Made by a program: the position numbers and the translations under genes. The notes beneath the pieces are model-generated. The model was given only the letters and a program-made list of their open reading frames with translations. It was not told the DNA's origin and made no database searches. Positions 1 to 64,000 of a DNA stretch of 64,000 nt are shown in pieces. This DNA is from Streptomyces sp. NBC_01197 (GTDB lineage Bacteria > Actinomycetota > Actinomycetes > Streptomycetales > Streptomycetaceae), in NCBI RefSeq assembly GCF_036010505.1, contig NZ_CP108569.1:1116001-1180000 (forward strand), written 5' to 3'. Each line of letters starts with the position of its first letter. Positions within the stretch are counted from its first letter, which is position 1.

Positions 1-421
1 ACGGTGGCGCGGCAGCCGAGAGCACGGTCCCCTGTGCCACGGCGCAGAGCACCTCCTCACCGTCGTCGCGCACCATGACCAGATCGCAGCGGACGGTGGC
101 CTGGCGGCGCCCGGTGTGCACCACCTCGGCGCGGGCGACGAGCGTGCGGCCCGCGCCGGGGCGTACGTACTGGATGGAGAAGCCGCCGGTCAGCACGGCG
201 GCCCCCAGCGTCGTCCCGGCCGCGAAGGTGAGGGCGTTGTCCGCCGCGTACGCCAGCACTCCCCCGTGCAGAAAGCCGTTCTGCTGCAGCAGTTCGTCGC
301 GGACGTCCACCTCCAGTACGGCCGCGCCGCCGCCGAACCCGGTGACGCGCGCCCCCAGCAGACGGCTGAACGGCTGCGCGTCGAGCGTCCGGCGCGCGAG
401 TTCCAGGTCGAGTTCGCTCAT
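1..421 (-). CDS. PaaI-type hotdog thioesterase, 3' end cut by window edge
   Basis: The reading frame from ATG at 421 stays open to base 1, giving 140 residues of a single hotdog domain. Residues 48-54 are NGFLHGG, the central-helix signature of PaaI-like acyl-CoA thioesterases, followed by AADNA (59-63) carrying the acidic residue expected in the active site. Family members are about 140-150 residues, so only a few C-terminal residues and the stop are missing. It would hydrolyse acyl- or aryl-CoA thioesters in the cytosol; the substrate cannot be told from sequence. Confidence 0.8.
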   Translation of the reverse strand, partial: MSELDLELARRTLDAQPFSRLLGARVTGFGGGAAVLEVDVRDELLQQNGFLHGGVLAYAADNALTFAAGTTLGAAVLTGGFSIQYVRPGAGRTLVARAEVVHTGRRQATVRCDLVMVRDDGEEVLCAVAQGTVLSAAAPP

Positions 422-464
422 CGCACCGCTCCCTGCCTTCCGGTGCCGGACCGCCTGTCCAGCC

Positions 465-554
465 TCACCGGCACACCGGCAGTTTCCGCGCCCCGTGCAT
501 CAGCAGTCCCGGAATCCAGTCCTCGGTGTCCTGCCGCAGATCGATCAGCGTCAT
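465..554 (-). pseudogene. Unidentified 3' gene remnant
   Basis: A short open stretch of 29 codons ends at 465 with ...HGARKLPVCR. The frame stays open a little further upstream (to about 600) without a convincing start or ribosome site. It looks like the C-terminus of a longer protein whose front was lost, in the same decayed interval as the LuxR remnant. I do not recognise the family. Confidence 0.25.
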
Positions 555-558
555 CGCC

Positions 559-660
559 TCAGCGTACGCGGCCGTCCCCTTGGCGGAACCCCGTGTCGTG
601 GACCAACAGTGCTGTCTGGACACGGTTGTTGAGGCCGAGCCGGGCCGGACCGCGCCTGAC
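559..660 (-). pseudogene. C-terminal remnant of a LuxR/NarL-type response regulator
   Basis: Immediately downstream of the kinase stop, the minus strand reads RLGLNNRVQTALLVHDTG before ending at 559. This matches the end of the recognition helix and C-terminal tail of NarL-family response regulators. No receiver domain and no start codon precede it: the fragment abuts the kinase gene. The simplest reading is that a deletion removed most of the partner regulator of the kinase. Confidence 0.6.
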
Positions 661-662
661 GG

Positions 663-1877
663 TCAGGCGGTCCAGGGCAGCCAGGCGGCGACCCGGAAGC
701 CGCCACCGTCGGTCGCGCCGTGGTCGAGACGGCCGCCCGCGAGGGTGGCCCGCTCGGTGAGGCCGATGAGCCCCTGACCGGACCCCGGCACCTTCGGCAC
801 GTCGCCGGGCGGCGCCGGATTCCGTACCTCGACGGTCAGCCCGGCCCCGGGGCTGCCGGTGACTGTGACGGTGACCTCGGCCCCCGGGGCGTGTTTACGG
901 GCGTTGGTGAGCCCTTCCTGGGCGATGCGGTAGGCGGTGCGGCCGGTGACCGCGGGGACGGTGGCCGGGTCCGCGACCTTGTTGTGCAGGGTGACCGACA
1001 TCCCGGCCTGCCGGGACTCGGCGGCCAGGGCTTCGAGCGTGGCCAGCGTGGGCTGCGGCCGGTTGCCCTCCCCCTCGCCCGGGGTCCGGAGCACCCCGAT
1101 GATCTCGCGCAGGTCCTGGAGGGCCTCGTGGGCGCTGTCCCGGATGACCCCGGCGGCGCGGGCGACCTCGGGCTCGGGTGCGCCCGGCCGGAATTCCAGG
1201 GCTCCGGCGTGGACGCTGAGCAGGGTGAGCCGGTGCGCCAGTACGTCGTGCATCTCCCGGGCGATGGCCTCGCGGGCCAGCCGCTGCGCCTGTTCGGCGC
1301 GGAGGTCGGCCTCCGCCTCGGCGCGGTGGGCGCGTTCACGCAGCACCACGACGAGCCGGCGCCTGGAACGTACGAACATGCCCCAGATGATCACCAGCAG
1401 GACCAGCACCGTGCCGTAGAGCGTCGAGCTGATCCAGGACATGGTCGGATCGGGGCGCAGTGCGGCCTGCACTCCCCCGGCCGCCACCGCCGCTGCCCCC
1501 AGTACCAGGACCGGCCGGAACGGGCGGTGCACGGCCAGGCCGAACAGCGCCACCAGCACGGCGCCCGCGGCGAGCGGCGCGAACGCGCTGACCGCCACGA
1601 GCACCGCGGCGAGCCCCACGGGCCAGCGCCTGCGCACCCACAGCGTGCAGCAGGAGAGCGCGCCGATCACCTGGTCGGCGGCGCTGTCGATGTCGGTGTA
1701 GCCCGCCTGGTTCTTGATGGAGTCCAGGGCCAGCACACCGATGCCCAGCGCGATCAGGAAGGCCGCGATGTCCACGATCCAGTCGCGCAGGGTGCGGTGC
1801 GGCCTCTCCCGGTCCTCGGCAGGCTCGTCGCCCGCGAGGGCCGAGGGCAGCAGCCAGCGGTACTCCGAACGCGTCAT
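663..1877 (-). CDS. NarL-partner sensor histidine kinase, orphaned
   Basis: A 404-residue membrane kinase. Hydrophobic segments at about 35-55, 85-120, 121-140 and 150-168 form the sensor/membrane part; a short coiled coil leads to the HisKA_3 phospho-acceptor box AREMHDVLAHRL with His210. The ATPase part carries the N box (GLTNARKHAP) and a G box (GQGLIGLTER). It should autophosphorylate and pass phosphate to a NarL-type regulator, but only a scrap of such a gene remains directly downstream. ATG start at 1877; signal unknown. Confidence 0.85.
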   Translation of the reverse strand: MTRSEYRWLLPSALAGDEPAEDRERPHRTLRDWIVDIAAFLIALGIGVLALDSIKNQAGYTDIDSAADQVIGALSCCTLWVRRRWPVGLAAVLVAVSAFAPLAAGAVLVALFGLAVHRPFRPVLVLGAAAVAAGGVQAALRPDPTMSWISSTLYGTVLVLLVIIWGMFVRSRRRLVVVLRERAHRAEAEADLRAEQAQRLAREAIAREMHDVLAHRLTLLSVHAGALEFRPGAPEPEVARAAGVIRDSAHEALQDLREIIGVLRTPGEGEGNRPQPTLATLEALAAESRQAGMSVTLHNKVADPATVPAVTGRTAYRIAQEGLTNARKHAPGAEVTVTVTGSPGAGLTVEVRNPAPPGDVPKVPGSGQGLIGLTERATLAGGRLDHGATDGGGFRVAAWLPWTA

Positions 1878-2034
1878 GCCAACAAAGTTACGCAGGGGCC
1901 GCGCCCGGTGCGGTGCTCGGCGGGGCAGCCGGGACCAAAGTCACGGAGCCCGGGACTTTCGGAGTCATCGGACTTTCGGAGACATCGCGCAGGACCCGCC
2001 GGCCGGAGCTCCGCCCGGCCCGGCAGGACAGGAC

Positions 2035-2862
2035 CTATCCGGCGTTCGTCGAGAAGAGTCCACCGGTGGGCCCCTGCTTGTCGCCGCCCTGCGCCTTCTT
2101 CAGGGCATTCGCCAGGCCCTCGATGGTCAGCGACTGGAGGATCACCCGGCCGTTGCCCTCCAGCGTGGCCAGGGACAGGCCCTCGCCGCCGAAGACGGCG
2201 TTCATCATGCCCTGGCGGTTGAGGCCGCCGATGCGCTGGACGCCGTACTCGATGCCCTCCTCGAAAGCGACGATGCAGCCGGTGTCGACCTCGATACGGC
2301 CGCCGAAGTCGGCCGGGTTGAGATCGATGAAGTTGCCCGCACCGCAGATGATCACGGTCCCGCGGCCGGTGAACTTCTCCAGGATGAAGCCCTCACCGCC
2401 ACTGCGGCCCGTCCGGCCGCCCTGCCAGGCGATACCGAAATCGACGGTGGACTCCGCCGCGACGAACGCGTCCTTCTCGGCGAACCACGCCCGGCTGCCG
2501 TTCAGCTCCAGGGCGCGCATCTCGCCCGGTAGCACGCCCGCGAAACCGACCGTGCCCTCCCCGCCGGTGGCCGCGAAGTACTGGAAGGCTAGCGATTCCC
2601 CGGCCAGCGCCCGCTGGCCGACCTGCATCGCGGTGCCCATGGCCTGTCTGAGGATTCCGCCCATTCCGCCGGCCTGCCCCTGCTGACCACCCTGCCCCGG
2701 CTGGCCGGCACCGCCGCCGGGCCCGGAGAGACGCGTCTCCATGCTCACGTTCGAGGTCTTGAAGAGGAACTTCCCGGCCTCGCAGTAGACGGTCTGGCCG
2801 GGCTGAAGGCTGACGACGGCCATCTGCATGGCGTTGCCGACGATCTCTTGCTGGAGGGTCAC
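2035..2862 (-). CDS. AIM24/TIGR00266 family protein
   Basis: 275 residues from GTG at 2862, which is preceded by AAGGAG at good spacing; longer upstream frames lack a ribosome site. Contains the AIM24 beta-sandwich pattern: an early QMAVVSLQPGQTVYCEAGKF-like region, a Gly/Gln-rich insert at about 50-75, and repeated short beta-rich blocks (GEMRALELNG, GRGTVIICGAGNF, EVDTGCIVAFEEG). The family is widespread in actinobacteria, often in several copies, and has no established biochemical role; the yeast namesake is mitochondrial. Confidence 0.85.
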   Translation of the reverse strand: MTLQQEIVGNAMQMAVVSLQPGQTVYCEAGKFLFKTSNVSMETRLSGPGGGAGQPGQGGQQGQAGGMGGILRQAMGTAMQVGQRALAGESLAFQYFAATGGEGTVGFAGVLPGEMRALELNGSRAWFAEKDAFVAAESTVDFGIAWQGGRTGRSGGEGFILEKFTGRGTVIICGAGNFIDLNPADFGGRIEVDTGCIVAFEEGIEYGVQRIGGLNRQGMMNAVFGGEGLSLATLEGNGRVILQSLTIEGLANALKKAQGGDKQGPTGGLFSTNAG

Positions 2863-3078
2863 GGCCGGTTCTCCTTGGGGCGGTGGCGGGGCCGGTACAT
2901 CCGTACCGGCAGGTGAACGGCCGGCACCCGCTGTTCGGTTCCGGCTGGCCGGTTCCGGGCGGGGCCGTCGGCACCCGACCCCGGACTCGCAGTCCGTTTC
3001 CCGCCGGTACGGATGGCCGTCCGCCGCTTTGCTGGGACGTGCGAACACTACCGACGAAACGATGGGGCGGGACACACC

Positions 3079-3816
3079 ATGTCTTCTCTGAACAGGTCAG
3101 CGCTGGACGGCCGGGCGGCGCTGGTGACGGGCGGCAGCCGCGGGATCGGGGCCGCCGTGGCGCTGCGGCTGGCACGGGATGGCGCGGACGTCGCGATCAC
3201 GTTCGAACGGAACGAGACCGCAGCCAAGGAGGTCGTCGCCGGGATCCAGGAGGCGGGCCGCCGGGGTCTGGCGCTGCGTACGGACGCGGCGACCGCTGTG
3301 GCCCGCACCGTCGAGGAGTTCGGCGGGCTCGACATCCTGGTGAACAACGCGGGGGTCGGTGTGCTGGCCCCGGTCGGCGATCTCACGGTGGCCGACCTCG
3401 ACCGTACGCTCGCGGTCAACGTACGAGAGGTCTTCCTCGGCTCACAGGCCGCGGCCGCGGTGCTCAGGCCGGGCGGCCGGATCATTTCGACCGGCACGGC
3501 GCTGACCCGCTACGCGGGCGGTCCCGGGGCCAGCCTCTACGGAATGAGCAAGGCCGCGCTGACCGGGCTGACCCGGTCGCTCGCCCGGGAGCTGGGCGAG
3601 CGGGGCATCACGGTCAACGTGATCCAGCCGGGCCCGGTCGACACGGAGATGAATCCAGCGGACGGTCCGTACGCCGGGCCCCAGCGCGCGGCGACGGCGC
3701 TGGGACGCTTCGGGACGGCGGACGAGGTGGCCTCGCTGGTGGCGTATCTGGCCGGCGAGGAGGCCGGGTATGTGACGGGGGCCGAGCTGCTGGTGGACGG
3801 CGGGCACGCGGCGTAA
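3079..3816 (+). CDS. Short-chain dehydrogenase/reductase (SDR)
   Basis: 245 residues, classical SDR. Cofactor loop TGGSRGIG at 17-24, NNAG at 89-92, catalytic Ser137, Tyr154 and Lys158 (YGMSK), and the C-terminal VTGAELLVDGG block. NAD(P)-dependent oxidoreductase of unknown substrate; closest pattern is to FabG-like 3-ketoacyl/sugar reductases. ATG at 3079 chosen because residues before it do not belong to the fold. Converges on allantoinase with a shared terminator between them. Confidence 0.88.
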   Translation: MSSLNRSALDGRAALVTGGSRGIGAAVALRLARDGADVAITFERNETAAKEVVAGIQEAGRRGLALRTDAATAVARTVEEFGGLDILVNNAGVGVLAPVGDLTVADLDRTLAVNVREVFLGSQAAAAVLRPGGRIISTGTALTRYAGGPGASLYGMSKAALTGLTRSLARELGERGITVNVIQPGPVDTEMNPADGPYAGPQRAATALGRFGTADEVASLVAYLAGEEAGYVTGAELLVDGGHAA

Positions 3817-3841
3817 CACCGGTGCAGGGGGCCTCTCACAC

Positions 3842-3893
3842 GCCGGCCTCCGCCCCGGAACCGGGAATCCCGGTGCCCGGGGCGGAGGCCGGC
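3842..3893. terminator. Bidirectional terminator between SDR gene and allantoinase
   Basis: A perfect 17-bp inverted repeat (arms 3842-3858 and 3877-3893, GCCGGCCTCCGCCCCGG and its complement) lies between two convergent genes. No U tract, as is usual for Streptomyces terminators. Confidence 0.8.
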
Positions 3894-3897
3894 AGGC

Positions 3898-5235
3898 TCA
3901 GGCGTCGCGTTCGAGCAGTCGGCCAACCGGCTCGCCGGGTACGCCGTCCTGGGCGATCCGCACGCCCCGCAGCCAGGTGGAGCGCACGACCCCGTACAGG
4001 GTCTTCCCGGCGTACGCCGTCACCTGGTTCCGGTGGTACAGCTCCGCCGGGTCGACGGTGAACGTGTCGTCCGGCGCGAGCACCGCGAAGTCGGCGTCCC
4101 GGCCGGCCTCGATCGCGCCCTTGCCGGAAAGACCGGCGAGCGCGGCCGGCGCCGTGGACATCCAGCGGACCACGTCGTCGAGGCTGTGGCCCCGCTCGCG
4201 CGCAGCCGTCCAGATCGCCGGGAGGCCCAGCTGGAGGGAGGAGATACCGCCCCAGGCGTCGGCGAAGTCGGGGGTCTTGAGGTCAGTGGTGCAGGGCGAG
4301 TGGTCGGAGACGATGCAGTCGATCGTCCCGTCGGCAAGCCCCTGCCACAGCGCGTCCTGGTTGGCGGCCTCGCGGATCGGCGGGCAGCACTTGAACTCCG
4401 TTGCCCCGTCCGGGACTTCCTCGGCCGTCAGGGTGAGGAAGTGCGGGCAGGACTCGACGGTGACCCGGACGCCCTCGCGCTTGGCCGCGGCGATCAGCGG
4501 CAGTGCGTCGCTGGACGAGAGGTGCAGGACATGGATCCGCGCGTCCAGCCGCCGGGCGAGCGCGATGAGGCCCTCGATCGCCGCGTTCTCGGCGGCGCGC
4601 GGGCGGGAGGCCAGGAAGTCCGCGTACTGGGGGCCGCTGCGCTGCGGGGCGTCGGCCAGCTGGTGCGGATCCTCGGCGTGGACGATCAGCAGCCCGCCGA
4701 AGCCGGCGATCTCGGCCATGGACCGGGCGAGCTCCTCCTGGTCAAGCTCGGGGAACTCCTCGACGCCGGAAGGCGACAGGAAGCACTTGAAGCCGAACAC
4801 CCCGGCGTCGTACAGCGGGCGCAGGTCCTTGACGTTGGACGGGATCGCACCACCCCAGAAGCCGACGTCGATGTGCGCCTTGCTGCGGGCCACGTCCTGC
4901 TTGGTCCGCAGGTTGGCGGCGGTCGTGGTCGGCGGCAGCGAGTTGAGCGGCATGTCGAGCAGCGTGGTGATCCCGCCCGCGGCCGCGGCCCTGGTCGCCG
5001 TCCAGAACCCCTCCCACTCGGTGCGGCCGGGGTCGTTCACATGGACATGGGTGTCGACGAGGCCGGGGAGCAGCACGTCGTCGCCGAAGTCCGTCAGCCG
5101 GGCGCCCTCCGGCACCTCCGCGTCGTAGGGCAGCACTGCCGCGATCTTCCCCCCGGCGACGGCGACCGATGCGGCGCGTGTCCCCTGGGGGGTGATGACA
5201 CGCGTCGAGCGCAGAACCAGTTCGGTGGTGGACAC
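3898..5235 (-). CDS. allB: Allantoinase
   Basis: 445 residues of a cyclic amidohydrolase of the dihydroorotase/allantoinase group. Metal motif [11 protein letters not shown] has His63 and His65; the probable carboxylated lysine is Lys150 (FGFKCFLSP); later metal ligands lie in IVHAED, VLHLSS and SDHSPC. Hydrolyses allantoin to allantoate in the cytosol. GTG at 5235 follows AGAGGGG; an in-frame ATG nine codons upstream is less well placed. Diverges from the IclR regulator, and operator-like repeats sit in the shared promoter region, so repression relieved by an allantoin metabolite is likely. Confidence 0.93.
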
Positions 5236-5247
5236 CCGAGCCCCTCT

Positions 5248-5262
5248 TTCCATATAGCGAAA
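5248..5262. promoter_or_regulatory. Operator-like repeat before allantoinase (probable AllR site)
   Basis: TTCCATATAGCGAAA matches 12 of 15 bases of the perfect palindrome TTCCACATAGTGGAA at 13737. It lies 13 bp upstream of the allantoinase start. A degenerate relative (TTCCGATAATGGAGT) follows at 5269-5283. Confidence 0.6.
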
Positions 5263-5332
5263 TTCACGTTCCGATAATGGAGTGTTCGCTGCGCGCCGTG
5301 GCTCGTCAAGACCGGACCAGCCGCCTGGATGA

Positions 5333-5347
5333 TTCCACAAAGCAAAA
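5333..5347. promoter_or_regulatory. Second operator-like repeat in the allantoinase/allR intergenic region
   Basis: TTCCACAAAGCAAAA shares 11 of 15 bases with the palindrome at 13737; the left half-site TTCCACA is exact. Its position between divergent genes fits control of both, including autoregulation of the IclR gene. Confidence 0.4.
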
Positions 5348-5533
5348 GCCAAATTTCGGGTGCCGGAATGTACTTCCCTCCGGTATCCCTGGCTCCGGAT
5401 CGTACCCATCCCACGGCCTGATCCGGACAAAGGGGTTCTGACCGGCCCCAACGCCTGCCGCCGAGGGGGATACAGCGGACCGCGGCCCGGTAGGCTGGCG
5501 CCTTGCCCCGCCCGCCTCGAAAGGACCGCCGCC

Positions 5534-6337
5534 GTGCCGCAGTCCCACACCAGCGCACCCGACGCCAAGACCGCACCACCGAGTGGTGGCGTGCAGTCCC
5601 TGGAGCGTGCCTTCGATCTGCTGGAGCGGATGGCCGACGCCGGTGGAGAGGTCGGCCTGAGCGAGCTCTCGGCCGCCAGCGGTCTGCCGCTGCCCACGAT
5701 CCACCGGCTGATGCGCACCCTGGTCGCCTGCGGCTATGTACGCCAGCAGCCCAATCGGCGCTATGCGCTGGGGCCGCGCCTGATCCGGCTCGGCGAGTCG
5801 TCGGCCCGGCTGCTGGGGACCTGGGCCCGCCCCTATCTCGCGCGGCTGGTCGAGGAGACCGGGGAGACGGCGAACATGGCGCTGCTCGACGGGGACGAGG
5901 TCGTGTACGTCGCGCAGGTCCCGTCGAAGCACTCGATGCGGATGTTCACCGAGGTGGGACGGCGGGTCCTGCCACACTCCACCGGAGTCGGCAAGGCGCT
6001 GCTCGCGCACACCCCGCCGCCCGAGGTCAGGGCGCTGCTGGCGAGGACCGGCATGCCGGCCGCCACCGAGAAGACGATCACCACAGCGGACGGGTTCCTG
6101 GACGCCCTGGAAGTCGTGCGCCACGCGGGGTACGCGGTGGACGACAACGAGCAGGAGATCGGGGTCCGCTGCCTCGCGGTCCAGGTCCCCAACTCCCCCA
6201 CGGCCGCCGCGATCTCGATCTCGGGTCCGGCGAGCCGGGTGACGGAGGAGGCGACCGAGCGGATCGTGCCGATCCTCCAGGGCATCGCCCTGGAGCTCTC
6301 GGCCACGCTCGCGAGCGCGGGGCCCCAGCAGGTCTGA
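5534..6337 (+). CDS. allR: IclR-family regulator, probable allantoin repressor AllR
   Basis: 267 residues: winged HTH at about 20-80 ([23 protein letters not shown]) and IclR effector domain from about 100 ([21 protein letters not shown]). GTG at 5534 is preceded by AAGGA. Placement divergent from allantoinase, as AllR is in Streptomyces, and TTCCA...GGAA repeats before allantoinase, malate synthase and the NCS1 permease make it the likely repressor of ureide use. The effector is not visible from sequence; allantoin-pathway intermediates such as allantoate or glyoxylate are the usual ligands for this group. Confidence 0.85.
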
Positions 6338-6376
6338 TCGGTGCGGGTCTGATCGGTGCGGATCTGATCCTGTGCG
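6331..6376 (+). repeat. Short tandem repeat across the allR stop codon
   Basis: The 15-mer GGTCTGATCGGTGCG occurs twice head to tail (6331-6345, 6346-6360), followed by a variant copy (6361-6376) and a partial one. The first copy contains the allR stop. Further short repeats (GACGACCGGCTTC) follow at about 6432-6470. Confidence 0.75.
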
Positions 6377-6457
6377 GATCTGATACGGCCGGGGCCTCGG
6401 CCAATCCGGTCCCCGTTCCGCACCGCGGTCCGGACGACCGGCTTCGGACGACCGGCT

Positions 6458-7150
6458 TCAGACGACCGGCGGTTCAGCCACCGGCACGGTCAGCCGCCCG
6501 TCGGCCATCGACACCGTCCGGTCCATCCGGTCCAGATGCGCGTGGTCGTGCGTGACCAGCACCGTCGCGGTACCGCGCGCCCGGGTCAGCGTGACCAGCA
6601 GGTCCAGCACGCCCGCGCCCCGCTCGTGGTCGAGGGCGCTGGTGGGCTCGTCCACCAGCAGTACCGACGGCTCGTTCATCAGCGCACGCGCGATGTTCAC
6701 GCGCTGCCGCTGACCGCCGGAGAGCTGGTGCGGGCGACGGCCCGCCTGGTCCGCGAGGCCCACCGCTTCCAGCAACTCCACGGCACGGCCGCGGACTTGG
6801 GCAGCGGACCGCCCCGAGAGGTGCGCCATCATCTGGAGCTGCTCGGCGGCGGTCAGCGCCGGAAGCAGATTCGGCTGCTGGAAGACGATCCCGATGCGTT
6901 CGCGCCGGAGCGCAGCCTTCGCAGCGCGGCTCAGCGAGGCCGTGTCCGCTCCGTCGACGACCACCCGTCCCCGCTCCGGGGTCACCAGCGTCGCCGCCAC
7001 CGCCAGCAGGCTGGATTTGCCGGATCCGGACGGTCCGACCACCGCCGTCAGCGACCCGGCCGGAACATCGAGAGTCACCGCGTCCAGCGCGACCACCCGG
7101 CCGTCCCCGTCCGGGTAGGTCAGCGTCACATCGTCCAGGGTCAGGGTCAT
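6458..7150 (-). CDS. ABC transporter ATP-binding protein (MacB/LolD type)
   Basis: 230 residues: Walker A GPSGSGKS at 39-46, Q loop (VFQQPNLLP), signature LSGGQRQR, Walker B LLVDEPTSALD and the H-loop VTHDH. ATG at 7150 overlaps the stop of the upstream permease gene (ATGA), so the two are translationally coupled. With an FtsX-like permease it forms a type VII ABC system that drives export or mechanotransmission, not import. The adjacent divergent two-component system is the likely controller. Confidence 0.9.
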   Translation of the reverse strand: MTLTLDDVTLTYPDGDGRVVALDAVTLDVPAGSLTAVVGPSGSGKSSLLAVAATLVTPERGRVVVDGADTASLSRAAKAALRRERIGIVFQQPNLLPALTAAEQLQMMAHLSGRSAAQVRGRAVELLEAVGLADQAGRRPHQLSGGQRQRVNIARALMNEPSVLLVDEPTSALDHERGAGVLDLLVTLTRARGTATVLVTHDHAHLDRMDRTVSMADGRLTVPVAEPPVV

Positions 7151-8190
7151 CGTGCGCTCCCGAGAGCGGTCAGCGGGTCGACGGCGGTGATCCGCCGGAT
7201 GGACAGGGCCGCCCCGAGCACGCCGAGGGCGACGATCACGGCGGCGGGGAGGACGGAGGTCAGCGGGTCGAGCACGAAGGGGACGCTCGCGGGCACGATG
7301 GCGCCGACCCCGGCGGCGATGGCGGTGCCCAGCAGCGTCCCGGCCAGCAGCATCAGTACCGCCTGCCCGAGAGCGTCGCGCAGCAGATACGGGGTGGAGG
7401 CGCCCAGCGCCTTCAGGACGGCGATGTCGCCGCTGCGCTGGATCGTCCAGACCGTGAAGAACGCGCCTATCACCATGGCCGAGATGACGAAGAGGAAGCC
7501 GCGCATCAGCTGCAGCGAGCCGTTCTCCGCCTGGTACGAGGGGAGCGCGCTCAGCGACCCGTCCAGGGTGAGCGTCTTCGTACCGGCCGCCCGGTCCCCC
7601 GCGCCGAGGTCCGCCCCGCCGGTGGTGGTCAGGGCCACCACACTGGCGGGCTCGCCCGCGCGGAGCGAGGTCCAAGCGACGGGGGTGTGACTGTACGAGT
7701 CGTCCCCTGCGACCGCCGTCACCCTGAACTTCCTGCCCGAGAGCGTGACGGTGTCCCCGGTCGCCACGCGCAGGTCGTCAGCGGCGCCCCTGGACAGCAC
7801 CACACCGGAGCGCCCGGGCTCCGCGGGCGCCAGACCTGAGCCCGGCCGTACCGCGAACGCGGAGACCGCGGCCGTGCGGCTGCCCGCTTCCGCGTTGCCG
7901 GTGCCGATGGCGACCGGCTGCGCGCTCTTCACCCCAGGCTGTGCGGCCCAGCTCCGCCAGGCGCTCTGCGGCAGCAGCGACCCGGTGAAGGAGGCGGACT
8001 GCCCCGAGGGCGGTGCGGCGAAGGCCAGGTGGTCGGCGGGCAGCCCGGTGACGGCAGACGTGTTGTCCCTGGCCAGCCCGGCGGTCAGCCCGGACAGCAG
8101 TCCGACCAGCAGGGTGATGAGCACGATGACCGTCCCCATCAGGGCGAACCGGCCCCTGGCGAATCTCAGATCTCTCCATGCGACGAACAT
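7147..8190 (-). CDS. FtsX-like (MacB-type) ABC permease
   Basis: 347 residues: N-terminal membrane helix (about 15-38), an extracytoplasmic domain of about 190 residues, then three C-terminal helices (about 240-265, 285-310, 315-335) with the FtsX-typical KALGAS turn. ATG at 8190 chosen because the fold starts there with FVAWRDLRFARGRF; upstream sequence has no relation to permeases. First gene of the exporter pair; the sequence gives no clue to the substrate. Confidence 0.88.
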   Translation of the reverse strand: MFVAWRDLRFARGRFALMGTVIVLITLLVGLLSGLTAGLARDNTSAVTGLPADHLAFAAPPSGQSASFTGSLLPQSAWRSWAAQPGVKSAQPVAIGTGNAEAGSRTAAVSAFAVRPGSGLAPAEPGRSGVVLSRGAADDLRVATGDTVTLSGRKFRVTAVAGDDSYSHTPVAWTSLRAGEPASVVALTTTGGADLGAGDRAAGTKTLTLDGSLSALPSYQAENGSLQLMRGFLFVISAMVIGAFFTVWTIQRSGDIAVLKALGASTPYLLRDALGQAVLMLLAGTLLGTAIAAGVGAIVPASVPFVLDPLTSVLPAAVIVALGVLGAALSIRRITAVDPLTALGSAR

Positions 8191-8325
8191 GTGCCCAACC
8201 CTGCTGGCACCGGGGGCGCTTGGGCATCGCGCCACGGATGGCTCCGCACGGATCAAAAGACGGAGCCGGCAATCAAACTTTCGATTGAGGGCGTTCCGGG
8301 ACGATCCGCCTACGCTGGGAGGATC

Positions 8326-9531
8326 ATGGATCCCCGTGCACTGACCCCCGCGCTGCTCGTCCTGCGGCTCTGCCTCCACCTGCTGATGGCGGGACTGCTG
8401 GCGCTGGCCGCGGTGCGGGCGCTCGCCGGTCACGCGGCGAACGCGCCCGCGGTGGTGGCGGCGGCCGTGGTGCTGGGCGCGGTGTACGCGGCGGGCGCGG
8501 TCTGGCCTTCGGTACGGACCTCGCGCCGGTCCGCCGCCGTCTGGCTCGGTGTGCTCGGCGTGGCGTGGCTGGGGCTGCTCGTGCTCTCCCCGGACGGGCT
8601 GTGGGTGGCGTTCCCGCTGTACTTCCTCCAGCTGCATCTCCTGCCGGTGCGCTGGTCGGTGCCCCTGGTCGTCGTCACGGCGGGCGCGGCCATCGCCGCG
8701 TACGTGGGTCACGGGGCGGCGCTGAATCCGGGTGCGTTCATCGGCCCGCTCCTCGGGGCGGCGGTCGCCGTGGCCACCGTCCTCGGCTACCAGGTGCTCT
8801 ACCGCGAGAGCGAGAGCCGCCGCCGGCTGATCGAGGAGCTGATCTCGACCCGGGCCGAACTCGCCGCAGCCGAACGGACCGCGGGCACGCTCGCCGAGCG
8901 CGAGCGGCTCGCCCGGGAGATCCACGACACCCTCGCCCAGGGGCTCTCCTCCATCCAGCTGCTGCTGCGGGCGGCCGGGCGCACCCTGCCCGCCGACGCG
9001 CCGGCCGCCGCCCACATCGAACAGGCCAGGCAGGCCGCGCAGGACAACCTGGCCGAGGCCCGCCGCTTCGTACGGGCGCTGTCGCCGCCCGCGCTGGAGC
9101 ACGGTTCACTGGCGGCCGCGCTCGACCGCCTCTGCACGGGCGGCCCCGGACCGCGCGTCCGCTTCTCCACCAGCGGCACGCCGGTCGCGCTCCCCACACC
9201 GTACGAGGTGGCGCTGCTGCGGATCGCGCAGTCGGCGCTCGCCAACACCGTTCAGCACGCCGGGGCTTCCCGCGCCGAGATCACCCTGAGCTTCATGGAG
9301 ACCGCGGTCGCCCTGGACGTCGTCGACGACGGCTCCGGCTTCGACCCGGTGCTCGCCGGTACCCCGTCCGGTGACGGGGGTTTCGGGCTGCCCGCCATGC
9401 GCTCACGCGTCGAGTCACTGGGCGGCACCTTCGCCGTCGAGTCCACACCGGGCCAGGGGACGGCCGTCGCGGTCACGCTGCCGCTGCCCGAATCCGAAGA
9501 GATCCCCGTACCCGAAGGGGCGCCCGCATGA
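8326..9531 (+). CDS. Sensor histidine kinase (HisKA_3 type)
   Basis: 401 residues from ATG at 8326 (GGGAGG just upstream). Five to six membrane segments fill residues 8-160; phospho-acceptor box LAREIHDTLAQG with His200; ATPase boxes TVQHAGAS, DDGSGFD and GFGLPAMRSR. Overlaps the response regulator by ATGA. Diverges from the ABC exporter with 135 bp between, a common layout for regulators of antibiotic or lipid-stress exporters. Confidence 0.92.
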   Translation: MDPRALTPALLVLRLCLHLLMAGLLALAAVRALAGHAANAPAVVAAAVVLGAVYAAGAVWPSVRTSRRSAAVWLGVLGVAWLGLLVLSPDGLWVAFPLYFLQLHLLPVRWSVPLVVVTAGAAIAAYVGHGAALNPGAFIGPLLGAAVAVATVLGYQVLYRESESRRRLIEELISTRAELAAAERTAGTLAERERLAREIHDTLAQGLSSIQLLLRAAGRTLPADAPAAAHIEQARQAAQDNLAEARRFVRALSPPALEHGSLAAALDRLCTGGPGPRVRFSTSGTPVALPTPYEVALLRIAQSALANTVQHAGASRAEITLSFMETAVALDVVDDGSGFDPVLAGTPSGDGGFGLPAMRSRVESLGGTFAVESTPGQGTAVAVTLPLPESEEIPVPEGAPA

Positions 9532-10172
9532 CGATCCGGCTGCTGCTCGCCGATGACCATCCGGTGGTACGGGCCGGGCTGCGCGCCGTCCTCGACACCG
9601 AGCCCGGCTTCCGGGTGGCCGGCGAGGCGGCGACCGCCGAACAGGCCGTGGAGCTGGCCGCTTCGGGAGAGTTCGACGTGGTCCTGATGGATCTCCAGTT
9701 CGGCGCGGGCATGCACGGCGCGGAGGCCACGGCCGCCATCGCCGCCGTCGAGGGGGCGCCGCGGGTCCTGGTGCTGACTACGTACGACACGGACGCGGAC
9801 ATCCTGGCCGCGGTGGAGGCCGGTGCGAGCGGCTATCTGCTGAAAGACGCGCCGCCCGAGGAGCTGGCCGCCGCTGTGCGGACGGCGGCGGCGGGCCGCT
9901 CGGCGCTGGCGCCCGCCGTCGCGCACCGGCTGATGGACCGGATGCGCGCACCGGGCGAGTCGCTCACCCGCCGGGAGCTGGAGGTGCTGCAGCTGGTCGG
10001 GGACGGTCTGTCGAACCAGCAGATCAGCAAGGTGCTGTTCCTCAGCCAGGCGACGGTGAAGTCCCATCTGGTGCACATCTACGCCAAGCTGGGTGTGGAC
10101 TCCCGTACTTCGGCGGTGGCCGTGGCCTCGGCGCGGCGGCTCATCCGTCGCGCCGGTGGCTCAGCACATTGA
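9528..10172 (+). CDS. NarL/LuxR-family response regulator
   Basis: 214 residues: receiver domain with acidic pair DD (9-10), phospho-acceptor Asp55 (VVLMDLQF), Thr/Lys switch residues (LTTYDT, YLLKDAP); LuxR HTH at about 145-200 (SLTRRELEVLQLVGDGLSNQQISKVLFLSQATVKSH split here for brevity to its ends SLTRREL and QATVKSH). Partner of the kinase it overlaps. Its last 32 bases overlap the convergent VOC gene. Confidence 0.93.
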   Translation: MTIRLLLADDHPVVRAGLRAVLDTEPGFRVAGEAATAEQAVELAASGEFDVVLMDLQFGAGMHGAEATAAIAAVEGAPRVLVLTTYDTDADILAAVEAGASGYLLKDAPPEELAAAVRTAAAGRSALAPAVAHRLMDRMRAPGESLTRRELEVLQLVGDGLSNQQISKVLFLSQATVKSHLVHIYAKLGVDSRTSAVAVASARRLIRRAGGSAH

Positions 10173-10497
10173 CCACCTTGCCGTTCGGATCGCGTACGAA
10201 GAAGCGGCGTACGCCCCACTCCTCGTCCCGCGGCGGGTGCACGATCTCCGCCCCCGAGGCCAGCACCGCCGCGTGCACCGCGTCCACGTCGTCCACCTCG
10301 ATGGAGAGGTCGGGCTGCACGGCTGCGCTCGCGTCGTGCGTGGTGAGGGTGATCTGCGCGGTGGGGTTGACGGACGAGGCGAGCGTCATGACCCAGCCCT
10401 GGTTCATGACCTCGCCGAGCCCGAGCAGACCGTAGAAGTCCCGGCTCTCCGCCATGGCGTGCGTCGTGATGTCCGGCACCACCCTGCGGACGGACAT
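10141..10497 (-). CDS. VOC-superfamily (glyoxalase/bleomycin-resistance fold) protein
   Basis: 118 residues with the paired beta-alpha-beta-beta-beta modules of VOC proteins: DITTHAMAESRDFYGLLGL at the front and WGVRRFFVRDPNGKVVNVL at the end. Role cannot be assigned; small VOC proteins of this type are often annotated as glyoxalases without proof. Convergent with, and overlapping by 32 bp, the response regulator; start overlaps the stop of the gene upstream (TGATG), so the pair is coupled. Confidence 0.85.
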   Translation of the reverse strand: MSVRRVVPDITTHAMAESRDFYGLLGLGEVMNQGWVMTLASSVNPTAQITLTTHDASAAVQPDLSIEVDDVDAVHAAVLASGAEIVHPPRDEEWGVRRFFVRDPNGKVVNVLSHRRDG

Positions 10498-10838
10498 CAG
10501 GAGGCCGATCCGAACAGCTCCACCGCGTTCCGCACCTCCGAGAGCGAGACCGCGAGTGCGCTGACCGAGCCGATCGCCCCCGCGACCAGCAGCAACGAGC
10601 GACGCAGCCGCAGGATTTCCGGCACCCCGCTCCGGGCCATCTCCTCCAGGGCCGCCAGTTCGTCCTCGGCGATGGCACGGTCGGGGAACTGGGCCGGGTG
10701 AGCGGCCAGTTCACGGCGGAGCCGGGAGACGGAGGCGCTCAGCTCCGACACTCTCGGGTCCTCGCCGATGCCCGTTACGCGTTTCTGCCCCGCACTTCGC
10801 AACAAAGTTCCCCCCTCGCACAACTCTGTGCCGGTCAT
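10497..10838 (-). CDS. DUF5955-like small helical protein
   Basis: 113 residues; the middle (DPRVSELSASVSRLRRELAA) and the C-terminal hydrophobic stretch LLLVAGAIGSVSALAVSL recall the Streptomyces DUF5955 proteins, though this is from memory. Two helices, no signal peptide. ATG at 10838 is the only good start that keeps the whole domain, but its ribosome site is weak. Function unknown; translationally coupled to the VOC gene. Confidence 0.6.
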   Translation of the reverse strand: MTGTELCEGGTLLRSAGQKRVTGIGEDPRVSELSASVSRLRRELAAHPAQFPDRAIAEDELAALEEMARSGVPEILRLRRSLLLVAGAIGSVSALAVSLSEVRNAVELFGSAS

Positions 10839-11001
10839 TCCCTACGGTTGGTCGACCGTGTGGCGCTGGTCGTACACCGCGGGTCACGAGTCAGTTAACG
10901 CCACCGCTCGTCGTTCTCGCCACTCCAGGGCGGGAATTCAGCCGGACGAGGTGGCGTCCATGAAGTATCCAGTCCTGATGCGATACGAAGGCGGAACCGA
11001 A

Positions 11002-11640
11002 GTGAACAACACGGGCACGGATACCTTCCTGCCGGGACCTTCCCGGACGGCCGGACCGGTGGTCGCCGGGCTGCTGCTCGCAGCGGGCGGCGGCCGGCGG
11101 CTCGGCGGACGCCCCAAGGCCCTGCTCGAACACCGCGGCCGGCCGCTGGTCGAGCAAGCGGTCCGGGTGCTGCGCGAGGGGGGCTGCGGTCCGGTGCATG
11201 TCGTACTGGGTGCTGCCGCGGACGACGTACGGAAGCGGGCCGAGCTGTCCGGCTGCGTGCTCGCCGACAACCCCCGGTGGGAGGAGGGCATGGGATCGTC
11301 GCTGCGCGCCGGACTCGCGTCGGTGGCCGGGTCGGGTGCGGACGCCGCCCTCGTCCTGCTGGTGGACCAGCCGGGAATCGGGGCGGCGGCGGTGGCCCGG
11401 GTACGGGAAGCGGGCGGCTCCGCGACGAGCCTGGTGGCCGCCTCGTACAAGGGGAAGCGCGGCCACCCGGTCCTCTTCGGCGCCGACCGCTGGGCGGACA
11501 TCGCGGCGACGGCGGTCGGCGACCGCGGGGCCCGCAGCTACCTCAGGGCCCACCAGGAGGCCATCACGCTGGTGGAGTGCTCCGATATCGCCGATGAGTA
11601 CGACATCGACACCGTCGAAGACCTGTTCCACTTGGAGTGA
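11002..11640 (+). CDS. MocA/MobA-like molybdenum-cofactor nucleotidyltransferase
   Basis: 212 residues of the NTP_transf_3 fold: LLLAAGGGRRLGGRPKALL at about 24-42 binds nucleotide; LVDQPG gives the metal-binding Asp; KGKRGHPVLFG is the typical MocA substrate loop. GTG at 11002 with GAAGGCGG upstream preferred over ATGs at 10960 and 10980. MocA enzymes transfer CMP to the molybdopterin of xanthine dehydrogenase-type enzymes, which fits the purine-degradation setting, although no xanthine dehydrogenase is in the window. Confidence 0.8.
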   Translation: MNNTGTDTFLPGPSRTAGPVVAGLLLAAGGGRRLGGRPKALLEHRGRPLVEQAVRVLREGGCGPVHVVLGAAADDVRKRAELSGCVLADNPRWEEGMGSSLRAGLASVAGSGADAALVLLVDQPGIGAAAVARVREAGGSATSLVAASYKGKRGHPVLFGADRWADIAATAVGDRGARSYLRAHQEAITLVECSDIADEYDIDTVEDLFHLE

Positions 11641-11689
11641 CCGAGCTGGCACTCTGCGCCGAAATCTGTCGATCCGGAGAATCTCGACG

Positions 11690-11703
11690 TCAACATACGT
11701 TGA
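11690..11703. promoter_or_regulatory. TCAAC-N4-GTTGA palindrome over the aceB -35
   Basis: TCAACATACGTTGA is a perfect 5-4-5 inverted repeat overlapping the -35 hexamer of the malate synthase promoter. A close relative, TCAACACTTTGTTGA, lies upstream of the urate-degradation operon (25589). Confidence 0.45.
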
Positions 11704-11728
11704 ACTTCCACCATGAGGAAACTAGTAT
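11700..11728 (+). promoter_or_regulatory. aceB promoter with operator in the spacer
   Basis: TTGAAC (11700-11705), 17 bp, TAGTAT (11723-11728): a housekeeping sigma promoter. The 15-mer TTCCACCATGAGGAA (11706-11720), 11/15 identical to the palindrome at 13737, fills the spacer, so the repressor would exclude RNA polymerase. Confidence 0.65.
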
Positions 11729-11853
11729 CCACACGTCAGAAGCGCTCCGTGCCCCACAGAGCGCCTGCGACCGTACCGCGACCCCTTGGCACTCCGTGCC
11801 ACCATGAGAGTCCTGCGGCCGTCAAGTACCGCCCGCTGAAGGAGTGACAGCTC

Positions 11854-13476
11854 ATGTCCGCACCAGCGCCGTCTCCGCTGGCCATCGTCGATGCCGAGCC
11901 CCTGCCCCGGCAGGACGAGGTCCTCACCGATGCGGCCCTGGCCTTCGTGGCCGAGCTGCACCGGCGGTTCACCCACCGCCGTGATGAGCTGCTCGTCCGC
12001 CGCGCTGAGCGCCGTGCCGAGATCGCCCGGACGTCCTCGCTCGATTTCCTCCCGGAGACCGCGAGCATCCGTAACGACGACAGCTGGAAGGTCGCGCCGG
12101 CCCCGGCCGCGCTGAACGACCGCCGCGTCGAGATCACCGGCCCGACCGACCGCAAGATGACCATCAACGCCCTGAACTCGGGCGCCAGGGTCTGGCTCGC
12201 AGATTTCGAGGACGCGTCCGCCCCCACCTGGGAGAACGTTGTCACAGGCCAGCTCAATCTGACCGACGCCTACGAACGCCGGATCGACTTCACGGACCCG
12301 AAGTCCGGCAAGTCGTACGCTCTGAAGCCCGCCGCCGACCTCGCGACCGTCGTGATGCGCCCGCGCGGCTGGCACCTCGACGAGCGCCACCTCGTGCTGG
12401 ACGACCGCCCCGTCCCGGGCGCGCTGGTCGACTTCGGCCTGTACTTCTTCCACAACGCCAAGCGCCTCATCGAGCTCGGCAAGGGCCCGTACTTCTACCT
12501 CCCGAAGACCGAGTCCCACCTGGAGGCACGCCTCTGGAACGAGATCTTCGTCTTCGCGCAGGACTACGTCGGCATCCCGCAGGGCACCGTCCGCGCGACC
12601 GTCCTGATCGAGACGATCACGGCGGCGTACGAGATGGAGGAGATCCTCTACGAGCTGCGCGACCACGCGTCCGGGCTGAACGCGGGGCGCTGGGACTACC
12701 TGTTCTCCATCGTCAAGAACTTCCGCGACGGCGGCTCCAAGTTCGTTCTGCCGGACCGGAATCTGGTCACGATGACGGCGCCGTTCATGCGCGCGTACAC
12801 CGAGCTGCTGGTCCGCACCTGCCACAAGCGCGGCGCACACGCCATCGGTGGCATGGCCGCCTTCATCCCCTCCCGGCGTGACGCCGAGGTCAACAAGGTG
12901 GCCTTCGAGAAGGTCAAGGCGGACAAGGACCGCGAGGCCGCCGACGGCTTCGACGGCTCCTGGGTCGCCCACCCGGACCTGGTGCCGATCGCCATGAAGT
13001 CGTTCGACGCGGTCCTCGGCGAGAACCCGAACCAGAAGCAGCGCCTGCGCGAGGACGTCGCGGTGGCACCGGGCGATCTCATCGCGATCGACTCCCTGGA
13101 CGCCAAGCCGACGTACGAGGGCCTGGTCAACGCGGTCCAGGTCGGCATCCGCTACATCGAGGCGTGGCTGCGCGGTATGGGGGCGGTGGCCATCTTCAAC
13201 CTGATGGAGGACGCCGCGACGGCGGAGATCTCCCGCTCGCAGATCTGGCAGTGGATCAACGCGAACGTGGTCTTCGAGAACGGCGAACACGCGACGGCCG
13301 AGCTGGCGCGGAAGATCGCGGCGGACGAGCTGGCCGCGATCGAGAAGGAGATCGGCGAGGAGTCGTTCGCCGCGGGCAAGTGGCGGCAGGCGCACGACCT
13401 CCTGCTGACGGTGTCCCTGGACGCCGACTACGCGGACTTCCTCACCCTGCCCGCGTACGAGCAGCTGGGGAGCTGA
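11854..13476 (+). CDS. aceB: Malate synthase A
   Basis: 540 residues, full length for malate synthase A. Contains WLADFEDASAPTWENV, the MRPRGWHLDERH block with the catalytic Arg, GLYFFHNA, LIETITAAYEMEEI and the AHAIGGMAAFIPSRRD segment. Condenses glyoxylate with acetyl-CoA to malate. Good AAGGAG before ATG 11854. Its operator and neighbours tie it to glyoxylate from allantoin, not only the glyoxylate bypass. Ends in a strong terminator. Confidence 0.95.
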   Translation: MSAPAPSPLAIVDAEPLPRQDEVLTDAALAFVAELHRRFTHRRDELLVRRAERRAEIARTSSLDFLPETASIRNDDSWKVAPAPAALNDRRVEITGPTDRKMTINALNSGARVWLADFEDASAPTWENVVTGQLNLTDAYERRIDFTDPKSGKSYALKPAADLATVVMRPRGWHLDERHLVLDDRPVPGALVDFGLYFFHNAKRLIELGKGPYFYLPKTESHLEARLWNEIFVFAQDYVGIPQGTVRATVLIETITAAYEMEEILYELRDHASGLNAGRWDYLFSIVKNFRDGGSKFVLPDRNLVTMTAPFMRAYTELLVRTCHKRGAHAIGGMAAFIPSRRDAEVNKVAFEKVKADKDREAADGFDGSWVAHPDLVPIAMKSFDAVLGENPNQKQRLREDVAVAPGDLIAIDSLDAKPTYEGLVNAVQVGIRYIEAWLRGMGAVAIFNLMEDAATAEISRSQIWQWINANVVFENGEHATAELARKIAADELAAIEKEIGEESFAAGKWRQAHDLLLTVSLDADYADFLTLPAYEQLGS

Positions 13477-13526
13477 GGCGCCACCGCCGACCGCGCGAGA
13501 CCGATCGCGCGACCCGCTTGATCGCT

Positions 13527-13564
13527 GGGGCTGCCCCGGAGCCGCATGGCTCCGGGGCAGCCCC
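13527..13564 (+). terminator. Rho-independent terminator of aceB
   Basis: Perfect 17-bp stem (13527-13543 / 13548-13564) with GCAT loop followed by ATTTGTTTTT. Confidence 0.92.
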
Positions 13565-13686
13565 ATTTGTTTTTCGGGCTGTCCCGTCCAGCACCGGAAC
13601 CCGTGCCTCCGGATATGCCCCGATCCCACCCTCCACGGCCGCCTTCCACCGCACCCACCAGGCATGTTGAAGAAACCCACAATCTA

Positions 13687-13715
13687 TTGACAGTGCACTT
13701 GGACGAACCTAACCT
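13687..13715 (+). promoter_or_regulatory. Promoter of the NCS1 permease gene
   Basis: TTGACA (13687-13692), 17 bp, TAACCT (13710-13715). Start of transcription expected near 13722, upstream of the operator palindrome. Confidence 0.7.
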
Positions 13716-13736
13716 TGCCGCATCCCGATATTTAGA

Positions 13737-13751
13737 TTCCACATAGTGGAA
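13737..13751. promoter_or_regulatory. Perfect TTCCACATAGTGGAA operator palindrome
   Basis: Fully symmetric 15-bp site 10 bp before the permease start codon and downstream of the -10. Best example of the family also found at 5248, 5333 and 11706; the likely target of the IclR-type regulator encoded at 5534. Confidence 0.7.
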
Positions 13752-13761
13752 TTTCCTCAGA

Positions 13762-15357
13762 ATGAGTGGCCCGGTGATGAGTGCAGACATGCCTGTGGAA
13801 CCGCCCCGAGCAACGCCCTCCCTGGATACCACCGCCATCGCCACTGATGCCCACGACGGTCCCCTGGCTCCGTCCGACGGCGGCGACCGGCCGTCATCGG
13901 CTCGTGCCACGCCCCCGCTGAGCCCCCGGCTGTACAACAACGACCTGGCGCCCACCGAGGTCCACGGGCGCCGCTGGGGCAGCTACAACATCTTCACCCT
14001 GTGGGCCAACGACGTGCACAGCCTGGGCAACTACACGTTCGCCACAGGCCTGTTCGCCCTCGGGCTCGGTGCCTGGCAGGTGCTGCTCGCTCTCGCGATC
14101 GGCGCGGCGCTGCTCTTCGGGATACTCAACCTGTCCGGGTACATGGGCCAGAAGACCGGCATCCCGTTCCCGGTCATGAGCCGTATCAGCTTCGGTGTCC
14201 GGGGCGCCCAGATCCCGGCTCTCATCCGCGGCGCCGTCGCCATCGCGTGGTTCGGCATCCAGACGTATCTCGCGTCCCATGTGCTGAACGTCCTGCTGAT
14301 CACGCTGCACCACCCGCTCGTCCATCTGACCGAGAACTCCTTCCTCGGCCTGTCGACCCTCGGCTGGATCTCCTTCGGGTTCCTGTGGTGCGTCCAGATC
14401 GGCATTCTGATGTACGGCATCGAAATGGTGCGGAAGTACGAGGCGTTGGCGGGCCCGGTCATCCTGTTCACGCTGTCCGCGCTCGCCGTCTGGATGTTCT
14501 GGAAGGCGGGCGGCTCCATCGCGCTGTCCAGCAACCACCCGCTGACCGGCGGGAAGATGTGGCACGAGATCTTCGCGGGAGCGTCGCTCTGGGTCGCCGT
14601 CTACGGCACGTTCGCGCTGAACTTCTGCGACTTCACCCGGTCCTGTACGAGCAGGAAGTCGATCACGATCGGCAACTTCTGCGGCATCCCCGTCAACATC
14701 ATGCTCTTCGGGACCATCGCGGTCGTGCTGGCCGGGGCGCAGTTCCGGATCAACGGGCATGTCATCAACAGCCCGGCGGATGTCGTGCAGGCCATCCCCA
14801 GCACCTGGTTCCTGGCGCTCGCCAGTCTGGCGTTGATCGTTCTCACCGTCGCGGTGAACCTCATGGCCAACTTCGTGGCCCCGGCCTACGCGCTGGCCAA
14901 TCTCTTCCCCAAGCGCCTCGACTTCAGGCGGGCCGGCATCGTCAGCGGCGTGATCGGCGTCGTCATCCTGCCGTGGAACCTCTACAACAACCCGACCGTC
15001 GTCAACTACTTCCTGGGCGGCCTCGGCGCGTTCCTCGGCCCGCTGTTCGGCGTGATCATCGCCGACTACTGGCTGATCAGGAAGGGCCGGGTCAATGTGC
15101 CGGAGCTGTACACGATGGACGCCTCCGCCGCGTACCACTACACACGCGGCGTCAACCTGCGCGCCATCGCCGCCTTCGCCCCGGCGGCCGTCGCTGCCAT
15201 CGTCTGCGCCCTTGTGCCGCTGTTCTCCGCCGTCGCACCGTTCGCCTGGTTCACCGGGGCCGGAATCGCCGCCGCGGTGTATCTCTGCGTCTCGGAGCGG
15301 AACGGCAACCACCAGGACGTTCCCGGCGCGTCCATAGCCGTTCCGAGCGTGCACTGA
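13762..15357 (+). CDS. NCS1 family permease (allantoin/hydantoin/nucleobase)
   Basis: 531 residues with a ~55-residue hydrophilic N-terminus and about twelve membrane segments. Starts the transporter core with LYNNDLAPTEVHGRRWGSYNIF, and contains the NCS1 substrate/sodium region around ALGLGAWQVLLALAIG and MSRISFGVRGAQIPALIRG. Sharing an operator with allantoinase and malate synthase makes allantoin (or a related ureide) the most likely substrate; uracil or hydantoin are alternatives. ATG at 13762; ATG at 13777 also possible. Confidence 0.88.
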   Translation: MSGPVMSADMPVEPPRATPSLDTTAIATDAHDGPLAPSDGGDRPSSARATPPLSPRLYNNDLAPTEVHGRRWGSYNIFTLWANDVHSLGNYTFATGLFALGLGAWQVLLALAIGAALLFGILNLSGYMGQKTGIPFPVMSRISFGVRGAQIPALIRGAVAIAWFGIQTYLASHVLNVLLITLHHPLVHLTENSFLGLSTLGWISFGFLWCVQIGILMYGIEMVRKYEALAGPVILFTLSALAVWMFWKAGGSIALSSNHPLTGGKMWHEIFAGASLWVAVYGTFALNFCDFTRSCTSRKSITIGNFCGIPVNIMLFGTIAVVLAGAQFRINGHVINSPADVVQAIPSTWFLALASLALIVLTVAVNLMANFVAPAYALANLFPKRLDFRRAGIVSGVIGVVILPWNLYNNPTVVNYFLGGLGAFLGPLFGVIIADYWLIRKGRVNVPELYTMDASAAYHYTRGVNLRAIAAFAPAAVAAIVCALVPLFSAVAPFAWFTGAGIAAAVYLCVSERNGNHQDVPGASIAVPSVH

Positions 15358-15409
15358 GACGGGTACGGCGCCCGGGGGTGTCCCGCCCCGGCCCCTGTAC
15401 CGTCGGCGG

Positions 15410-16012
15410 ATGACAGTGATCACCACAGAACGCCTCCGGCTGCGCCCGCTCACCGGGGCCGACACCGACTGGTGGGTACGGCTGCACGCCGACGAGGAGG
15501 TCAACTCGTACGTCGGCGCCTACACCCGGGCGCGGGCCGCGGCTCGTCTGCGCGCCATCGAGCAGCAGTGGGCCGAGCGGGGGCACGGTCTGTGCGCGGT
15601 CGAGCTGAGGAGCACCGGGGAGACCATCGGGCGCTCCGGCCTGAACTGGTGGGAGCAGTTCGACGAGACCGAGATCGGCTGGACCTTCGCCCGTGCGCAC
15701 TGGGGCCGCGGCTATGCCACGGAAGCTGCCCGGTCCGTTCTCGCGTGGGGCTTCGGGCCGCTGGGGCTCCAGCAGATCACCGCCATGATCCACCGCGACA
15801 ACGCAGCGTCGGGCGCGGTCGCCCGGCGCCTCGGTTTCTCACCCCTGCGCGAGGACGTCGTACTCGGGCGCCCCTGCACCGTCCATGCCCTGGTCCTGGA
15901 GGACTTCATCTCCGCCGGGGACAGGACACCGCCTCCCGGTCCCCCGCCGGTCGCTCCCCGCCCGACCGGGCAGGATGCCGGGGAGTCCGAGGGATTTCCC
16001 GGCGACCGATGA
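15410..16012 (+). CDS. GNAT acetyltransferase (RimJ/RimL type)
   Basis: 200 residues: begins ITTERLRLRPLTGADTD like RimJ/RimL-type N-acetyltransferases, with the acetyl-CoA loop in WGRGYATEAAR and the C-terminal NAASGAVARRLGF motif. A Pro-rich tail of about 30 residues follows. Acetyl acceptor unknown. Overlaps the next gene by ATGA. Confidence 0.87.
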   Translation: MTVITTERLRLRPLTGADTDWWVRLHADEEVNSYVGAYTRARAAARLRAIEQQWAERGHGLCAVELRSTGETIGRSGLNWWEQFDETEIGWTFARAHWGRGYATEAARSVLAWGFGPLGLQQITAMIHRDNAASGAVARRLGFSPLREDVVLGRPCTVHALVLEDFISAGDRTPPPGPPPVAPRPTGQDAGESEGFPGDR

Positions 16013-16662
16013 GTTCTCGTACCGGGTCCGGTCTGAAGGGTATGGACACGGATACGCACACCGACGCACCCAAGGAACCCGACAGCGCTCTGCCCGACAT
16101 GGAGCCCCCGGCCCGGTACATGGCGAAGCTCGCCGACGCCGTCACCGACGCACAGCTGGGTGGTCCCACACCCTGCCCGGACTTCGCGGTCCGGGACCTG
16201 CTCGCCCACATCTCCGGACTGACGGTGGCGTTCTGCTCCGCGGCCCGGAAGGAATTCGGGCCCAACACCGACACGGCCCCGGGCACCGGCCCGAGCCCCG
16301 AACTCGCCGCGGACTGGCGGACGGCCCTGCCCCGCCGGCTGGAGGAGCTGATCGCGGCCTGGCACTCCCCCGCCGCGTGGGAAGGCGACACCAGGGCGGG
16401 CGGATTCACCTTCCCCGCCACGGTCGCCGGACGGATCGCGCTGAACGAGCTGGTCGTGCACGGCTGGGACCTGGCCCGCTCGACCGGACAGCGGTACGCG
16501 CCCGATCCGGCGAGCCTCGGCGTCTCGTACGCGCTGCTCGCCCCGGCGGACAGCCCGGCGCGCGAGCCTGCCTTCGGGCCGGCTGTCGAGGTGCCGCAGG
16601 ACGCGCCGTTCCTCGACCGGGTGATCGGGCTCAGCGGCCGCAGCCCGGAGTGGAAGCCTTAG
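16009..16662 (+). CDS. TIGR03086-like mycothiol-dependent maleylpyruvate isomerase-fold protein
   Basis: 217 residues of the DinB/MDMPI metal-binding bundle: GGPTPCPDFAVRDLLAHISG near the front and VVHGWDLARSTGQ in the middle give the His/Asp ligands typical of the family. Enzymatic role unknown. ATG 16009 overlaps the stop of the acetyltransferase; ATG 16042 is an alternative. Confidence 0.83.
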   Translation: MSSRTGSGLKGMDTDTHTDAPKEPDSALPDMEPPARYMAKLADAVTDAQLGGPTPCPDFAVRDLLAHISGLTVAFCSAARKEFGPNTDTAPGTGPSPELAADWRTALPRRLEELIAAWHSPAAWEGDTRAGGFTFPATVAGRIALNELVVHGWDLARSTGQRYAPDPASLGVSYALLAPADSPAREPAFGPAVEVPQDAPFLDRVIGLSGRSPEWKP

Positions 16663-16690
16663 GGTCGTACGTTTGCGTCATACCGGGCTG

Positions 16691-18121
16691 TCAAAGCCGG
16701 TCTTCAGGGCCGGAGCGAGCAGACGCGGCGGTCCGGTAGCGGCGCAGCCTGAGGGGTGCGTAGACGACGAGCGCGGTGAGGAAGGCCGCGTAGTAGGCGA
16801 GGTCGGCGCCGTGCAGTGCGGCAGCCACCGGACCTGTGTAGAGGCCCGTGTTCATGAACGGAACCGCTGCGGCGAAGGCGGCGCAGAACGCCACCAGAGC
16901 GGGCCGGCCGGACCGCGAACGGACGCTCTCCGCTGTGGGGTCGACCGCTTCACCCGCTCGGGCCCGGGCGAACCAGTCGACGGCGACGACGGCGACGAAG
17001 CCGGGGATCCAGTAGCCGACGAAGAGCAGTACGTTCTGGAAGCGGGCGGCCGTGTCAGCGGCATGCATCCACAGCACCAGCGGGAAACCGAGTACGGCGG
17101 CGAGAGCGGCCGCGAACGGACGGGGGATGCGCAGACCGATGGTCTGCAGAGCCAGCGAGCCGCTGTAGTCGTTCATGGCATTGCTGCACAGAGCGGCCAG
17201 CGCCACAGCCAGCAGCCCGAAGGCGCCGAGCAGGCCACCGCCCAGCAGCCTGTCGACACCCCGGGCGGTCTGATCGGTGAAGACGGAGGCCCCCCACAAC
17301 CCGAGCGCCTGGACGGCCACGAAGGAGACGCTGACGCCGAGAAGCGTGTAGCAGAACATGCGCGGGCGGGAGGTGTCCTGCGGCAGGTAGCGGCTGAAGT
17401 CGCTGGCGTACGGAGCCCACGACAGCGCCAGACTGAGAGCGATGGTGCTGGTCAGTATGAACGCGCCTACGCGGTCGGCGCCGTGGGCGCTGCCGACGGC
17501 CGCGGGGTGGACACTGTGCGGGAGCCTGAAGGCCAGGGCGACGAAAGCGGCGGCGAGTACGAAGGTCATCAGCTTCTGCAGCCGGTGGATCGCTTCGTAA
17601 CCCAGTACTCCGAGGGACCCCTGTCCCACCATCATCACCAGCACACCCAGCCAGAACGGCCAGCCGCAGAGCCTGGCCAGCGCGTCCCCGCCGAACAGCC
17701 CGATGAGCGCGTCCCAGGCCACCGACGAAAGCCACTGCAGCAGACCGGGAACCGTGACGGACCGGCCGAACGCGAGCCGGGCCAACGGCAGCTGACCTGC
17801 CCCGGTGCGGCTGCCCCAGGTTCCGAGGTACGCGGTGGGAACAGCTCCCACCAAGGTGCCCAGCACGACGGCCAGCAGGGCGGTCGGCAGGTCAAGACCG
17901 AGCGCGATACCGACGGTGCCGGTGAACACCCCGGTCATGGTCAGATTCGGGGCGAACCACACGGTGAACAGCCGGCCCGGGCCGCCGTAGCGGTGCTGCC
18001 CGGGCACCGGCGCGATCCCGCGAGCCTCGATCCGCAAGTCGCCGGGCTCGGCGGGCATCCGGCCGTCGAAGACGGACCGCGGACCGGTGGCCGTGCTGCT
18101 GGGAGCAGGTGGCAATGACAT
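16691..18121 (-). CDS. cytX: CytX-type NCS1 permease, probable thiamine-precursor (HMP) importer
   Basis: 476 residues with about twelve membrane segments and NCS1 features (WFAPNLTMTGVFTG, ALSWAPYASDFSRYLP, NAMNDYSGSLALQTIG). The gene follows a TPP riboswitch directly, which defines CytX-like carriers of hydroxymethylpyrimidine or related thiamine precursors. GGAGGG at the end of the riboswitch is 9 nt from ATG 18121; ATG 18130 is too close. Although it lies among purine genes, its control points to thiamine salvage. Confidence 0.87.
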   Translation of the reverse strand: MSLPPAPSSTATGPRSVFDGRMPAEPGDLRIEARGIAPVPGQHRYGGPGRLFTVWFAPNLTMTGVFTGTVGIALGLDLPTALLAVVLGTLVGAVPTAYLGTWGSRTGAGQLPLARLAFGRSVTVPGLLQWLSSVAWDALIGLFGGDALARLCGWPFWLGVLVMMVGQGSLGVLGYEAIHRLQKLMTFVLAAAFVALAFRLPHSVHPAAVGSAHGADRVGAFILTSTIALSLALSWAPYASDFSRYLPQDTSRPRMFCYTLLGVSVSFVAVQALGLWGASVFTDQTARGVDRLLGGGLLGAFGLLAVALAALCSNAMNDYSGSLALQTIGLRIPRPFAAALAAVLGFPLVLWMHAADTAARFQNVLLFVGYWIPGFVAVVAVDWFARARAGEAVDPTAESVRSRSGRPALVAFCAAFAAAVPFMNTGLYTGPVAAALHGADLAYYAAFLTALVVYAPLRLRRYRTAASARSGPEDRL

Positions 18122-18125
18122 GAGC

Positions 18126-18201
18126 GACATCCCTCCGCCAGTACTAACTGGTTCAGGTTCGGCGGGTGTGATCTCAGCCCCTGGGCGGGGCACCCCGTGT
18201 C
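18126..18201 (-). ncRNA. TPP riboswitch (THI element) controlling cytX
   Basis: Minus strand contains the conserved blocks ACGGGGTGC, GGGCTGAGATC, ACCC..GAACCTGAAC, CAGTTAGTACTGGCG and GGAGGG in the right order. The 3' P1 strand includes the GGAGGG ribosome site, so TPP binding should block translation of the permease. Confidence 0.93.
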
Positions 18202-18315
18202 CGGTACGACTGCAAGACTAACGGGCAGCGCCACGCTGTCCGTGGCGAGGGTGGGTGGCTGCGGGCGCCGGCCAGGGCTCTGTCGTCACCACGCCGAACA
18301 CCCGCACCCCGCCGC

Positions 18316-18999
18316 TCAGCTGGTGAAGAAGTCGCTGACCGCGGCCGAGAACTGTCCGGGCTGCAGGGCGTGCACGGTGTGGCCGACCGGGATCGTGATC
18401 GTCCGGCAGTCGGGAATTTCCGCTGCCATGTCGGGGATCCGGTCCTGCGGCATGGAGCTGTCGGGGCCGCCGGTCACGAGCAGAGTCGGGGCGACGATCT
18501 CGCCGAGCCGCTCGGCCCACTCCGGAGCGGGCTTCCGGATCTCGTTCTTGATGGCGGGCACCACGTTCCAGTCGTAGTCGACCGGGGCTTCGGGGCGCTG
18601 CGGTTCGGCCACCTCCCTGGGGTACGGGGGCGGAGTCTCCTCCAGGACGAGCCGCTCCACCCGGTCCGCGTGCTCCTGGGCGAGCAGATAGGCGACGACT
18701 CCGCCCATGGAGTGGCCGACGACTCCGACCCGGTCCAGTTCCAGTTCGTCCAGGAAGCCCAGTACGTCGTCGCGCATCAGCTCGAACGAGTACTCGTCCG
18801 GCCAGTCGCTCTCCCCGTGTCCCCGCAGGTCGAGGGCGTACACCCGCCACTCGCTGCCGAGCGCCCGGCCGGTCTCCTCCCAGGTCGCGGACGAGCCGCC
18901 GAGACCGTGCAGCAGCACCACCGGCGCGCCGAAGGGGTCGCCCCAGGTGCGGTACGCGAGCCGTACGTCGCCGACATCGACTACAGAGTGATCGTCCAT
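18316..18999 (-). CDS. Alpha/beta hydrolase
   Basis: 227 residues: HGLGGSSATWE forms the oxyanion region, GHSMGG carries the nucleophile Ser, VTGGPDS and VGHTVH give Asp and His. No signal peptide, cytosolic. Substrate unknown. Start ATG 18999 has a weak ribosome site; the fold begins right after it. Confidence 0.85.
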   Translation of the reverse strand: MDDHSVVDVGDVRLAYRTWGDPFGAPVVLLHGLGGSSATWEETGRALGSEWRVYALDLRGHGESDWPDEYSFELMRDDVLGFLDELELDRVGVVGHSMGGVVAYLLAQEHADRVERLVLEETPPPYPREVAEPQRPEAPVDYDWNVVPAIKNEIRKPAPEWAERLGEIVAPTLLVTGGPDSSMPQDRIPDMAAEIPDCRTITIPVGHTVHALQPGQFSAAVSDFFTS

Positions 19000-19214
19000 A
19001 CCGCAGACGCTACCGCGCCCAGGCCGGTGCCTCGGCCGCCGTGGCGCCAGGGTGTCACCCGATGGCATGGAGTCACATTCGGGCAAAATAGGCCTTGGAA
19101 CCCTCAGTCATCCCGGTTCAACCCGGTGAGTCAGCGATCGGGAATGATCCATGTCCTGCCCAATTCGCTCAACTCCTTTCTCCCCAAGGGGTGTACGGCC
19201 TCCTGGGCAGCTGA

Positions 19215-19229
19215 TAGGAAAGCTTCCTA
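19215..19229. promoter_or_regulatory. Operator palindrome before chitosanase (CsnR-like)
   Basis: TAGGAAAGCTTCCTA, a perfect 6-3-6 inverted repeat 38 bp before the start codon. It resembles the AGGAAAG...CTTTCCT-type site of the ROK repressor CsnR of Streptomyces chitosanase genes, as I recall it. Confidence 0.6.
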
Positions 19230-19267
19230 ACAGAACATCGACGCTTGAAACTCCCCTTGGAGGACCG

Positions 19268-20170
19268 GTGAACGCCCCCCACCGCACCACCGCTGGACGC
19301 AGCAAGAGGATCATCACGCGCACCGTGCTCGGGCTGGCCCTGGTGGCCGTACCGGCCACCGCGTACGCGGCCAACGCCCCTGCGGACCACGTGAGTTTGC
19401 GCAGCATGCAGCAGAACACCCGGCACGGCACGTCCCACAGCGTGCAACGCGCGGTCTCCGCGACCGGGCTCGACGACCCGGCGAAGAAGGAGATCGCCAT
19501 GAAACTGGTCTCCAGCGCCGAGAACTCCTCGCTGGACTGGAAGGCCCAGTACAAGTACATCGAGGACATAGGAGACGGCCGCGGTTACACCGCCGGCATC
19601 ATCGGGTTCTGCTCGGGCACCGGCGACATGCTGGACCTGGTGAAGCTGTACACCGACCGGGAGCCGGGCAACCCGCTCGCCAAGTACCTCCCCGCGCTGG
19701 AGAAGGTCAACGGCAGCGACTCGCACTCGGGCCTCGGCTCGGCCTTCGAGAGCGCCTGGAGGACCGCGGCCAAGGACACCGCGTTCCAGACCGCGCAGAA
19801 CGACGAGCGCGACCGGGTGTACTTCAACCCTGCGGTCAAGCAGGGCAAGGCGGACGGCATCGGGGTCCTGGGCCAGTTCGCGTACTACGACGCCATCGTC
19901 ATGCACGGTGACGGCGACGACAAGACCAGCTTCAGCTCCATCCGCAGGAGGGCGCTGGCCAAGGCCAAGACCCCGGCCCAGGGCGGCAACGAGACCACGT
20001 ACCTCAACGCCTTCCTCGACGCCCGCGTGTGGGCGATGCAGCAGGAGGAGGCCCACAGCGACACCAGCCGGGTCGACACCGAGCAGCGCGTCTTCCTGAA
20101 GAACGGCAATCTCGACCTGCACACGCCGCTCAAGTGGAAGGTCTACGGGGACCCGTACAGCATCAGCTGA
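19268..20170 (+). CDS. csnA: Secreted chitosanase, glycoside hydrolase family 46
   Basis: 300 residues. Signal peptide 1-36 (basic start, LGLALVAVPATAYA, cleavage after AYA). Mature enzyme has the GH46 pattern: LVSSAENSSLDW with the catalytic Glu, then DIGDGRGYTAGIIGFCSGTGD with the catalytic Asp, and the C-terminal DTEQRVFLKNGNLDLHTPLKW block. Cleaves chitosan outside the cell. GTG at 19268 follows GGAGG. Controlled by the palindrome upstream. Confidence 0.95.
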   Translation: MNAPHRTTAGRSKRIITRTVLGLALVAVPATAYAANAPADHVSLRSMQQNTRHGTSHSVQRAVSATGLDDPAKKEIAMKLVSSAENSSLDWKAQYKYIEDIGDGRGYTAGIIGFCSGTGDMLDLVKLYTDREPGNPLAKYLPALEKVNGSDSHSGLGSAFESAWRTAAKDTAFQTAQNDERDRVYFNPAVKQGKADGIGVLGQFAYYDAIVMHGDGDDKTSFSSIRRRALAKAKTPAQGGNETTYLNAFLDARVWAMQQEEAHSDTSRVDTEQRVFLKNGNLDLHTPLKWKVYGDPYSIS

Positions 20171-20189
20171 CCGGTCCGCGCACAACCGC

Positions 20190-20226
20190 GGGGCGCGTTC
20201 CGCACCAGTGGTGCGGTCCACGCCCC
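20190..20226. terminator. Bidirectional terminator between csnA and purine permease
   Basis: Nested hairpin: GGGGCG (20190-20195) pairs with CGCCCC (20221-20226) around CCGCACCA-G-TGGTGCGG. Confidence 0.8.
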
Positions 20227-20257
20227 GCATGTCATGTCTCGGTCAGTCACACCACTG

Positions 20258-21772
20258 TCAGTGGAGTGCGGCTGCCGCCTTGGCGACAGCCTGCTGTGTC
20301 GCGTTGTCGTCGACAGTGGGCTCGCCCACCGTCTCCGGGGTCCCGTCGCTCTTCCTTCGCCCCAGGTGGTTGAAGGCCAGGTTGAGCACGATGGCCACCA
20401 CACACCCGGTGGAAATGCCCGAGTCGAGCACCACCAGGACGTTCTTCGGGAACGCGTGGTAGAAGTCCGGCGCCGCGATCGGGATCAGCCCGATGCCCAG
20501 CGAGGTGGCGACGATCAGGGCGTTCTCGCCCTTCTCCATGGCCGCACCCGCCAGCGTCTGGATACCGCTGGCCGCGACCGAGCCGAAGAGCACGATCCCG
20601 GCACCGCCCAGCACCGGCAGCGGTACGAGCGCGATCGCCGCCGCGGCCATCGGACAGAGGCCGAGCAGGATCAGGATTCCGCCGCCGGTCGCCACGACGT
20701 ACCGGCTGCGCACCTTGGTCATCGCCACCAGGCCGATGTTCTGTGCGAAGGCGCTCGCCATGAAGCTGTTGAAGAACGGGCTGATCAGGCTGGAGACCGT
20801 GTCGGCGCGCAGTCCCCCCTCGATGGTCCGCTCGTCGGCGGGCCGGCCCACCACCTTGCCGAGCGCCAGCATGTCGGCGGTCGACTCGGTCATACAGACG
20901 AGCATCACGATGCACATCGAGATGATCGCGGAGATCTCGAACTGCGGGGCGCCGAAGTGGAAGGGCGTCGGGAACCCGACCGGGTCGGCGTTGCGCATCG
21001 CGTCGAAGCTGGTCATGCCCATCGGTATGGCGACGACCGTACCGACCACCAGACCCAGCAGGATGGCGATCTGCTGGAGGAAGCCGCGGAGCAGTTTCCG
21101 CAGGGCCAGGACGATCAACAGGGTGAGGGCGGCCATGCCGATGTTCTTCATCGAGCCGTAGCCCGCGGCCCCCTGTGTCCCCTGCGACCAGCCGAAGGCG
21201 ACCGGCAGCAGCGAGACCCCGATGAGGGTGATGACGGTGCCGGTGACGACCGGCGGGAAGAACCGGAGCAACTTGCTGAAGTACGGGGCGAGTATGAACC
21301 CCAGCACGCTCGCCACGATGATCGCGCCGAAGATCACGGCGATGCCCTCGTGTCCGCGGCCCTTGCCGATGGCGATCATCGGGCTGACACCGCCGAACGA
21401 GACACCGTTGACGAACGGCAGCCGGGAACCGACCCGCCAGAACCCGAGGGTCTGGAACAGGGTGGCGATGCCCGCGGTGAACAGGGCCGCCCCGACGAGG
21501 AAGGCGGTCTCCTTGGCGGTGAGCCCCACGGCGGGGCCCACGATCATCGGCGGGGCGACAACTCCCGCGTACATGGCGGCCACATGCTGAAGGCCACTGC
21601 TGAACATCTTGAAGGGCGGAAGGATTTCGTCGACCGGGTGCTTCGCAGCGGTCTCTCCCTGTTCCGCTGAGATGGTGCCGGGGTCCTCGGAGGTCGCTCC
21701 GGGGGCTCCGGTTGATTCGGTGTCGGCGGCTGTTTCTGCTGCATCGGTGCGAAACCTGGGCTCGGCGGCCAC
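20258..21772 (-). CDS. NCS2 purine permease (urate/xanthine:H+ symporter)
   Basis: 504 residues; ~50-residue hydrophilic front, then about 14 membrane helices. NCS2 signatures: QHVAAMYAGVVAPPMIVG, the TFQ..G.W region, ESTADMLALGKVVGR (Glu of the binding site) and QNIGLVAMTKVRSRYV. Like XanQ/UacT carriers of xanthine or urate. GTG at 21772 with GGAGGAG is preferred over the ATG at 21796. Lies beside 8-oxoguanine deaminase and the urate operon on the same strand. Confidence 0.92.
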   Translation of the reverse strand: MAAEPRFRTDAAETAADTESTGAPGATSEDPGTISAEQGETAAKHPVDEILPPFKMFSSGLQHVAAMYAGVVAPPMIVGPAVGLTAKETAFLVGAALFTAGIATLFQTLGFWRVGSRLPFVNGVSFGGVSPMIAIGKGRGHEGIAVIFGAIIVASVLGFILAPYFSKLLRFFPPVVTGTVITLIGVSLLPVAFGWSQGTQGAAGYGSMKNIGMAALTLLIVLALRKLLRGFLQQIAILLGLVVGTVVAIPMGMTSFDAMRNADPVGFPTPFHFGAPQFEISAIISMCIVMLVCMTESTADMLALGKVVGRPADERTIEGGLRADTVSSLISPFFNSFMASAFAQNIGLVAMTKVRSRYVVATGGGILILLGLCPMAAAAIALVPLPVLGGAGIVLFGSVAASGIQTLAGAAMEKGENALIVATSLGIGLIPIAAPDFYHAFPKNVLVVLDSGISTGCVVAIVLNLAFNHLGRRKSDGTPETVGEPTVDDNATQQAVAKAAAALH

Positions 21773-22016
21773 GGCGGCTCCTCCGGTCGGGTACACGTCG
21801 GCGGTGACGTGGGTGTCAGGGAGGTGGTGCGGAATGCAGGTGCGGCTGCGGGAGGGGGTAAGGGCGGTACTGCTGCGTTTCTCAGTCGGGTACCGGGCGG
21901 GGCACGGGGGTTCCGGGGAGGGTTTCCGGGTACGTCACCGCCCCGGAGGGCGTATGCACTCTGGGCACACACCCCCCGGTCACGGCTGCCGTGAACCCCG
22001 CTCGGGTTCGCGGCCG

Positions 22017-22044
22017 CCGGCCGGGGACCGTCCTCCCCGGCCGG
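22017..22044 (-). terminator. Terminator of the 8-oxoguanine deaminase gene
   Basis: Perfect 11-bp stem (22017-22027 / 22034-22044, CCGGCCGGGGA and complement) just after the stop at 22058. The rest of 21773-22016 shows no gene and no clear promoter. Confidence 0.75.
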
Positions 22045-22057
22045 AGCTTGTCGGACG

Positions 22058-23443
22058 TCAGGCCTGCGCGGCGATCTGCGCCAGGCGCCGGGCCTCGTCC
22101 CGCGTGGAGCGGGCGATGGCGTCCTCGTCCACCGTGGTCAGGTGGTTGTCCTCGACGACGGGCTTGCCGTTGACGAGGGAGAGCGTGACGGGGGCCGCGG
22201 CGCCGAAGACGAGCGCGGTCACCGGGTCGGCGATGGAGGCGTGGGCGAGGGTGTCCATCTTCCACAGCACCAGGTCGGCGAGCTTCCCCGGTTCCAGCGA
22301 ACCGATCTCCGCGGCACGGCCCAGGACCTGGGCTCCGCCGTACGTGCCGAGGCGAAGCGCCTGACGGGCGTTGAGGGCCGCTTCGCGGTGGGCGCCGAGG
22401 CGGTTGATGAGCAGGGCGTTGCGCAGCTCGGTGTGCAGTTCGCCGGACTCGTTGGACGCGGTGCCGTCGACTCCGAGGCCGACCGGCACGCCGGCCTTCA
22501 GCATGTCGGGGACCCGGGCGATCCCGGCCGCCAGACGGGCGTTGGAGGACGGGCAGTGGGCGACGCCGGTCCCGGTCCGGGCGAAGGCGGCGATGTCGGA
22601 GTCGTTCATGTGGACGCAGTGCGCCATCCACACGTCGTCGCCGAGCCAGCCTGTCGACTCGAAGTAGTCGGTCGGGCCCATCCCGAACAGCTCCTTGCAG
22701 AACTGCTCCTCCTCCACGGTCTCGCTGCCGTGGGTGTGCAGGCGTACACCCTTGCGGCGCGCCAGCTCGGCCCCCTGCTTGAGCAGTTCGGTCGAGACGG
22801 AGAAGGGCGAGCAGGGTGCGACGGCGACCTGGGTCATCGAGTCGAACGAGGCGTCGTGGTGCTGGTCGACCGTCGCCTCGGTGGCCGCGAGCGCGCCTTC
22901 GAGGGTCTCGACGGCGAAGTCCGGGGGCAGCCCGCCGTCCTTCTTGCTGCGGTCCATGGAGCCGCGGGCCAGCGTGAACCGTACGCCCATCTCGGCGGCG
23001 GCGCCGATGACGGCGCTCGACAGGTCGCCGGAGCCCTGCGGGAAGACATAGTGGTGGTCCATCGCGGTGGTGACGCCACCGCGGGCCATCATGGCGAGGG
23101 AGCCCTGCGCGGCCGAGCGGACCATCTGCTCGTCGATGCGCGCCCAGGTCGGGTAGAGCGCGACGAGCCAGTTGAAGAGATTGTGGTCGGTGGCCACACC
23201 CCGGGTGATCCACTGGTAGAAGTGGTGGTGGGTGTTGACCAGGCCCGGAGTCACCAGGTGTGCGGTGCCGTCGATCCGGCGTACGACGCCGGTGAGTCCG
23301 TCGGGGGCCTTGCCCGCGCCGACGGATTCGATGCGATTCCCTGCGACCACGACATGCCCCGATGCGTACTCGGTGTCGTGGGCGTCGACTGTCGCGATGG
23401 CTACGTTCTCGATGACCGTGCGCGCGGCTGCCGTTGCTGCCAT
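22058..23443 (-). CDS. 8-oxoguanine deaminase
   Basis: 461 residues of the amidohydrolase superfamily, cog0402 branch. TPGLVNTHHHFYQWITRG gives the first metal His pair, RLHTHGSETVEEE and MAHCVHMND the next ligands, LGVDGTASNES the metal Asp. Deaminates 8-oxoguanine (or related oxidised purines) to urate, feeding the urate oxidase operon. ATG 23443 has GAGAAGG upstream. The gene follows the urate operon terminator. Confidence 0.88.
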   Translation of the reverse strand: MAATAAARTVIENVAIATVDAHDTEYASGHVVVAGNRIESVGAGKAPDGLTGVVRRIDGTAHLVTPGLVNTHHHFYQWITRGVATDHNLFNWLVALYPTWARIDEQMVRSAAQGSLAMMARGGVTTAMDHHYVFPQGSGDLSSAVIGAAAEMGVRFTLARGSMDRSKKDGGLPPDFAVETLEGALAATEATVDQHHDASFDSMTQVAVAPCSPFSVSTELLKQGAELARRKGVRLHTHGSETVEEEQFCKELFGMGPTDYFESTGWLGDDVWMAHCVHMNDSDIAAFARTGTGVAHCPSSNARLAAGIARVPDMLKAGVPVGLGVDGTASNESGELHTELRNALLINRLGAHREAALNARQALRLGTYGGAQVLGRAAEIGSLEPGKLADLVLWKMDTLAHASIADPVTALVFGAAAPVTLSLVNGKPVVEDNHLTTVDEDAIARSTRDEARRLAQIAAQA

Positions 23444-23566
23444 GGGGATACCTTCTCTCGCGGGTGGCGATGTGGGCACGGCAGGACCCCAGGAGGATTT
23501 GAGTGCCGCAGCCGCGTGGCTCCGGGTGCCGAAGTGGTGCAGTGAAGTTGTGTGGCGGGTCCGGGT

Positions 23567-23611
23567 CCGGTACGCCGCCGCCGGCTGAGGCGGCCCGCGG
23601 CGGCGTACCGG
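23567..23611 (-). terminator. Terminator of the uraD-uraH-uox operon
   Basis: Perfect 15-bp arms CCGGTACGCCGCCGC (23567-23581) and complement (23597-23611), 8 bp after the urate oxidase stop. Confidence 0.85.
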
Positions 23612-23618
23612 CCGGGTC

Positions 23619-24542
23619 TCAGAGGTTGGTCATGTCCACCGGGATACGGGGATCGGCGCCGTCCCGCAGGATGGTCCCCTCGATCAGTCCGTACGGCCGG
23701 TCGGCCGCGAAGTAGACCTCGTTGTCGTTCTTGAGGCCGAAGGGCTCCAGGTCCACCAGGAAGTGGTGGCTGTTCGGCAGCGAGAACCGGATCTCGTCGA
23801 TCTCGCTGCGGCTGTTGATGATGCGCGAGCCCATCTGGTACATGGTCTGCTGCAGGGAGAGCGAGTACGTCTCGGCGAAGGCCTGGAGCATGTGCTTCTT
23901 GCACTGCTCGTAGGACTTCTCCCAGTTCGGCATACGGTCCGCGTCGCTGGTCCAGTTGTACCGCCACTGGGACGACACCGCGGTCGCGAGGATGCGGTCG
24001 TACGCCTCCTTGAGCGTCGTGTACTTGTCCTTGGCGTAGCCCCAGAACTCCGAGTTGGTGGAGTTCATCACCGTCAGGTTCTTCAGACCCGAGATGACCT
24101 GCCACTTCTCACCGTCGAAGGTGATCTCGGCGGTGCGCAGCTCCTGGCCCTTGCGGACGAAGGAGTGCTGGACGTCGTCGGCGCCGATGAACTGCGAGCT
24201 GGCGTCGGAGGTGGCGATGCGCTCCCAGGCGTACTCCTCGATGCGGATCCTGGCGCGGTGGATCCCTTCCTGGCTGGTCACGAAGTGCCGGGCGAGGTGG
24301 ATGCCGAACTGCTCGGCGGACTCGATGCCGTGCTCCTTGGCGAACGCGAACACCGTGTTCTTGGTGGTGTCGGTCGGCAGCACGTTGGCATTGGAGCCGG
24401 AGTAGTGGACGTCGTCCATCTCGCCGGAGAGGGCGACCGAGACGTTCAGATCCTTGATGTGGTGGGTGTCGCCGTCCCGCGTGATCTTGACTACGCGGTT
24501 CTCTGCTTTGCCGTACTGGTTCTGGCCGAGAATCGTGGGCAT
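23619..24542 (-). CDS. uox: Urate oxidase (uricase)
   Basis: 307 residues, full-length cofactor-free uricase made of two T-fold domains. N-terminal ILGQNQYGKAENRVVKI, active-site Thr in the VLPTDTTKNTVFAFAKEHG region, Gln/Asn-containing LPNSHHFLVDLEPFG, and C-terminal FAADRPYGLIEGTI. Oxidises urate to 5-hydroxyisourate with release of H2O2. Last gene of the operon, 7 bp after HIU hydrolase; ATG 24542. Confidence 0.97.
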   Translation of the reverse strand: MPTILGQNQYGKAENRVVKITRDGDTHHIKDLNVSVALSGEMDDVHYSGSNANVLPTDTTKNTVFAFAKEHGIESAEQFGIHLARHFVTSQEGIHRARIRIEEYAWERIATSDASSQFIGADDVQHSFVRKGQELRTAEITFDGEKWQVISGLKNLTVMNSTNSEFWGYAKDKYTTLKEAYDRILATAVSSQWRYNWTSDADRMPNWEKSYEQCKKHMLQAFAETYSLSLQQTMYQMGSRIINSRSEIDEIRFSLPNSHHFLVDLEPFGLKNDNEVYFAADRPYGLIEGTILRDGADPRIPVDMTNL

Positions 24543-24549
24543 GTCGGTG

Positions 24550-24948
24550 CTAGCTCCCTCGGTATACGGAGTAGCCGAACGGGTTGAGCAGCAGCGGTAC
24601 GTGGAAGTGCTCACCCGGGACGACGGCGAATGTGATCGCCACCTCCGGGAAGAAAGCGCCGCTGTCCCTTACGCGGGGGGCGTCCTGCTGTGCCTCGGCT
24701 TGTTTCTTGGAGAAGTACGCCTCGGTTTCGAAATCGAGGCGTACGTGGGTTGTTCCTTCCGGCAGGGCCGGCAGGTCCTTGCAGCGCCCGTCGGCGTCGG
24801 TCGCGGATCCTCCCAGGGCCGTCCACTGCTCGCCGTGGCCACTGCGGGCCGCGAGCGAGATGGCGACACCTTCGGCCGGGCGTCCCACGCTGGTGTCCAG
24901 GATGTGCGTGGACACCGAAGCGGTGGTCTGCGTGCTCAAGACCTTCAC
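24550..24948 (-). CDS. uraH: 5-hydroxyisourate hydrolase (transthyretin-like)
   Basis: 132 residues: STHILDTSVGRPA at the front and the C-terminal YRGS tetrapeptide, both signatures of HIU hydrolase; active-site His is in THIL and Arg in THVRLDFE. Converts 5-hydroxyisourate to OHCU. GTG at 24948 overlaps the uraD stop (GTGA); TTG at 24939 has a better-spaced GGAG and may be the real start. Confidence 0.94.
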   Translation of the reverse strand: MKVLSTQTTASVSTHILDTSVGRPAEGVAISLAARSGHGEQWTALGGSATDADGRCKDLPALPEGTTHVRLDFETEAYFSKKQAEAQQDAPRVRDSGAFFPEVAITFAVVPGEHFHVPLLLNPFGYSVYRGS

Positions 24949-25514
24949 TCTCCTTCTTCCGCGGCCGCCGCGTTCTCCGCGGTGGCCGTTGCGACCAGAT
25001 TCAGCCGGATACGGTTGATCTTGCCCAGTTCGGTGCGCACGATCGCGCGCTCCTGCTCGGGCGTATTGCCGGACCGGGCCTTCATCGCGTCGCGCATCTG
25101 CTCGCCGGTGGCACCGGTCGCGCAGATCAGAAAGACATGTCCGAACTTCTCCTGGTAGGCCAGGTTCAGTTCGAGCATCTCGGCCTTGAGCTCCTCGGTG
25201 GCTCCGGCCATCCCCCGCTGTTCACGGGAGGAGGTCGGGTCTCCGGGTTTCGGCCGCCCGATCGGCGGGTGCCCTGCCATCGCCTCGGCCAGATCCTCCG
25301 CGGTCAGCTCCGCCGTGGCGGCGTCACTGGCGCGGAAGAGTGCCTCAGCTGTGGCGTACGGGCGCTGGGCGAGGATTTTGCTCCCCCAGACCGAACTGGC
25401 GCAGACCTCGTGAAGCGCGGCTCGCGCCACGCTGTCCCGCAGGGTGTTGAACCGGGCGAGACCCTCGGGGGTTCCGGGGTTCTCCCCCGGCAAACGCTCT
25501 GGACTCGAAGTCAC
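24945..25514 (-). CDS. uraD: OHCU decarboxylase
   Basis: 189 residues of the helical OHCU decarboxylase family: FNTLRDSVARAALHEVCASS at the front, AGHPPIGRP with the catalytic His, and KFGHVFLICATG. Gives S-allantoin from OHCU. GTG 25514 follows GGAGG. First gene of the operon; the prophage junction is only 180 bp upstream. Confidence 0.94.
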   Translation of the reverse strand: MTSSPERLPGENPGTPEGLARFNTLRDSVARAALHEVCASSVWGSKILAQRPYATAEALFRASDAATAELTAEDLAEAMAGHPPIGRPKPGDPTSSREQRGMAGATEELKAEMLELNLAYQEKFGHVFLICATGATGEQMRDAMKARSGNTPEQERAIVRTELGKINRIRLNLVATATAENAAAAEEGE

Positions 25515-25588
25515 GGGGACCTCCGTGGCCTTGTATGGGCCTTGTGCTGGACGGGCTGCGGATAGCTAACGCCCTCGGAAACACCACG

Positions 25589-25603
25589 TCAACACTTTGT
25601 TGA
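25589..25603. promoter_or_regulatory. TCAACA-CTT-TGTTGA palindrome upstream of the urate operon
   Basis: Perfect 6-3-6 inverted repeat about 75 bp before uraD. Similar in half-site to the palindrome over the aceB -35 (11690), suggesting a shared regulator. Confidence 0.5.
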
Positions 25604-25617
25604 AAACTTGGTGAGAC

Positions 25618-25649
25618 AAAAACCGCCGCCCGGCATCCCGGACGGCGGC
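25618..25649 (-). terminator. Terminator of the host gene interrupted by the prophage
   Basis: On the minus strand an 11-bp stem (one G-T pair, loop GATG) is followed by TTTTT, 40 bp after the host stop at 25691. Confidence 0.85.
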
Positions 25650-25690
25650 TGGCGGACGCGGCGGGGCCCACCGGGCCGCCGCGGCAACGG

Positions 25691-25740
25691 TCAGTCGCCC
25701 TTGGCGACGTTTTCCCGGTTCAGGTAGTTGTAGACGAAGA
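25691..25740 (-). pseudogene. 3' end of the host gene carrying the attachment site
   Basis: The minus strand encodes ...FFVYNYLNRENVAKGD and stop, in host-like GC-rich codons, then hits a stop codon (25741-25743) in phage-like sequence. The remaining gene body should lie beyond attR. I cannot name the protein from 16 residues. Confidence 0.7.
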
Positions 25741-25745
25741 ACTAC
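25724..25745. other. Probable attL
   Basis: Host coding sequence changes to phage sequence here, 19-40 bp before the integrase. Inverted arms GTAGTT (25724-25729) and AACTAC (25740-25745) flank a 10-bp centre, the kind of imperfect dyad around a central dinucleotide used by serine integrases. The exact crossover needs attR or the empty site. Confidence 0.6.
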
Positions 25746-25763
25746 ATCAGCTACCCTCAACGG

Positions 25764-27377
25764 GTGACTGTGACCTTTGAAGACCTGTGGCCCGTGGCCC
25801 TCCTGGACGAAGCTGGCTGGTCCGCTTCCGAGAGGAGAGAGCTTGCCGACCTACAGGAGAGGCTGTCAGCCCTCCCAGCGACCGCTTCGCGAGTCCTGCT
25901 GTCCATCCGTCTCTCCATCCTGACTGACGAGACCACATCTCCCATTAGGCAAGAGCTGGACCTTGTCCGCATGGCTGTAGAGCGGGGAAGCAGGGTGGTG
26001 GGCATAGCACGAGACCTAGGGGTATCCGCTACCAAAGTGCCTCCGTGGAAGAGACCTCAGCTAGGAGAGTGGATCAGGAACAGAGCCCCTGAGTTCGATG
26101 AGATCTTGTTTTGGAAACTGGACCGCTTCGTAAGAAGGATCTCTGACCTGCATCTGATGATCGAGTGGTGCAAGGAGTACCAGAAGACCCTTGCAGCCAA
26201 GAATGACCCGATTGACCTAAGCACAGAGTTCGGTCAGTTCATGGTCACAATCATTGCTGGTATGGCTCGGATTGAGGCAGCCAACACAGGAGTCCGTATC
26301 GAGTCCCTGTGGAAGTTCTCTCGCACTGTTGAAAAGCGCTGGCTAATTGGAAAGCCTGTATACGGGTACAAGACCGAGCTAGGAGAGGACGGAACTAAGT
26401 CCCTGGTATTTGACCAGGGTAAGGTTCGGGCACTTCGTTGGGTGTACTCCATGGTGATTCGCGGAGCATCGCTCTATAAAGCCTGCAAGCTACTCACTCG
26501 CGCTGGCATTCTCCCCCCCAACAAGGGGCAATGGTCACAGGGCAACTTGAAGGTGATCCTCATCAACCCCGCCCTTATGGGATATAGGGTCTATCGCCCT
26601 GAAGGGCATAAGCAGGGAAAGCCCCCACTCATCGCCTACAGCACTGATGGCACTCCTATCAAGATTACCGAGGGCATCTTCACCAAGGAAGAGTTTGACC
26701 GAATGCAATCCATTCTTGAGGCCAGATCCAACAAGGAAGTGAAGCAGCAAAACCAGAGAACGCCCTTTCTCGGAATCATCAAATGTGGCAACTGTGGAAA
26801 GAACTGGTACGACACAGCAAAGTCCTGGAAGAGAGCTACGGGGGAGGTCATGAATAGCAGCAGACTCCGTTGTTCCTCTTACTTGACAGGCTCTTGCGGC
26901 ATGAAGGCTCTTAACGATCCTGGGAAGATCTACTCACTACTCAAGGACACAGTGCTGGAAGAGATTGGCGACTATGAAGTCATTCATAGGAAGTACACTC
27001 GCGGAGATGACAGCCTGGCAAGGAAGATCCAGCTTGAAGAGCAAATCAGCCACTACATGACTGCCCTTGAGCCTGGAGGAAGTTACCGCGATGGAGGATT
27101 CATTGAGGCCAAAGCAAAGGAGACCCTGTCTTCACTCGGTAGGGAGCTAGCTAGCATTGATCCTGAGTCTGTAGAAGACCGCTGGACGTATGAATCCCAA
27201 GGAGTCACTTACCGGCAGCACTGGGAAACACACGGCGTGAAGAAGATGGAGGAAGACCTAGTCCGCAGTGGGATCACTTTCGTAATCTATGAGGACCACG
27301 CTGACCTGAATGTCCCTCATGACATCAAGGAACGGCTGATTGTCCGAGGGGACTTCTTCGGAGCAAAGCGCATTTGA
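25764..27377 (+). CDS. int: Large serine integrase
   Basis: 537 residues. Catalytic domain with nucleophile Ser51 in RVLLSIRLSILTDETTS, after an unusually long front of about 42 residues; FWKLDRFVRR supplies the second active-site Arg pair. Recombinase domain (about 170-310), then a zinc ribbon CGNCGKNW...LRCSSYLTGSCGMK and a C-terminal coiled coil (about 400-450). GTG at 25764 is adjacent to attL. It joins attP and attB without host factors; excision would need a directionality factor that is not evident here. Confidence 0.95.
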   Translation: MTVTFEDLWPVALLDEAGWSASERRELADLQERLSALPATASRVLLSIRLSILTDETTSPIRQELDLVRMAVERGSRVVGIARDLGVSATKVPPWKRPQLGEWIRNRAPEFDEILFWKLDRFVRRISDLHLMIEWCKEYQKTLAAKNDPIDLSTEFGQFMVTIIAGMARIEAANTGVRIESLWKFSRTVEKRWLIGKPVYGYKTELGEDGTKSLVFDQGKVRALRWVYSMVIRGASLYKACKLLTRAGILPPNKGQWSQGNLKVILINPALMGYRVYRPEGHKQGKPPLIAYSTDGTPIKITEGIFTKEEFDRMQSILEARSNKEVKQQNQRTPFLGIIKCGNCGKNWYDTAKSWKRATGEVMNSSRLRCSSYLTGSCGMKALNDPGKIYSLLKDTVLEEIGDYEVIHRKYTRGDDSLARKIQLEEQISHYMTALEPGGSYRDGGFIEAKAKETLSSLGRELASIDPESVEDRWTYESQGVTYRQHWETHGVKKMEEDLVRSGITFVIYEDHADLNVPHDIKERLIVRGDFFGAKRI

Positions 27378-27385
27378 GCAATACA

Positions 27386-27417
27386 AAGAACCCCCTGCCT
27401 CCGGGCAGGGGGTTCTT
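27386..27417. terminator. Bidirectional terminator between int and the early operon
   Basis: Perfect 14-bp stem AAGAACCCCCTGCC/complement with TCCG loop; T-rich on the int side. Also stops the leftward early transcript. Confidence 0.92.
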
Positions 27418-27423
27418 CTCTTT

Positions 27424-27486
27424 TCACTTCACGTACAGCAGAGTCTTATTGCCATCAGCATCAACCTTGTAGACATAGACCTTCAA
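27424..27486 (-). CDS. Possible 20-residue peptide at the end of the early operon
   Basis: TTG at 27486 overlaps the stop of the preceding gene and opens a 20-codon frame (KVYVYKVDADGNKTLLYVK) ending just before the terminator. The amphipathic composition is protein-like, but length and TTG start make it uncertain. Confidence 0.3.
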   Translation of the reverse strand: MKVYVYKVDADGNKTLLYVK

Positions 27487-27629
27487 TCTGCCACCTCACT
27501 GAGTGGGCCCCAAATGATTTCCAAAAGATCCAGGTTGGTTAGGTACCCATCACTGTCTTCCGAGATGAGTTCCCAGCCTCCATCGTCGCCTGATTCCCAA
27601 ATATCCCCGTCAGCATCTCGAAGCTTCAT
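27483..27629 (-). CDS. Small acidic phage protein, 48 aa
   Basis: ATG at 27629 overlaps the upstream stop (TGATG). Sequence is rich in Asp, Glu and Trp (DADGDIWESGDDGGWELI). No known family; part of the train of coupled small early genes. Confidence 0.6.
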   Translation of the reverse strand: MKLRDADGDIWESGDDGGWELISEDSDGYLTNLDLLEIIWGPLSEVAD

Positions 27630-27853
27630 CAGCCCTTAACCCCAAACTCTTCAAGCCACTCGGACCTAGGGATTTCTACGTATCCTGAGGCAAAGTGCCC
27701 ATGGAGATCATAGGTACAGAATTCCTCATAGACCTTCAGATCCTCTTTAGCCCAGTAGTGCGGGTAACTCTTGAGTACAGCCACAGCACCTGCATGGTCA
27801 TATGTATCCAAGTCAGGGTCATTCCCAGAGGAGTAAACAAGGTACTTAGACAT
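27629..27853 (-). CDS. Small phage protein of unknown function, 74 aa
   Basis: 74 residues rich in aromatic and acidic residues (HAGAVAVLKSYPHYWAKED), no membrane segment. ATG 27853 overlaps the stop of the gene before it by one base. No family recognised. Confidence 0.65.
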   Translation of the reverse strand: MSKYLVYSSGNDPDLDTYDHAGAVAVLKSYPHYWAKEDLKVYEEFCTYDLHGHFASGYVEIPRSEWLEEFGVKG

Positions 27854-28050
27854 CAGGCCCTCTCCACCTTCACAGTCTTACCTTCATGCTCAGTGACCCA
27901 CTTGAAGAACTCATCAACAGCATCCTGGTCCCTGAACTTTGCCATACTATGGAACACAGGCCCATTCACAGTGCAGAGCCACTTACCCTTTCGCCCTGGA
28001 ATCTCAGAGACAACCAGCTGTCGCCCAGGGAGTCCACTCTTTCTGTCCAT
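27853..28050 (-). CDS. Small phage protein of unknown function, 65 aa
   Basis: ATG 28050 is chosen because it overlaps the preceding stop (TGATG); the longer frame upstream would enter the neighbour. Contains GKWLCTVNGPVFHSMAKF and an EFFKWVTEHEG helix. Unknown role. Confidence 0.62.
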   Translation of the reverse strand: MDRKSGLPGRQLVVSEIPGRKGKWLCTVNGPVFHSMAKFRDQDAVDEFFKWVTEHEGKTVKVERA

Positions 28051-28220
28051 CAGATATTGCCTCCAGCCGATTCCCAGCACCTCAGGAAGAAGTCCACCTC
28101 ATCCTGATAGTGGTCAAGCCCGTCTGCTTCACCGTTCTCAAGATTCTTGTGAATGTCATAGTCAAGCTCAGCAACATACATCCGGAGAGTAGCCTCAAGG
28201 ATGGAAGGGTTAAGCTCCAT
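28050..28220 (-). CDS. Small phage protein of unknown function, 56 aa
   Basis: ATG 28220 couples to the upstream stop (TGATG). Mostly helical and acidic (ATLRMYVAELDYDIHKNLE). No family recognised. Confidence 0.62.
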   Translation of the reverse strand: MELNPSILEATLRMYVAELDYDIHKNLENGEADGLDHYQDEVDFFLRCWESAGGNI

Positions 28221-28387
28221 CAGTTCTCCTCCTTGCACTTCAGAAGCAGTCGAATAGCTGTCAGCTCACGTTCCTTGGACTTCCTAGCCTCAGCAACAGC
28301 AGCGTTAGCCCGCTTGTAAGCCTTCCTGTACTCCTCATGCCAGTAATTGGCCCTGTCTTTGTAGTGCTGCAAATCCCCATAGCTCAC
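28220..28387 (-). CDS. Small basic coiled phage protein, 55 aa
   Basis: GTG at 28387 lies 5 bp after the deaminase stop with GAGG upstream; a TTG at 28420 inside the deaminase gene is possible but less likely. Basic helix (HEEYRKAYKRANAAVAEARK). Unknown role. Confidence 0.55.
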   Translation of the reverse strand: MSYGDLQHYKDRANYWHEEYRKAYKRANAAVAEARKSKERELTAIRLLLKCKEEN

Positions 28388-28391
28388 AGGC

Positions 28392-28775
28392 TCAGTCCTC
28401 AATCCAAGTGACTTCTTCAATGCTGGCTGCTCGTATCAGTTTCGAACAGTCCTTGCAGGGTTTGCGAGTGACGTAAAGGGTCGCTCCTTGGCAGTCCTCC
28501 CAGGAGGCGTAGAGGAGTGCATTGGCTTCGGCGTGTGTTTCGACACAGTCTTCATAGCCTGATCCTGAGGGCTGGTCTGAGACGCATCTAGGGCACTCTC
28601 CTGCGAGGCAGGAGGGTCCTCCCGGGTAGGAGCCGTTGAACCCTGTGGACTTAATTCTATTGTCCTGTCCAACGAGAACAGCTCCCACCCGACTTCGTAG
28701 GCAATCACCCCTTGCTGCAACAGCTTGAGCAATTCCAAGGAAGTAAGTCGGCCAGTCTGGTCTGTCATCAGTCAC
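28392..28775 (-). CDS. dCMP deaminase (ComEB-like)
   Basis: 127 residues of the zinc cytidine/deoxycytidylate deaminase fold: HAEANALLYA gives the zinc His and catalytic Glu, KPCKDCSKLI the two Cys ligands. GTG 28775 has GAGGGA upstream and overlaps the preceding gene. Supplies dUMP for the phage ThyX, linking it to the reductase and ThyX genes of the same transcript. Confidence 0.92.
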   Translation of the reverse strand: MTDDRPDWPTYFLGIAQAVAARGDCLRSRVGAVLVGQDNRIKSTGFNGSYPGGPSCLAGECPRCVSDQPSGSGYEDCVETHAEANALLYASWEDCQGATLYVTRKPCKDCSKLIRAASIEEVTWIED

Positions 28776-28992
28776 TTCCCTCAGCTGTGTCATAGGCAGT
28801 GGCCTCCTTGACTACTCGTATTCGATATCGAGCCCCGTACTTAGCTGCATCCCGCTTACCAACAAGGTGACCTGACTCAGTTAGACCTTCGTCAGTGTGA
28901 TGCTTTCTCCGATAGAACCGAGCCAACTCATGCCAGAAAGCCTCATTGCCGAGATCTACGTAACGCTCAACAAGCCAAATTTCCTCAGTCAC
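28768..28992 (-). CDS. Small phage protein of unknown function, 74 aa
   Basis: 74 residues, charged, with WLVERYVDLGNEAFWHELA at the front. GTG 28992 overlaps the stop before it (GTGA). No family recognised. Confidence 0.62.
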   Translation of the reverse strand: MTEEIWLVERYVDLGNEAFWHELARFYRRKHHTDEGLTESGHLVGKRDAAKYGARYRIRVVKEATAYDTAEGSD

Positions 28993-29387
28993 TTATCCTC
29001 CAGTGCGGCGCGGATGTCCGGGATCATGGCTGTTACCCATCCCCGATGCTCTGTGTCGTCAAGCACAGCGTGAACACGCTCGATGGTGGAATACAGCGAG
29101 AGGGCTGCACTGTTTGACTTGTCCAGCTCAGCGCGAAGCCGGGCGTTGTCCGCGCGCAGTGCACCGAACTCTGTGTCGTACTCCGCGTCGTACTCAGCAT
29201 CAGCTACGGCCATAGCAGCTTTAGCAGCAAGACGACGGAAGTGGACATTCAAAGCCCCAGCTTCCTCCATGGCGTCCTCGTACCGCTCTTGTCGCTCACC
29301 AACAGCAAGACGCTCATTAAGCCCCTGAGACACCGCAGCAACCCTCTTAGCACTCTCAGCAATCTGCCTCTGAATATCCTCAGTCAC
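28989..29387 (-). CDS. Coiled-coil phage protein, 132 aa
   Basis: Almost entirely helical with heptads at about 5-45 and 75-105 (ALRADNARLRAELDKS), ending in a block (VHAVLDDTEHRGW) seen in many actinobacterial mobile-element proteins of unknown role. Overlaps both neighbours by 4 bp. Confidence 0.68.
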   Translation of the reverse strand: MTEDIQRQIAESAKRVAAVSQGLNERLAVGERQERYEDAMEEAGALNVHFRRLAAKAAMAVADAEYDAEYDTEFGALRADNARLRAELDKSNSAALSLYSTIERVHAVLDDTEHRGWVTAMIPDIRAALEDK

Positions 29388-29629
29388 TCTTCACCATCCA
29401 CGTAGATAACAGTCTCCTCAGGAGCCAGCTCGTAGTTGAAGTACCGAATAGCCATATCCCCAGCCAGCTTTCTGGGGAGACCCTTCCTACGAGCAACCTT
29501 GTAAATACCTGAAGCAAGTTGGGTCACTCGGGCAATAACATCTGCCCTGCTCAACAGATCCTGATAAAGCTTGTCCAACTGAAGCTCCGCAGTAAGCATG
29601 TCGAACTCAGCGTTGGTATTGTCTTCCAT
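29384..29629 (-). CDS. Small phage protein of unknown function, 81 aa
   Basis: Helical, acidic ends, basic middle (YKVARRKGLPRKLAGDMAI). Coupled to both neighbours by overlapping stop and start codons. No family recognised. Confidence 0.62.
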   Translation of the reverse strand: MEDNTNAEFDMLTAELQLDKLYQDLLSRADVIARVTQLASGIYKVARRKGLPRKLAGDMAIRYFNYELAPEETVIYVDGEE

Positions 29630-29799
29630 CAGAACGTCTCCTCTACAGAAGTACTGCGAACGATAAAGCCCATGAGGTTATCCCTGTCACAGAATCCGTC
29701 ATCAATCCAGTCAGCAGTTACACCAGGGATCTCATCAGCAGAGTAGTAATCCCCCTCGTAGGTAACCTCAATGGTCATGGTAAGAATCTTCTTACTCAT
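29629..29799 (-). CDS. Small phage protein of unknown function, 56 aa
   Basis: ATG 29799 preceded by GGAG; sequence MSKKILTMTIEVTYEGDYY then an acidic Cys-containing tail. Beta-rich. Coupled by TGATG to the gene upstream. Confidence 0.6.
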   Translation of the reverse strand: MSKKILTMTIEVTYEGDYYSADEIPGVTADWIDDGFCDRDNLMGFIVRSTSVEETF

Positions 29800-30008
29800 C
29801 AGTTCTCCTCCAGTAGAAAAGGGCTACCAGGACGGTATGTGAGGCTAAAATATTGCCCATAAGGCGATTCCAGCAGAACAGTCACACCATAACGACCTGC
29901 CTTGGGGTACTCCAGGACAATGCAGGTTCCGACATCCATACAAACCCTGTCTCCTGGATGAAGGTCTTCAATGAACCGCTCTCCCTTAGGGAGCCAGCTG
30001 CTATCCAT
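29799..30008 (-). CDS. Small phage protein of unknown function, 69 aa
   Basis: Beta-rich, SH3-like pattern (IEDLHPGDRVCMDVGTCIVLE). ATG 30008 overlaps the upstream stop. A role as a small nucleic-acid or protein-binding module is possible, not shown. Confidence 0.62.
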   Translation of the reverse strand: MDSSWLPKGERFIEDLHPGDRVCMDVGTCIVLEYPKAGRYGVTVLLESPYGQYFSLTYRPGSPFLLEEN

Positions 30009-30157
30009 CAGTCATCCACCTCACAAGTGTGGTCAATCCAAGCGAATACTTCTCCATCAGTAGTGTCTGTCTGCACTTCTCCTCGTTCCCCACAAGCCCC
30101 ACACTCCCAACTAACCCAACAACCAAAGGATGTTCCGTCTGACAGCATTCGGGGCAT
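30008..30157 (-). CDS. Small zinc-ribbon-like phage protein, 49 aa
   Basis: Cys pairs in CWVSWECGACGERG and a later HTC give a C-x2-C ... H/C arrangement like a degenerate zinc ribbon. ATG 30157, AGGAG upstream, 8 bp after the polymerase stop. Confidence 0.58.
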   Translation of the reverse strand: MPRMLSDGTSFGCWVSWECGACGERGEVQTDTTDGEVFAWIDHTCEVDD

Positions 30158-30165
30158 TAGTTCTC

Positions 30166-32142
30166 CTAGTGCTTAGAGTTGGCAGCGTCCAAGACACTGC
30201 CCCAGGACTGCTCGCCAATTTCACCCTCAGCAGGAACGTAGATTCCCTGCTTGTGGAACTCCATAATCTTCTCGGCCCTAGCGGTCAGCTCAGCAGCCCT
30301 TTCCTTGGGGAAACTGAAGACCACTTCATCGTGAACAATGAGACGGATATAGGGTGTGAATCCTGCCTCATGAAGGTCCAGGACAGTGCTCACAGTGATA
30401 TCCCTGGCAGCACTCTGAATAGCGAAGTTGATGGCCGCATACTCGTGTCCAGGGTCAACAATGAGCCAGCGGCCAGTAATGGTGTAGATACCACCATTGC
30501 GCTTAGCCTCATTGGCCCGCTTTCGGGCGTAAGCAGCAACACCAGGATAGAGCCGGTTGAATCCCTCAACAACCTTCTTGGCCTGAGCCAGAGGAATATC
30601 AGCCTGCTCAGAAAGGGCCTTAGCCCCTCCTCCATAGGCAATCAGGAAGTTGCACATCTTTCCAATCTTCCGGGAAACTCCTGCTGCATCTGCTGTGAGC
30701 TGATGAAGGTCTTCACCATTAGCGAATGCCGCCAACATTCGCTTGTCACCAGATAGAGCCGCCGCTACCCGAAGTTCCTGGTTAGCAAAGTCAATGCAGA
30801 CCGTTACGTGACCAGGCTCAGCAAGGAAGCAATGGCGCACATAACCAGTACCAGAAGGAAGAGTCTGAGCTGCAATGGCTCCAGTAACACTCATCCTCGC
30901 TGTCCGGGCCTGGAGAGGGTTGATATTTACATGGACCCTCCCATTCCTGTCCCGGTTGTTGTAAGCAGCTTCAAACCAGGTCTTGCGTTTCTTCTGAGCC
31001 GACTTCGCCTTGATGATGGCTTCAGTCAGCGGGTGGTCAATACCCTGTAGGACCGAATCATCTACAGACAGCTGCCCCTTAGGATGCTCCTTGCTCGGCT
31101 TAGTCCTCTTGGAGTCCTTGGTGAACTTGTGGCCTATTCGCTCAAGGGCAGCGATGATCTGGTCAGCAGAGCCAATTAGCTCTACGCCCCACTTGGCTGC
31201 AACAGACCGCCACTTACTCTCTTCAGCCTTAAGCTCCTGGATACGGTCCCAGGCATACACGTCATCAACCAGATAGCCAGCACGTTCAAGCTGGTAGGTA
31301 ACCCAGTTGATCCTGTGTTCCCAACCAATGAGCCCCTTCTTGATGGACCTTTGGGAGATTTTAGGGAAGAGGAGCTTAGTCAGCCGGAATGCCCAGATAG
31401 GGTCCATTCCTGCGTAGAGGTTGTACCCCTCATGATCGAGAGGCACCTTGCCCCACACATTATCCTTGTTGACCTTGCCGTAAATGCCTTCCTTGAACTC
31501 ACGAATATACTTAAGACCCCGTGCCTTCAGGCTCTCCTTGGAGACCTCAGGATCATCAGCGAATCTGAACTCCAGGGTCTGACCGCTGCTGTCCCTGGCT
31601 TTGTACCCAACAAGCTCTTTCTGACTATTCAGATCCTGAGCTATCTCGGTCATGGACTTCTTGACCCGAGCGCCCATCTCAGCGTCGATGTAGTGAGGGA
31701 CCAGCTCTTCGAGCTTGAGTCCAGGTCCACCGCTGTCCTTTCCTCTTGAATCCACCAAGTGAGCCAGGATCTTGGTATCCCACATTTTCTGCACAAGCGG
31801 GTAAGGGTCTACACCGAAGCACTCTTCAATTACATGAAGGTCGAAGCATCGGTTATGAGCTGACAGCCTCTCAGCAGTTGTCAGGGCCCACTTCATGGCC
31901 TTCACATAAGGCTCACCAAGCTCTACTGGGATAACCCAGGCAGTGTCATGGTTTCCGAACTGAGCCAGCCTGCAACCGTACTTATCGGGAGCATCCCACC
32001 AGTTGAAGCCCCCAGTAGTCTCCGTATCAAACCCCATGAAGGGGTTGTCTATAACGAACTGCTTGAACGGGAGGAGGTCTCTTACTGTCTCGACCACATT
32101 GATAGTGATCGGGCCCTTAACGTCGCACTTAATGACCTTCAA
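30166..32142 (-). CDS. Phage family A DNA polymerase with 3'-5' exonuclease
   Basis: 658 residues. Exonuclease domain with Asp39/Glu41 in FDTETTG; palm motif A CIDFANQELRVAAALSGD, motif B around KIGKMCNFLIAYGGG, motif C VHDEVVF. No 5'-3' exonuclease domain, as in phage T7-like and actinophage polymerases. Motif A has DFANQELR where most have DYSQIELR. TTG start 32142 follows GGGGGAGG. Replicates the phage with the primase and DnaB-like ATPase encoded upstream in the same region. Confidence 0.95.
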   Translation of the reverse strand: MKVIKCDVKGPITINVVETVRDLLPFKQFVIDNPFMGFDTETTGGFNWWDAPDKYGCRLAQFGNHDTAWVIPVELGEPYVKAMKWALTTAERLSAHNRCFDLHVIEECFGVDPYPLVQKMWDTKILAHLVDSRGKDSGGPGLKLEELVPHYIDAEMGARVKKSMTEIAQDLNSQKELVGYKARDSSGQTLEFRFADDPEVSKESLKARGLKYIREFKEGIYGKVNKDNVWGKVPLDHEGYNLYAGMDPIWAFRLTKLLFPKISQRSIKKGLIGWEHRINWVTYQLERAGYLVDDVYAWDRIQELKAEESKWRSVAAKWGVELIGSADQIIAALERIGHKFTKDSKRTKPSKEHPKGQLSVDDSVLQGIDHPLTEAIIKAKSAQKKRKTWFEAAYNNRDRNGRVHVNINPLQARTARMSVTGAIAAQTLPSGTGYVRHCFLAEPGHVTVCIDFANQELRVAAALSGDKRMLAAFANGEDLHQLTADAAGVSRKIGKMCNFLIAYGGGAKALSEQADIPLAQAKKVVEGFNRLYPGVAAYARKRANEAKRNGGIYTITGRWLIVDPGHEYAAINFAIQSAARDITVSTVLDLHEAGFTPYIRLIVHDEVVFSFPKERAAELTARAEKIMEFHKQGIYVPAEGEIGEQSWGSVLDAANSKH

Positions 32143-32169
32143 TAGAAGACCTCCCCCTGTTGAGTTGAC

Positions 32170-32349
32170 CTACGCCTTAATGACACTCGACACAGTTACT
32201 TCCATGACCCGGATCACATGCCAGCAACCGGAGCCCTTTGCCATGAGATCCATGTACTCGATTGCATCTGTCTCGTCATCAAACTGATGAAGAGCGACGT
32301 AACGAAATCCTTCGTGCTTACGAACCTCATACTTCTCGGTGTAGTTCAC
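32170..32349 (-). CDS. Small phage protein of unknown function, 59 aa
   Basis: GTG 32349 overlaps the thyX stop (GTGA). Mixed alpha/beta pattern ([19 protein letters not shown]). No family recognised. Confidence 0.6.
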
Positions 32350-33056
32350 TTCTCACCACTTCCATAGGGCTCATCCGGTATGTCAGAGAACGAGTTCGGA
32401 GCAATCTCCTTGAGATGCATGAGAACCTTGTGAGCGAACTTCTGAAGCTCTGCATCTGCATGGACTGAGTGACGCTTCTGGAGTGTGTCTCGCCAAGCCC
32501 TCAGGTTCCCTGTAACCACCATGTCCACAGGAGCTGCATTGGGGAGAACAGAACGAGCAGCCTCACGGGCCTGCTTACGAGTAAAGCCCCGTTCCGTCAG
32601 GTTCTGAACCAGATGTTCGTATGTCGCTACGGCAACCTCGTACACCTCATAGACCAGACCCTCAGGGAAGTCCGTGTTCTTAATAGCAGGGGGAATAACA
32701 GGCTCGGTCTTCGAGTAGTCCACATAGCGCTGAGAGACCACGGAAAAGGAGAGGTGTCGGTGACGAGTCAGCTCAGTCAGAAGGGCTCGGGAGACATCTC
32801 GAACCAAGAAGGTCACCGAGGCGTGCTCAAGCACTGAGAAGTGCTGCTGACTCAGGATGTTGCTGAGGTAGCCCTCATTGGTGGCCGTAGCAGGGTTAGG
32901 GCGGTTGAAGCTCTTGTAGCAAAGGCGCCCGGCACCTTCTACCAGACCATCCGCTCCCGTGGTGTTTTCAGAGCTGAGTGGTCCCATTTCGTACCCATAC
33001 GCATCCCACATGGGTAGAACGTCTACGACGGTTTCAGCAAGAACAGAGACCTTCAA
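32346..33056 (-). CDS. thyX: Flavin-dependent thymidylate synthase
   Basis: 236 residues with the ThyX motif [14 protein letters not shown] at 98-111 (RHRxxSxxxxSxR). Methylates dUMP with FADH2 and methylenetetrahydrofolate. Works with the phage reductase and dCMP deaminase to make dTTP. Confidence 0.96.
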
Positions 33057-33065
33057 AGTAGCTCC

Positions 33066-33407
33066 TCAGTAGTTGTGGTGAGTAGTCCAGTAGGACCAGG
33101 CAGAACAGGCGCCGCCGTAGCGGCTGTTCACATAGCTCCTCATCCAACGGAGCTGAGTAGTGGCGTTAGTTCGCCAGTCACTTCCAGCAGACGCCATCTT
33201 TGAGCCAGGAAGGCTCTGAGGCAGCCCGTAAGCGCCTGAGGAGGGATTGGTGGCAGAAACCCTCCAGCCCGACTCGTGAGAGATCAGAGAGGCTGCACAG
33301 CCATACTGAGAGCCGAAGACTGCTCGGGCCTGGTTCTGTACTGAGCCCCAAGGAAGAGCAGTGACCTTCTTGCGCTTGTAGTCCCGAGTAGCTGCCTGGA
33401 CAGTCAC
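33066..33407 (-). CDS. Lytic-transglycosylase-like (SLT) domain protein
   Basis: 113 residues. The core ASLISHESGWRVSATNPSSG.YGLPQ has the catalytic Glu and substrate-binding NPSSGAYGL of the small actinobacterial transglycosylase-like fold, ending in CSAWSYWTTHHNY. No signal peptide: the export signal lies in the overlapping gene upstream, in another frame. Either the two act separately or a -1 shift near the overlap fuses them; see findings. Not in a lysis cassette. Confidence 0.75.
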   Translation of the reverse strand: MTVQAATRDYKRKKVTALPWGSVQNQARAVFGSQYGCAASLISHESGWRVSATNPSSGAYGLPQSLPGSKMASAGSDWRTNATTQLRWMRSYVNSRYGGACSAWSYWTTHHNY

Positions 33408-33631
33408 TCGGACTGTGACCCTGGGCCAGGAACCTTCTTGGTAACTGTTGGGCCAGGGACAGGAGTTGGGGAGACCTCAACCTGAGTAACTGTGGGTCCT
33501 GGAACAGGAACCCTCTTCACTACCGGCTTTACAGGCTCTGGCACAGCAACAGCCACAGCACCACCAAGAACCAGAACTGCACTGCTCAGAACGAGGATCT
33601 TCGCTGACTTGACATTCAATTGATCTCCCAT
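33404..33631 (-). CDS. Signal-anchor with Pro/Val/Thr linker
   Basis: 75 residues: hydrophobic segment 11-30 (ILVLSSAVLVLGGAVAVAV), then PGPTVT repeats forming a stiff linker, ending at 33404 inside the start of the SLT gene (GTGA). This is the usual front of a secreted or membrane-anchored wall enzyme, lacking the enzyme. Confidence 0.65.
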   Translation of the reverse strand: MGDQLNVKSAKILVLSSAVLVLGGAVAVAVPEPVKPVVKRVPVPGPTVTQVEVSPTPVPGPTVTKKVPGPGSQSE

Positions 33632-33644
33632 GCCGGAGGGCTAA

Positions 33645-33670
33645 GGGGCCAGGCCGTATTGCCTGGCCCC
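33645..33670 (-). terminator. GC hairpin after a stoperator-like element
   Basis: GGGGCCAGGC / GCCTGGCCCC arms with 6-nt loop, between the element at 33678 and the next start codon. No clear U tract, so attenuator or terminator. Confidence 0.55.
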
Positions 33671-33677
33671 CGGTTCT

Positions 33678-33691
33678 GACCTCTTAGCAAC
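33678..33691 (-). promoter_or_regulatory. Repressor-site candidate, GTTGCTAAGAGGTC
   Basis: 13 of the 14 positions agree with GTTGNNAAGAGGCC (counting N). No -10 hexamer at 17 bp; instead a hairpin follows. Confidence 0.5.
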
Positions 33692-33700
33692 TTTTAGCGG

Positions 33701-34246
33701 TTACTTGAACTCGCCTGTCTTCTTGTCCTTCCACAGTGGGGCACACTGCTGGTCCTTGGGAGTGCCCTGAGGGGCACCACAGAACTGAGCCTCCCAAGAG
33801 CCACCGTTCTTGTAATTCCGGTTCCCATGAGCACATGTATAGCCACCTCCAGCGGCCACAGGAGCCTGTGCAACCGGCTGATGAACTACCTGACCATTCT
33901 GGAAAGTGGGCTGGGCAACCGGAGTACTCGGAGTACCAGGGTTATAGGTGGAACGAACATAATCAGCGGCTCGGGAAACCAGCTCAATAAGCCCCTCGTT
34001 CTTCATGGCTGCAACAAGTGCCTTAGCATCCCGTGCAGTCTGCTCTGCACTAGCCCCATAAACAGTGGGGGTGAACCACTCCGCATCGTAGCCAGCAGCA
34101 GCCTTAAGGGTCATGCCAATCTTGAAGGGGTTAGGAGAAGAAGCAATCGGAGTGGTCACAGGCGGCTCCTGAGCGTTGTTAGCAGCTTCGTGGGACTCCC
34201 AAGGGGAGGTAGTTCCAAACGGGTCGAACGGGTCTTCAGCAGTCAT
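33701..34246 (-). CDS. Phage protein of unknown function with Cys/His tail, 181 aa
   Basis: ATG 34246 follows GGAGG. Layout: low-complexity Pro/Ser front, a globular part (KIGMTLKAAAGYDAEWFTP to LVSRAADYVRSTY), a Pro/Gln linker, and a zinc-binding-like end with CAHGNR...FCGAP...QQCAPLW. The build recalls phage single-strand DNA or RNA-binding accessory proteins, but I cannot assign it. Transcribed from its own promoter at 34266. Confidence 0.65.
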   Translation of the reverse strand: MTAEDPFDPFGTTSPWESHEAANNAQEPPVTTPIASSPNPFKIGMTLKAAAGYDAEWFTPTVYGASAEQTARDAKALVAAMKNEGLIELVSRAADYVRSTYNPGTPSTPVAQPTFQNGQVVHQPVAQAPVAAGGGYTCAHGNRNYKNGGSWEAQFCGAPQGTPKDQQCAPLWKDKKTGEFK

Positions 34247-34265
34247 GTGCTTACCTCCTGGTTTA

Positions 34266-34295
34266 AGTATGCAGGCTTTCTGGCCTCTTCGCAAC
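34266..34295 (-). promoter_or_regulatory. Early promoter with repressor-site candidate
   Basis: Minus strand: TTGCGA (34294-34289), 17 bp, CATACT (34271-34266). The element GTTGCGAAGAGGCC (34295-34282) covers the -35. A SD-bearing leader to ATG 34246 follows. Confidence 0.7.
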
Positions 34296-34306
34296 TTTTA
34301 AAGCAA

Positions 34307-34320
34307 GTGAACTGGCTCAC
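34307..34320. promoter_or_regulatory. GTGA-N6-TCAC palindrome upstream of the promoter
   Basis: GTGAACTGGCTCAC, centre about 20 bp upstream of the -35. Same symmetric form as those at 40460 and 44797; resembles a CRP-family site. Confidence 0.4.
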
Positions 34321-34321
34321 A

Positions 34322-36346
34322 TCAAATAGGGCAGGCTCCCGAAGCGCAGATCTCATCGAAGCCAGTGTCTGTGACCTCAATGCCTACCTCAGCAGCTCGG
34401 AGACGGTACTCAGCCTCAGAGATGCGCTCATACGGACTTTGCGGCATAGACATCTCAGGGAAGACCGTAGTCCCCTTGAGAACAGGCAGGAACTCAGTGA
34501 GGAGCCGCGAGAGTTCATCAACGGAGTACTGCCCAGGGTCAACATTCACTGTGTAGCTCACTGCCTGGTCCGCCCAAGCATCCTGATACAGAGCCTGCAC
34601 AGAGAGCATGTCTCGAATCGTCAGGTCCCCAGCACTCTGGAAGTACTCAGGGAACTCCATCTGATCCAACAGGCTGTCCTTGGTGGGTATCTCTACCACC
34701 ATCGTGTTAGCGGCGTACTGACAGGGCTCTACTTGGTAACCCTGTCGTCGGTACTCCTCTACCTGAGCAATCTCAGAAGGCTCTACAGCAGAGAACCGGA
34801 TGCGCCGAATGAAGTAGGCGGCAAATGGAGCGTGTACAGCCTCGCCAGAAACACCAGCGAGCTTAGAGGTAGTCCCAGTAGGAGCAATCACACGCTTCTT
34901 GATCGGGACAGGGATACGAAGCTGGTTGCAGTACTCACTAGCTGCCTTGTCAACAGCAGCGGCCATGTCTTCCAGCTCTTCAATCAAGCGGTGATCCTCC
35001 CATGCCTGAGAGTAGAGAAGACCTTGCTTAGCCAGGTAGTCAGCGAAGCCAAGGTGCCCAACACCGATACGACGGTAACGGGCAATAGCCTCAGCGGACT
35101 TGGGGTCAGCCACCTCAGCGAAAGTGGCTCGAATCAGATACCGAGTGATGAGCCTGTGTGCCTTGCCAAGCCCAATGGCGTCAACCCCACCAATGTGGTC
35201 AACGAAAGCCCCCAGGTTCACAGAGCCAAGATTGCAGGGCTCCCAGGGAGTGAGAGTGGCCTCTCCACAGGGGTTGGTGGTGTAGGTACCGTCCACCTCT
35301 CCATCAGCCGTCAGAGCTGAGTTCCAGACACCAGGCTCTCCGTTGTGGAGCATCCCCTCAGCAATGGCCTGGAGGACTTCATACGCATAGCCCCCATGAT
35401 ACTTGTCTCGCATCTCAAAGAATCGAGCATCCACCTCAACAGAGATGTTGGTTGTCCAATGCCCGCCGTTCTTCTTGATGTTGATGAACTCGAAAATAAG
35501 CGGGTCATCCCAAAGCATGATGGACATGCGAGCAGAGCGACGGACACCACCAGAGACAATGCACTGAGCAATGGAGTGATCAATCTCCATAGCCTCAAGA
35601 CCAGTTAGAGGCTCAGGTCCACCACAGTTTCTGACAATACCCGCAAAGATCTCCCCTACCTCGTACATCATCTGTGCAAAAGGAGCCGGGCCTGAAGCAG
35701 TACCGCCAAAGCTCTTGAGTACAGCTCCCTTAGGCCGGACACGGCTCACGTCATAGACACGCTCCTGGTGACGTGTCTTGGGGTCGTGGGCAGTCTGAAT
35801 CAGATCACCAAGGGCTGCGGCCCAACCTTCACGGGAATCGAAAACGTCATAACTTCCGTACCACTCATGACTGTACTCATGGGAGATGAGACCAGCCTCA
35901 ACCATGTCTGTGTAGTCCTGGTGCTCAGGGTCACAGACGATGTGGACCTGAACCGGGACCTGGACTGGAGGGAAGTCCTCAAAGTACCGAGCCGAGTAGT
36001 TGGCTCCTACTCCCCCGCCCTCTGCCAGTCGGAGAAGGGTGAAGGTGAAGTGCTCCTCCGGCTTCGCTGAATCCCAGCCAGCAGCCCAGCAGTTGTTGAG
36101 AGCGAAGTCATTGACGCCAGAGGACTTCAGATGCCGTCCAGCAGGCAAAACCTTGAAGCTCTCAATCATCTCAATCAGGGCCTCACGCTCCCCCTCTTCA
36201 ATGTAGCGAGAGGGCACAAGCTTGAGATTCCCGTCAACAACTCGCCGGACTGTATCCGACCAACTCTCCTGAGAGCCATCAGGCTTAGTACGGCTGTACG
36301 TCCGATAGAAAACGGTCTTAGCAGTCTCGGTGGCAAAGCCTGTCAT
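34322..36346 (-). CDS. nrdJ: Class II (B12-dependent) ribonucleotide reductase
   Basis: 674 residues, the size of monomeric Lactobacillus-type reductases. Visible: AGRHLKSSG, NNCWAAGW with an active-site Cys, the radical loop NPCGEATL (Cys and Glu), PTGTTSKLAG phosphate loop, and the redox-active C-terminal CASGACPI. Makes deoxyribonucleotides with adenosylcobalamin, needing no oxygen or small subunit. Feeds the phage polymerase. Confidence 0.94.
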   Translation of the reverse strand: MTGFATETAKTVFYRTYSRTKPDGSQESWSDTVRRVVDGNLKLVPSRYIEEGEREALIEMIESFKVLPAGRHLKSSGVNDFALNNCWAAGWDSAKPEEHFTFTLLRLAEGGGVGANYSARYFEDFPPVQVPVQVHIVCDPEHQDYTDMVEAGLISHEYSHEWYGSYDVFDSREGWAAALGDLIQTAHDPKTRHQERVYDVSRVRPKGAVLKSFGGTASGPAPFAQMMYEVGEIFAGIVRNCGGPEPLTGLEAMEIDHSIAQCIVSGGVRRSARMSIMLWDDPLIFEFINIKKNGGHWTTNISVEVDARFFEMRDKYHGGYAYEVLQAIAEGMLHNGEPGVWNSALTADGEVDGTYTTNPCGEATLTPWEPCNLGSVNLGAFVDHIGGVDAIGLGKAHRLITRYLIRATFAEVADPKSAEAIARYRRIGVGHLGFADYLAKQGLLYSQAWEDHRLIEELEDMAAAVDKAASEYCNQLRIPVPIKKRVIAPTGTTSKLAGVSGEAVHAPFAAYFIRRIRFSAVEPSEIAQVEEYRRQGYQVEPCQYAANTMVVEIPTKDSLLDQMEFPEYFQSAGDLTIRDMLSVQALYQDAWADQAVSYTVNVDPGQYSVDELSRLLTEFLPVLKGTTVFPEMSMPQSPYERISEAEYRLRAAEVGIEVTDTGFDEICASGACPI

Positions 36347-36543
36347 GCATTCTCCTTCTTAGAGCTGCGGGCATAGCTGAGCATTGAGATAAACGTATCC
36401 AGGTCCTCAGCGCTAAAGTTGTGCTCAAAGTCCATGAAATCAGGGGTACCAAATCGGAGATAAGTGAGATCAGACTCACCACCAAACACGACACTGGCTT
36501 TGTAGTCACTGCCAAACAGCAACATTGAGAGCTGAATCTCCAT
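36343..36543 (-). CDS. Small phage protein of unknown function, 66 aa
   Basis: Acidic, DLTYLRFGTPDFMDFEHNF in the middle, Lys tail. Coupled to both neighbours (TAATG and ATGA overlaps). No family recognised. Confidence 0.62.
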   Translation of the reverse strand: MEIQLSMLLFGSDYKASVVFGGESDLTYLRFGTPDFMDFEHNFSAEDLDTFISMLSYARSSKKENA

Positions 36544-37100
36544 TAACGACCAGTCCTTGCATTCCGATTCATAATCTTGGCCAGGGTGTCTACAGCTCGG
36601 TAAGCAGCCCGTTCCTCCGACTGGTCCTTAGCAGGGATGCCATAGATGAAGACCCGCTGAAGCGCCTCCTGATGACGCTCATTCAGCTTAGGAATGGCCT
36701 TAGAGGCGTCAGCCCTGGCAGTCAGAATGTTATCCGAGATACGGCAGCGGGTTAGGTCATCCTTCTTGCCCATGAGCTGACCGATTTCATCATCGGTATA
36801 GGTGAAAGACCTCAGAGCTACACGAACCTCTTCAGGGGTGTAGTAGTACTGGTCGTCCATGAGGTCAAAGTGGTTTCGCTCCTTAGCTGCATAGCGCTTA
36901 CCAGCGTTCCAGCAGACCTTACGGAGAAGATCCTCATCGTCTGTGTACCGAGACAGAATGTGCTTCTCAGTCATCAGGTGAGTGAGGATTTCCTGCTTCA
37001 CATCGTCTGCCTCAACCACAGACCACTTATCAGCAATCTCACGAGCTACCTTACCGGCAATCTCGATGAGTGGAACCCAGTCAATTTCAGTATCGCTCAT
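36543..37100 (-). CDS. Sigma-70-like phage protein
   Basis: 185 residues. Helical front (IAGKVAREIADKW..EADDVKQEILTHL) resembles sigma region 2.1-2.2, followed by YAAKERNH; the end (IPKLNERHQEALQRVFIYG..AAYRAVDTLAKIM) resembles region 4 with a helix-turn-helix. Could be a phage sigma factor for late genes or an anti-/co-sigma mimic. Weak similarity judged by eye only. Confidence 0.6.
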   Translation of the reverse strand: MSDTEIDWVPLIEIAGKVAREIADKWSVVEADDVKQEILTHLMTEKHILSRYTDDEDLLRKVCWNAGKRYAAKERNHFDLMDDQYYYTPEEVRVALRSFTYTDDEIGQLMGKKDDLTRCRISDNILTARADASKAIPKLNERHQEALQRVFIYGIPAKDQSEERAAYRAVDTLAKIMNRNARTGR

Positions 37101-37294
37101 GCACTCTCCAGGCTTTCCAGGTCTTCGTCTCCGAGGTAGAAGAGACCATCAATAGTCCAACGTCCACGCTCGTGTGTTCCACAGTGGGAGCAGTCATTGG
37201 AGATCAGCTCAAACAACAGCTCCCCTTCTGTTACTAGGCACACCTTGTCTCCTTCACGGAAACGCTTGTCTGGGGTCTTGCGTCGCTTAGCCAC
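37097..37294 (-). CDS. Small phage protein with Cys-x2-Cys, 65 aa
   Basis: GTG 37294 has GGAGG 6 bp upstream. Front is basic (AKRRKTPDKRFREGDKV), middle SNDCSHCGTHERG looks like half of a zinc knuckle. Beta-rich. Overlaps both neighbours. Confidence 0.6.
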   Translation of the reverse strand: MAKRRKTPDKRFREGDKVCLVTEGELLFELISNDCSHCGTHERGRWTIDGLFYLGDEDLESLESA

Positions 37295-37475
37295 CCATGT
37301 CCTCCTTGATAGCCGCAATGACCTGGTCATCAAATTCACTGTCAGCAATGTGTCCAGCAACATCCCGAATAAAGGCGACGAGCTGTTCGTACTTCATATT
37401 GGAAGCCATAGTTTCAGCAAGTGACTCCAGGTCCATAGGGACCTCAAGGTAAATAGGCTCAAAGATTCTAGGCAC
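37287..37475 (-). CDS. Small phage protein of unknown function, 62 aa
   Basis: GTG 37475 overlaps the phosphoesterase stop, GGGGAG upstream. Helical and acidic (LESLAETMASNMKYEQLVA). No family recognised. Confidence 0.58.
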   Translation of the reverse strand: MPRIFEPIYLEVPMDLESLAETMASNMKYEQLVAFIRDVAGHIADSEFDDQVIAAIKEDMGG

Positions 37476-38235
37476 TGTACTTCTCCCCATTCACTGTAAA
37501 CTCATGGCCATTCAGCATCACCAGCTCAGGGTAGGACTTCTTACCATCCACCCGAACAATCCCAAAAGCCTGCTGCCAGTTAGCAGCTCCGTACTTCAAG
37601 TAGGCAGCCTGGTTCATCTCCATAAGGTTCCCGATCTCAAGACCAGTGATGGTCTCAACCTTGCCCTTATAGCCCCGAGACTCAGAGATCAGACCAGCCT
37701 TATGTGTGTGGCCACAGACCACTGACTTACCAATCTTTCGAGCCGCACCAATAGCTGTCCCGCCCGCATAGCGGCTCAGGCTGAAGCCCAGGTGCCCATG
37801 AGTAGCTGTCCAGCCAGGGGCAAAGTCATAGAAGTCCTCATGGAAGTCAATGCCCCACTCATCCAGCCGTAGGAGCTTGTCCTCCGTGAAGGGGTTCCCG
37901 TGTTCGTCGTCCAGGAGGGCCGGAGCCTTCTTAGCGAAGTACTGAGCGGGCCTCAGACCATGGTTGCTCTTGATAAGCGAAGAGGGGCCGCTGTATACGG
38001 CCCTGAGAGCCGCACAGTAGTAACGGCGGGTGTACTCAGCATCCTTGAGTGCACCGCCTTCAAACTCGGCCTTGGTGCCCTCAGTCCAGCGAGAAGGCTG
38101 AGGGTAGTCAGTGACATCCCCAATGTTCACTACCTCATCCGGCTGCTGATCCTTAATGTAATTCAGGACCGCCTTCCAGGACTTCCTATCGTGGAATGGC
38201 ATTTGTAGGTCACTGACAAAGCAATAGGTCTTCAA
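37468..38235 (-). CDS. Calcineurin-like metallophosphoesterase
   Basis: 255 residues with a metallophosphatase motif series in variant form: SDLQMPFHD, NIGDVTD, SNHGLRP, THGHLG and CGHTHKAG. The first motif has DxQ in place of the usual DxH. Likely a phosphatase or nuclease; phages carry such genes near replication modules, but the substrate is unknown. TTG start overlaps the stop before it. Confidence 0.8.
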   Translation of the reverse strand: MKTYCFVSDLQMPFHDRKSWKAVLNYIKDQQPDEVVNIGDVTDYPQPSRWTEGTKAEFEGGALKDAEYTRRYYCAALRAVYSGPSSLIKSNHGLRPAQYFAKKAPALLDDEHGNPFTEDKLLRLDEWGIDFHEDFYDFAPGWTATHGHLGFSLSRYAGGTAIGAARKIGKSVVCGHTHKAGLISESRGYKGKVETITGLEIGNLMEMNQAAYLKYGAANWQQAFGIVRVDGKKSYPELVMLNGHEFTVNGEKYSA

Positions 38236-38660
38236 GAGTTCTCCAGTCGCTCGATCTCGAACTCAATATTCTGAATGGCCTTACGGAGATCAGTGACAGC
38301 ATCCTCAGTCTTCAGGCCAGCACGCCAGAGGTACTTGATTGCTGAGCCAACAAAAAAGGGGTAGTGCCCCACAATGTCCTTGCACTCAATCCCAGAGGGG
38401 TGAGACGTGTAGTGGCTGGGATGATTTACCACATCCGGCCTCTTTGCAACTTCTGTCTCAACAGAAAGAGGCGGTGCTGACAGAACCTCATACTCCGACT
38501 CAAGAGTCAGGAAGAAAATATCGGTCCACCAATACTCTCCACCATCAAGGATAAGCTTCACTCCGAAGTCATCGAGCTCCGAGATTACGCCACGCTGACC
38601 CATCACAGTTGACTCATCACTAGTAACCACTACACGGTCACCCACTGAGAACTCGCTCAT
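38232..38660 (-). CDS. DUF3310 protein with an N-terminal SH3-like domain
   Basis: 142 residues: residues 1-60 form a beta-rich SH3/KOW-like unit (FSVGDRVVVTSDESTVMGQ), 75-140 the DUF3310 signature VVNHPSHY...GIECKDIV then KYLWRAGLK and LRKAIQNIEFEIE. DUF3310 is common in phages near nucleotide metabolism; function unproven. A copy of the repressor-site candidate falls in the linker. Confidence 0.83.
   Translation of the reverse strand: MSEFSVGDRVVVTSDESTVMGQRGVISELDDFGVKLILDGGEYWWTDIFFLTLESEYEVLSAPPLSVETEVAKRPDVVNHPSHYTSHPSGIECKDIVGHYPFFVGSAIKYLWRAGLKTEDAVTDLRKAIQNIEFEIERLENS
38437..38450 (-). promoter_or_regulatory. Repressor-site candidate inside the DUF3310 gene
   Basis: GTTGCAAAGAGGCC, exact match to the 14-base consensus, at the codon boundary between the two domains. 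No -10 at 17 bp. Confidence 0.45.
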
Positions 38661-39355
38661 CAGCTATCCAATCCAAGCAGTTGGCGAATAAATCCAGGGC
38701 CATATGAACGACGAAGAGAGTCAGGGTCTTCTCCGTCAGGGAGATCTATAGGGACTCCATTAGGAAGACGCTCAGCCAGCTTCTCTGTCATCTTCCTGCC
38801 AGCCTCATCCCCATCCCCCAGGATGAACACCTTCTCGTAGCCCGCAAAGGAATTGTCGAAGTGGTCCTTCCAGGCGCTCACACCCTGGACAGCAGCTGTG
38901 GGAACTCCGTCCAGCTCAACCGCCCAGGCACTGAACTCACCCTCAGCGATGGCGACATAGGCACTAGGCTGGATCAGGGCACTTGTGTTGTACAGCCTCG
39001 GTTTGTCACCAGGAAGAGACTGGTACTTGCTGTGCTGCTCATGCTGTTCCTTCTCTCCCTTGAGAAAGAAGTAACTGCCATCTATGTCCTTTACGCACTC
39101 ATCCCGCACACAGCGGAATCGAATAGTAGCTGTGAACTTCGAGCCAGCCGGGCGGAGATACGGGATTACAAGATGGTCTCGGTACCTCTCATGGCCCGTT
39201 CTCGCCGAACCTACGAATCCGGGGAGGTGAGTGCTTACGCCCTCTTCCAGTCCTCGGGCCTGAAGGTACAGATCCGCTGGGCTCCCCTTGAACTGCTCCC
39301 AGTACGTCTTCGCTGCTTCCACTGAACCGGGCATTTGCCCATTCGACTGCTTCAC
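38660..39355 (-). CDS. TOPRIM part of a split DNA primase
   Basis: 231 residues. N-terminal segment VEAAKTYWEQF..GLEEGVSTHLPGF and the TOPRIM core AIAEGEFSAWAVE (Glu) and FILGDGDEAGRKM (DxD), as in DnaG-type primases. GTG 39355 has GGAAGGA upstream. Overlaps the zinc-finger part by 167 bp in another frame. Makes RNA primers for the phage polymerase. Confidence 0.85.
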   Translation of the reverse strand: MKQSNGQMPGSVEAAKTYWEQFKGSPADLYLQARGLEEGVSTHLPGFVGSARTGHERYRDHLVIPYLRPAGSKFTATIRFRCVRDECVKDIDGSYFFLKGEKEQHEQHSKYQSLPGDKPRLYNTSALIQPSAYVAIAEGEFSAWAVELDGVPTAAVQGVSAWKDHFDNSFAGYEKVFILGDGDEAGRKMTEKLAERLPNGVPIDLPDGEDPDSLRRSYGPGFIRQLLGLDS

Positions 39356-39575
39356 GGAATGTAAGTCCTTCCTCCCTCATGATGACTGAGTACGAGTCCT
39401 CTGAGACATCACATGCATGGCATTTCCAGCGATTGACACTGGTATTAACAGAGGCGCTAGGCCGCTCTTCAGCATGAAGGGGGCAGAGAATCTTGATCCA
39501 ATACTTGGATGGATAGATCTCCAGACCGTAGAAATGGTCCAGAACGTCTGCAATAGGGGGCTTCTCACTGCTCAA
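39189..39575 (-). CDS. Zinc-finger (CHC2) part of a split DNA primase
   Basis: 128 residues: CPLHAEERPSASVN and WKCHACDVSEDSYSVIM form the CHC2 zinc site, followed by GLTFREAVEWANARF. The last ~45 residues, in the overlap with the TOPRIM gene, are low-complexity and look like out-of-frame reading. TTG 39575 start, AAGGAG about 11 bp upstream. Confidence 0.8.
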   Translation of the reverse strand: MSSEKPPIADVLDHFYGLEIYPSKYWIKILCPLHAEERPSASVNTSVNRWKCHACDVSEDSYSVIMREEGLTFREAVEWANARFSGSSEDVLGAVQGEPSGSVPSGPRTGRGRKHSPPRIRRFGENGP

Positions 39576-39699
39576 CTCGGACCAGCTCCTTTACACCCTC
39601 CTCATTAACCTTGAAGACCTCAACCGGGAAGTTGTACTTGCGGTGAACCATGAGCCAGTCTCGACGGTCGCCCATAACCTCACGGGAATCGGAGTACAT
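39565..39699 (-). CDS. Small phage protein of unknown function, 44 aa
   Basis: ATG 39699 overlaps the endonuclease VII stop; VMGDRRDWLMVHRKYNFPVEV is basic and aromatic. It overlaps the primase front gene by 11 bp. No family recognised. Confidence 0.55.
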   Translation of the reverse strand: MYSDSREVMGDRRDWLMVHRKYNFPVEVFKVNEEGVKELVRVEQ

Positions 39700-40124
39700 C
39701 AGGAATCCTCTCGAAAGTCTTTGTGAAGCCGGGGCCCAAGAATTCGTATCGCTGGAGGATTCTCCAGGTAGTCAGCAGCAGCTCTCAGAACGGCGGGGTT
39801 GTCTCTAGCTGCCGTGAGAAGTCGCCCGTTACAAAGACGGCAACAACCACCACGGAGCAGGCCCGTCTTGTGGGAGTGGTCTAGATTCAGTCGGTAATTC
39901 CGTGACTGTCCGCAGATAGCACAGACGCCTCCCTGAGCCTCAATCAACTTCTCGTACTCGCCCTTGAGCAGTCCGTAGGTCTCTTCAACCCTGTTGGCGT
40001 GAGAAGCCTTAGAGCGAGACTTCTTGGAGCAAGAGCTACAGATGCGCCCTCGGGGGCCAGAGAAGAACTTAGCGGCCCTGTTCTTCAGGCACTTTGTGCA
40101 CTGCCGGGTTTTAGAGGCGACCAT
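39699..40124 (-). CDS. Endonuclease VII-type HNH nuclease
   Basis: 141 residues: N-terminal zinc knuckle CTKCLKNR...CSSC and the endonuclease VII domain with CAICGQSR, LNLDHSHKTG and RGGCCRLCNGRL. Resolves branched DNA such as Holliday junctions before packaging, or acts as an HNH nickase. Confidence 0.87.
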   Translation of the reverse strand: MVASKTRQCTKCLKNRAAKFFSGPRGRICSSCSKKSRSKASHANRVEETYGLLKGEYEKLIEAQGGVCAICGQSRNYRLNLDHSHKTGLLRGGCCRLCNGRLLTAARDNPAVLRAAADYLENPPAIRILGPRLHKDFREDS

Positions 40125-40401
40125 AGTGACCTCTAATCAACTTTTCACACTGCAAAAAACGCTTGTTCTGCATCATGGACTGGAGCTGACCGAGGAAGTC
40201 AAGGAGCTTCAACTTGGCCTTGCCTACCTTGCCCTGATCGAGAATCAGGGTCTTGTATCCCCCAGTCAAGAAGCGGACCAGCACCTCACCAAGCTTCTTG
40301 ACATTCAGCGTACGGGGGTTAGTTATTCGAAGGAGTACCACTGCTTCATTCCCCTGGATGTCCATCTGAAGCCCGAAGCCAACGTTCCCTTTGCTCTTCA
40401 T
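40111..40401 (-). CDS. Phage protein of unknown function, 96 aa, probably leaderless
   Basis: 96 residues, basic, mixed alpha/beta (VVLLRITNPRTLNVKKLGE). The -10 of its promoter ends 6 bp before ATG 40401, so transcription should start at or next to the A of ATG. Stop overlaps the next gene. Confidence 0.65.
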   Translation of the reverse strand: MKSKGNVGFGLQMDIQGNEAVVLLRITNPRTLNVKKLGEVLVRFLTGGYKTLILDQGKVGKAKLKLLDFLGQLQSMMQNKRFLQCEKLIRGHYGRL

Positions 40402-40407
40402 GGTCTA

Positions 40408-40437
40408 AGTATGCGCCTCTCGTGGCCTCTTGGCAAC
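40408..40437 (-). promoter_or_regulatory. Early promoter with repressor-site candidate, leaderless transcript
   Basis: Minus strand: TTGCCA (40436-40431), 17 bp, CATACT (40413-40408); element GTTGCCAAGAGGCC at 40437-40424. Confidence 0.7.
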
Positions 40438-40459
40438 TTATTTGTGAAGGAGATGTGTA

Positions 40460-40473
40460 GTGATCCAGGTCAC
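40460..40473. promoter_or_regulatory. GTGATCCAGGTCAC palindrome
   Basis: Perfect GTGA-N6-TCAC and also a match to GTG-N6-GNCAC, the Streptomyces Crp consensus as I recall it. Centre about 30 bp upstream of the -35. Confidence 0.45.
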
Positions 40474-40796
40474 TCGGTGGACAGTTCATCTTCAAAGACC
40501 AGGTAGGAGTCCCCATCCTGCTCCACGACCCACTTGGAGAGCCCACCCCACTTGAACGGGCCAGACTTCACAACCGCTTCAAAGCCACTCCACAACACAA
40601 CCCGGTTCAAGGTGAACCGGGGAAGCTCCTCAACCTCCGCCATGTCCCACTCAACAGTCTGTCCTGAGCACCCACCAGTAGTGAGCTTGACCAGCACCTT
40701 CTCTCGGGACTCAGAGCCCTCGTAGGGCCCATACACAACGTCCCCCTGGACAGGGAAGTTGATGCTCTCCAGCTTCGAGCCAACCTTGATGGTCAT
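40470..40796 (-). CDS. Phage protein of unknown function, 108 aa
   Basis: Beta-rich with tandem SH3/Tudor-like character (VQGDVVYGPYEGSES.., LNRVVLWSGFEAVVKSG). No family recognised. ATG 40796 lies 10 bp after the DnaB-like stop. Confidence 0.68.
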   Translation of the reverse strand: MTIKVGSKLESINFPVQGDVVYGPYEGSESREKVLVKLTTGGCSGQTVEWDMAEVEELPRFTLNRVVLWSGFEAVVKSGPFKWGGLSKWVVEQDGDSYLVFEDELSTE

Positions 40797-40805
40797 ACAG
40801 ACTCC

Positions 40806-41639
40806 TTAGAAATTGGTGCCACTGATGTCCACTACGTCAGTCAGCCGGAGTGACTGACTGTCCAGCTCTAGAGCGGCAAAGGTGCCCCCAGAGGCATCCA
40901 CAACGCCTTCACGGTTCTTGACAGGGCTCACATTCAGAATCTGGTTGCCCCCCATCTCGTCATCCTGCTCACGATGGATGGTGAGGATGAGGCTTGGGAC
41001 GCGCCCAATCTTGCCCTTCACACCAGACAGCGGGATCGGCTTAAGACCATCTGAGTACTCACCAACCACATGGTGAAGTGCCATTACATGGGACTGAGTC
41101 TCCCGAGCCATGTCGTTCAGGTACTCACACATGCCCTCAAGGCCAAAGGTAAATGACTCGGCGTCAGGGCTTCCGCCAATATCAACGTTGGTGATGTTAT
41201 CCACGACGCAGAGATGCGGGTAGCACCCGAAGACCTCAAAGTACGTCGCGAGGTCTCGCTCCATATCAGCTGGACTTGGAGTCGCATCGTAGTTAAAGCG
41301 AATCCACCAGCGCTCACCAAGGACCCTCTCATACTCCCCAAAGTCATCAGAGAGGAGCTTCGCCTTGATGGACTTAACGCTGTCCCCAGTGATGATGGCT
41401 GTGGCCCTGGAGAGCTGTGTAGCAGCATTTGAGTCCGCAGACCAGTAGATGCTAGGCATACTCCCGAACAGAGCCAAATTCAGGGCGAAGAGAGACTTTC
41501 CTGTGCCAGGGCCAGCAGAGCACAGAGAGAACTCTCCGCGCCGGAACTCAACGTCCAGCTTTTGAAGTGCCTTGGATGGATTAGGGATTGGTTCACCAGC
41601 AGCACCCTTGATGCGTACTGATTGAGCCAAGCTATACAT
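40806..41639 (-). CDS. DnaB-like/RecA-fold ATPase, probable replicative helicase
   Basis: 277 residues: FRRGEFSLCSAGPGTGKSLFA holds Walker A, LCVVDNITNVD Walker B, ALHHVVGEY and ILTIHRE follow the DnaB C-terminal order. The N-terminal DnaB domain is missing, as in many actinophage helicases. Acts with the primase and polymerase. Confidence 0.87.
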   Translation of the reverse strand: MYSLAQSVRIKGAAGEPIPNPSKALQKLDVEFRRGEFSLCSAGPGTGKSLFALNLALFGSMPSIYWSADSNAATQLSRATAIITGDSVKSIKAKLLSDDFGEYERVLGERWWIRFNYDATPSPADMERDLATYFEVFGCYPHLCVVDNITNVDIGGSPDAESFTFGLEGMCEYLNDMARETQSHVMALHHVVGEYSDGLKPIPLSGVKGKIGRVPSLILTIHREQDDEMGGNQILNVSPVKNREGVVDASGGTFAALELDSQSLRLTDVVDISGTNF

Positions 41640-41656
41640 TTCACTCCTTCAGTGAA

Positions 41657-41685
41657 GGGGCCTGGCTTAAACCAAACCAGGCCCC
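41657..41685 (-). terminator. GC hairpin between a stoperator-like element and the helicase gene
   Basis: GGGGCCTGG / CCAGGCCCC arms with 11-nt loop, 18 bp before the ATG of the helicase gene. Similar in sequence to the hairpin at 33645. Confidence 0.55.
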
Positions 41686-41687
41686 AT

Positions 41688-41701
41688 GGCCTCTTGTCAA
41701 C
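41688..41701 (-). promoter_or_regulatory. Repressor-site candidate, GTTGACAAGAGGCC
   Basis: Exact consensus with a perfect TTGACA, but no -10 at 17 bp; the hairpin at 41657 follows directly. Confidence 0.55.
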
Positions 41702-41719
41702 TCCTTGAGCAAATAAAAA

Positions 41720-41800
41720 TCAGTGTCCACCGGGACATGCAGAACGGTGGCAATTGTGTGTCCAGCACCAGTCAGGCGATCTGGTCGGATCGTCGCTCAT
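41720..41800 (-). CDS. Possible 26-residue Cys/His peptide
   Basis: CGGAGG is ideally spaced before ATG 41800; the peptide ends WCWTHNCHRSACPGGH, with C and H placed as a mini zinc knuckle. Lies in a 190-bp gap that otherwise holds only the control element. Could be a translated leader. Confidence 0.4.
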   Translation of the reverse strand: MSDDPTRSPDWCWTHNCHRSACPGGH

Positions 41801-41839
41801 GCCTGTACCTCCGGATCGATGAAATCAGCAGCAAACACA

Positions 41840-42352
41840 TCAGTCGTGGCTGTAGTACTCAACTTCAATACCAGTATTACGAACAGTCACTAGCGCATGG
41901 TCCCCAAAAGCATCCAGGAGGGCATTCTCATAGGCCCCAGACTGGATAGCACCGTCAAGCTCCTGGACCCGGTTGTACCGGTCCTCATCTGGCCCCTCGT
42001 AGCGGCTGTTCACGTATTCCCGAGCCTCTGCATCCCAATCACTCACTACCTTGCCAAGGCTCGGGTGATAAAAGATGTCAAGATTGTAAGTGGGCTCGAA
42101 CTCCTCCCCATACTCGTCCACACCATCAACCTCAGAAGCGGTACGAACCCACATGCCATTGACGCTGAACTCGCATGTATCTCCATCATTGAAATAGGGA
42201 GTGTACTGAGTCCACCCGAATTCAACAATAGTCGGGTCATCAATCAGCGACTGGAGGAGAGGTGCCAGATCCTCTACCGGCTTCTGCTCTACTCGGGTTG
42301 AACCCCCATGGATCTCGCCAGAGACAGGAATACCGAGGAAATTAGTCGTCAT
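41840..42352 (-). CDS. Phage protein of unknown function, 170 aa
   Basis: Acidic, aromatic-rich, with FGWTQYTPYFNDGDTCEFSV and YNLDIFYHPSLG; mixed fold, no signal. Overlaps the gene upstream by ATGA. No family recognised with confidence. Confidence 0.7.
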   Translation of the reverse strand: MTTNFLGIPVSGEIHGGSTRVEQKPVEDLAPLLQSLIDDPTIVEFGWTQYTPYFNDGDTCEFSVNGMWVRTASEVDGVDEYGEEFEPTYNLDIFYHPSLGKVVSDWDAEAREYVNSRYEGPDEDRYNRVQELDGAIQSGAYENALLDAFGDHALVTVRNTGIEVEYYSHD

Positions 42353-42753
42353 ACTGAAGCCTCCGTGGGCTGGTTGAGAAGAAGATGAGAGAGGGGAACT
42401 TCCTTGCGCTTAGAGCCGGACATCCAAGCAGCAATAGGCATGTTCTCGATGTAATCAGCCGGGGAAGGAAGCCAACCCAGGTCTTCAATGATGTGCCTCT
42501 CGGCAACAAGCCGAGTAGGCACACTCACAGTACGTGTATGTGAACTACCAGGAGTACCCTTCGGGATATCAAGTGTTGGGCCAAACACCTCCTGGACCAG
42601 CCACACCCCAAGAGTGTGGTGGTACATCGACCGATGTCGGGCATCTCCCAAAACCTTCTTAGAGGAGTCAATGAACTCCTCAATAGGCAAGTAGTGCTCT
42701 GGCTCTCCGCCCCACTTCTTGGCAGCGGATACTGCATGATTCCAGCTATTCAC
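42349..42753 (-). CDS. DUF6915-like phage protein
   Basis: 134 residues; SWNHAVSAAKKWGGEPEHYLPI, RHRSMYHHTLGVWLVQEVFG and VAERHIIEDLGWLPSPADYI match the order of conserved blocks I recall for DUF6915. Several invariant-looking His suggest a metal site. GTG 42753, with AAAGGAG 8 bp upstream, preferred over GTG 42762. Confidence 0.72.
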   Translation of the reverse strand: MNSWNHAVSAAKKWGGEPEHYLPIEEFIDSSKKVLGDARHRSMYHHTLGVWLVQEVFGPTLDIPKGTPGSSHTRTVSVPTRLVAERHIIEDLGWLPSPADYIENMPIAAWMSGSKRKEVPLSHLLLNQPTEASV

Positions 42754-42779
42754 TGGCTTCACTCCTTTGCTCTGTTCTC

Positions 42780-42809
42780 AGTCTGACTGAGAGTTGGCCT
42801 CTTGTCAAC
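42780..42809 (-). promoter_or_regulatory. Early promoter with repressor-site candidate
   Basis: TTGACA (42808-42803), 17 bp, CAGACT (42785-42780); element GTTGACAAGAGGCC at 42809-42796. The stop codon of the Cas4-like gene lies inside the -35. Confidence 0.72.
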
Positions 42810-43596
42810 TTTTAGAGCGAGAAAAAGAGCACGCATGACTCACGTCACAAAACCGGCAGTCGAAGCCAGGGTTGGCGGGGAAATTGCCTGCCTTGACTCC
42901 GGCGTCCATGGCGGCATACCGAGCCCCAACCTCCTCCTCAGTGACCTCTGAGAGGTCCACACCCTTCACAGGAGACAGCTTCCCAGTCTTACCCAAGTAC
43001 CAGTCTCCTCGGTTCACCTGGACCCCGTAGACCTTCTCTACGGCCACCTTGTACGTCTTGATCTGGAACTTGCTCTTGGTGGAACCTGTCTTCAGGTCTC
43101 GGACCCTCACTGACGAGTCAGGCTCCTCGGGCAACTGGTCTATGTAGCCCCTGACTTGGACTCCGCCAATCTCGACCTTGAAGTACAGCTCCAGCCCCGG
43201 CTTGCCCTCAGGGGTCTTCCAGATCTTCGGCTGTGTCTCTGTGGACCAGGCCACGTACTCCCTGACTTGCTGCCGTCCAAGCCGGTACCGAGCCTCAATG
43301 TCCTCTCCAGCTGGAGGACCAGCCGTGAGCCAGCGTTTCAGATCCGGCTCCTTCTGAAGGTCTCCGTTAATCTTCCGGCTGAAGAAATCTGAGTACAGAT
43401 CAACCATCTCGTCCGCTGTAGCCGTCCGGTCGCTCTTCTCGAAAGCCTCTGCTGCGGAGTGGAATGCGGTTCCCTGTGTCGACCAGGCAGCGGGCCTAGG
43501 GACTACTCGCTCAACTCGCTGGAGATAGAAGCGATACGCACATTTCTCGTATTGCTCAGTCTGGCTCACACTCCTGGGCTGATCCTCAATACTCAA
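42805..43596 (-). CDS. Cas4/RecB-like PD-(D/E)XK nuclease with iron-sulfur cysteines
   Basis: 263 residues. SVSQTEQYEKCAYRFYLQ carries the first Cys; GTAFHSAAEAF the His/Glu helix; VRGYIDQL and VRDLKTGSTK the PD-(D/E)XK core; CRFCDVSHAC the last three Cys of a 4Fe-4S site. TTG 43596 with GGAGG 5 bp upstream fits best. Probably a DNA-end processing exonuclease for recombination. Phage Cas4-like proteins have been linked to interference with CRISPR adaptation, but no such function can be read here. Confidence 0.85.
   Translation of the reverse strand: MSIEDQPRSVSQTEQYEKCAYRFYLQRVERVVPRPAAWSTQGTAFHSAAEAFEKSDRTATADEMVDLYSDFFSRKINGDLQKEPDLKRWLTAGPPAGEDIEARYRLGRQQVREYVAWSTETQPKIWKTPEGKPGLELYFKVEIGGVQVRGYIDQLPEEPDSSVRVRDLKTGSTKSKFQIKTYKVAVEKVYGVQVNRGDWYLGKTGKLSPVKGVDLSEVTEEEVGARYAAMDAGVKAGNFPANPGFDCRFCDVSHACSFSRSKS
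42835..42848. promoter_or_regulatory. Variant GTGA-N6-TCA(T) palindrome
   Basis: Minus strand GTGACGTGAGTCAT, one base off the symmetric form, about 33 bp upstream of the -35 of the promoter at 42780. Confidence 0.3.
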
Positions 43597-43924
43597 CTGG
43601 GCCTCCGTATACTGTTGTGTAGATGAATGACGTGCTACCTGGGAACTGTCTGTGGGGGCCGTTGTACGAGTCAATCTCCACCGTGAGGTAGTTGATGGAT
43701 CCCCCCAACTCCTCTTCGAGCCTCTTCAGCTCTAGCTTGTCATCTTCATCCATCAAGTCTGTGAGCGTCATCGCGTAGTAGCAGCCGATGGTCTTGGTGT
43801 GAACTTTCGTAATCAACATCCCCCCTGACTCCACCCAGGTCTCACAGTGATCGACCGGAGCGTTTTCCAGGAGTGTGACTGCTCTATCGCGCCTTGCCTC
43901 GGACGGGTTGACGACCTGACTCAT
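43586..43924 (-). CDS. Phage protein of unknown function, 112 aa
   Basis: Begins SQVVNPSEARRDRAVTLLENA; acidic middle (DLMDEDDKLELKRLEEELG), beta-rich end. ATG 43924 with GGGGGG just upstream; GTG 43993 is an alternative. Overlaps the nuclease gene by 11 bp. Confidence 0.65.
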   Translation of the reverse strand: MSQVVNPSEARRDRAVTLLENAPVDHCETWVESGGMLITKVHTKTIGCYYAMTLTDLMDEDDKLELKRLEEELGGSINYLTVEIDSYNGPHRQFPGSTSFIYTTVYGGPVEY

Positions 43925-43973
43925 GAGCCCCCCTGCGCCTACGACCAGAGGTAGTAGTACCTCTTGGATACTG

Positions 43974-44001
43974 AATGTACACGAATCCTTCACAACTGCA
44001 A
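43974..44001 (-). promoter_or_regulatory. Possible promoter of the nuclease operon
   Basis: TTGCAG (44001-43996), 16 bp, TACATT (43979-43974). A GTGACCAGGACCAC half-symmetric site (44015-44028) lies about 20 bp upstream. Lacks the GAGGCC element. Confidence 0.45.
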
Positions 44002-44080
44002 GACGTATGTTCTAGTGACCAGGACCACACGCTTGAACTTGCAACCATGAGGCAACCCTTAGAAACGGAAAGACCCCCTG

Positions 44081-44107
44081 CAATTGACAGGGGGTCTAAC
44101 TTTCTCA
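44081..44107 (-). terminator. Terminator of the repressor gene
   Basis: AGACCCCCTG / CAGGGGGTCT perfect 10-bp stem with 7-nt loop and TTT, 3 bp after the repressor stop. It separates repressor transcription from the early operon. Confidence 0.9.
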
Positions 44108-44110
44108 CGC

Positions 44111-44605
44111 TCAAGATGGAGGGTCCGGTAGCTCCAGAAGACTCCTGGAGGCCCCATCAGGGAAGGGCAGTTCAGGCGGCCAGTCAATCACCAGGCGTCC
44201 ATCCTCCGGCCTCCTGTCCCTGTAGGACCAGCCAGCAGAGGACGTACTGTCGTAGCAGAGGACTAGCCCCTTCCTCCTGATGCGGTTCTCCCACTGAGCT
44301 GCCGTCTCGCGCTGAAGATCGGACAGACCGTCATCTCCTAGCTTGGCTCGTAGCCACAGCTTGAGGCTCTTGCCTGCTCGGTGGCTGTGGTGGGACTTCC
44401 CGTACTGCGACGTGAGGATGCCACCCCACCGGTAGTTGAGTAGCTCAGACACCTCCTCGGCCGCCGGAAGGCGCTTCAATCCCAGTCCCACCATGCGCTT
44501 ACTCACCGCCTGATGGGACACCCCGTAAGTCCGGGCGATCTTCTTGTAAGGCACGCCCAGGTGAAACAGTTTGATCATGACACTGTCTGTCGGCAGGCTA
44601 GTCAT
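44111..44605 (-). CDS. Probable immunity repressor, L5 gp71-like
   Basis: 164 residues. Helix-turn-helix at about 18-42 (VPYKKIARTYGVSHQAVSKRMVG), then a basic stretch (YGKSHHSHRAGKSLKLWLR) and an aromatic C-terminal part with W..RIRRKGLVLCYD, WSYRDRR and LVIDWPPELP. The order (N-terminal HTH, NYRW/H-rich middle, VL-Y/FD, RDR, final WP) parallels mycobacteriophage L5 gp71 as I remember it. ATG 44605 follows GAAGAGGA. It has its own promoter and terminator, as expected for a lysogenic repressor, and sits at the divergent control region. Confidence 0.7.
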   Translation of the reverse strand: MTSLPTDSVMIKLFHLGVPYKKIARTYGVSHQAVSKRMVGLGLKRLPAAEEVSELLNYRWGGILTSQYGKSHHSHRAGKSLKLWLRAKLGDDGLSDLQRETAAQWENRIRRKGLVLCYDSTSSAGWSYRDRRPEDGRLVIDWPPELPFPDGASRSLLELPDPPS

Positions 44606-44676
44606 GATGTAAGTCCTCTTCAGTTTAGAGAGGGTGTTCCCCGGGGCCCTCCCTGTCTGGCCCAACCCTCGTTCAT

Positions 44677-44702
44677 CTGTAACAAAACAGTACCGGTTAC
44701 AG
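44677..44702. promoter_or_regulatory. CTGTAAC...GTTACAG inverted repeat at the repressor promoter
   Basis: 7-bp perfect arms (44677-44683, 44696-44702) with 12-bp centre, overlapping the putative -10. Candidate autoregulatory site. Confidence 0.4.
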
Positions 44703-44715
44703 GACTAGACGACAA
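44687..44715 (-). promoter_or_regulatory. Putative repressor promoter
   Basis: TTGTCG (44715-44710), 17 bp, TACTGT (44692-44687). Expected start about 80 bp before ATG 44605. Confidence 0.5.
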
Positions 44716-44748
44716 GTCTAATTGATCTGTGATCTGAGTCTCAAGCTC

Positions 44749-44762
44749 GGCCCCGTGGCAAC
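44749..44762 (-). promoter_or_regulatory. Degenerate repressor-site candidate
   Basis: GTTGCCACGGGGCC departs from GTTGNNAAGAGGCC at two to three positions; leftward orientation, upstream of the repressor promoter. Confidence 0.3.
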
Positions 44763-44796
44763 TTCCGCCTGGACTCTAGTCAACCACGGATAGCAT

Positions 44797-44810
44797 GTGA
44801 TGTGAGTCAC
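44797..44810. promoter_or_regulatory. GTGATGTGAGTCAC palindrome in the control region
   Basis: Perfect GTGA-N6-TCAC and GTG-N6-GNCAC match; sits between the leftward and rightward promoters. Confidence 0.45.
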
Positions 44811-44926
44811 ATCTACTAAAGATCTGTCAAGAACCTCAGCAGTTGACACAGACATCCTTTATAGAAGAGTAAGTAACTACTAAACACTCTCCTTGGCTCT
44901 CTGTAGTTTACATCACTGCCTAGGTA

Positions 44927-44956
44927 GTTGACAAGAGGCCACGCAGTGGCTACTCT
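44927..44956 (+). promoter_or_regulatory. Rightward phage promoter with repressor-site candidate
   Basis: TTGACA (44928-44933), 17 bp, TACTCT (44951-44956); element GTTGACAAGAGGCC at 44927-44940, the only exact copy in the rightward direction. Confidence 0.7.
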
Positions 44957-44992
44957 ATAGTTAGAAGAGAGTAAGTAGTAGTTAGTTACTAA

Positions 44993-45137
44993 AGAAGCTC
45001 CCTTAAGGAGCTTCTACTAAGAGTTTCCTTCTGTTGAACCACTGTTGAGTAGCCAGAGCCTTTAAGCTCTGGCTTTCCAGAGAAAGAGTTCCAGAAGGTA
45101 GTTAGCCCTGGCTGCTAGATCAGAACCCAGCCAGGGC
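44993..45137 (+). other. Three successive hairpins in the late leader
   Basis: Perfect 9-bp stems: AGAAGCTCC (44993-45001 / 45007-45015), AGCCAGAGC (45051-45059 / 45066-45074) and GCCCTGGCT (45105-45113 / 45129-45137). None has a strong U tract; leader attenuation or RNA processing is possible. Confidence 0.6.
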
Positions 45138-45209
45138 GAGTCTTGACCAGTCACCGCAGGAGGCACTGTCCTTGTGCTGACTGGCACAACTTAGTGGGGG
45201 AGGCACACA

Positions 45210-45527
45210 GTGCCCAGAGCCAAATCAATCTGCCTGCGAGCTGGTTGTGTCTCCCTCACTGTGCAGGATGGCCGATGCCGAGAGCATCAGGCCCGTAAGA
45301 GCTGGGACAGGAAGTCAGCCAGGAATCAGAGTCGCCCAGGCAACTGGAACACTCTACGAGCCCAGGTGCTTGCCAGGGATGGCTTCAAGTGCCAGAGGTG
45401 TGGTTCCAGGGAGAACCTGGAGGTTGACCATTTGATCTCAGTCGCCAAGGGAGGCGGCTGGGAGATGGACAATCTTTTGGTTCTTTGTCATGAGTGCCAC
45501 ATCAAGAAGTCAAAGCAGTTTGGTTAG
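45210..45527 (+). CDS. HNH endonuclease next to terminase
   Basis: 105 residues: N-terminal CLRAGC and CREH zinc part; HNH core CQRCGSRENLEVDHLISVAKGG and NLLVLCHECHIKK. Phages with HNH genes beside terminase often need them for DNA packaging/cleavage at the genome ends. GTG 45210 follows GGGGGAGG. Confidence 0.88.
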   Translation: MPRAKSICLRAGCVSLTVQDGRCREHQARKSWDRKSARNQSRPGNWNTLRAQVLARDGFKCQRCGSRENLEVDHLISVAKGGGWEMDNLLVLCHECHIKKSKQFG

Positions 45528-45531
45528 TTCA

Positions 45532-45606
45532 TCCCTCGGTAGCTCAATTGGTTAGAGCGTCGCCCTCATAAGGCGAAGGTTGGTGGTTCGAGTCCATGGC
45601 GAGGGA
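45532..45606 (+). tRNA. Phage tRNA with CAT anticodon (Met or Ile2)
   Basis: Acceptor TCCCTCG/CGAGGGA, D arm GCTCAATTGGTTAGAGC, anticodon stem TCGCC/GGCGA around CTCATAA, T loop TTCGAGT with one weak T-stem pair. Whether CAT is modified to read AUA cannot be told. No encoded CCA. Confidence 0.88.
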
Positions 45607-45661
45607 CGACCCCTTTACATCTGAGGGTCTGGGCAGCACTCCCCCTGAAAGAGTGCACATA

Positions 45662-45732
45662 CCTTTCGTAGCTCAATGGTAGAGCGGTGCGTTGTGGTCG
45701 CACTGATTCCGGTTCAACTCCGGGCGATGGGA
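45662..45732 (+). tRNA. Phage tRNA-His (GTG)
   Basis: Anticodon stem GTGCG/CGCAC with loop TTGTGGT, T arm CCGG-TTCAACT-CCGG. The acceptor stem CCTTTCG/CGATGGG has one mismatch. No encoded CCA. Confidence 0.8.
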
Positions 45733-45778
45733 CCGCCTCCCCTAAGCCTCTCAACGATGCTCAAATAGGTGGAGCCTT

Positions 45779-45859
45779 GGTAGTGCTGGGCATTGGTAGA
45801 GCCCACCTGGCTGTAAACCAGACGCTTCGGCTGTGCAGGTTCAATTCCTGCTGCTACCA
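45779..45859 (+). tRNA. Phage tRNA-Tyr (GTA)
   Basis: Acceptor GGTAGTG/TGCTACC (two wobble pairs), anticodon stem CTGG/CCAG with loop CTGTAAA, long class II variable arm, T arm GCAGG-TTCAATT-CCTGC. Confidence 0.85.
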
Positions 45860-45867
45860 CTTAACCC

Positions 45868-45896
45868 ACCCCGTTCCTTGTGAGCGGGGTTTTTTA
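45868..45896 (+). terminator. Rho-independent terminator after the tRNAs
   Basis: ACCCCG / CGGGGT stem followed by TTTTTT. Confidence 0.85.
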
Positions 45897-45926
45897 TTGC
45901 CTTCATTCATTCATTCAAGGAGACTG

Positions 45927-46142
45927 ATGAGCCCCGAGGACATTGAGAACCGCTTTACCTACCATGCTCCTGATGCGTACAAGGTTCACGCCCATCAGCG
46001 CGTTCGCAATCTCTTTTACGATGCAGCGGAAGTACTGGACATCGAGCTTCCTGAGGGCCGAGAGAAGGCTCTTGCGGTTACCAAGCTGGAAGAGGCAATG
46101 TTCTGGACTAACGCCTCTATTGCTCGGAGTGCTGATGTCTGA
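45927..46142 (+). CDS. acb2: Acb2-like cyclic-nucleotide sponge (anti-CBASS)
   Basis: 71 residues; ATG 45927 with AAGGAG 4 bp upstream. Starts EDIENRFTYHAP and ends REKALAVTKLEEAMFWTNASIAR, both hallmark blocks of phage Acb2 (DUF7681) proteins, with Tyr12 in the position of the ligand-contacting Tyr and Lys19 near that of the ligand Lys. Acb2 hexamers bind cGAMP and other cyclic di- and trinucleotides made by bacterial CBASS, so the effector is not activated. Usual length is about 90; the middle is shorter or diverged here. First protein gene of the packaging operon. Confidence 0.85.
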   Translation: MSPEDIENRFTYHAPDAYKVHAHQRVRNLFYDAAEVLDIELPEGREKALAVTKLEEAMFWTNASIARSADV

Positions 46143-46299
46143 GTGGTACAGCTTTGATGAAGAGTACGACTTCAGCCCTGAGGACATGAAGCGACTCTCC
46201 AAGGCAGCAGAGCGGGTCTCTTGGCGTAAGCAGGCTCAGGAAGAGCTTGAGGAGCTTGGAGACTTCTGGGAGATAAGCAATGTGAATGTGAGGCTCTAA
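46135..46299 (+). CDS. Small acidic phage protein, 54 aa
   Basis: ATG 46135 overlaps the acb2 stop by 8 bp. Helical and acidic (SFDEEYDFSPEDMKRLSKAA). Coupled to terS by TAATG. Unknown role; position suggests translation together with acb2 and terS. Confidence 0.62.
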   Translation: MSEWYSFDEEYDFSPEDMKRLSKAAERVSWRKQAQEELEELGDFWEISNVNVRL

Positions 46300-46727
46300 T
46301 GGGAAGCAGGGGCCCAAACCCCAAGGAGAACAGCGTCAGGCGAAACAAGCACGAGGGTGCTACTGAGATCTCCCGTGAGCCTCAGTCAGGAAGAGAACTG
46401 GCCAAGGGCCTTGGAGTCACTACTCCTGGGGCTAAGAGGTTCTGGCGGACCTGGTCTGAATCTCCTCAGTCTGCTGACTGGCTTGAGACTGACTGGGCTG
46501 AACTGGAAATCACCACTCTTCTCGTGGACCAGCTCTACAAGGGTGACTACAAGTTGGCTGGAGAGATCAGGCAGCGTGTAGCCAAGTGGGGTGCAACCAA
46601 CGAGGATCGCGTTCGACTTCGCATGTCGTTTAAGAAGGATTCAGTGGAGGGCTCTAAGGAGCCTTCAGAGGCGCCACCTGAGGTCAACATGGACGAAGAG
46701 CTGTACAAGCTCCTCAGTGACAACTAG
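46299..46727 (+). CDS. terS: Terminase small subunit
   Basis: 142 residues beginning GSRGPNPKENSVRRN, typical of actinophage small terminases, with a helical core (TTPGAKRFWRTWSESPQS). Recognises phage DNA for packaging; directly upstream of the large subunit. Confidence 0.82.
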   Translation: MGSRGPNPKENSVRRNKHEGATEISREPQSGRELAKGLGVTTPGAKRFWRTWSESPQSADWLETDWAELEITTLLVDQLYKGDYKLAGEIRQRVAKWGATNEDRVRLRMSFKKDSVEGSKEPSEAPPEVNMDEELYKLLSDN

Positions 46728-46747
46728 GAGGCCACAGGGAGGTTCCT

Positions 46748-48331
46748 ATGCAGTCTGGGAATCTACCCGAAGGGGTTCCGTCCCCTAAAGAGACTCTGGG
46801 CTACCAGGTCATCAGGTGGGCCAAGAAGTTCGTAGTCACCCCAGATGGTGAACGAGCTGGTGAGCCTTGGGAGTTCACTCCTGAGCAACTTCGGTTTGTG
46901 CTCTGGTTCTATGCCATCAATCCTGACGGCTCCTGGAAGTACTCGGCCGCAACTCTTCGTCGTGCAAAGGGCTGGGGCAAAACCCCTCTCCTTGCAGCCC
47001 TGGCCATTGTCGAGTTCCTAGGCCCTGTTCGGTTCTCTCACTATGACGCCTTTGGGCTCCCTGTAGGTAAGAGAGTTCCACTGCCTATCGTGCAGATCGG
47101 TGCCACAGCACTAGATCAGTGTGAACAAACGCTAGACATGATCCGAGGAATGCTCTCTGAGTCCCCTGCCGAAGAGGCATACGGGCTGGAGATCTCGAAG
47201 TCCATTGTCCAGTTCAAGTCAGGCAAGCCTGGCTCTATCAAGCCGAAGGCAACTGCTGGCAGGACGAATGAAGGTAACCGACCCACTTTTGTAGTGATGG
47301 ACGAGCAACATCACTGGGTTTCATCCAATGGTGGCCCTGACTTCTACCAGACCTTGAAGCGCAATGTAGAGAAGACAACTAAGGCTGGCTCTCGGTGGGT
47401 CGGGACGACTAACGCCTACAACCCCAACGAGAACTCAGTAGCCCAGATCATTCATGAGTCCGAGATGGTGACCAAGGGCTACTGGCTCTATGACTGCCGT
47501 GAGGCATCTATTGACGTAGAGGACATCAGGGATGAGGAGAAGGTCAGACAGGCCCTCCTGGAGGCGTATGGAGACGCTGTCTGGGCTGACATTGAAGGTC
47601 TCACCAAGACCATCCTCTATGACCGCACTACTCCGGACTCCACCTACTGTCGCTTCTACTTCAACCAGATAGCTGAGTCTTCAGATGGTTGGATGAACAA
47701 GCCTGCCTGGGATCTCTGTGAGGCCACTGAAGACCCCATCAAGCTCGGTGACCAGATAGCTATTGGCTTTGACGGGTCCGTCCGAGGAGACGCAACAGGG
47801 CTCGTGGGTTGCAGACTTCGAGATGGGCGACTGTTCGTTATTGATGTCTGGGAGCGTCCCGAGAACGCGCACGCTGACTGGGAAGTGGACACCCTTGCTG
47901 TTGAAGCGGCTGTCTACAAAGCCTTCAAAGACTTCCGAGTTGAGTGGTTCTACGGTGACCCTCCTTACTGGCAGGAGGCTCTAGGACGCTGGGCTATCCA
48001 GTTTGCTACCAGAGACCAGGACTTCGTCTTTGAGTTCTGGACCAATAAGCCAACTCGCATGGTCCAGGTAGTTGAGAGATTCCATTCCGCTGTCATGGTC
48101 AAAGAAATCTCGCATGAGGGTGATGAGCGTCTAACTCGCCATGTCCTCAATGCAGTTACCCGAGACGTAATGGTTGGTGGAGAAGTTGGCGTCCTGATTC
48201 AGAAAGACTCCCCCAGGTCGAAGAGAAAAATTGACCTGGCTATTTGTGCCGTCCTCGCCCTGGAGGCGAGAGCCGACGCTATCGCTGATGGACGAATGAA
48301 CCGCAGAAGGGGACGAGTCGTAGGTTTCTAA
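46748..48331 (+). CDS. terL: Terminase large subunit
   Basis: 527 residues. ATPase: RRAKGWGKTP deviant Walker A, FVVMDEQHHW Walker B with catalytic Glu, and the GTTNAYNP coupling motif. Nuclease: IAIGFDGSVRGDATG with metal Asp, EWFYGDPPYW and RKIDLAICAVLA. Drives DNA into the prohead and cuts it. Confidence 0.93.
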   Translation: MQSGNLPEGVPSPKETLGYQVIRWAKKFVVTPDGERAGEPWEFTPEQLRFVLWFYAINPDGSWKYSAATLRRAKGWGKTPLLAALAIVEFLGPVRFSHYDAFGLPVGKRVPLPIVQIGATALDQCEQTLDMIRGMLSESPAEEAYGLEISKSIVQFKSGKPGSIKPKATAGRTNEGNRPTFVVMDEQHHWVSSNGGPDFYQTLKRNVEKTTKAGSRWVGTTNAYNPNENSVAQIIHESEMVTKGYWLYDCREASIDVEDIRDEEKVRQALLEAYGDAVWADIEGLTKTILYDRTTPDSTYCRFYFNQIAESSDGWMNKPAWDLCEATEDPIKLGDQIAIGFDGSVRGDATGLVGCRLRDGRLFVIDVWERPENAHADWEVDTLAVEAAVYKAFKDFRVEWFYGDPPYWQEALGRWAIQFATRDQDFVFEFWTNKPTRMVQVVERFHSAVMVKEISHEGDERLTRHVLNAVTRDVMVGGEVGVLIQKDSPRSKRKIDLAICAVLALEARADAIADGRMNRRRGRVVGF

Positions 48332-48343
48332 GTGGAGGTATGG

Positions 48344-49816
48344 ATGAGCAATTTCGAAATTGGCTCTCCTCCGGCTACCCCACAACAGTGGGTGGACTAC
48401 CTCCACTCCAAGTTGCTGACAGCCAGGGGAAGTTACAGGAAGTTCAGCGAGTACTACGACGGCAACCATCAGAAGATGGCCTTTGCTCAGGCTCGCCACA
48501 AGAAGCAGTACGCCGAACTCTTCGAGAGATGGTGTGACAACTTCTCGGGTCTCATCGTGGACTCAGTGAATGAACGAATGGCCATTGATGGCTTTCGGAT
48601 GACTGATGAACCTGATGCGGACAAGGACGCTCGGGAAATCTGGCAGCGGAATTTCATGGACTCTGACTCAAATGAGGCTCACCTTGACGCCTTGATCTAT
48701 GGCATTGCCTATGCAGTTGTGTGGGCTGACTCTGATGGCAAGCCCACAATCACTGTGGAGTCTGCTCAGAACATGGTGGTTCAGTACAAGCCCGGCTCCC
48801 GAAGGGAGATTGAGGCAGCGGCCAAGTTCTACACAGACGACTGGGGTCGAGAGTGGGTGACTCTCTGGCTTCCCAATTCTGTCTACCGGTTCATAAATGG
48901 TGCAGATGCAGGTTGGGTGGGAAACAAGCGGGAACCTAACCCTCTTCTCGAAGTGCCCGTGATCCCTATCAACAACCGCTCTCGAATAGCTGGAGATCCC
49001 ATCTCGGATCTGTCAGTGGTAATCCCCATTCAGGATGCGATCAACAAGATTGTTTCTGACGCTTTGCTGGCATCTGAGTATGCAGCTTGGCCGCAGAGAT
49101 GGGTTACTGGGCTTGAGATTCAGACAGATGAGAATGACAACCCCCTCCCTCCCTTTGATTCCGGAGTGGATAAAGTGCTTCAGGCTAGTGACCCCACTTC
49201 CAAGTTTGGTCAATTTGAAGCAGCCGACTTGGGAAACTACGTCACTCTTGTTGACATGCTGGTTCAGCACATGGCTAGCATCTCTAGAATCCCCTTCCAT
49301 TACTTCCTCCTTAACGGAGGAACAGCCCCTTCAGGAGAGGCAATCACCTCCGCTGAAGCAGGGCTTATTTCAAAGACTCGTGAACGAATGCTTCACTTCG
49401 GTGAGGCATGGGAACGGGTCATGCGACTTTGCTTCAAGGTCATGAAAGACCCTAAGGCAGAGGCATTCGGTGCAGAGATTATCTGGAGAGATCCTGAGAA
49501 CCGTACCGAGGCACAGCACATGGACGCTCTTCTGAAACTCAAGATGATTGGCGTCCCGGTTAACCAGCTCCTCTCGGATGCTGGCTACACACCTCAGCAG
49601 ATTGACCGCTTTCAGGAGATGCGTAAGCAAGATGCTAAGGACGCCACAGAGATTCAGAAGCTCATGCCTCAGCCTGAAATAGGCACAGGCGGTCTGCCTG
49701 GATCTGACAAGCAAGACCCTGGTGCTAAGCCTGTCGGGAATGACCCCAAGGCTGCTAAGGCAGCCTCCAAGGCCCCTCAGGGCAACTCTGGAAACCAGGC
49801 CAGGAAGACGGGCTAA
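48344..49816 (+). CDS. Portal protein (SPP1 gp6-like)
   Basis: 490 residues from ATG 48344 (GGAGG upstream). Front YYDGNHQKMAFAQ, then FSGLIVDSVNERMAIDGF, IPINNRSRIAGDPISDL, and HYFLLNGGTAPSGEAI, the standard order for actinophage portals. Forms the dodecameric DNA channel at one capsid vertex. Confidence 0.9.
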   Translation: MSNFEIGSPPATPQQWVDYLHSKLLTARGSYRKFSEYYDGNHQKMAFAQARHKKQYAELFERWCDNFSGLIVDSVNERMAIDGFRMTDEPDADKDAREIWQRNFMDSDSNEAHLDALIYGIAYAVVWADSDGKPTITVESAQNMVVQYKPGSRREIEAAAKFYTDDWGREWVTLWLPNSVYRFINGADAGWVGNKREPNPLLEVPVIPINNRSRIAGDPISDLSVVIPIQDAINKIVSDALLASEYAAWPQRWVTGLEIQTDENDNPLPPFDSGVDKVLQASDPTSKFGQFEAADLGNYVTLVDMLVQHMASISRIPFHYFLLNGGTAPSGEAITSAEAGLISKTRERMLHFGEAWERVMRLCFKVMKDPKAEAFGAEIIWRDPENRTEAQHMDALLKLKMIGVPVNQLLSDAGYTPQQIDRFQEMRKQDAKDATEIQKLMPQPEIGTGGLPGSDKQDPGAKPVGNDPKAAKAASKAPQGNSGNQARKTG

Positions 49817-49867
49817 GGCCCGTCCGTTTCACACGGTCTCTAACCGAAATGGTTGGGGGCCTTTTTT
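49815..49867 (+). terminator. Hairpin after the portal gene
   Basis: AAGGCCC at the portal stop pairs with GGGGGCCTT before TTTTTT; an inner AACC-GAAAT-GGTT stem lies between. Confidence 0.65.
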
Positions 49868-49902
49868 GATGCCTTCAACCAGCCGAAATGGACGGTTCGA
49901 TT

Positions 49903-50484
49903 ATGAGTGAAGAGAACACGACTGAGACCACAGCCACTGTTGGGACCGAAACGGGACAGCAGGGCACTGGTACTCAGCCGACGGTAGAGGAGCTTATTGC
50001 CGAGCGCGATAAGTGGAAGACCCTTTCGAGGACCAACGAGGACCGCTGGAAGGAAGCCTCTCAGGAGAGGGACCAGCTTAAGCAGTCTGGAATGACTGAC
50101 CAGGAGAAGGCCCTAGAGGCTGCTCGTGCGGAGGGCCGAACCTCTGCCTATTCCGAGGTTGGGTCGCGTCTTGTCGAGTCTGAGCTTAAGGCTGCGGCTG
50201 CAACCAATGGAGTTCAGCTCCCAGACCTGAAGTTTGTCAATACCTCTCAGTTCGTAGATGCCAATGGGCTTCCGGTCTCTGACCAGATCAATGCCTTTGT
50301 CACTTCACTTCCCAAGCCCGCCACTGGTTCTGAGTTTGCTCAGGATCTTGGCCTTGGACGGCAGGGAGGGGCTATTGGCCCTGACCAGCTTTCCCATGCA
50401 GATCTTTCCAATATGACTCCCACTGAGATCAACAAGGCCCGTGTAGATGGCCGCCTTGATGCACTCATGCGAGGAGATCTCTGA
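49903..50484 (+). CDS. Scaffolding protein
   Basis: 193 residues, Thr-rich front, coiled coil (VEELIAERDKWKTLSRTNEDR split around Asp), Gln-rich middle and C-terminal LSNMTPTEINKARVDGRLD, a pattern common in actinophage scaffolds. Between portal and capsid genes. ATG 49903 or the in-frame ATG 49888. Confidence 0.8.
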   Translation: MSEENTTETTATVGTETGQQGTGTQPTVEELIAERDKWKTLSRTNEDRWKEASQERDQLKQSGMTDQEKALEAARAEGRTSAYSEVGSRLVESELKAAAATNGVQLPDLKFVNTSQFVDANGLPVSDQINAFVTSLPKPATGSEFAQDLGLGRQGGAIGPDQLSHADLSNMTPTEINKARVDGRLDALMRGDL

Positions 50485-50503
50485 CATACCTGTGAGGTAA
50501 TTC

Positions 50504-51571
50504 ATGGCTCTTTACACCCAGTCTGGCAACAACACTGGAGCTGGTCAGCTCCAGACCACAACTGGCCATTTCATTCCCGAGATTTGGACCGCTCAGCTCC
50601 TCCAGGACATTGAGGAGAATCTTGTTCTGAGTGGTTCCCCCTTCACCAACCGGAACTACGAGGGTGAATTTCGGCGTGAGGGAGACGTTATTCGCATCCC
50701 TCACTTCGTTGATGGCACCGTTTCGGACAAGGGCCTGGTTAAGGCATACGGCGAGATTGGCGACCCGGATCACGCTCAGCTTGAGTACATGAAGATGACC
50801 GTTGCTAAGGGTTCCAGTTTCCACCTGGAGATTGACGCTCTTCACCAGCTCCAGACCAAGTCCGGTATTGACCTGATGAGCAATCTTGTTGCTCAGCGTG
50901 CTCGTGCTTCGGCTCTGGCGATTGATGAGCTGGTGGCCCTCACCCTCATTGCAGGGCTTTCGGGTAAGGACCTGAACGGTGCTGCGGACCGCAACGCCAC
51001 GGTCTCTGGCCTTCCGGCACTGGAGCTTGGTGCGATCAGCACTGTCCAGGCGGCTCAGGTCAACGCCCCTGCTACTGCGACGCTGTCTGTGTACGACTAC
51101 ATCGTCAAGATGCTTGAGACCCTGGACACCCGCTCTGCTCCGCAGGACCGCTGGCTCTTTGTCTCTCCGCGTATGCGTTCGCTGCTTCTGCGAGACCCGC
51201 TGTTCATTGACGCCTCGCAGCATGGTGGGGGTGGCTCGGTTGTGGCCTCTGGTCAGATTGGCTCGATCCTCGGTCTCCCGGTTGTTGTGGCCAATGCCCT
51301 TGGTAACCACACTCGTCCGTCCAGCCCTGTTATCCGAAAGGGCAACCAGAAGTTCGAGTCTGTTGATCTCTTCATGGGCTCGACTTCTGCGGTTTCTGTT
51401 GTGATGCCTTTCGCTCAGATGGAGACTTACAAGCCTGAGAAGTCGTTTACGGACGCTGTCAAGAGCCGGGTTATCTATGACGCCAAGGTGTGCCGTCCCG
51501 AACAGCTCCTGATTGCTCAGGGTGTTGAGGCTGAGATCGTTACGCACAACACTCCGGCTGGCACTCCGTAA
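50504..51571 (+). CDS. Major capsid protein (HK97 fold, P22 coat-like)
   Basis: 355 residues. GHFIPEIWTAQLLQDIEENL and the RRFGDVIRIP-like RREGDVIRIPHF block are typical of phage coats of this type; DRWLFVSPRMRSLLL is the P domain. Placed after the scaffold. Expected to be the most abundant virion protein. Confidence 0.9.
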   Translation: MALYTQSGNNTGAGQLQTTTGHFIPEIWTAQLLQDIEENLVLSGSPFTNRNYEGEFRREGDVIRIPHFVDGTVSDKGLVKAYGEIGDPDHAQLEYMKMTVAKGSSFHLEIDALHQLQTKSGIDLMSNLVAQRARASALAIDELVALTLIAGLSGKDLNGAADRNATVSGLPALELGAISTVQAAQVNAPATATLSVYDYIVKMLETLDTRSAPQDRWLFVSPRMRSLLLRDPLFIDASQHGGGGSVVASGQIGSILGLPVVVANALGNHTRPSSPVIRKGNQKFESVDLFMGSTSAVSVVMPFAQMETYKPEKSFTDAVKSRVIYDAKVCRPEQLLIAQGVEAEIVTHNTPAGTP

Positions 51572-51604
51572 GACGCTCCTTCCCTTTGAAGGGAGGGATG
51601 TCTA

Positions 51605-52156
51605 GTGGCTCTTGTCACTGTAGAAGAGGTGGCCACCCGTCTTGGGTGGCCCCTCACTGACCCTGAGAAAGCTCAGGTCGAACTGTTCATTTCAGATGTC
51701 ACAGCCCTTATTGAGGACTACTGCAACAAGGACTTTGACCGACGAGAGAACGAGTCCTTTGACCTTCCTGGCAGTTGTGAGCCATGGCTGAAGGTACCTA
51801 AGAGGTATCTGCCCTATCTGACTGTCACAGCTGTTGCTGTAGATGGAGAGGTAGTTGCTGACTGGGAGTACAAACACCAGACACTCACTCGTGCTCTTGG
51901 CTTTGGAGATCTCGTCACCGTCACTGGCTCTTGGGGATACACCAATGTCCCTGGACCGGTGAAGGTAGCTGCCTCTGCTGAGGTAATCCGTTGGAGAGCC
52001 ATCTCCCCTGGTGTCGTCTCGGAGAGGACTGGAGAACGCGAGGTTGCGTATGAGTACGGAACTTCTGCTCAGTCCCAGACCCTTTCCGATGCAGCCAAGG
52101 CGGCTCTCAAGAGGTACCGGCCATCTGTAGCTGTCCTCTCTCTGGAGAGGGGCTGA
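51605..52156 (+). CDS. Head-tail connector protein (Ad1 type)
   Basis: 183 residues: TVEEVATRLGWPLTDPEKAQ helical front as in gp6-like adaptors, then a beta-rich insertion (VTAVAVDGEVV). Binds the portal after packaging. GTG 51605 follows GGAGGG. Confidence 0.82.
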   Translation: MALVTVEEVATRLGWPLTDPEKAQVELFISDVTALIEDYCNKDFDRRENESFDLPGSCEPWLKVPKRYLPYLTVTAVAVDGEVVADWEYKHQTLTRALGFGDLVTVTGSWGYTNVPGPVKVAASAEVIRWRAISPGVVSERTGEREVAYEYGTSAQSQTLSDAAKAALKRYRPSVAVLSLERG

Positions 52157-52160
52157 GGCC

Positions 52161-52484
52161 ATGTTTGATGAGGTAGTGGAGTTCTACTCAGCTGAAGAGC
52201 TGGAAGGCTCTTACACGGTCAAGAGGGATTGGGGAAACCCCACGTTGGTCCTCACCTCTCGTGCCTCGGTACAGCCGGACCGGGTGTTTGAGACCAGGTC
52301 CCCAGAGAGGGACTTGGCTCAGTCCAGGCTCCATGTGTACGTCCCTTACACCGAAGTTCTTTCAGAAAACGACCGCTGTAAGTGGCGGGGAGATTGGTAC
52401 GAGATTGATGGCCCTCCCCAGCTCTGGCCCTATGGGACTACCCGTCACACTCACCTACTGATTTGGAAGGCGAGTAACGGATGA
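52161..52484 (+). CDS. Head-tail stopper (head closure) protein
   Basis: 107 residues, beta-rich, with SRLHVYVPYTE and DWYEIDGPPQLWP as in siphovirus head closure proteins. Position between adaptor and tail completion genes supports this. Confidence 0.78.
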   Translation: MFDEVVEFYSAEELEGSYTVKRDWGNPTLVLTSRASVQPDRVFETRSPERDLAQSRLHVYVPYTEVLSENDRCKWRGDWYEIDGPPQLWPYGTTRHTHLLIWKASNG

Positions 52485-52825
52485 GTAGAGGAATCACCTT
52501 TACCCCTGGCTGGGAAGATGCAATGTTCTCCACTCTTGAGTGTGGGGCACTGGTTGCAGAAGTTGCGGAACGAATTCGAATTGCTGTCATCCGGGAGGCT
52601 CCCAGGAACTCCAGCACTCATACGAACTGGAACCAGATCAAGAAGAACATCACTGCTTCTGTTGAGAGAGACGCCAGAGGCTATTACGGCGAAGTCACCA
52701 TTGAAGAGAATGACAAGGTTCGCCACGCGCTCCTCCAGGACCGTGGCTGGACTGACAGAGCCGGAAGGCATCACAAGGGCCTCCAGTACATGAAGGAGGC
52801 GCTACTGAGGGAGCGGATTGAATGA
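52481..52825 (+). CDS. Neck/tail completion protein (HK97 gp10-like)
   Basis: 114 residues; IAVIREAPRNS and the GYYGEVTIEEN segment with a C-terminal basic helix match gp10-like connectors. Overlaps both neighbours by 4 bp. Confidence 0.72.
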   Translation: MSRGITFTPGWEDAMFSTLECGALVAEVAERIRIAVIREAPRNSSTHTNWNQIKKNITASVERDARGYYGEVTIEENDKVRHALLQDRGWTDRAGRHHKGLQYMKEALLRERIE

Positions 52826-53202
52826 TTGTTGATCCTGTTGACTCAGTAGTCATCTTCCTCAGAACCTTCCCTGATCTGCCCAAGGCCGTTGGAGATCTAA
52901 ACGCAAGGAATGTCGGAGATCCCACTCTCTATGTGTTCTCCACTGGTGGTTTTCGGATGCTCCGAGAGTCCATGGACAGGACAGACATCAAATATGAGGT
53001 CTACCACCAGGACAGGGAAACTGCGGTTGCACTGGCCTTTGAGGTTAGAGAGCACTTGCTTTCAAGCCTCCCAGGGGTTGTGGCTGGCAATGCCTATGTG
53101 CTGGACGTAGGAGAGGTAAATCAGCCCTACTACGATCCCGACCCCACTTCTCGTGAGCATGTGTATTGCGGGGAGATCGCCCTCTTCTACGTTCAAAATT
53201 GA
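52822..53202 (+). CDS. Tail terminator protein
   Basis: 126 residues: VVIFLRTFPDLPKA, YEVYHQDRETAVALAFEVREHL and a final beta strand, the order seen in tail terminators that cap the tube before head joining. Confidence 0.78.
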   Translation: MIVDPVDSVVIFLRTFPDLPKAVGDLNARNVGDPTLYVFSTGGFRMLRESMDRTDIKYEVYHQDRETAVALAFEVREHLLSSLPGVVAGNAYVLDVGEVNQPYYDPDPTSREHVYCGEIALFYVQN

Positions 53203-53215
53203 TTAAGGAGTACAT

Positions 53216-53797
53216 ATGCCTTCTGGAGATGCACAGAAGATTCGCTTTGCACCTGATGGTGCTATCTATCTCGCCCCGACTGGTGGCGGTCTTGTCCTTC
53301 CGACTGATGTCGGTGATGGGGCTACCCCGCCCACTGGATACAAGGCGCTTGGCTATGTCTCGGATGCTGGTGTGACCATTACCCCTGCTATTCAGACCAC
53401 GCCTCTGAATGCCTGGCAGTCTGCGGCCCCTGTTCTGTACAACGTGGACTCCGCTAGCTTCCAGCTCTCTGCGACCCTGATTGAGGCCAACAAGCTGGTT
53501 ACTGAGAACTTCTTCGGTGCCACCTGGACTGAGGTTATGGATCAGTCGAGTCAGCCCACTGGGGACTACCGCCTGGACCTGTCCACCACACCGGATCTCC
53601 AGGAGTTCTCGGTCGTCGTGGACTGGAAGTACAAGACCAATCTGTGGCGTGCGGTTGTCGGCCGGGCCATGGTTACTGAGCGAGGGGCTATCACCCTTCA
53701 GCGGACTCAGAACCAGAGCTACGAGCTGACCATTAATGCCATGGACAACTCTGGGAGCCTGGGCTACATCCTCACCAATGAGTCTATGACTGCCTAA
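53216..53797 (+). CDS. Major tail (tube) protein
   Basis: 193 residues, ends EQSYELTINAMD-like (QSYELTINAMDNSG); IYLAPTGGGLVLPTD start and GYVSDAGVTI are hallmarks of actinophage tube proteins. Its gene is followed by a terminator, as expected for a very abundant product. Confidence 0.88.
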   Translation: MPSGDAQKIRFAPDGAIYLAPTGGGLVLPTDVGDGATPPTGYKALGYVSDAGVTITPAIQTTPLNAWQSAAPVLYNVDSASFQLSATLIEANKLVTENFFGATWTEVMDQSSQPTGDYRLDLSTTPDLQEFSVVVDWKYKTNLWRAVVGRAMVTERGAITLQRTQNQSYELTINAMDNSGSLGYILTNESMTA

Positions 53798-53800
53798 AAT

Positions 53801-53814
53801 GTTGCATAGAGGCC
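53801..53814 (+). promoter_or_regulatory. Near-match to the repressor-site consensus after the tail tube gene
   Basis: GTTGCATAGAGGCC, one mismatch to GTTGNNAAGAGGCC; last four bases are part of the terminator stem. Confidence 0.35.
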
Positions 53815-53837
53815 GGGGAGATGAGCACTCCCCGGCC
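53811..53837 (+). terminator. Terminator after the tail tube gene
   Basis: GGCCGGGGAG / CTCCCCGGCC perfect 10-bp stem with 7-nt loop and TTTCTCTTT. Confidence 0.88.
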
Positions 53838-53878
53838 TTTCTCTTTCTCTCTCACATACCCCTGCTTGGAGAACCCCT

Positions 53879-54606
53879 ATGACTACTGCACCGCGCAAGA
53901 CCGCAGCCCCTAAGTTCGCTGCGAAGGCTCTTGAGGCAGCCCCTGAGGTTGCTGAGGACAAGACCAACGAGTTTGAGTTCAAGGGTCAGACCTACAGCAC
54001 TCCCGGTGACCCTATGGCGCTTGACTACTTCGCTCTTCAGGATGCCGAGTCGGAGGCTGACATTATCGAAATCCTTGTTGGTGAAGAGGGTTGGGCTCAG
54101 TTCCGTGCCACTCGTCCGACTGTTGGTGAGTTCCAGGAGTTCTCGGAGCTTGCTAACAAGTCTATTGGCTGGGGTGAAGAGGGAAACTGACCCGGACAGT
54201 ACGCATTCTCCAGGAGTACAGCGACGAGCTTGAAGCAGACCTTCAGGAATTCTTCCAAGTAGATCTGCTGGACTTCTGGAGAGGCAAGCTGTCCCTCCGC
54301 AAGATTGATGTTTATATCCGGTCCTTGCTGAAGAAGCACGGCCGCTCTGTACTTCTTATGGCTCTTGACGAGACGTCAGAGTGGGGTCCTGAGGGATACC
54401 TCCTGGCTCGCATCTCCGATGCCCTTGAGCTGTCGAATTACTACTTCATCCAGGCCAACACCTCCGAAGATCAGAAGGAAGGGATTCCTGCCCCTGAGGC
54501 ATTCCCGAGACCTGGACAGCCTATTTCCGAAGAGGAAACCCCCAAGCATGAATTTGCTTCCGGCCACGAGGTGGCTGACTTCTTTAACCAGATGAGCAAC
54601 CTTTGA
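53879..54606 (+). CDS. Tail assembly chaperones G and GT (programmed -1 frameshift)
   Basis: Frame 0 gives the 103-residue G product (53879-54190), Ala/Lys-rich front then PTVGEFQEFSELA. At 54181-54187 the heptamer GGGAAAC precedes the stop; a -1 slip continues to 54606, adding 139 residues (RILQEYSDELEADLQEFF ... VADFFNQMSNL) for a 242-residue GT. Both chaperone the tape measure during tail assembly. Confidence 0.9.
54181..54187 (+). other. Slippery site GGGAAAC
   Basis: Read as G GGA AAC in frame 0, with TGA next; pairs well after -1 slip (GGG AAA). One base differs from the lambda G/GT heptamer GGGAAAG. Confidence 0.9.
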
Positions 54607-54616
54607 GGAGGGCCTT

Positions 54617-57600
54617 ATGGCAACAGCAGGTAGTGGCCGTGGGCCCATAAAGGTTGGCTCAGGGTATATCGATGTATACCCCTCTGTGGATGAAAAGAAG
54701 ATCAAGGCTCTTAAGGCAGAGCTTCAAAAGCAACTTTCTGCTGCTGGTATTGCAGCCGGTAAGGACTTCTCAGAGGGTGTCGCTAAGGGGATGGCTAATA
54801 TCCCCAAGGCTTCCGCTGTAGCAGCTAAGGAAGCCAAGGAAGCTGTCGAGAAGGCAGCCCTGGACTCCAAGAAGGTCTTGAAGAAGATCGAGAAGGAAGT
54901 CACTGCTGCCTATGGGGAAGAGGCTGGTAAGCGCTTCAAGCAGGCTCAGAAGTTTGAAGCCGAGAAGGCCAAATTGGTTGAGAAGACTTCTGCTGCTACC
55001 AAGAAGGCTCTCCAGTCCACTCTTGCTGCTGAGAAGAAGAATGCTGAAGCTCGTGCTGCTGCTAACTCGGATGCAGAGAAGTCTAAGGTCAAGTCTGCTG
55101 AGGATGCCGCTGCTGTTGTAAAGAGGATTCGCAAGGAAGAGGAAGCCTCTGCTGCTACTCAGGCTAAGGCCCTGATGGCACACAACAAGATGGTCTTCTC
55201 TGCTTATGCAGAGAACGAGAAGCGCAAGCAGACTGCTGCTGCTGCGTCGGCCAAGGCTGAGATGAAATGGGCTACCACAGTTGCCTCTGCCTATGCGGAG
55301 AATGAAAAGCGCAAGCAGAAGGCCATTGCTGAGACAGCAGCCCTTCAGCGCACTCAGATGACCAATATCCGCCGGACGATGGTCAGGGATCTCCAGACAC
55401 AGCTGGACAGCTCCAGGGACTATTCCAGGGCTCTTCAGGACCAGGTAAGTGGGTATCGCCGATCCGTTACAGATCTCAACCGCACTGCTGCCGCTAGGAA
55501 CAAGCCTATTCAGCAGGTCTGGAAGAGCCACGGTCACGCTATTGAGACTGTTGGCACTCAGGCCACTGAGACTGGGAAGCTCATCACCACCAATTTGCTT
55601 GGTCCGCTGGCTCTTGTAGCTGGTGCACTGACCACTATTGGTGTGAAGTCTGCTGACTCTCTGAAGCTCGGTCAGATGGGCCTCATGGGCTCTGGTGTCT
55701 CTGCTAAGGACTCCCTCAGTGCTCTGACAAAGATACGTCAGTACGGCGTAGATACGCCGTATTCCATTGAGGACATGCAGACATACATTGTCCGCTATAT
55801 CCGATCCATTGAGTCCCACGACAAGGACTTTAAGTCTCCCAACGTTTCCAAGCAGAATGCAGCAGGTAGGCGAGCTGCAAACAAGGCTGGGGACCTTGTC
55901 ATGATGGTCGGTGACAACGCCGCCCGTGCGGGAAACCTGGACCCTTCGCTGGTTCAGCGAGGCATGTACGCAATTGACATGATGTTGGACTCTGGCCGAG
56001 TAAACACCAGGCAGGTAAAGCAGTTTGCCCAGGCTGCCGGTGTCTCTGTTGAAGAGATGTCCCTTATGCTGGGATTCACAGACTCCAAGGATAAGAAAAA
56101 GGGCACCGCTTCTGCACAGATGCTCAAGAAGATGGCCAATGCCTCCAAGACTGGTGGTATTGACTCTCAGGACCTTATTAATGAACTCCTGAAGAACTGG
56201 AGTGGTCCTAGCGGATCTAAGGGCCGTGCAGCTCAGGTAGGTACTTCTACCATTTCCGGAAAGCTCCAGCAGCTCAAGGAACAGACTCAGGTTGGTCTGG
56301 GAAACCTTTTTGCTAAGCCCAACAAGAAGACTGGAATTGTTGAGTACACCGGTCTTGGCGAAAAGCTCATGGGCAAGAAGGTAGCCAAGTACAAGACTGA
56401 CAGGTTCGGCTTCAAGATCGCAGATGGCTACGAATATCAAGGTGGCCTTCTCAATGATGCCAAGGACTTTGCAAAGGGCCAGAAGGGCAATGCAGTTGGC
56501 CTGATGAACACCTTCTTCGACTCGATCGGCACATTCGCTAAGCAGATCAAGTGGGCTGCTGACTTCATGAATGGGAACCCTGAGTGGAAGTCGTTCTTCA
56601 AGTCTCTGGTGAAGATGGCTGCTATGGCAGCTCCGTTCATTCTTGCTCTCGGTCTTGCTACCAAGATCTTCGGCAAGATAACCAAGCTTCTTGGCTCAGC
56701 TTTTACTCCGATCAAGGCGCTTGGTAAGGGAATTGTTGGTGTTGGTAAGGGTGCCCGTGCAGCAACTCGTGTAGGTCGACAGGCTGTTTCTGGAATCTCC
56801 TCCGCCCGTAATGGCAATGGATACCTCCAGGGCTACCGAGACCGCCGCACAGACCTTCGCGGTGGGGACACCCGTGGACCTATTCGCAGGACCACTGACA
56901 GGGCTCGTGGTCGCAACACACAGACCAACAACAGCCTTGACGGACTCAACCGTCAGATCTCTAATACCGACGACATCATTAAGCAGGTGGAGGAAAGGAC
57001 TAAGCAGCTCCAGAGGCAGATCCGGGATCTTAACGGACTGACCATGGACGAGCTTATCCACCAGTTTGGTGGAGGCTCTTCTGCTACTGGCAGTCTCCAG
57101 ACTGCTGCTACCCATTCTGGTGAGGCTGTCAGCTCCACTCAGACTCAGATTCGTCAGCTAAATGACCAGAACCTTCACGGAGTTCAGCAGGAATTCACCA
57201 CCTTCACAGAGAAGGTCGAGCTTTCCGCTAAGGCTGTAGGCAATGCCAAGGAAGCCGTTACCGACCTGAACAAGAAGAACTTCACTTCGCTGAAGGTATC
57301 TGTGGACTCTGCCCATGGCACGGTTACAGATCTCAAGGACAAGATTGACCAGACTGGTCACTCGGTTAGCGAACTGGACAAGAAGAAGCTCACGGCTCTT
57401 AAGACTCAGCAGATTGAGTCTACGAAGAATCAAGTTCAGCATCTGGTATCCGAATTGAAGAATGCCGCTCAGCATGTAGGCACGCTGAACGGAAAGTCCC
57501 TCAAGGGTCTCCGTAAGGAGATCACCTCTACCACTACTGCTGCCAATAATCTGTCCAAGAAGCTCAAGGAGCTTATATCCAGGGTTACTTCACTCAATGG

Positions 57601-60418
57601 GAAGTCTCTGAGTTCCATTCAGGGCAAGTTCAAGGGTGGAAAGTCCAGCCTGTACAACGTGGTCAATGAGGTGTACAAGCTCCTCGGCACTGGTAACTCA
57701 GGTGTCAACGGGCGTGTAACCAGCCTGAATAAGCGGAGTCTAGGCACCATCATTAAGGCTGTTCAGAACCTCTCTAAGGCTCTGGAAAGCGCTAGCGGGC
57801 ACGCTAGCACCCTTGACAACAAGATCAATGAGGTAAACGGTGATTCCTCATTTGGTGGCGGGGGCGGGGAAAGCTCCAGCAAAAAGAAGAAGGGTAAGAA
57901 GCTTGCAACTGGTGGTGTAGTCACCAGTATTGATGCCTCTCGGTACGGGACTCTTCCGGGGTATTCCCCCGGGGTGGACAACATTCCTGCCGTACTCTCC
58001 CCTGGTGAGGCCGTTCTCCGACCTGAAGTGGCAAAGGCTCTTGGGCCCACTGTAATTGACTCTTGGAACGCTGCTGCAATGAGTGGGCAGATTCAGAAGT
58101 TTGCTCGTGGAACCTCTGCGGCTAGTCAGCTTATGCACGCCGTTGACATGAGTCATGTAGCAAGCCTTTTCACATCAACTCTAGGCTTTGACGCCAGTGC
58201 TAACGGAGTTGACAGCCGTACCAACACTAGCCTTGTTCCCTGGGGTTCAAGGAATGGTGGTCGTACCGCTGGTGCAGGTGCTGAGAGCAAGCTCCGTGAG
58301 ATTGCCAGCTTCTTTACTGATAAGCTCCCTGATCTCCTCAAGAGGTCTCCCAATGCTGCCGGGAAGGTTGGCGGCATTATTGCTGGAGCTATGGCCCCCT
58401 CAGCAGGCCAGTACTTCTGGGATGACGTCTGGAAGGGCAATGGAAACATTGCTTCTAGGGCAAACAATTTCATTCTGGATCTGTTCAGCCCCAAGAACAT
58501 CTGGGGAATGATTAAGGACAGCGGTACTGGGGTTTGGGACTCCATAAAGGCTCTTGGCTCCTCCGCCAAGGATCTGATCAAAAATCCGATGGGTGTCATA
58601 ACTGACCAGATCAAGGGCATGAAGGACGATGTCACTGGCTACATTGATGGTGTCAAGGGCTCGTTCAACACCATTCAGGAGTTCGCCAACTCGCCTGGAG
58701 GCTACACCAAGCAGGTCTTTAGCGAATTCTGGAGCCAGGCCAAGGACGCTATGCCCAACACCACGGGCCTCTTCAAGTTCGCTAATGGTGGTGTTGTTCC
58801 GGGATACAGCCCAGACGATGACAGGGTTCACGCTCTCCTCTCCCCTGGAGAGGCAGTGCTTAGGCCCGAAGCTGCGAGAGCACTTGGTCTCTCCAACATT
58901 GGCCTGCTGAACAAGGCAGCCAAGAATGGGGATGTCAAGAATCTCAAGGACAAGTCTGGCGAGATCATCCCTGCCCCTGATGCTGAGGCATTCAAGAAGG
59001 CATCCGATCAGATTGACAGCTCTCTTAAGGGCAGCCAGAAGTCTGTTGAGAGAATGAGGGATGCGTCTAGCAAGGCGTGGACGGATACCAGTTCAAAGGT
59101 GAGGGCTTCGGTCAACTCCACTATGGTTCCGGCCATTCAGTCCCTGTCTTCTCAGGAAGGCTCACTCCAGAAGAACACAGCAGCCAAGATGTCTGCGGTT
59201 AAGAGTTCCGTCTCTTCTGCCGCTTCTGGGACTGCCAAGTCTTTTGGAAGCATGAAGTCTGGTCTGTCGAGCCTTTCTGGCTCTTTCAGCAACGCACAGA
59301 AGAACATTGACAAGTCCATGGATAGGATTCCTGCCTCGGTCAAGTCCAATGTGAAATCTGCTGTGAGCTTCATTCAGTCGGCCATGATCTCCCCTGTAAA
59401 CAGCAAGCTGCTAGGCCCTGCCAAGCTCTCGAAGATTGGCAACATGCCTGGCTTTGCTACAGGTGGTGTTGTACCTGGCTATGCGCCCGGCAGGGACTCT
59501 GTGATGGCCATGGTGTCCCCTGGGGAGTCCATCCTCCGTCCAGAGGTCACAAGGGCCCTTGGAGAGGGGACGATCCACGCCCTCAACCAGGCAGCGATAG
59601 CAGGGAAGTTGCCTGCCTATGCCTCTGGTGGAGTCGTCGGTAGTGACTGGTCTGATGCAGTACCGGGGATGTTCTCTGACACTGCTGGCCCCCTTCTCAA
59701 GAAGCTGGTCAGTCAGTTCGGGAAGGGTGTCTCCACTTCGTTCGGTCGAGTAGGCCAGACCGGAGTAAAGAAGGCCGGTCCTGCCATCACGGAGCTTCTG
59801 TCTAAGCAGGACAAGAAGTTTATGGACTCAATGGAAGCCATGGCTGGTGGCGCTGGTGGTGCTGAGCGTTGGGCACCTCTTGTGCTCAGGGTCCTGAAGG
59901 AATTGGGGCTCTCCTCCAAGTACCTCTCTTTGGTTCTTCACCGGATCAATGTTGAGTCAGGAGGAAACCCTAAGGCAATCAACCTGTGGGACAGCAATGC
60001 CAAGGCTGGCCATCCGTCACAAGGTCTGATGCAGACCATTCCGGGCACTTTCAATGCGTATGCCGGGCCTTACAAGAAGCTGGGAATCACCAGTCCCCTT
60101 GCTTCGATCTACGCAGGGCTCAACTACGCAACCCACCGATATGGATCTCACTGGACTCAGGCTCTCTCTGGCACTGCTGGCTATTGGACAGGAACGAAGT
60201 CCGCTTCTCCTGGCCTGAAGCTAGTAGGTGAGAGAGGACCCGAGCTGGTGAACTTCAAGGGAGGCGAGAGGGTCTACAACAATGGCGAGACTCAGGAAAT
60301 GCTGAGTGGTGGTCGGTCTGTGAACCTCACTATCAACGAGGCTAAGAGCGAGGACACTACTCAGGCAGCCATCAGGGCATTCAGGACCCTGGATGCTTTG
60401 TACGGCAACAAACTGTAA
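54617..60418 (+). CDS. Tape measure protein with lytic transglycosylase domain
   Basis: 1,933 residues. Long coiled coil (about 20-280), tape-measure domain near 310-560 (IGVKSADSLKLGQMGLMGSG), membrane-like segment about 665-690, more coiled coil (780-1100), three or four GGVVPGYSPG..SPGEAVLRPE repeats, then an SLT domain near 1775-1860 (INVESGGNPKAINLWDSNA, SQGLMQTIPGTF) and a final GERGPELVNFKGGERVY. Sets tail length and helps cross the cell wall. Confidence 0.95.
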   Translation: MATAGSGRGPIKVGSGYIDVYPSVDEKKIKALKAELQKQLSAAGIAAGKDFSEGVAKGMANIPKASAVAAKEAKEAVEKAALDSKKVLKKIEKEVTAAYGEEAGKRFKQAQKFEAEKAKLVEKTSAATKKALQSTLAAEKKNAEARAAANSDAEKSKVKSAEDAAAVVKRIRKEEEASAATQAKALMAHNKMVFSAYAENEKRKQTAAAASAKAEMKWATTVASAYAENEKRKQKAIAETAALQRTQMTNIRRTMVRDLQTQLDSSRDYSRALQDQVSGYRRSVTDLNRTAAARNKPIQQVWKSHGHAIETVGTQATETGKLITTNLLGPLALVAGALTTIGVKSADSLKLGQMGLMGSGVSAKDSLSALTKIRQYGVDTPYSIEDMQTYIVRYIRSIESHDKDFKSPNVSKQNAAGRRAANKAGDLVMMVGDNAARAGNLDPSLVQRGMYAIDMMLDSGRVNTRQVKQFAQAAGVSVEEMSLMLGFTDSKDKKKGTASAQMLKKMANASKTGGIDSQDLINELLKNWSGPSGSKGRAAQVGTSTISGKLQQLKEQTQVGLGNLFAKPNKKTGIVEYTGLGEKLMGKKVAKYKTDRFGFKIADGYEYQGGLLNDAKDFAKGQKGNAVGLMNTFFDSIGTFAKQIKWAADFMNGNPEWKSFFKSLVKMAAMAAPFILALGLATKIFGKITKLLGSAFTPIKALGKGIVGVGKGARAATRVGRQAVSGISSARNGNGYLQGYRDRRTDLRGGDTRGPIRRTTDRARGRNTQTNNSLDGLNRQISNTDDIIKQVEERTKQLQRQIRDLNGLTMDELIHQFGGGSSATGSLQTAATHSGEAVSSTQTQIRQLNDQNLHGVQQEFTTFTEKVELSAKAVGNAKEAVTDLNKKNFTSLKVSVDSAHGTVTDLKDKIDQTGHSVSELDKKKLTALKTQQIESTKNQVQHLVSELKNAAQHVGTLNGKSLKGLRKEITSTTTAANNLSKKLKELISRVTSLNGKSLSSIQGKFKGGKSSLYNVVNEVYKLLGTGNSGVNGRVTSLNKRSLGTIIKAVQNLSKALESASGHASTLDNKINEVNGDSSFGGGGGESSSKKKKGKKLATGGVVTSIDASRYGTLPGYSPGVDNIPAVLSPGEAVLRPEVAKALGPTVIDSWNAAAMSGQIQKFARGTSAASQLMHAVDMSHVASLFTSTLGFDASANGVDSRTNTSLVPWGSRNGGRTAGAGAESKLREIASFFTDKLPDLLKRSPNAAGKVGGIIAGAMAPSAGQYFWDDVWKGNGNIASRANNFILDLFSPKNIWGMIKDSGTGVWDSIKALGSSAKDLIKNPMGVITDQIKGMKDDVTGYIDGVKGSFNTIQEFANSPGGYTKQVFSEFWSQAKDAMPNTTGLFKFANGGVVPGYSPDDDRVHALLSPGEAVLRPEAARALGLSNIGLLNKAAKNGDVKNLKDKSGEIIPAPDAEAFKKASDQIDSSLKGSQKSVERMRDASSKAWTDTSSKVRASVNSTMVPAIQSLSSQEGSLQKNTAAKMSAVKSSVSSAASGTAKSFGSMKSGLSSLSGSFSNAQKNIDKSMDRIPASVKSNVKSAVSFIQSAMISPVNSKLLGPAKLSKIGNMPGFATGGVVPGYAPGRDSVMAMVSPGESILRPEVTRALGEGTIHALNQAAIAGKLPAYASGGVVGSDWSDAVPGMFSDTAGPLLKKLVSQFGKGVSTSFGRVGQTGVKKAGPAITELLSKQDKKFMDSMEAMAGGAGGAERWAPLVLRVLKELGLSSKYLSLVLHRINVESGGNPKAINLWDSNAKAGHPSQGLMQTIPGTFNAYAGPYKKLGITSPLASIYAGLNYATHRYGSHWTQALSGTAGYWTGTKSASPGLKLVGERGPELVNFKGGERVYNNGETQEMLSGGRSVNLTINEAKSEDTTQAAIRAFRTLDALYGNKL

Positions 60419-60436
60419 TCGAAGGAAGGTGTACGC

Positions 60437-61429
60437 ATGGCTATTCCAGCACTAAGGGCAGCTCCACCTGCCCCATTGGCAAAGATTCCTTCGCCACCGA
60501 CACCAGTGCACTGGGAGAGGACATACGTTTCGATTACAGGGAGGGATGGTCAGGGGGAGGAAATCCCCCTGACCTCTTTCTCCAACTCCCTATGGCCTGG
60601 GATCTTTGTGCAGCCTGGTGCCACAGGATTGGACGCCCCACCGTTTGAGCTGCACTCCGATGACAGCCCAAATCTTGATGGCGGCATGTTCCGTAGTGCC
60701 AGGGCAGTAGCCAGAGAGATCATGATTCCCCTGGTTATCTACGGGGTTGACAGACAGACAATGAAGGGCATTCAGAAGAAGCTGACTTCAGCCCTGAATC
60801 CCAAGAAGGGTTACTGCGTTATAAAGTTCGTAGAGGGCAACGCAGTGCCCCGGCACCTCTACTGCTATTACAAGGGTGGCATGGAGGGTAGCGAGGATGC
60901 CAGTACAGCCGGTTTCCACTGGAAGAAATACGGCCTCACATTCACAGCATTTGACCCGTATTTCTACTCGGATTCTCTTGAGGCTGCTCAGTGGTCCTTT
61001 GGTACTGGCTCCCCGTTCCTGCCTACTACGGGAGCCTTCCTGCCGCTTAACCTGAATGCTGGCTTGGTTTCGTCGTCAGCAGTTGAGGTGGACAATCCCG
61101 GAGATGTTGAGGCTTGGCCTGTCTGGAAGCTGAAGGGCCCTATTAGATCCTTCACTTTCACCAGTCCTGACGGAGACTCCTTTGGAATATCAGCACCTAC
61201 CGATGGCAGCAACATCATTGCTGGGGGGCGAACACTCACTATCGACACAAGACCAGGGTACAAGTCTCTCAAGGATGACCTAGGGACTAACTACTGGCCC
61301 TTGCTTGACCCAAATCCTGTCCTTTGGTCTATCCCCGATGGGGTATCTGACTGCACCGTAAGCATTCTTCCTGGTTCATCAACTGCTGTAGTGCAGCTCA
61401 CCTACAGTCCTCGCTATGAGGGGTACTAA
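60437..61429 (+). CDS. Distal tail (Dit-like) protein
   Basis: 330 residues: Sipho_tail-like front (PLVIYGVDRQTMKGIQKKLT), FTAFDPYFYSD, and C-terminal RPGYKSLKDDLGTNYWPLL and QLTYSPRYEGY blocks. Expected to form the hub joining tail tube to baseplate. Confidence 0.82.
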   Translation: MAIPALRAAPPAPLAKIPSPPTPVHWERTYVSITGRDGQGEEIPLTSFSNSLWPGIFVQPGATGLDAPPFELHSDDSPNLDGGMFRSARAVAREIMIPLVIYGVDRQTMKGIQKKLTSALNPKKGYCVIKFVEGNAVPRHLYCYYKGGMEGSEDASTAGFHWKKYGLTFTAFDPYFYSDSLEAAQWSFGTGSPFLPTTGAFLPLNLNAGLVSSSAVEVDNPGDVEAWPVWKLKGPIRSFTFTSPDGDSFGISAPTDGSNIIAGGRTLTIDTRPGYKSLKDDLGTNYWPLLDPNPVLWSIPDGVSDCTVSILPGSSTAVVQLTYSPRYEGY

Positions 61430-62794
61430 ATGGGTTATCGAATCGTCGTCCGAGATAAGGACTTGAACCGGATTGGTGAGATCGATACCTGGATCTCTCT
61501 TGATTTCGTTGTGGAATTCTGCGATCAGGGCTCCTGGCAACTCCTGGTGAAGTCTGGAACTCCTCAGGCGGATCTCCTCCAGCAAGGAGGTGGTGTCGCC
61601 ATCTTTCAGGATGGTGTGGCTAAGCCCGTCCTGACTGGTCAGATCGAGTCCTTCCAGAAGTACTGGACTGTCGAACAGCACACTGGACAGGGCTCTGTGT
61701 ATGTGGGTGGAAAGACAGACAACAAGCTTGCTTATCAGCGTCTAGCTTTCCCTGAGCCCTCCTCTACCGTCTCCAATCAGTATTCAGGAAGATCAGTGCG
61801 AGGAGCTAGCGGCCCTGCTGCACAAGCGGTTTGGTGGGAGATTGAGCACTCCATGGGAAGCTCGGCCCTTGCTGACAGGCAAGTCCCTGGCCTGAATATG
61901 CCTGCTAAGGGCACAGCTGGTACCACAGTCTCTGACTCTCTGAGGTATGACGTTATTGGCGAGAAGCTATCCGCATGGTGCCAGGACAATTCAGCTGGCT
62001 ACAGATTCCTATGGAACCCAGATACCAAATCCATAGACTTCTCTACCTTTGCGCCCGCCGACAAATCTAAGGCAGTTAGGTTCTCTCCCGAGCTTGGGAA
62101 CCTGCGAGAGTACACCTGGACTCTCACCGCACCTAAGGTCACCAGAGTTATTGTTGCCTGCCAGGGTGACGGCAAGGCCCGGTATATCTGGCAGAAGGCC
62201 GACACAGTCACTGAGGCTGAGTGGGGCCTGAAGATTGAGGGGTTTGTGGACCGGAGGGATATTCCGCTGGCTACTGACTCCAGTGGTAACCCCATTTTGG
62301 TGGTCACCACGGATGACAACGGCATTGAGGATATTGGGCAGAACCCTGATGGGGCAGAGTGGACTTTCACTCTCACTACTGCGAGAGCCGCCTACTCTGC
62401 TACCCCAAACGCAACCACCCTGGCTAACCTGAAGGCAGCAATCAAAGCAGCTAAGCCAGTAGCAGTTGCCTATTACGTTGATGTAGTAAAGCAGGCAGCT
62501 GATGAGGCTCTTGCTGAAGGAGCTAAGTCTGGCAACTTCCAGATCTACCCTATTGATACAGAGCAGATCAAGTTTGGCAGAGATTACTTTGTTGGCGACA
62601 TGATTACCGTGGATGTCGATGGAGAGTCCTACACAGACATTGTCAGAGCAGTGACCATATCTGTGGATGACGGGGGCAATACGTACTCCGTAGCTCCGAA
62701 TATTGGTGAGCAAGGTACAGACAACCCCCTGAACGTTTACAAGACCGTATATGAGATGCGTAAGAAACTGCGCAAACTGGAAGCGAGGATGTGA
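61430..62794 (+). CDS. Gp37-like tail/baseplate hub protein
   Basis: 454 residues: begins YRIVVRDKDLNRIGEI, continues with a beta-rich ring and YFVGDMITVDVDGESYTDIV near the end, the layout of ReqiPepy6 Gp37-like siphovirus proteins. ATG follows the Dit stop directly. Confidence 0.8.
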   Translation: MGYRIVVRDKDLNRIGEIDTWISLDFVVEFCDQGSWQLLVKSGTPQADLLQQGGGVAIFQDGVAKPVLTGQIESFQKYWTVEQHTGQGSVYVGGKTDNKLAYQRLAFPEPSSTVSNQYSGRSVRGASGPAAQAVWWEIEHSMGSSALADRQVPGLNMPAKGTAGTTVSDSLRYDVIGEKLSAWCQDNSAGYRFLWNPDTKSIDFSTFAPADKSKAVRFSPELGNLREYTWTLTAPKVTRVIVACQGDGKARYIWQKADTVTEAEWGLKIEGFVDRRDIPLATDSSGNPILVVTTDDNGIEDIGQNPDGAEWTFTLTTARAAYSATPNATTLANLKAAIKAAKPVAVAYYVDVVKQAADEALAEGAKSGNFQIYPIDTEQIKFGRDYFVGDMITVDVDGESYTDIVRAVTISVDDGGNTYSVAPNIGEQGTDNPLNVYKTVYEMRKKLRKLEARM

Positions 62795-62796
62795 CT

Positions 62797-63861
62797 ATGG
62801 CAGAAATCAGCTACCCGTTTGCTGCTAACAGCGCTGGTGGGGGTGCTCAGCTTGTCTCACAGGTGCAGTGGCAGGCTATGTCTCACATGTTCAGTGAGGA
62901 CTGCATCGACTACCCCCTGACAGCCACCTCTTACGAGTACTCAGACCTCCCCTTTTACCTGACCAACCCTGGAACCGGTACTATCACTGTCCACCCGGGA
63001 AATGCCTTTGTCGGGGGCTTCTACTACCAGCTCACCGCCAACAAGATTCTGACTTTGGCTGCCAACTCTGGAAGCACTGATCGCATTGACCTCATTGTGA
63101 TTCGAGCTGACCTCTCCTCAGGCTCTGTCAATATTGCTGTGTCTCAGGGGCAGCCTGCAAAAAACCCTGTTGAGCCCAAGCCCAAGAGAGTCCCTGGGGG
63201 TATTTGGGAGATGGTTCTCCAGACTGCCACAGTTCCTGCCAATGGAGGAACAATTACCACCTCGGACCGGAGGAAGTTCATACGTCCGGGGCCGGTAGCA
63301 GTCCCCTGGAACGCCAATGTCATTGCCCCCGGACTGCCCCCCGGTGCCTTCGTGGTGGACATGGACAACAACGGGACTGGAGGCCAGGCAGAGGGCTACT
63401 ACGGGTCCGACGGCTACATGGTGACTCGCTCACTCGCCAAGAGGTCTCTGTACACACCAGATCTGTTTACCGTGTCCAACAAGCCCGGAGCTGGTGACCG
63501 AAACGGTTTCTGGAGGTGGATTGCTCCTGGAACCATCTCTTTCTCGATAGAGATCACCACAGGGTCCAAGGCCGTAACAGCATCCAGTGGAGTCTCTATC
63601 ATTGGCTTCACTCTCCCCAAGCCTGTAGCGAATAACACCAGACAGGTTTTCACTGGGATGATTGACAACCCCCGAGTCTCAAACAGTATGCCCAACCTGA
63701 TTGGCGTGTTTGGGAAGACGGGTACTGGAGCAAACCAAAACTGCTATATGTACATGGACAGCACTTCCACGATTAAGCAGGGTCTTGACTCCGTTAACAC
63801 CATTCCCGCGTACTCTACGCTGAGCATCAGTGGGACTTACGAAACCGCAAGCCTTTACTGA
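62797..63861 (+). CDS. Minor tail/baseplate protein, possible receptor binding
   Basis: 354 residues. N-terminal half (SYEYSDLPFYLTNPGTG to RIDLIVIRADLSSG) is the conserved baseplate-upper-like domain; the C-terminal half is beta-rich and variable-looking, like receptor-binding parts. ATG 62797 (GAGG upstream) preferred over the overlapping GTG 62791. Confidence 0.75.
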   Translation: MAEISYPFAANSAGGGAQLVSQVQWQAMSHMFSEDCIDYPLTATSYEYSDLPFYLTNPGTGTITVHPGNAFVGGFYYQLTANKILTLAANSGSTDRIDLIVIRADLSSGSVNIAVSQGQPAKNPVEPKPKRVPGGIWEMVLQTATVPANGGTITTSDRRKFIRPGPVAVPWNANVIAPGLPPGAFVVDMDNNGTGGQAEGYYGSDGYMVTRSLAKRSLYTPDLFTVSNKPGAGDRNGFWRWIAPGTISFSIEITTGSKAVTASSGVSIIGFTLPKPVANNTRQVFTGMIDNPRVSNSMPNLIGVFGKTGTGANQNCYMYMDSTSTIKQGLDSVNTIPAYSTLSISGTYETASLY

Positions 63862-63874
63862 TAGGAGACGGGAT

Positions 63875-64000
63875 ATGGCGAGACACCTTTTTGGGGGCTC
63901 AGCTGCTGACGTAGCTGAGGACATTACTGGTGCCCGGGTGCCTAATGCCTCGGGCACCGTATGGGATGGTCCCGGATCTGGGGCTATTCAGTTGATAGAC
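63875..64000 (+). CDS. Minor tail (collagen-like fibre?) protein, cut by window edge
   Basis: 42 codons from ATG 63875 (TAGGAG upstream): ARHLFGGSAADVAEDITG..VPNASGTVWDG, the usual front of Streptomyces phage tail-fibre proteins. Remainder outside the window. Confidence 0.75.
   Translation, partial: MARHLFGGSAADVAEDITGARVPNASGTVWDGPGSGAIQLID

Follow-up and report, generated by a model that had tools for sequence, protein, structure and literature searches.

In the L5/cluster A phages, among them L5 (repressor gp71), TipsytheTRex (structures 7R6R and 7TZ1), and Trixie (gp75), many copies of a phage-specific asymmetric site of 13-14 bp are found, for the most part, at gene ends or in the short gaps between genes, and each combines a conserved TTG half with a variable half. 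A monomer of the TipsytheTRex repressor was described to use its HTH and its stoperator domain on one such site; the HTH is met first by the polymerase, and reversal of the site abolished repression of elongation (PMC9283540). In the A15 sites, in line with what had been reported before, one end is invariant, and positions 2-8 track immune specificity (PMC5559632). A repressor-stoperator system is also present in R4 (PMC10276819); as far as the accessible part of that report goes, this kind of control already has precedent in Streptomyces phages, namely in the R4-like ones.

Here, we show that a prophage of Streptomyces sp. NBC_01197 carries a site set and a repressor homologue of the kind known from the L5/cluster A phages. 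The window, i.e., the whole stretch of 64,000 nucleotides that was analyzed, comprises bases 1116001-1180000 of the 7.7-Mb genome. The left boundary of the prophage lies at about 25724, its right end is outside the window, and its total length is about 56.8 kb. A 13-bp repeat (GTAGTTGTAGACG) at the left boundary has a second copy at 82486-82498 in numbering continued past the window, and the G+C content climbs from 0.58 to 0.68 near 82000. The leftward early arm encodes DNA polymerase A, ThyX, ribonucleotide reductase, primase, a DnaB-like helicase, and a RecB/Cas4-like exonuclease. It is followed by the repressor gene rep (44111-44605) and then by HNH, tRNA, and virion genes, all rightward. 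The order of rep, a small gene, Cas4/RecB exonuclease, and DnaB helicase is that of the cluster A phages, and the genome plan as a whole, including a syntenic repressor, is that of the phages Ibantik, Success, and Ponzi. An earlier note on this DNA had assigned it to a Streptomyces phage; the phage origin holds, but the element is a prophage, whose right arm holds further sites past the window.

The predicted site has the sequence AAGTTGACAAGAGGCC. Six exact 14-base matches and three near matches had been listed in the earlier note, and all were recovered with the positions and strands given there (Table 1). Five sites were absent from that list: one with two mismatches at 40128, a degenerate one at 44771, and three in the right arm, gained when the motif search was run over the whole prophage as the note had advised (genome positions 1191375, 1191782, and 1193858, equivalent to 75375, 75782, and 77858). 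A weight matrix (PWM) defines 12 sites, including the three outside the window, with the consensus ctTGC..aAaAAGTTGa.AAGAGGCCAga. Ten are leftward within leftward arms and two rightward within the rightward arm, which bears out the claim that all sites point with local transcription (12/12); for the site at 1193858, this means the direction of the arm, there being no clear gene in that stretch. In the flanks, AAGTTG is present in 8 of the 12 PWM sites, and an A-rich stretch precedes the site. The 12 clear sites are fewer than the 24 and 26 given for L5 and TipsytheTRex in the accessible parts of the reports.

In the window, there are 16 matches with at most two mismatches, compared with a mean of 6.4 and a maximum of 13 in 100 shuffles. 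Genome-wide, all seven exact matches are inside the prophage. One mismatch is found in 17 matches, 4 in the prophage and 13 elsewhere, and the latter look like background because the pattern read backwards gives 14 genome matches in total. The form AAGTTGNNAAGAGGYC occurs seven times in this prophage, with 0 for its backward control, and in none of 391 other genomes of the genus. The motif was thus neither as common in the host chromosome as in the prophage nor randomly oriented, and its confinement to the prophage and absence from the 391 genomes rule out a chance or host-wide motif. A blind count of over-represented words in the prophage itself did not place the motif at the top; with 12 sites and two free bases, it was recovered only from the pattern of the earlier note and the weight matrix. 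Four of the seven left-arm sites are fully intergenic, one lies across a gene end, and two are coding, one of them where two genes overlap; 91% of this stretch is coding. The two coding sites, the exact one at 38437 and the near match at 40128, count against the explanation that we favor below.

Table 1. Predicted sites and other features, in window coordinates
Feature	Position	Strand	Context or basis
attL-side copy of 13-bp repeat	25724..25736	no strand	repeat search
Serine integrase	25764..27377	+	annotation/family matches
Predicted stoperator, 1 mismatch	33678..33691	-	upstream of gene 33066-33632; strong hairpin after it
Exact site	34282..34295	-	over -35 of promoter-like TTGCGA-N17-CATACT
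Exact site	38437..38450	-	within gene 38232-38660
2-mismatch site	40128..40141	-	on ribosome-binding site of gene 39699-40124; within end of gene 40111-40401
Exact site	40424..40437	-	over -35 of promoter-like TTGCCA-N17-CATACT
Exact site	41688..41701	-	upstream of DnaB-like helicase gene; strong hairpin after it
Exact site	42796..42809	-	straddles Cas4/RecB-like exonuclease gene end, 5/14 bases inside
Terminator-like hairpin downstream of rep	44071..44097	-	hairpin scan
rep, predicted immunity repressor, 164 aa, HTH + stoperator domain	44111..44605	-	family, alignment, structure model
Degenerate site, 2 mismatches	44749..44762	-	upstream of rep; candidate weak autoregulation operator
Degenerate site, 2 mismatches	44771..44784	-	upstream of rep
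Exact site	44927..44940	+	divergent from rep; precedes HNH/tRNA/virion arm; TTGACA-N17-TACTCT
Predicted stoperator, 1 mismatch	53801..53814	+	behind ORF ending 53797; terminator-like hairpin after it

The product of rep, proposed earlier to be a gp71-like HTH protein, is indeed homologous to the L5/cluster A repressors across both DNA-binding domains. It is 46% identical to Ibantik gp55, annotated as "immunity repressor," and a near-identical repressor is P0002 of Streptomyces sp. NBC_01500 (86%); single-sequence scans with Rep over viral and genome contigs found no relative. The Rep model differs from 7R6R by 9.0 Å rmsd, with the two domains placed differently in the model, and structural matches ranked beneath 7R6R cover the HTH only. 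The R4-like phages (R4 gp29, "similar to L5 gp71," and phiJoe gp32) likewise infect Streptomyces and have numerous oriented sites together with a related repressor. However, the R4 repressor belongs to phrog_3929 and has an HTH unlike that of Rep, which matches phrog_357 with an E value of 3.3e-6 versus 0.0089 for phrog_3929. Moreover, the R4 and Joe motifs, read with transcription, are TGTGCAAGTG and TGTGACAGTG, in which the TTG half is not alignable in the same direction; since they run the opposite way, both were dropped from the TTG alignment. With phrog_3929 not its best match and a site polarity also unlike that of R4, Rep falls outside the R4-like repressor subgroup.

The earlier note had furnished rep with its own promoter and terminator. 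The terminator-like hairpin downstream of rep has the longest stem among 11 hits, with 9.4 hits expected, but no rep promoter was established. Sites just upstream of rep and in the same direction were present in 6 of the 7 viral relatives scanned, with one or two mismatches in L090, L091, L092, L093, and L108 and a perfect match in L110; L098 had none. Autoregulation was proposed as the role of a repressor site that is conserved in this gap in phages of the L5 clade (PMC6550527).

In relatives of the prophage, too, a repressor homologue is accompanied by an oriented motif private to the phage. A count of over-represented words that made no use of the motif yielded an asymmetric word of their own in most of them: GTTGWCACGAGACATG in Ibantik, TTAGTTGCCTCCTGGG in Success, AACTTGAAACTGTCA in Ponzi, ACTTGACATTCACC in Trixie, and, in loci of the genus, AAGTTGGAATGTGACA (G025), AAGTTGGGATGTGACA (G146), ACTTGCTTTGTGGT (G031), AAAGTTGTCGTGAGCT (G302), and AAAGTTGATGTGCGA (G035), with CTTGACCGGTAAC in its second prophage. 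Ibantik, Success, and Ponzi carry 6-12 sites each, with the motifs GTTGNNACGAGACA, GTTGCNTCCTGGG, and CTTGAARCTGTCA, respectively, and we found no description of these sites in the accessible literature. Of the 10 homologue-bearing loci of the genus, four (G024, G240, G290, and G167) lacked a clear motif. Twenty further loci, 19 chosen from 33 plus Taquito (L123), with L124 (Stap) left out, added motifs in the viral contigs L090, L091, L092 (Ibantik-like), L093, L098, L108, and L110, and 9 of the 20 had none (six shorter than 14 kb, three longer than 20 kb). The exact cores of 19 motifs, searched over 21 sequences, matched mainly in their own phage; cross-matches occurred among G025, G146, and L110, between Ibantik and L092, and between R4 and Joe, and were otherwise stray hits of one or two. 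L094 and L110, both contigs of IMG record 2933705211, have different repressor-motif pairs, as expected for co-resident heteroimmune prophages.

The TTG half comes first in all 12 sites of this prophage and in 12 of 12 Trixie sites. The same polarity is seen in seven cluster A/CA phages of Mycobacterium, Gordonia, and Rhodococcus (7 of 1082 records), whose top CTTG words lie almost solely on the transcribed strand; one Abrogate word, TTGACACGTAA, is divided 2 versus 2. The consensus sequences printed for cluster CA (TGTCTATTGTCAAG; PMC13313380) and for A15 (GGGGATTGTCAAG; PMC5559632) are, in the parts of these reports available, the same half in opposite-strand reading. In contrast to cluster A, the site starts here with GTTG instead of CTTG, its second half, AAGAGGYC, is private to this prophage, the sites are fewer, and in Rep TipsytheTRex W50 is replaced by lysine and R45, which was described as essential (PMC9283540), by histidine. 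The accessible portions of the stoperator literature contained no report of a GTTG swap. Lysine at the W50 position goes with a GTTG consensus in 12 of 12 systems, and W, F, L, or I goes with CTTG in 13 of 13, with G035b mixed by site (4 CTTG, 2 GTTG). The rule set before the test loci were considered was Trp with CTTG, Lys with GTTG, and Ile mixed, and was extended to Leu and Phe afterwards; the 14 later-added systems include two near copies (L092 of Ibantik and LittleCherry of Chadwick). A tree of the 25 systems, in which a single 0/1 label was used since the two traits agree in every system, requires at least three changes, of which one is forced by well-supported branches, with one independent pair there. 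Thus, the covariation is suggestive only and could be explained by relatedness. Of the 12 systems whose stoperator domain contains a His-His pair (72-73 in Rep), 11 have G at both positions 9 and 11, as does 1 of the 13 lacking the pair; this rule was compiled by eye and post hoc. H73 of Rep aligns with TipsytheTRex K81, described to contact a guanine (PMC9283540).

The oriented, prophage-confined motif, the family repressor, and the same pairing in relatives support the L5-type immunity circuit with a new site that had been proposed, and we consider it very probable that the repressor encoded by the prophage uses the motif as its operator/stoperator, through which it would silence the lysogen and confer immunity. 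Besides the two coding sites, the small number of clear sites, the histidine at the R45 position, the different placement of the two domains in the model, and the loci without a clear motif weigh against this explanation. The sites might instead be mainly a family of early promoters, with a TTGNNA -35 element extended by AGAGGCC and used by the host polymerase or a phage-modified one. This would suit 34282, 40424, and 44927, where the TTG occupies the -35 place and a plausible -10 follows, and the block GCATACTTARACC, which 34282 and 40424 share at equal distance and which is found nowhere else in the prophage. Of the four sites said to cover the -35 of a TTG-N17 promoter, 34282 and 40424 stand, whereas the -10s of 42796 and 44927, judged by eye, are weaker; 44927 probably still counts among the promoter-type sites. 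At the right end, the site at 1193858 has a TTGCGA-N16-TAGTGT pair and its Ibantik counterpart TTGACA-N17-TAGTCT, both by eye; leftward right-end sites are also present in Success and Ponzi, the -35/-10-like pairs being seen here and in Ibantik. Yet only some sites overlap plausible promoters. No -10 is evident by eye at 33678, 41688, 53801, 75375, and 75782, which adjoin hairpins or sit on ribosome-binding sites (the latter at 75375 and 75782, as also at 40128), and a generic promoter scan of 33000-46000 gave no excess (3 found, 5.1 expected), with only the 40424 promoter sitting on a site in that site's direction. Moreover, the AGAGGYC half is no known promoter element and differs among related phages. 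We therefore regard a promoter family as an unlikely explanation.

The strict orientation could also reflect a signal acting in RNA, for processing, termination, or antitermination, and strong hairpins behind 33678 and 41688, a terminator-like one behind 53801, and an rRNA-leader-like box 126 nt past the right-end site would agree with this. However, a strong hairpin follows only two of the 12 sites and a terminator-like one a third, and in cluster A the repressor binds the corresponding sites as DNA in the available account (PMC9283540). Inverted repeats spanning the site, with arms of at least 7, occur here in 2 of 12 sites, in Ibantik in 3/12, Success 2/9, Ponzi 0/6, Trixie 1/12, G025 3/22, G146 5/21, G031 1/4, and G302, G035a, and G035b together 0/17; compared with 4-12% at random places, they are uncommon here and do not amount to a general rule. 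An RNA signal is accordingly very improbable in our view, and we give even less credence to a different DNA-binding protein of phage or host. That each motif has a repressor for a neighbor is in part a product of the search design, which began from the repressor, but the lack of sites in the 391 genomes argues against a host protein, Rep belongs to a family known for such sites, and the closest repressors have motifs in common, which distant ones do not.

If the motif is the operator/stoperator of Rep, one repressor molecule would occupy each asymmetric site through its two domains. The N-terminal HTH would lie on the AAGTTG half, met first by RNA polymerase, while the AAGAGGYC half would be left to the C-terminal stoperator domain; assignment of the (G/C)TTG half to the HTH is inferred from the TipsytheTRex polarity and the Lys/Trp covariation. 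Sites overlapping promoters, above all the Pleft-like right-end site at 1193858, would block initiation, and those between genes would stop an elongating polymerase arriving from the GTTG side. Through the two decayed sites before rep (44749 and 44771), the repressor probably restrains its own production. As a result, early and late genes would be silent in the lysogen, which would be immune to phages with the same site.

The box past the right-end site is CCTTGAGAACTCAATAG, on the leftward strand, with a core, GAACUCAAUAG, that we take to be a NusA-binding boxC element. It follows the site by 136 nt in Ibantik and, with two sites in Success, by 274 and 407 nt; G031 has a 2-mismatch box 261 and 376 nt past two sites. 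Within two mismatches, it was found in 5 of the 18 sequences scanned, several of which do not reach the right end (this prophage, Ibantik, Success, G031, and Joe), and was absent from Ponzi and R4. The 20-base form TTTGAGAACTCAATAGTGTG occurs in at least 119 stretches in many actinobacterial genomes, and in five of five contigs, picked for a length suggestive of an rRNA operon, a 16S rRNA gene starts about 150-170 nt after it. The 17-mer of the box is found in 58 viral contigs, in 12 of them 595-698 nt from the leftward-strand 5' end of the retrieved stretch; 10 of these 12, at 49-52 kb, are probably R4-like. No 16S gene was found in the prophage's own genome, where the rRNA is probably masked. 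The mycobacterial rrn leader has a conserved BoxA antitermination element (PMC10218544), and the part of that text available does not contain this box sequence; nor did the accessible literature yield a report of an rRNA-leader box in actinophages. It is tempting to speculate, although we hold this to be rather doubtful, that two opposed elongation controls act on the early operon in this group of actinophages, an rRNA box in the Pleft leader and a stoperator brake working in the lysogen, together with a two-part code in which the first base is G or C depending on whether position 36 of the recognition helix is Lys or another residue and the His-His pair of the stoperator domain goes with G9-N-G11. 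If so, the leader box would make the polymerase resist ordinary termination, and the stoperators would still brake it.

The prophage extends a known kind of repressor-stoperator system, whose layout of a conserved and a variable half of the site is not new, and would take such silencing to another branch of Streptomyces phages beyond cluster A and the R4-like phages. The divergent natural pairs of repressor and site make the residues of immunity specificity testable, as well as how a bound monomer stops the polymerase in one direction only, and the rRNA-leader box past the predicted right-end operator suggests a way in which early transcription might get past other terminators.

Read along transcription, the sites of the R4-like Streptomyces phages phiJoe and R4 have the form TGTGCAAGTG or TGTGACAGTG, so that, with respect to the TTG half, they do not share the polarity of the sites in cluster A and in the NBC_01197 prophage. 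In this prophage, two sites directly adjoin very stable hairpins (see the table), and the site at 53801 is followed by a terminator-like hairpin. Perfect inverted repeats enclose some stoperators in two genus loci with a repressor homologue, G025 and G146, which share, for example, the arrangement CAGGGGCTCA-site-TGAGCCCCTG. Arms of at least 7 were found around 3 of 22 sites in G025 and 5 of 21 in G146.

The putative right-end operator of the prophage is followed, 126 nt further downstream, by an rRNA-operon leader box, CCTTGAGAACTCAATAG. The box is also present in the related Streptomyces phages Ibantik and Success, and recurs with one mismatch in phiJoe and with two in a further repressor-encoding genus locus (G031). 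It was carried by 58 viral contigs, and in 12 of these a distance of 595-698 nt separated it from the end of the available sequence. A 20-base form preceded 16S rRNA in all five contigs picked (Nocardia, Arthrobacter). Among the RNA elements in the window, the abiF match, situated between two phage tRNA genes, is possibly due to chance.

Features at the sites, near the putative right-end operator and among the RNA elements of the window
Feature	Position	Strand	Score	Remark
Very stable hairpin	window 33640-33690		-25.7 kcal/mol (36-nt window)	directly behind site, no clear T run
Very stable hairpin	window 41650-41701		-24.4 kcal/mol (36-nt window)	directly behind site, no clear T run
rRNA-operon leader box	13729-13745 of L028, the stretch with the putative right-end operator (genome 1193729-1193745)	-		downstream of the putative operator
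abiF RNA (Rfam)	window 45738-45774	+	37.0 bits	exactly the gathering score
TPP riboswitch	window 18113-18207	-		host portion

Two viral contigs under the single record number IMG/VR 2933705211 (L094 and L110) each encode an L5-family repressor, and their motifs, GTTGATGTGCGA and GTTGGAGTGTGA, are unlike each other, as expected for heteroimmune prophages.
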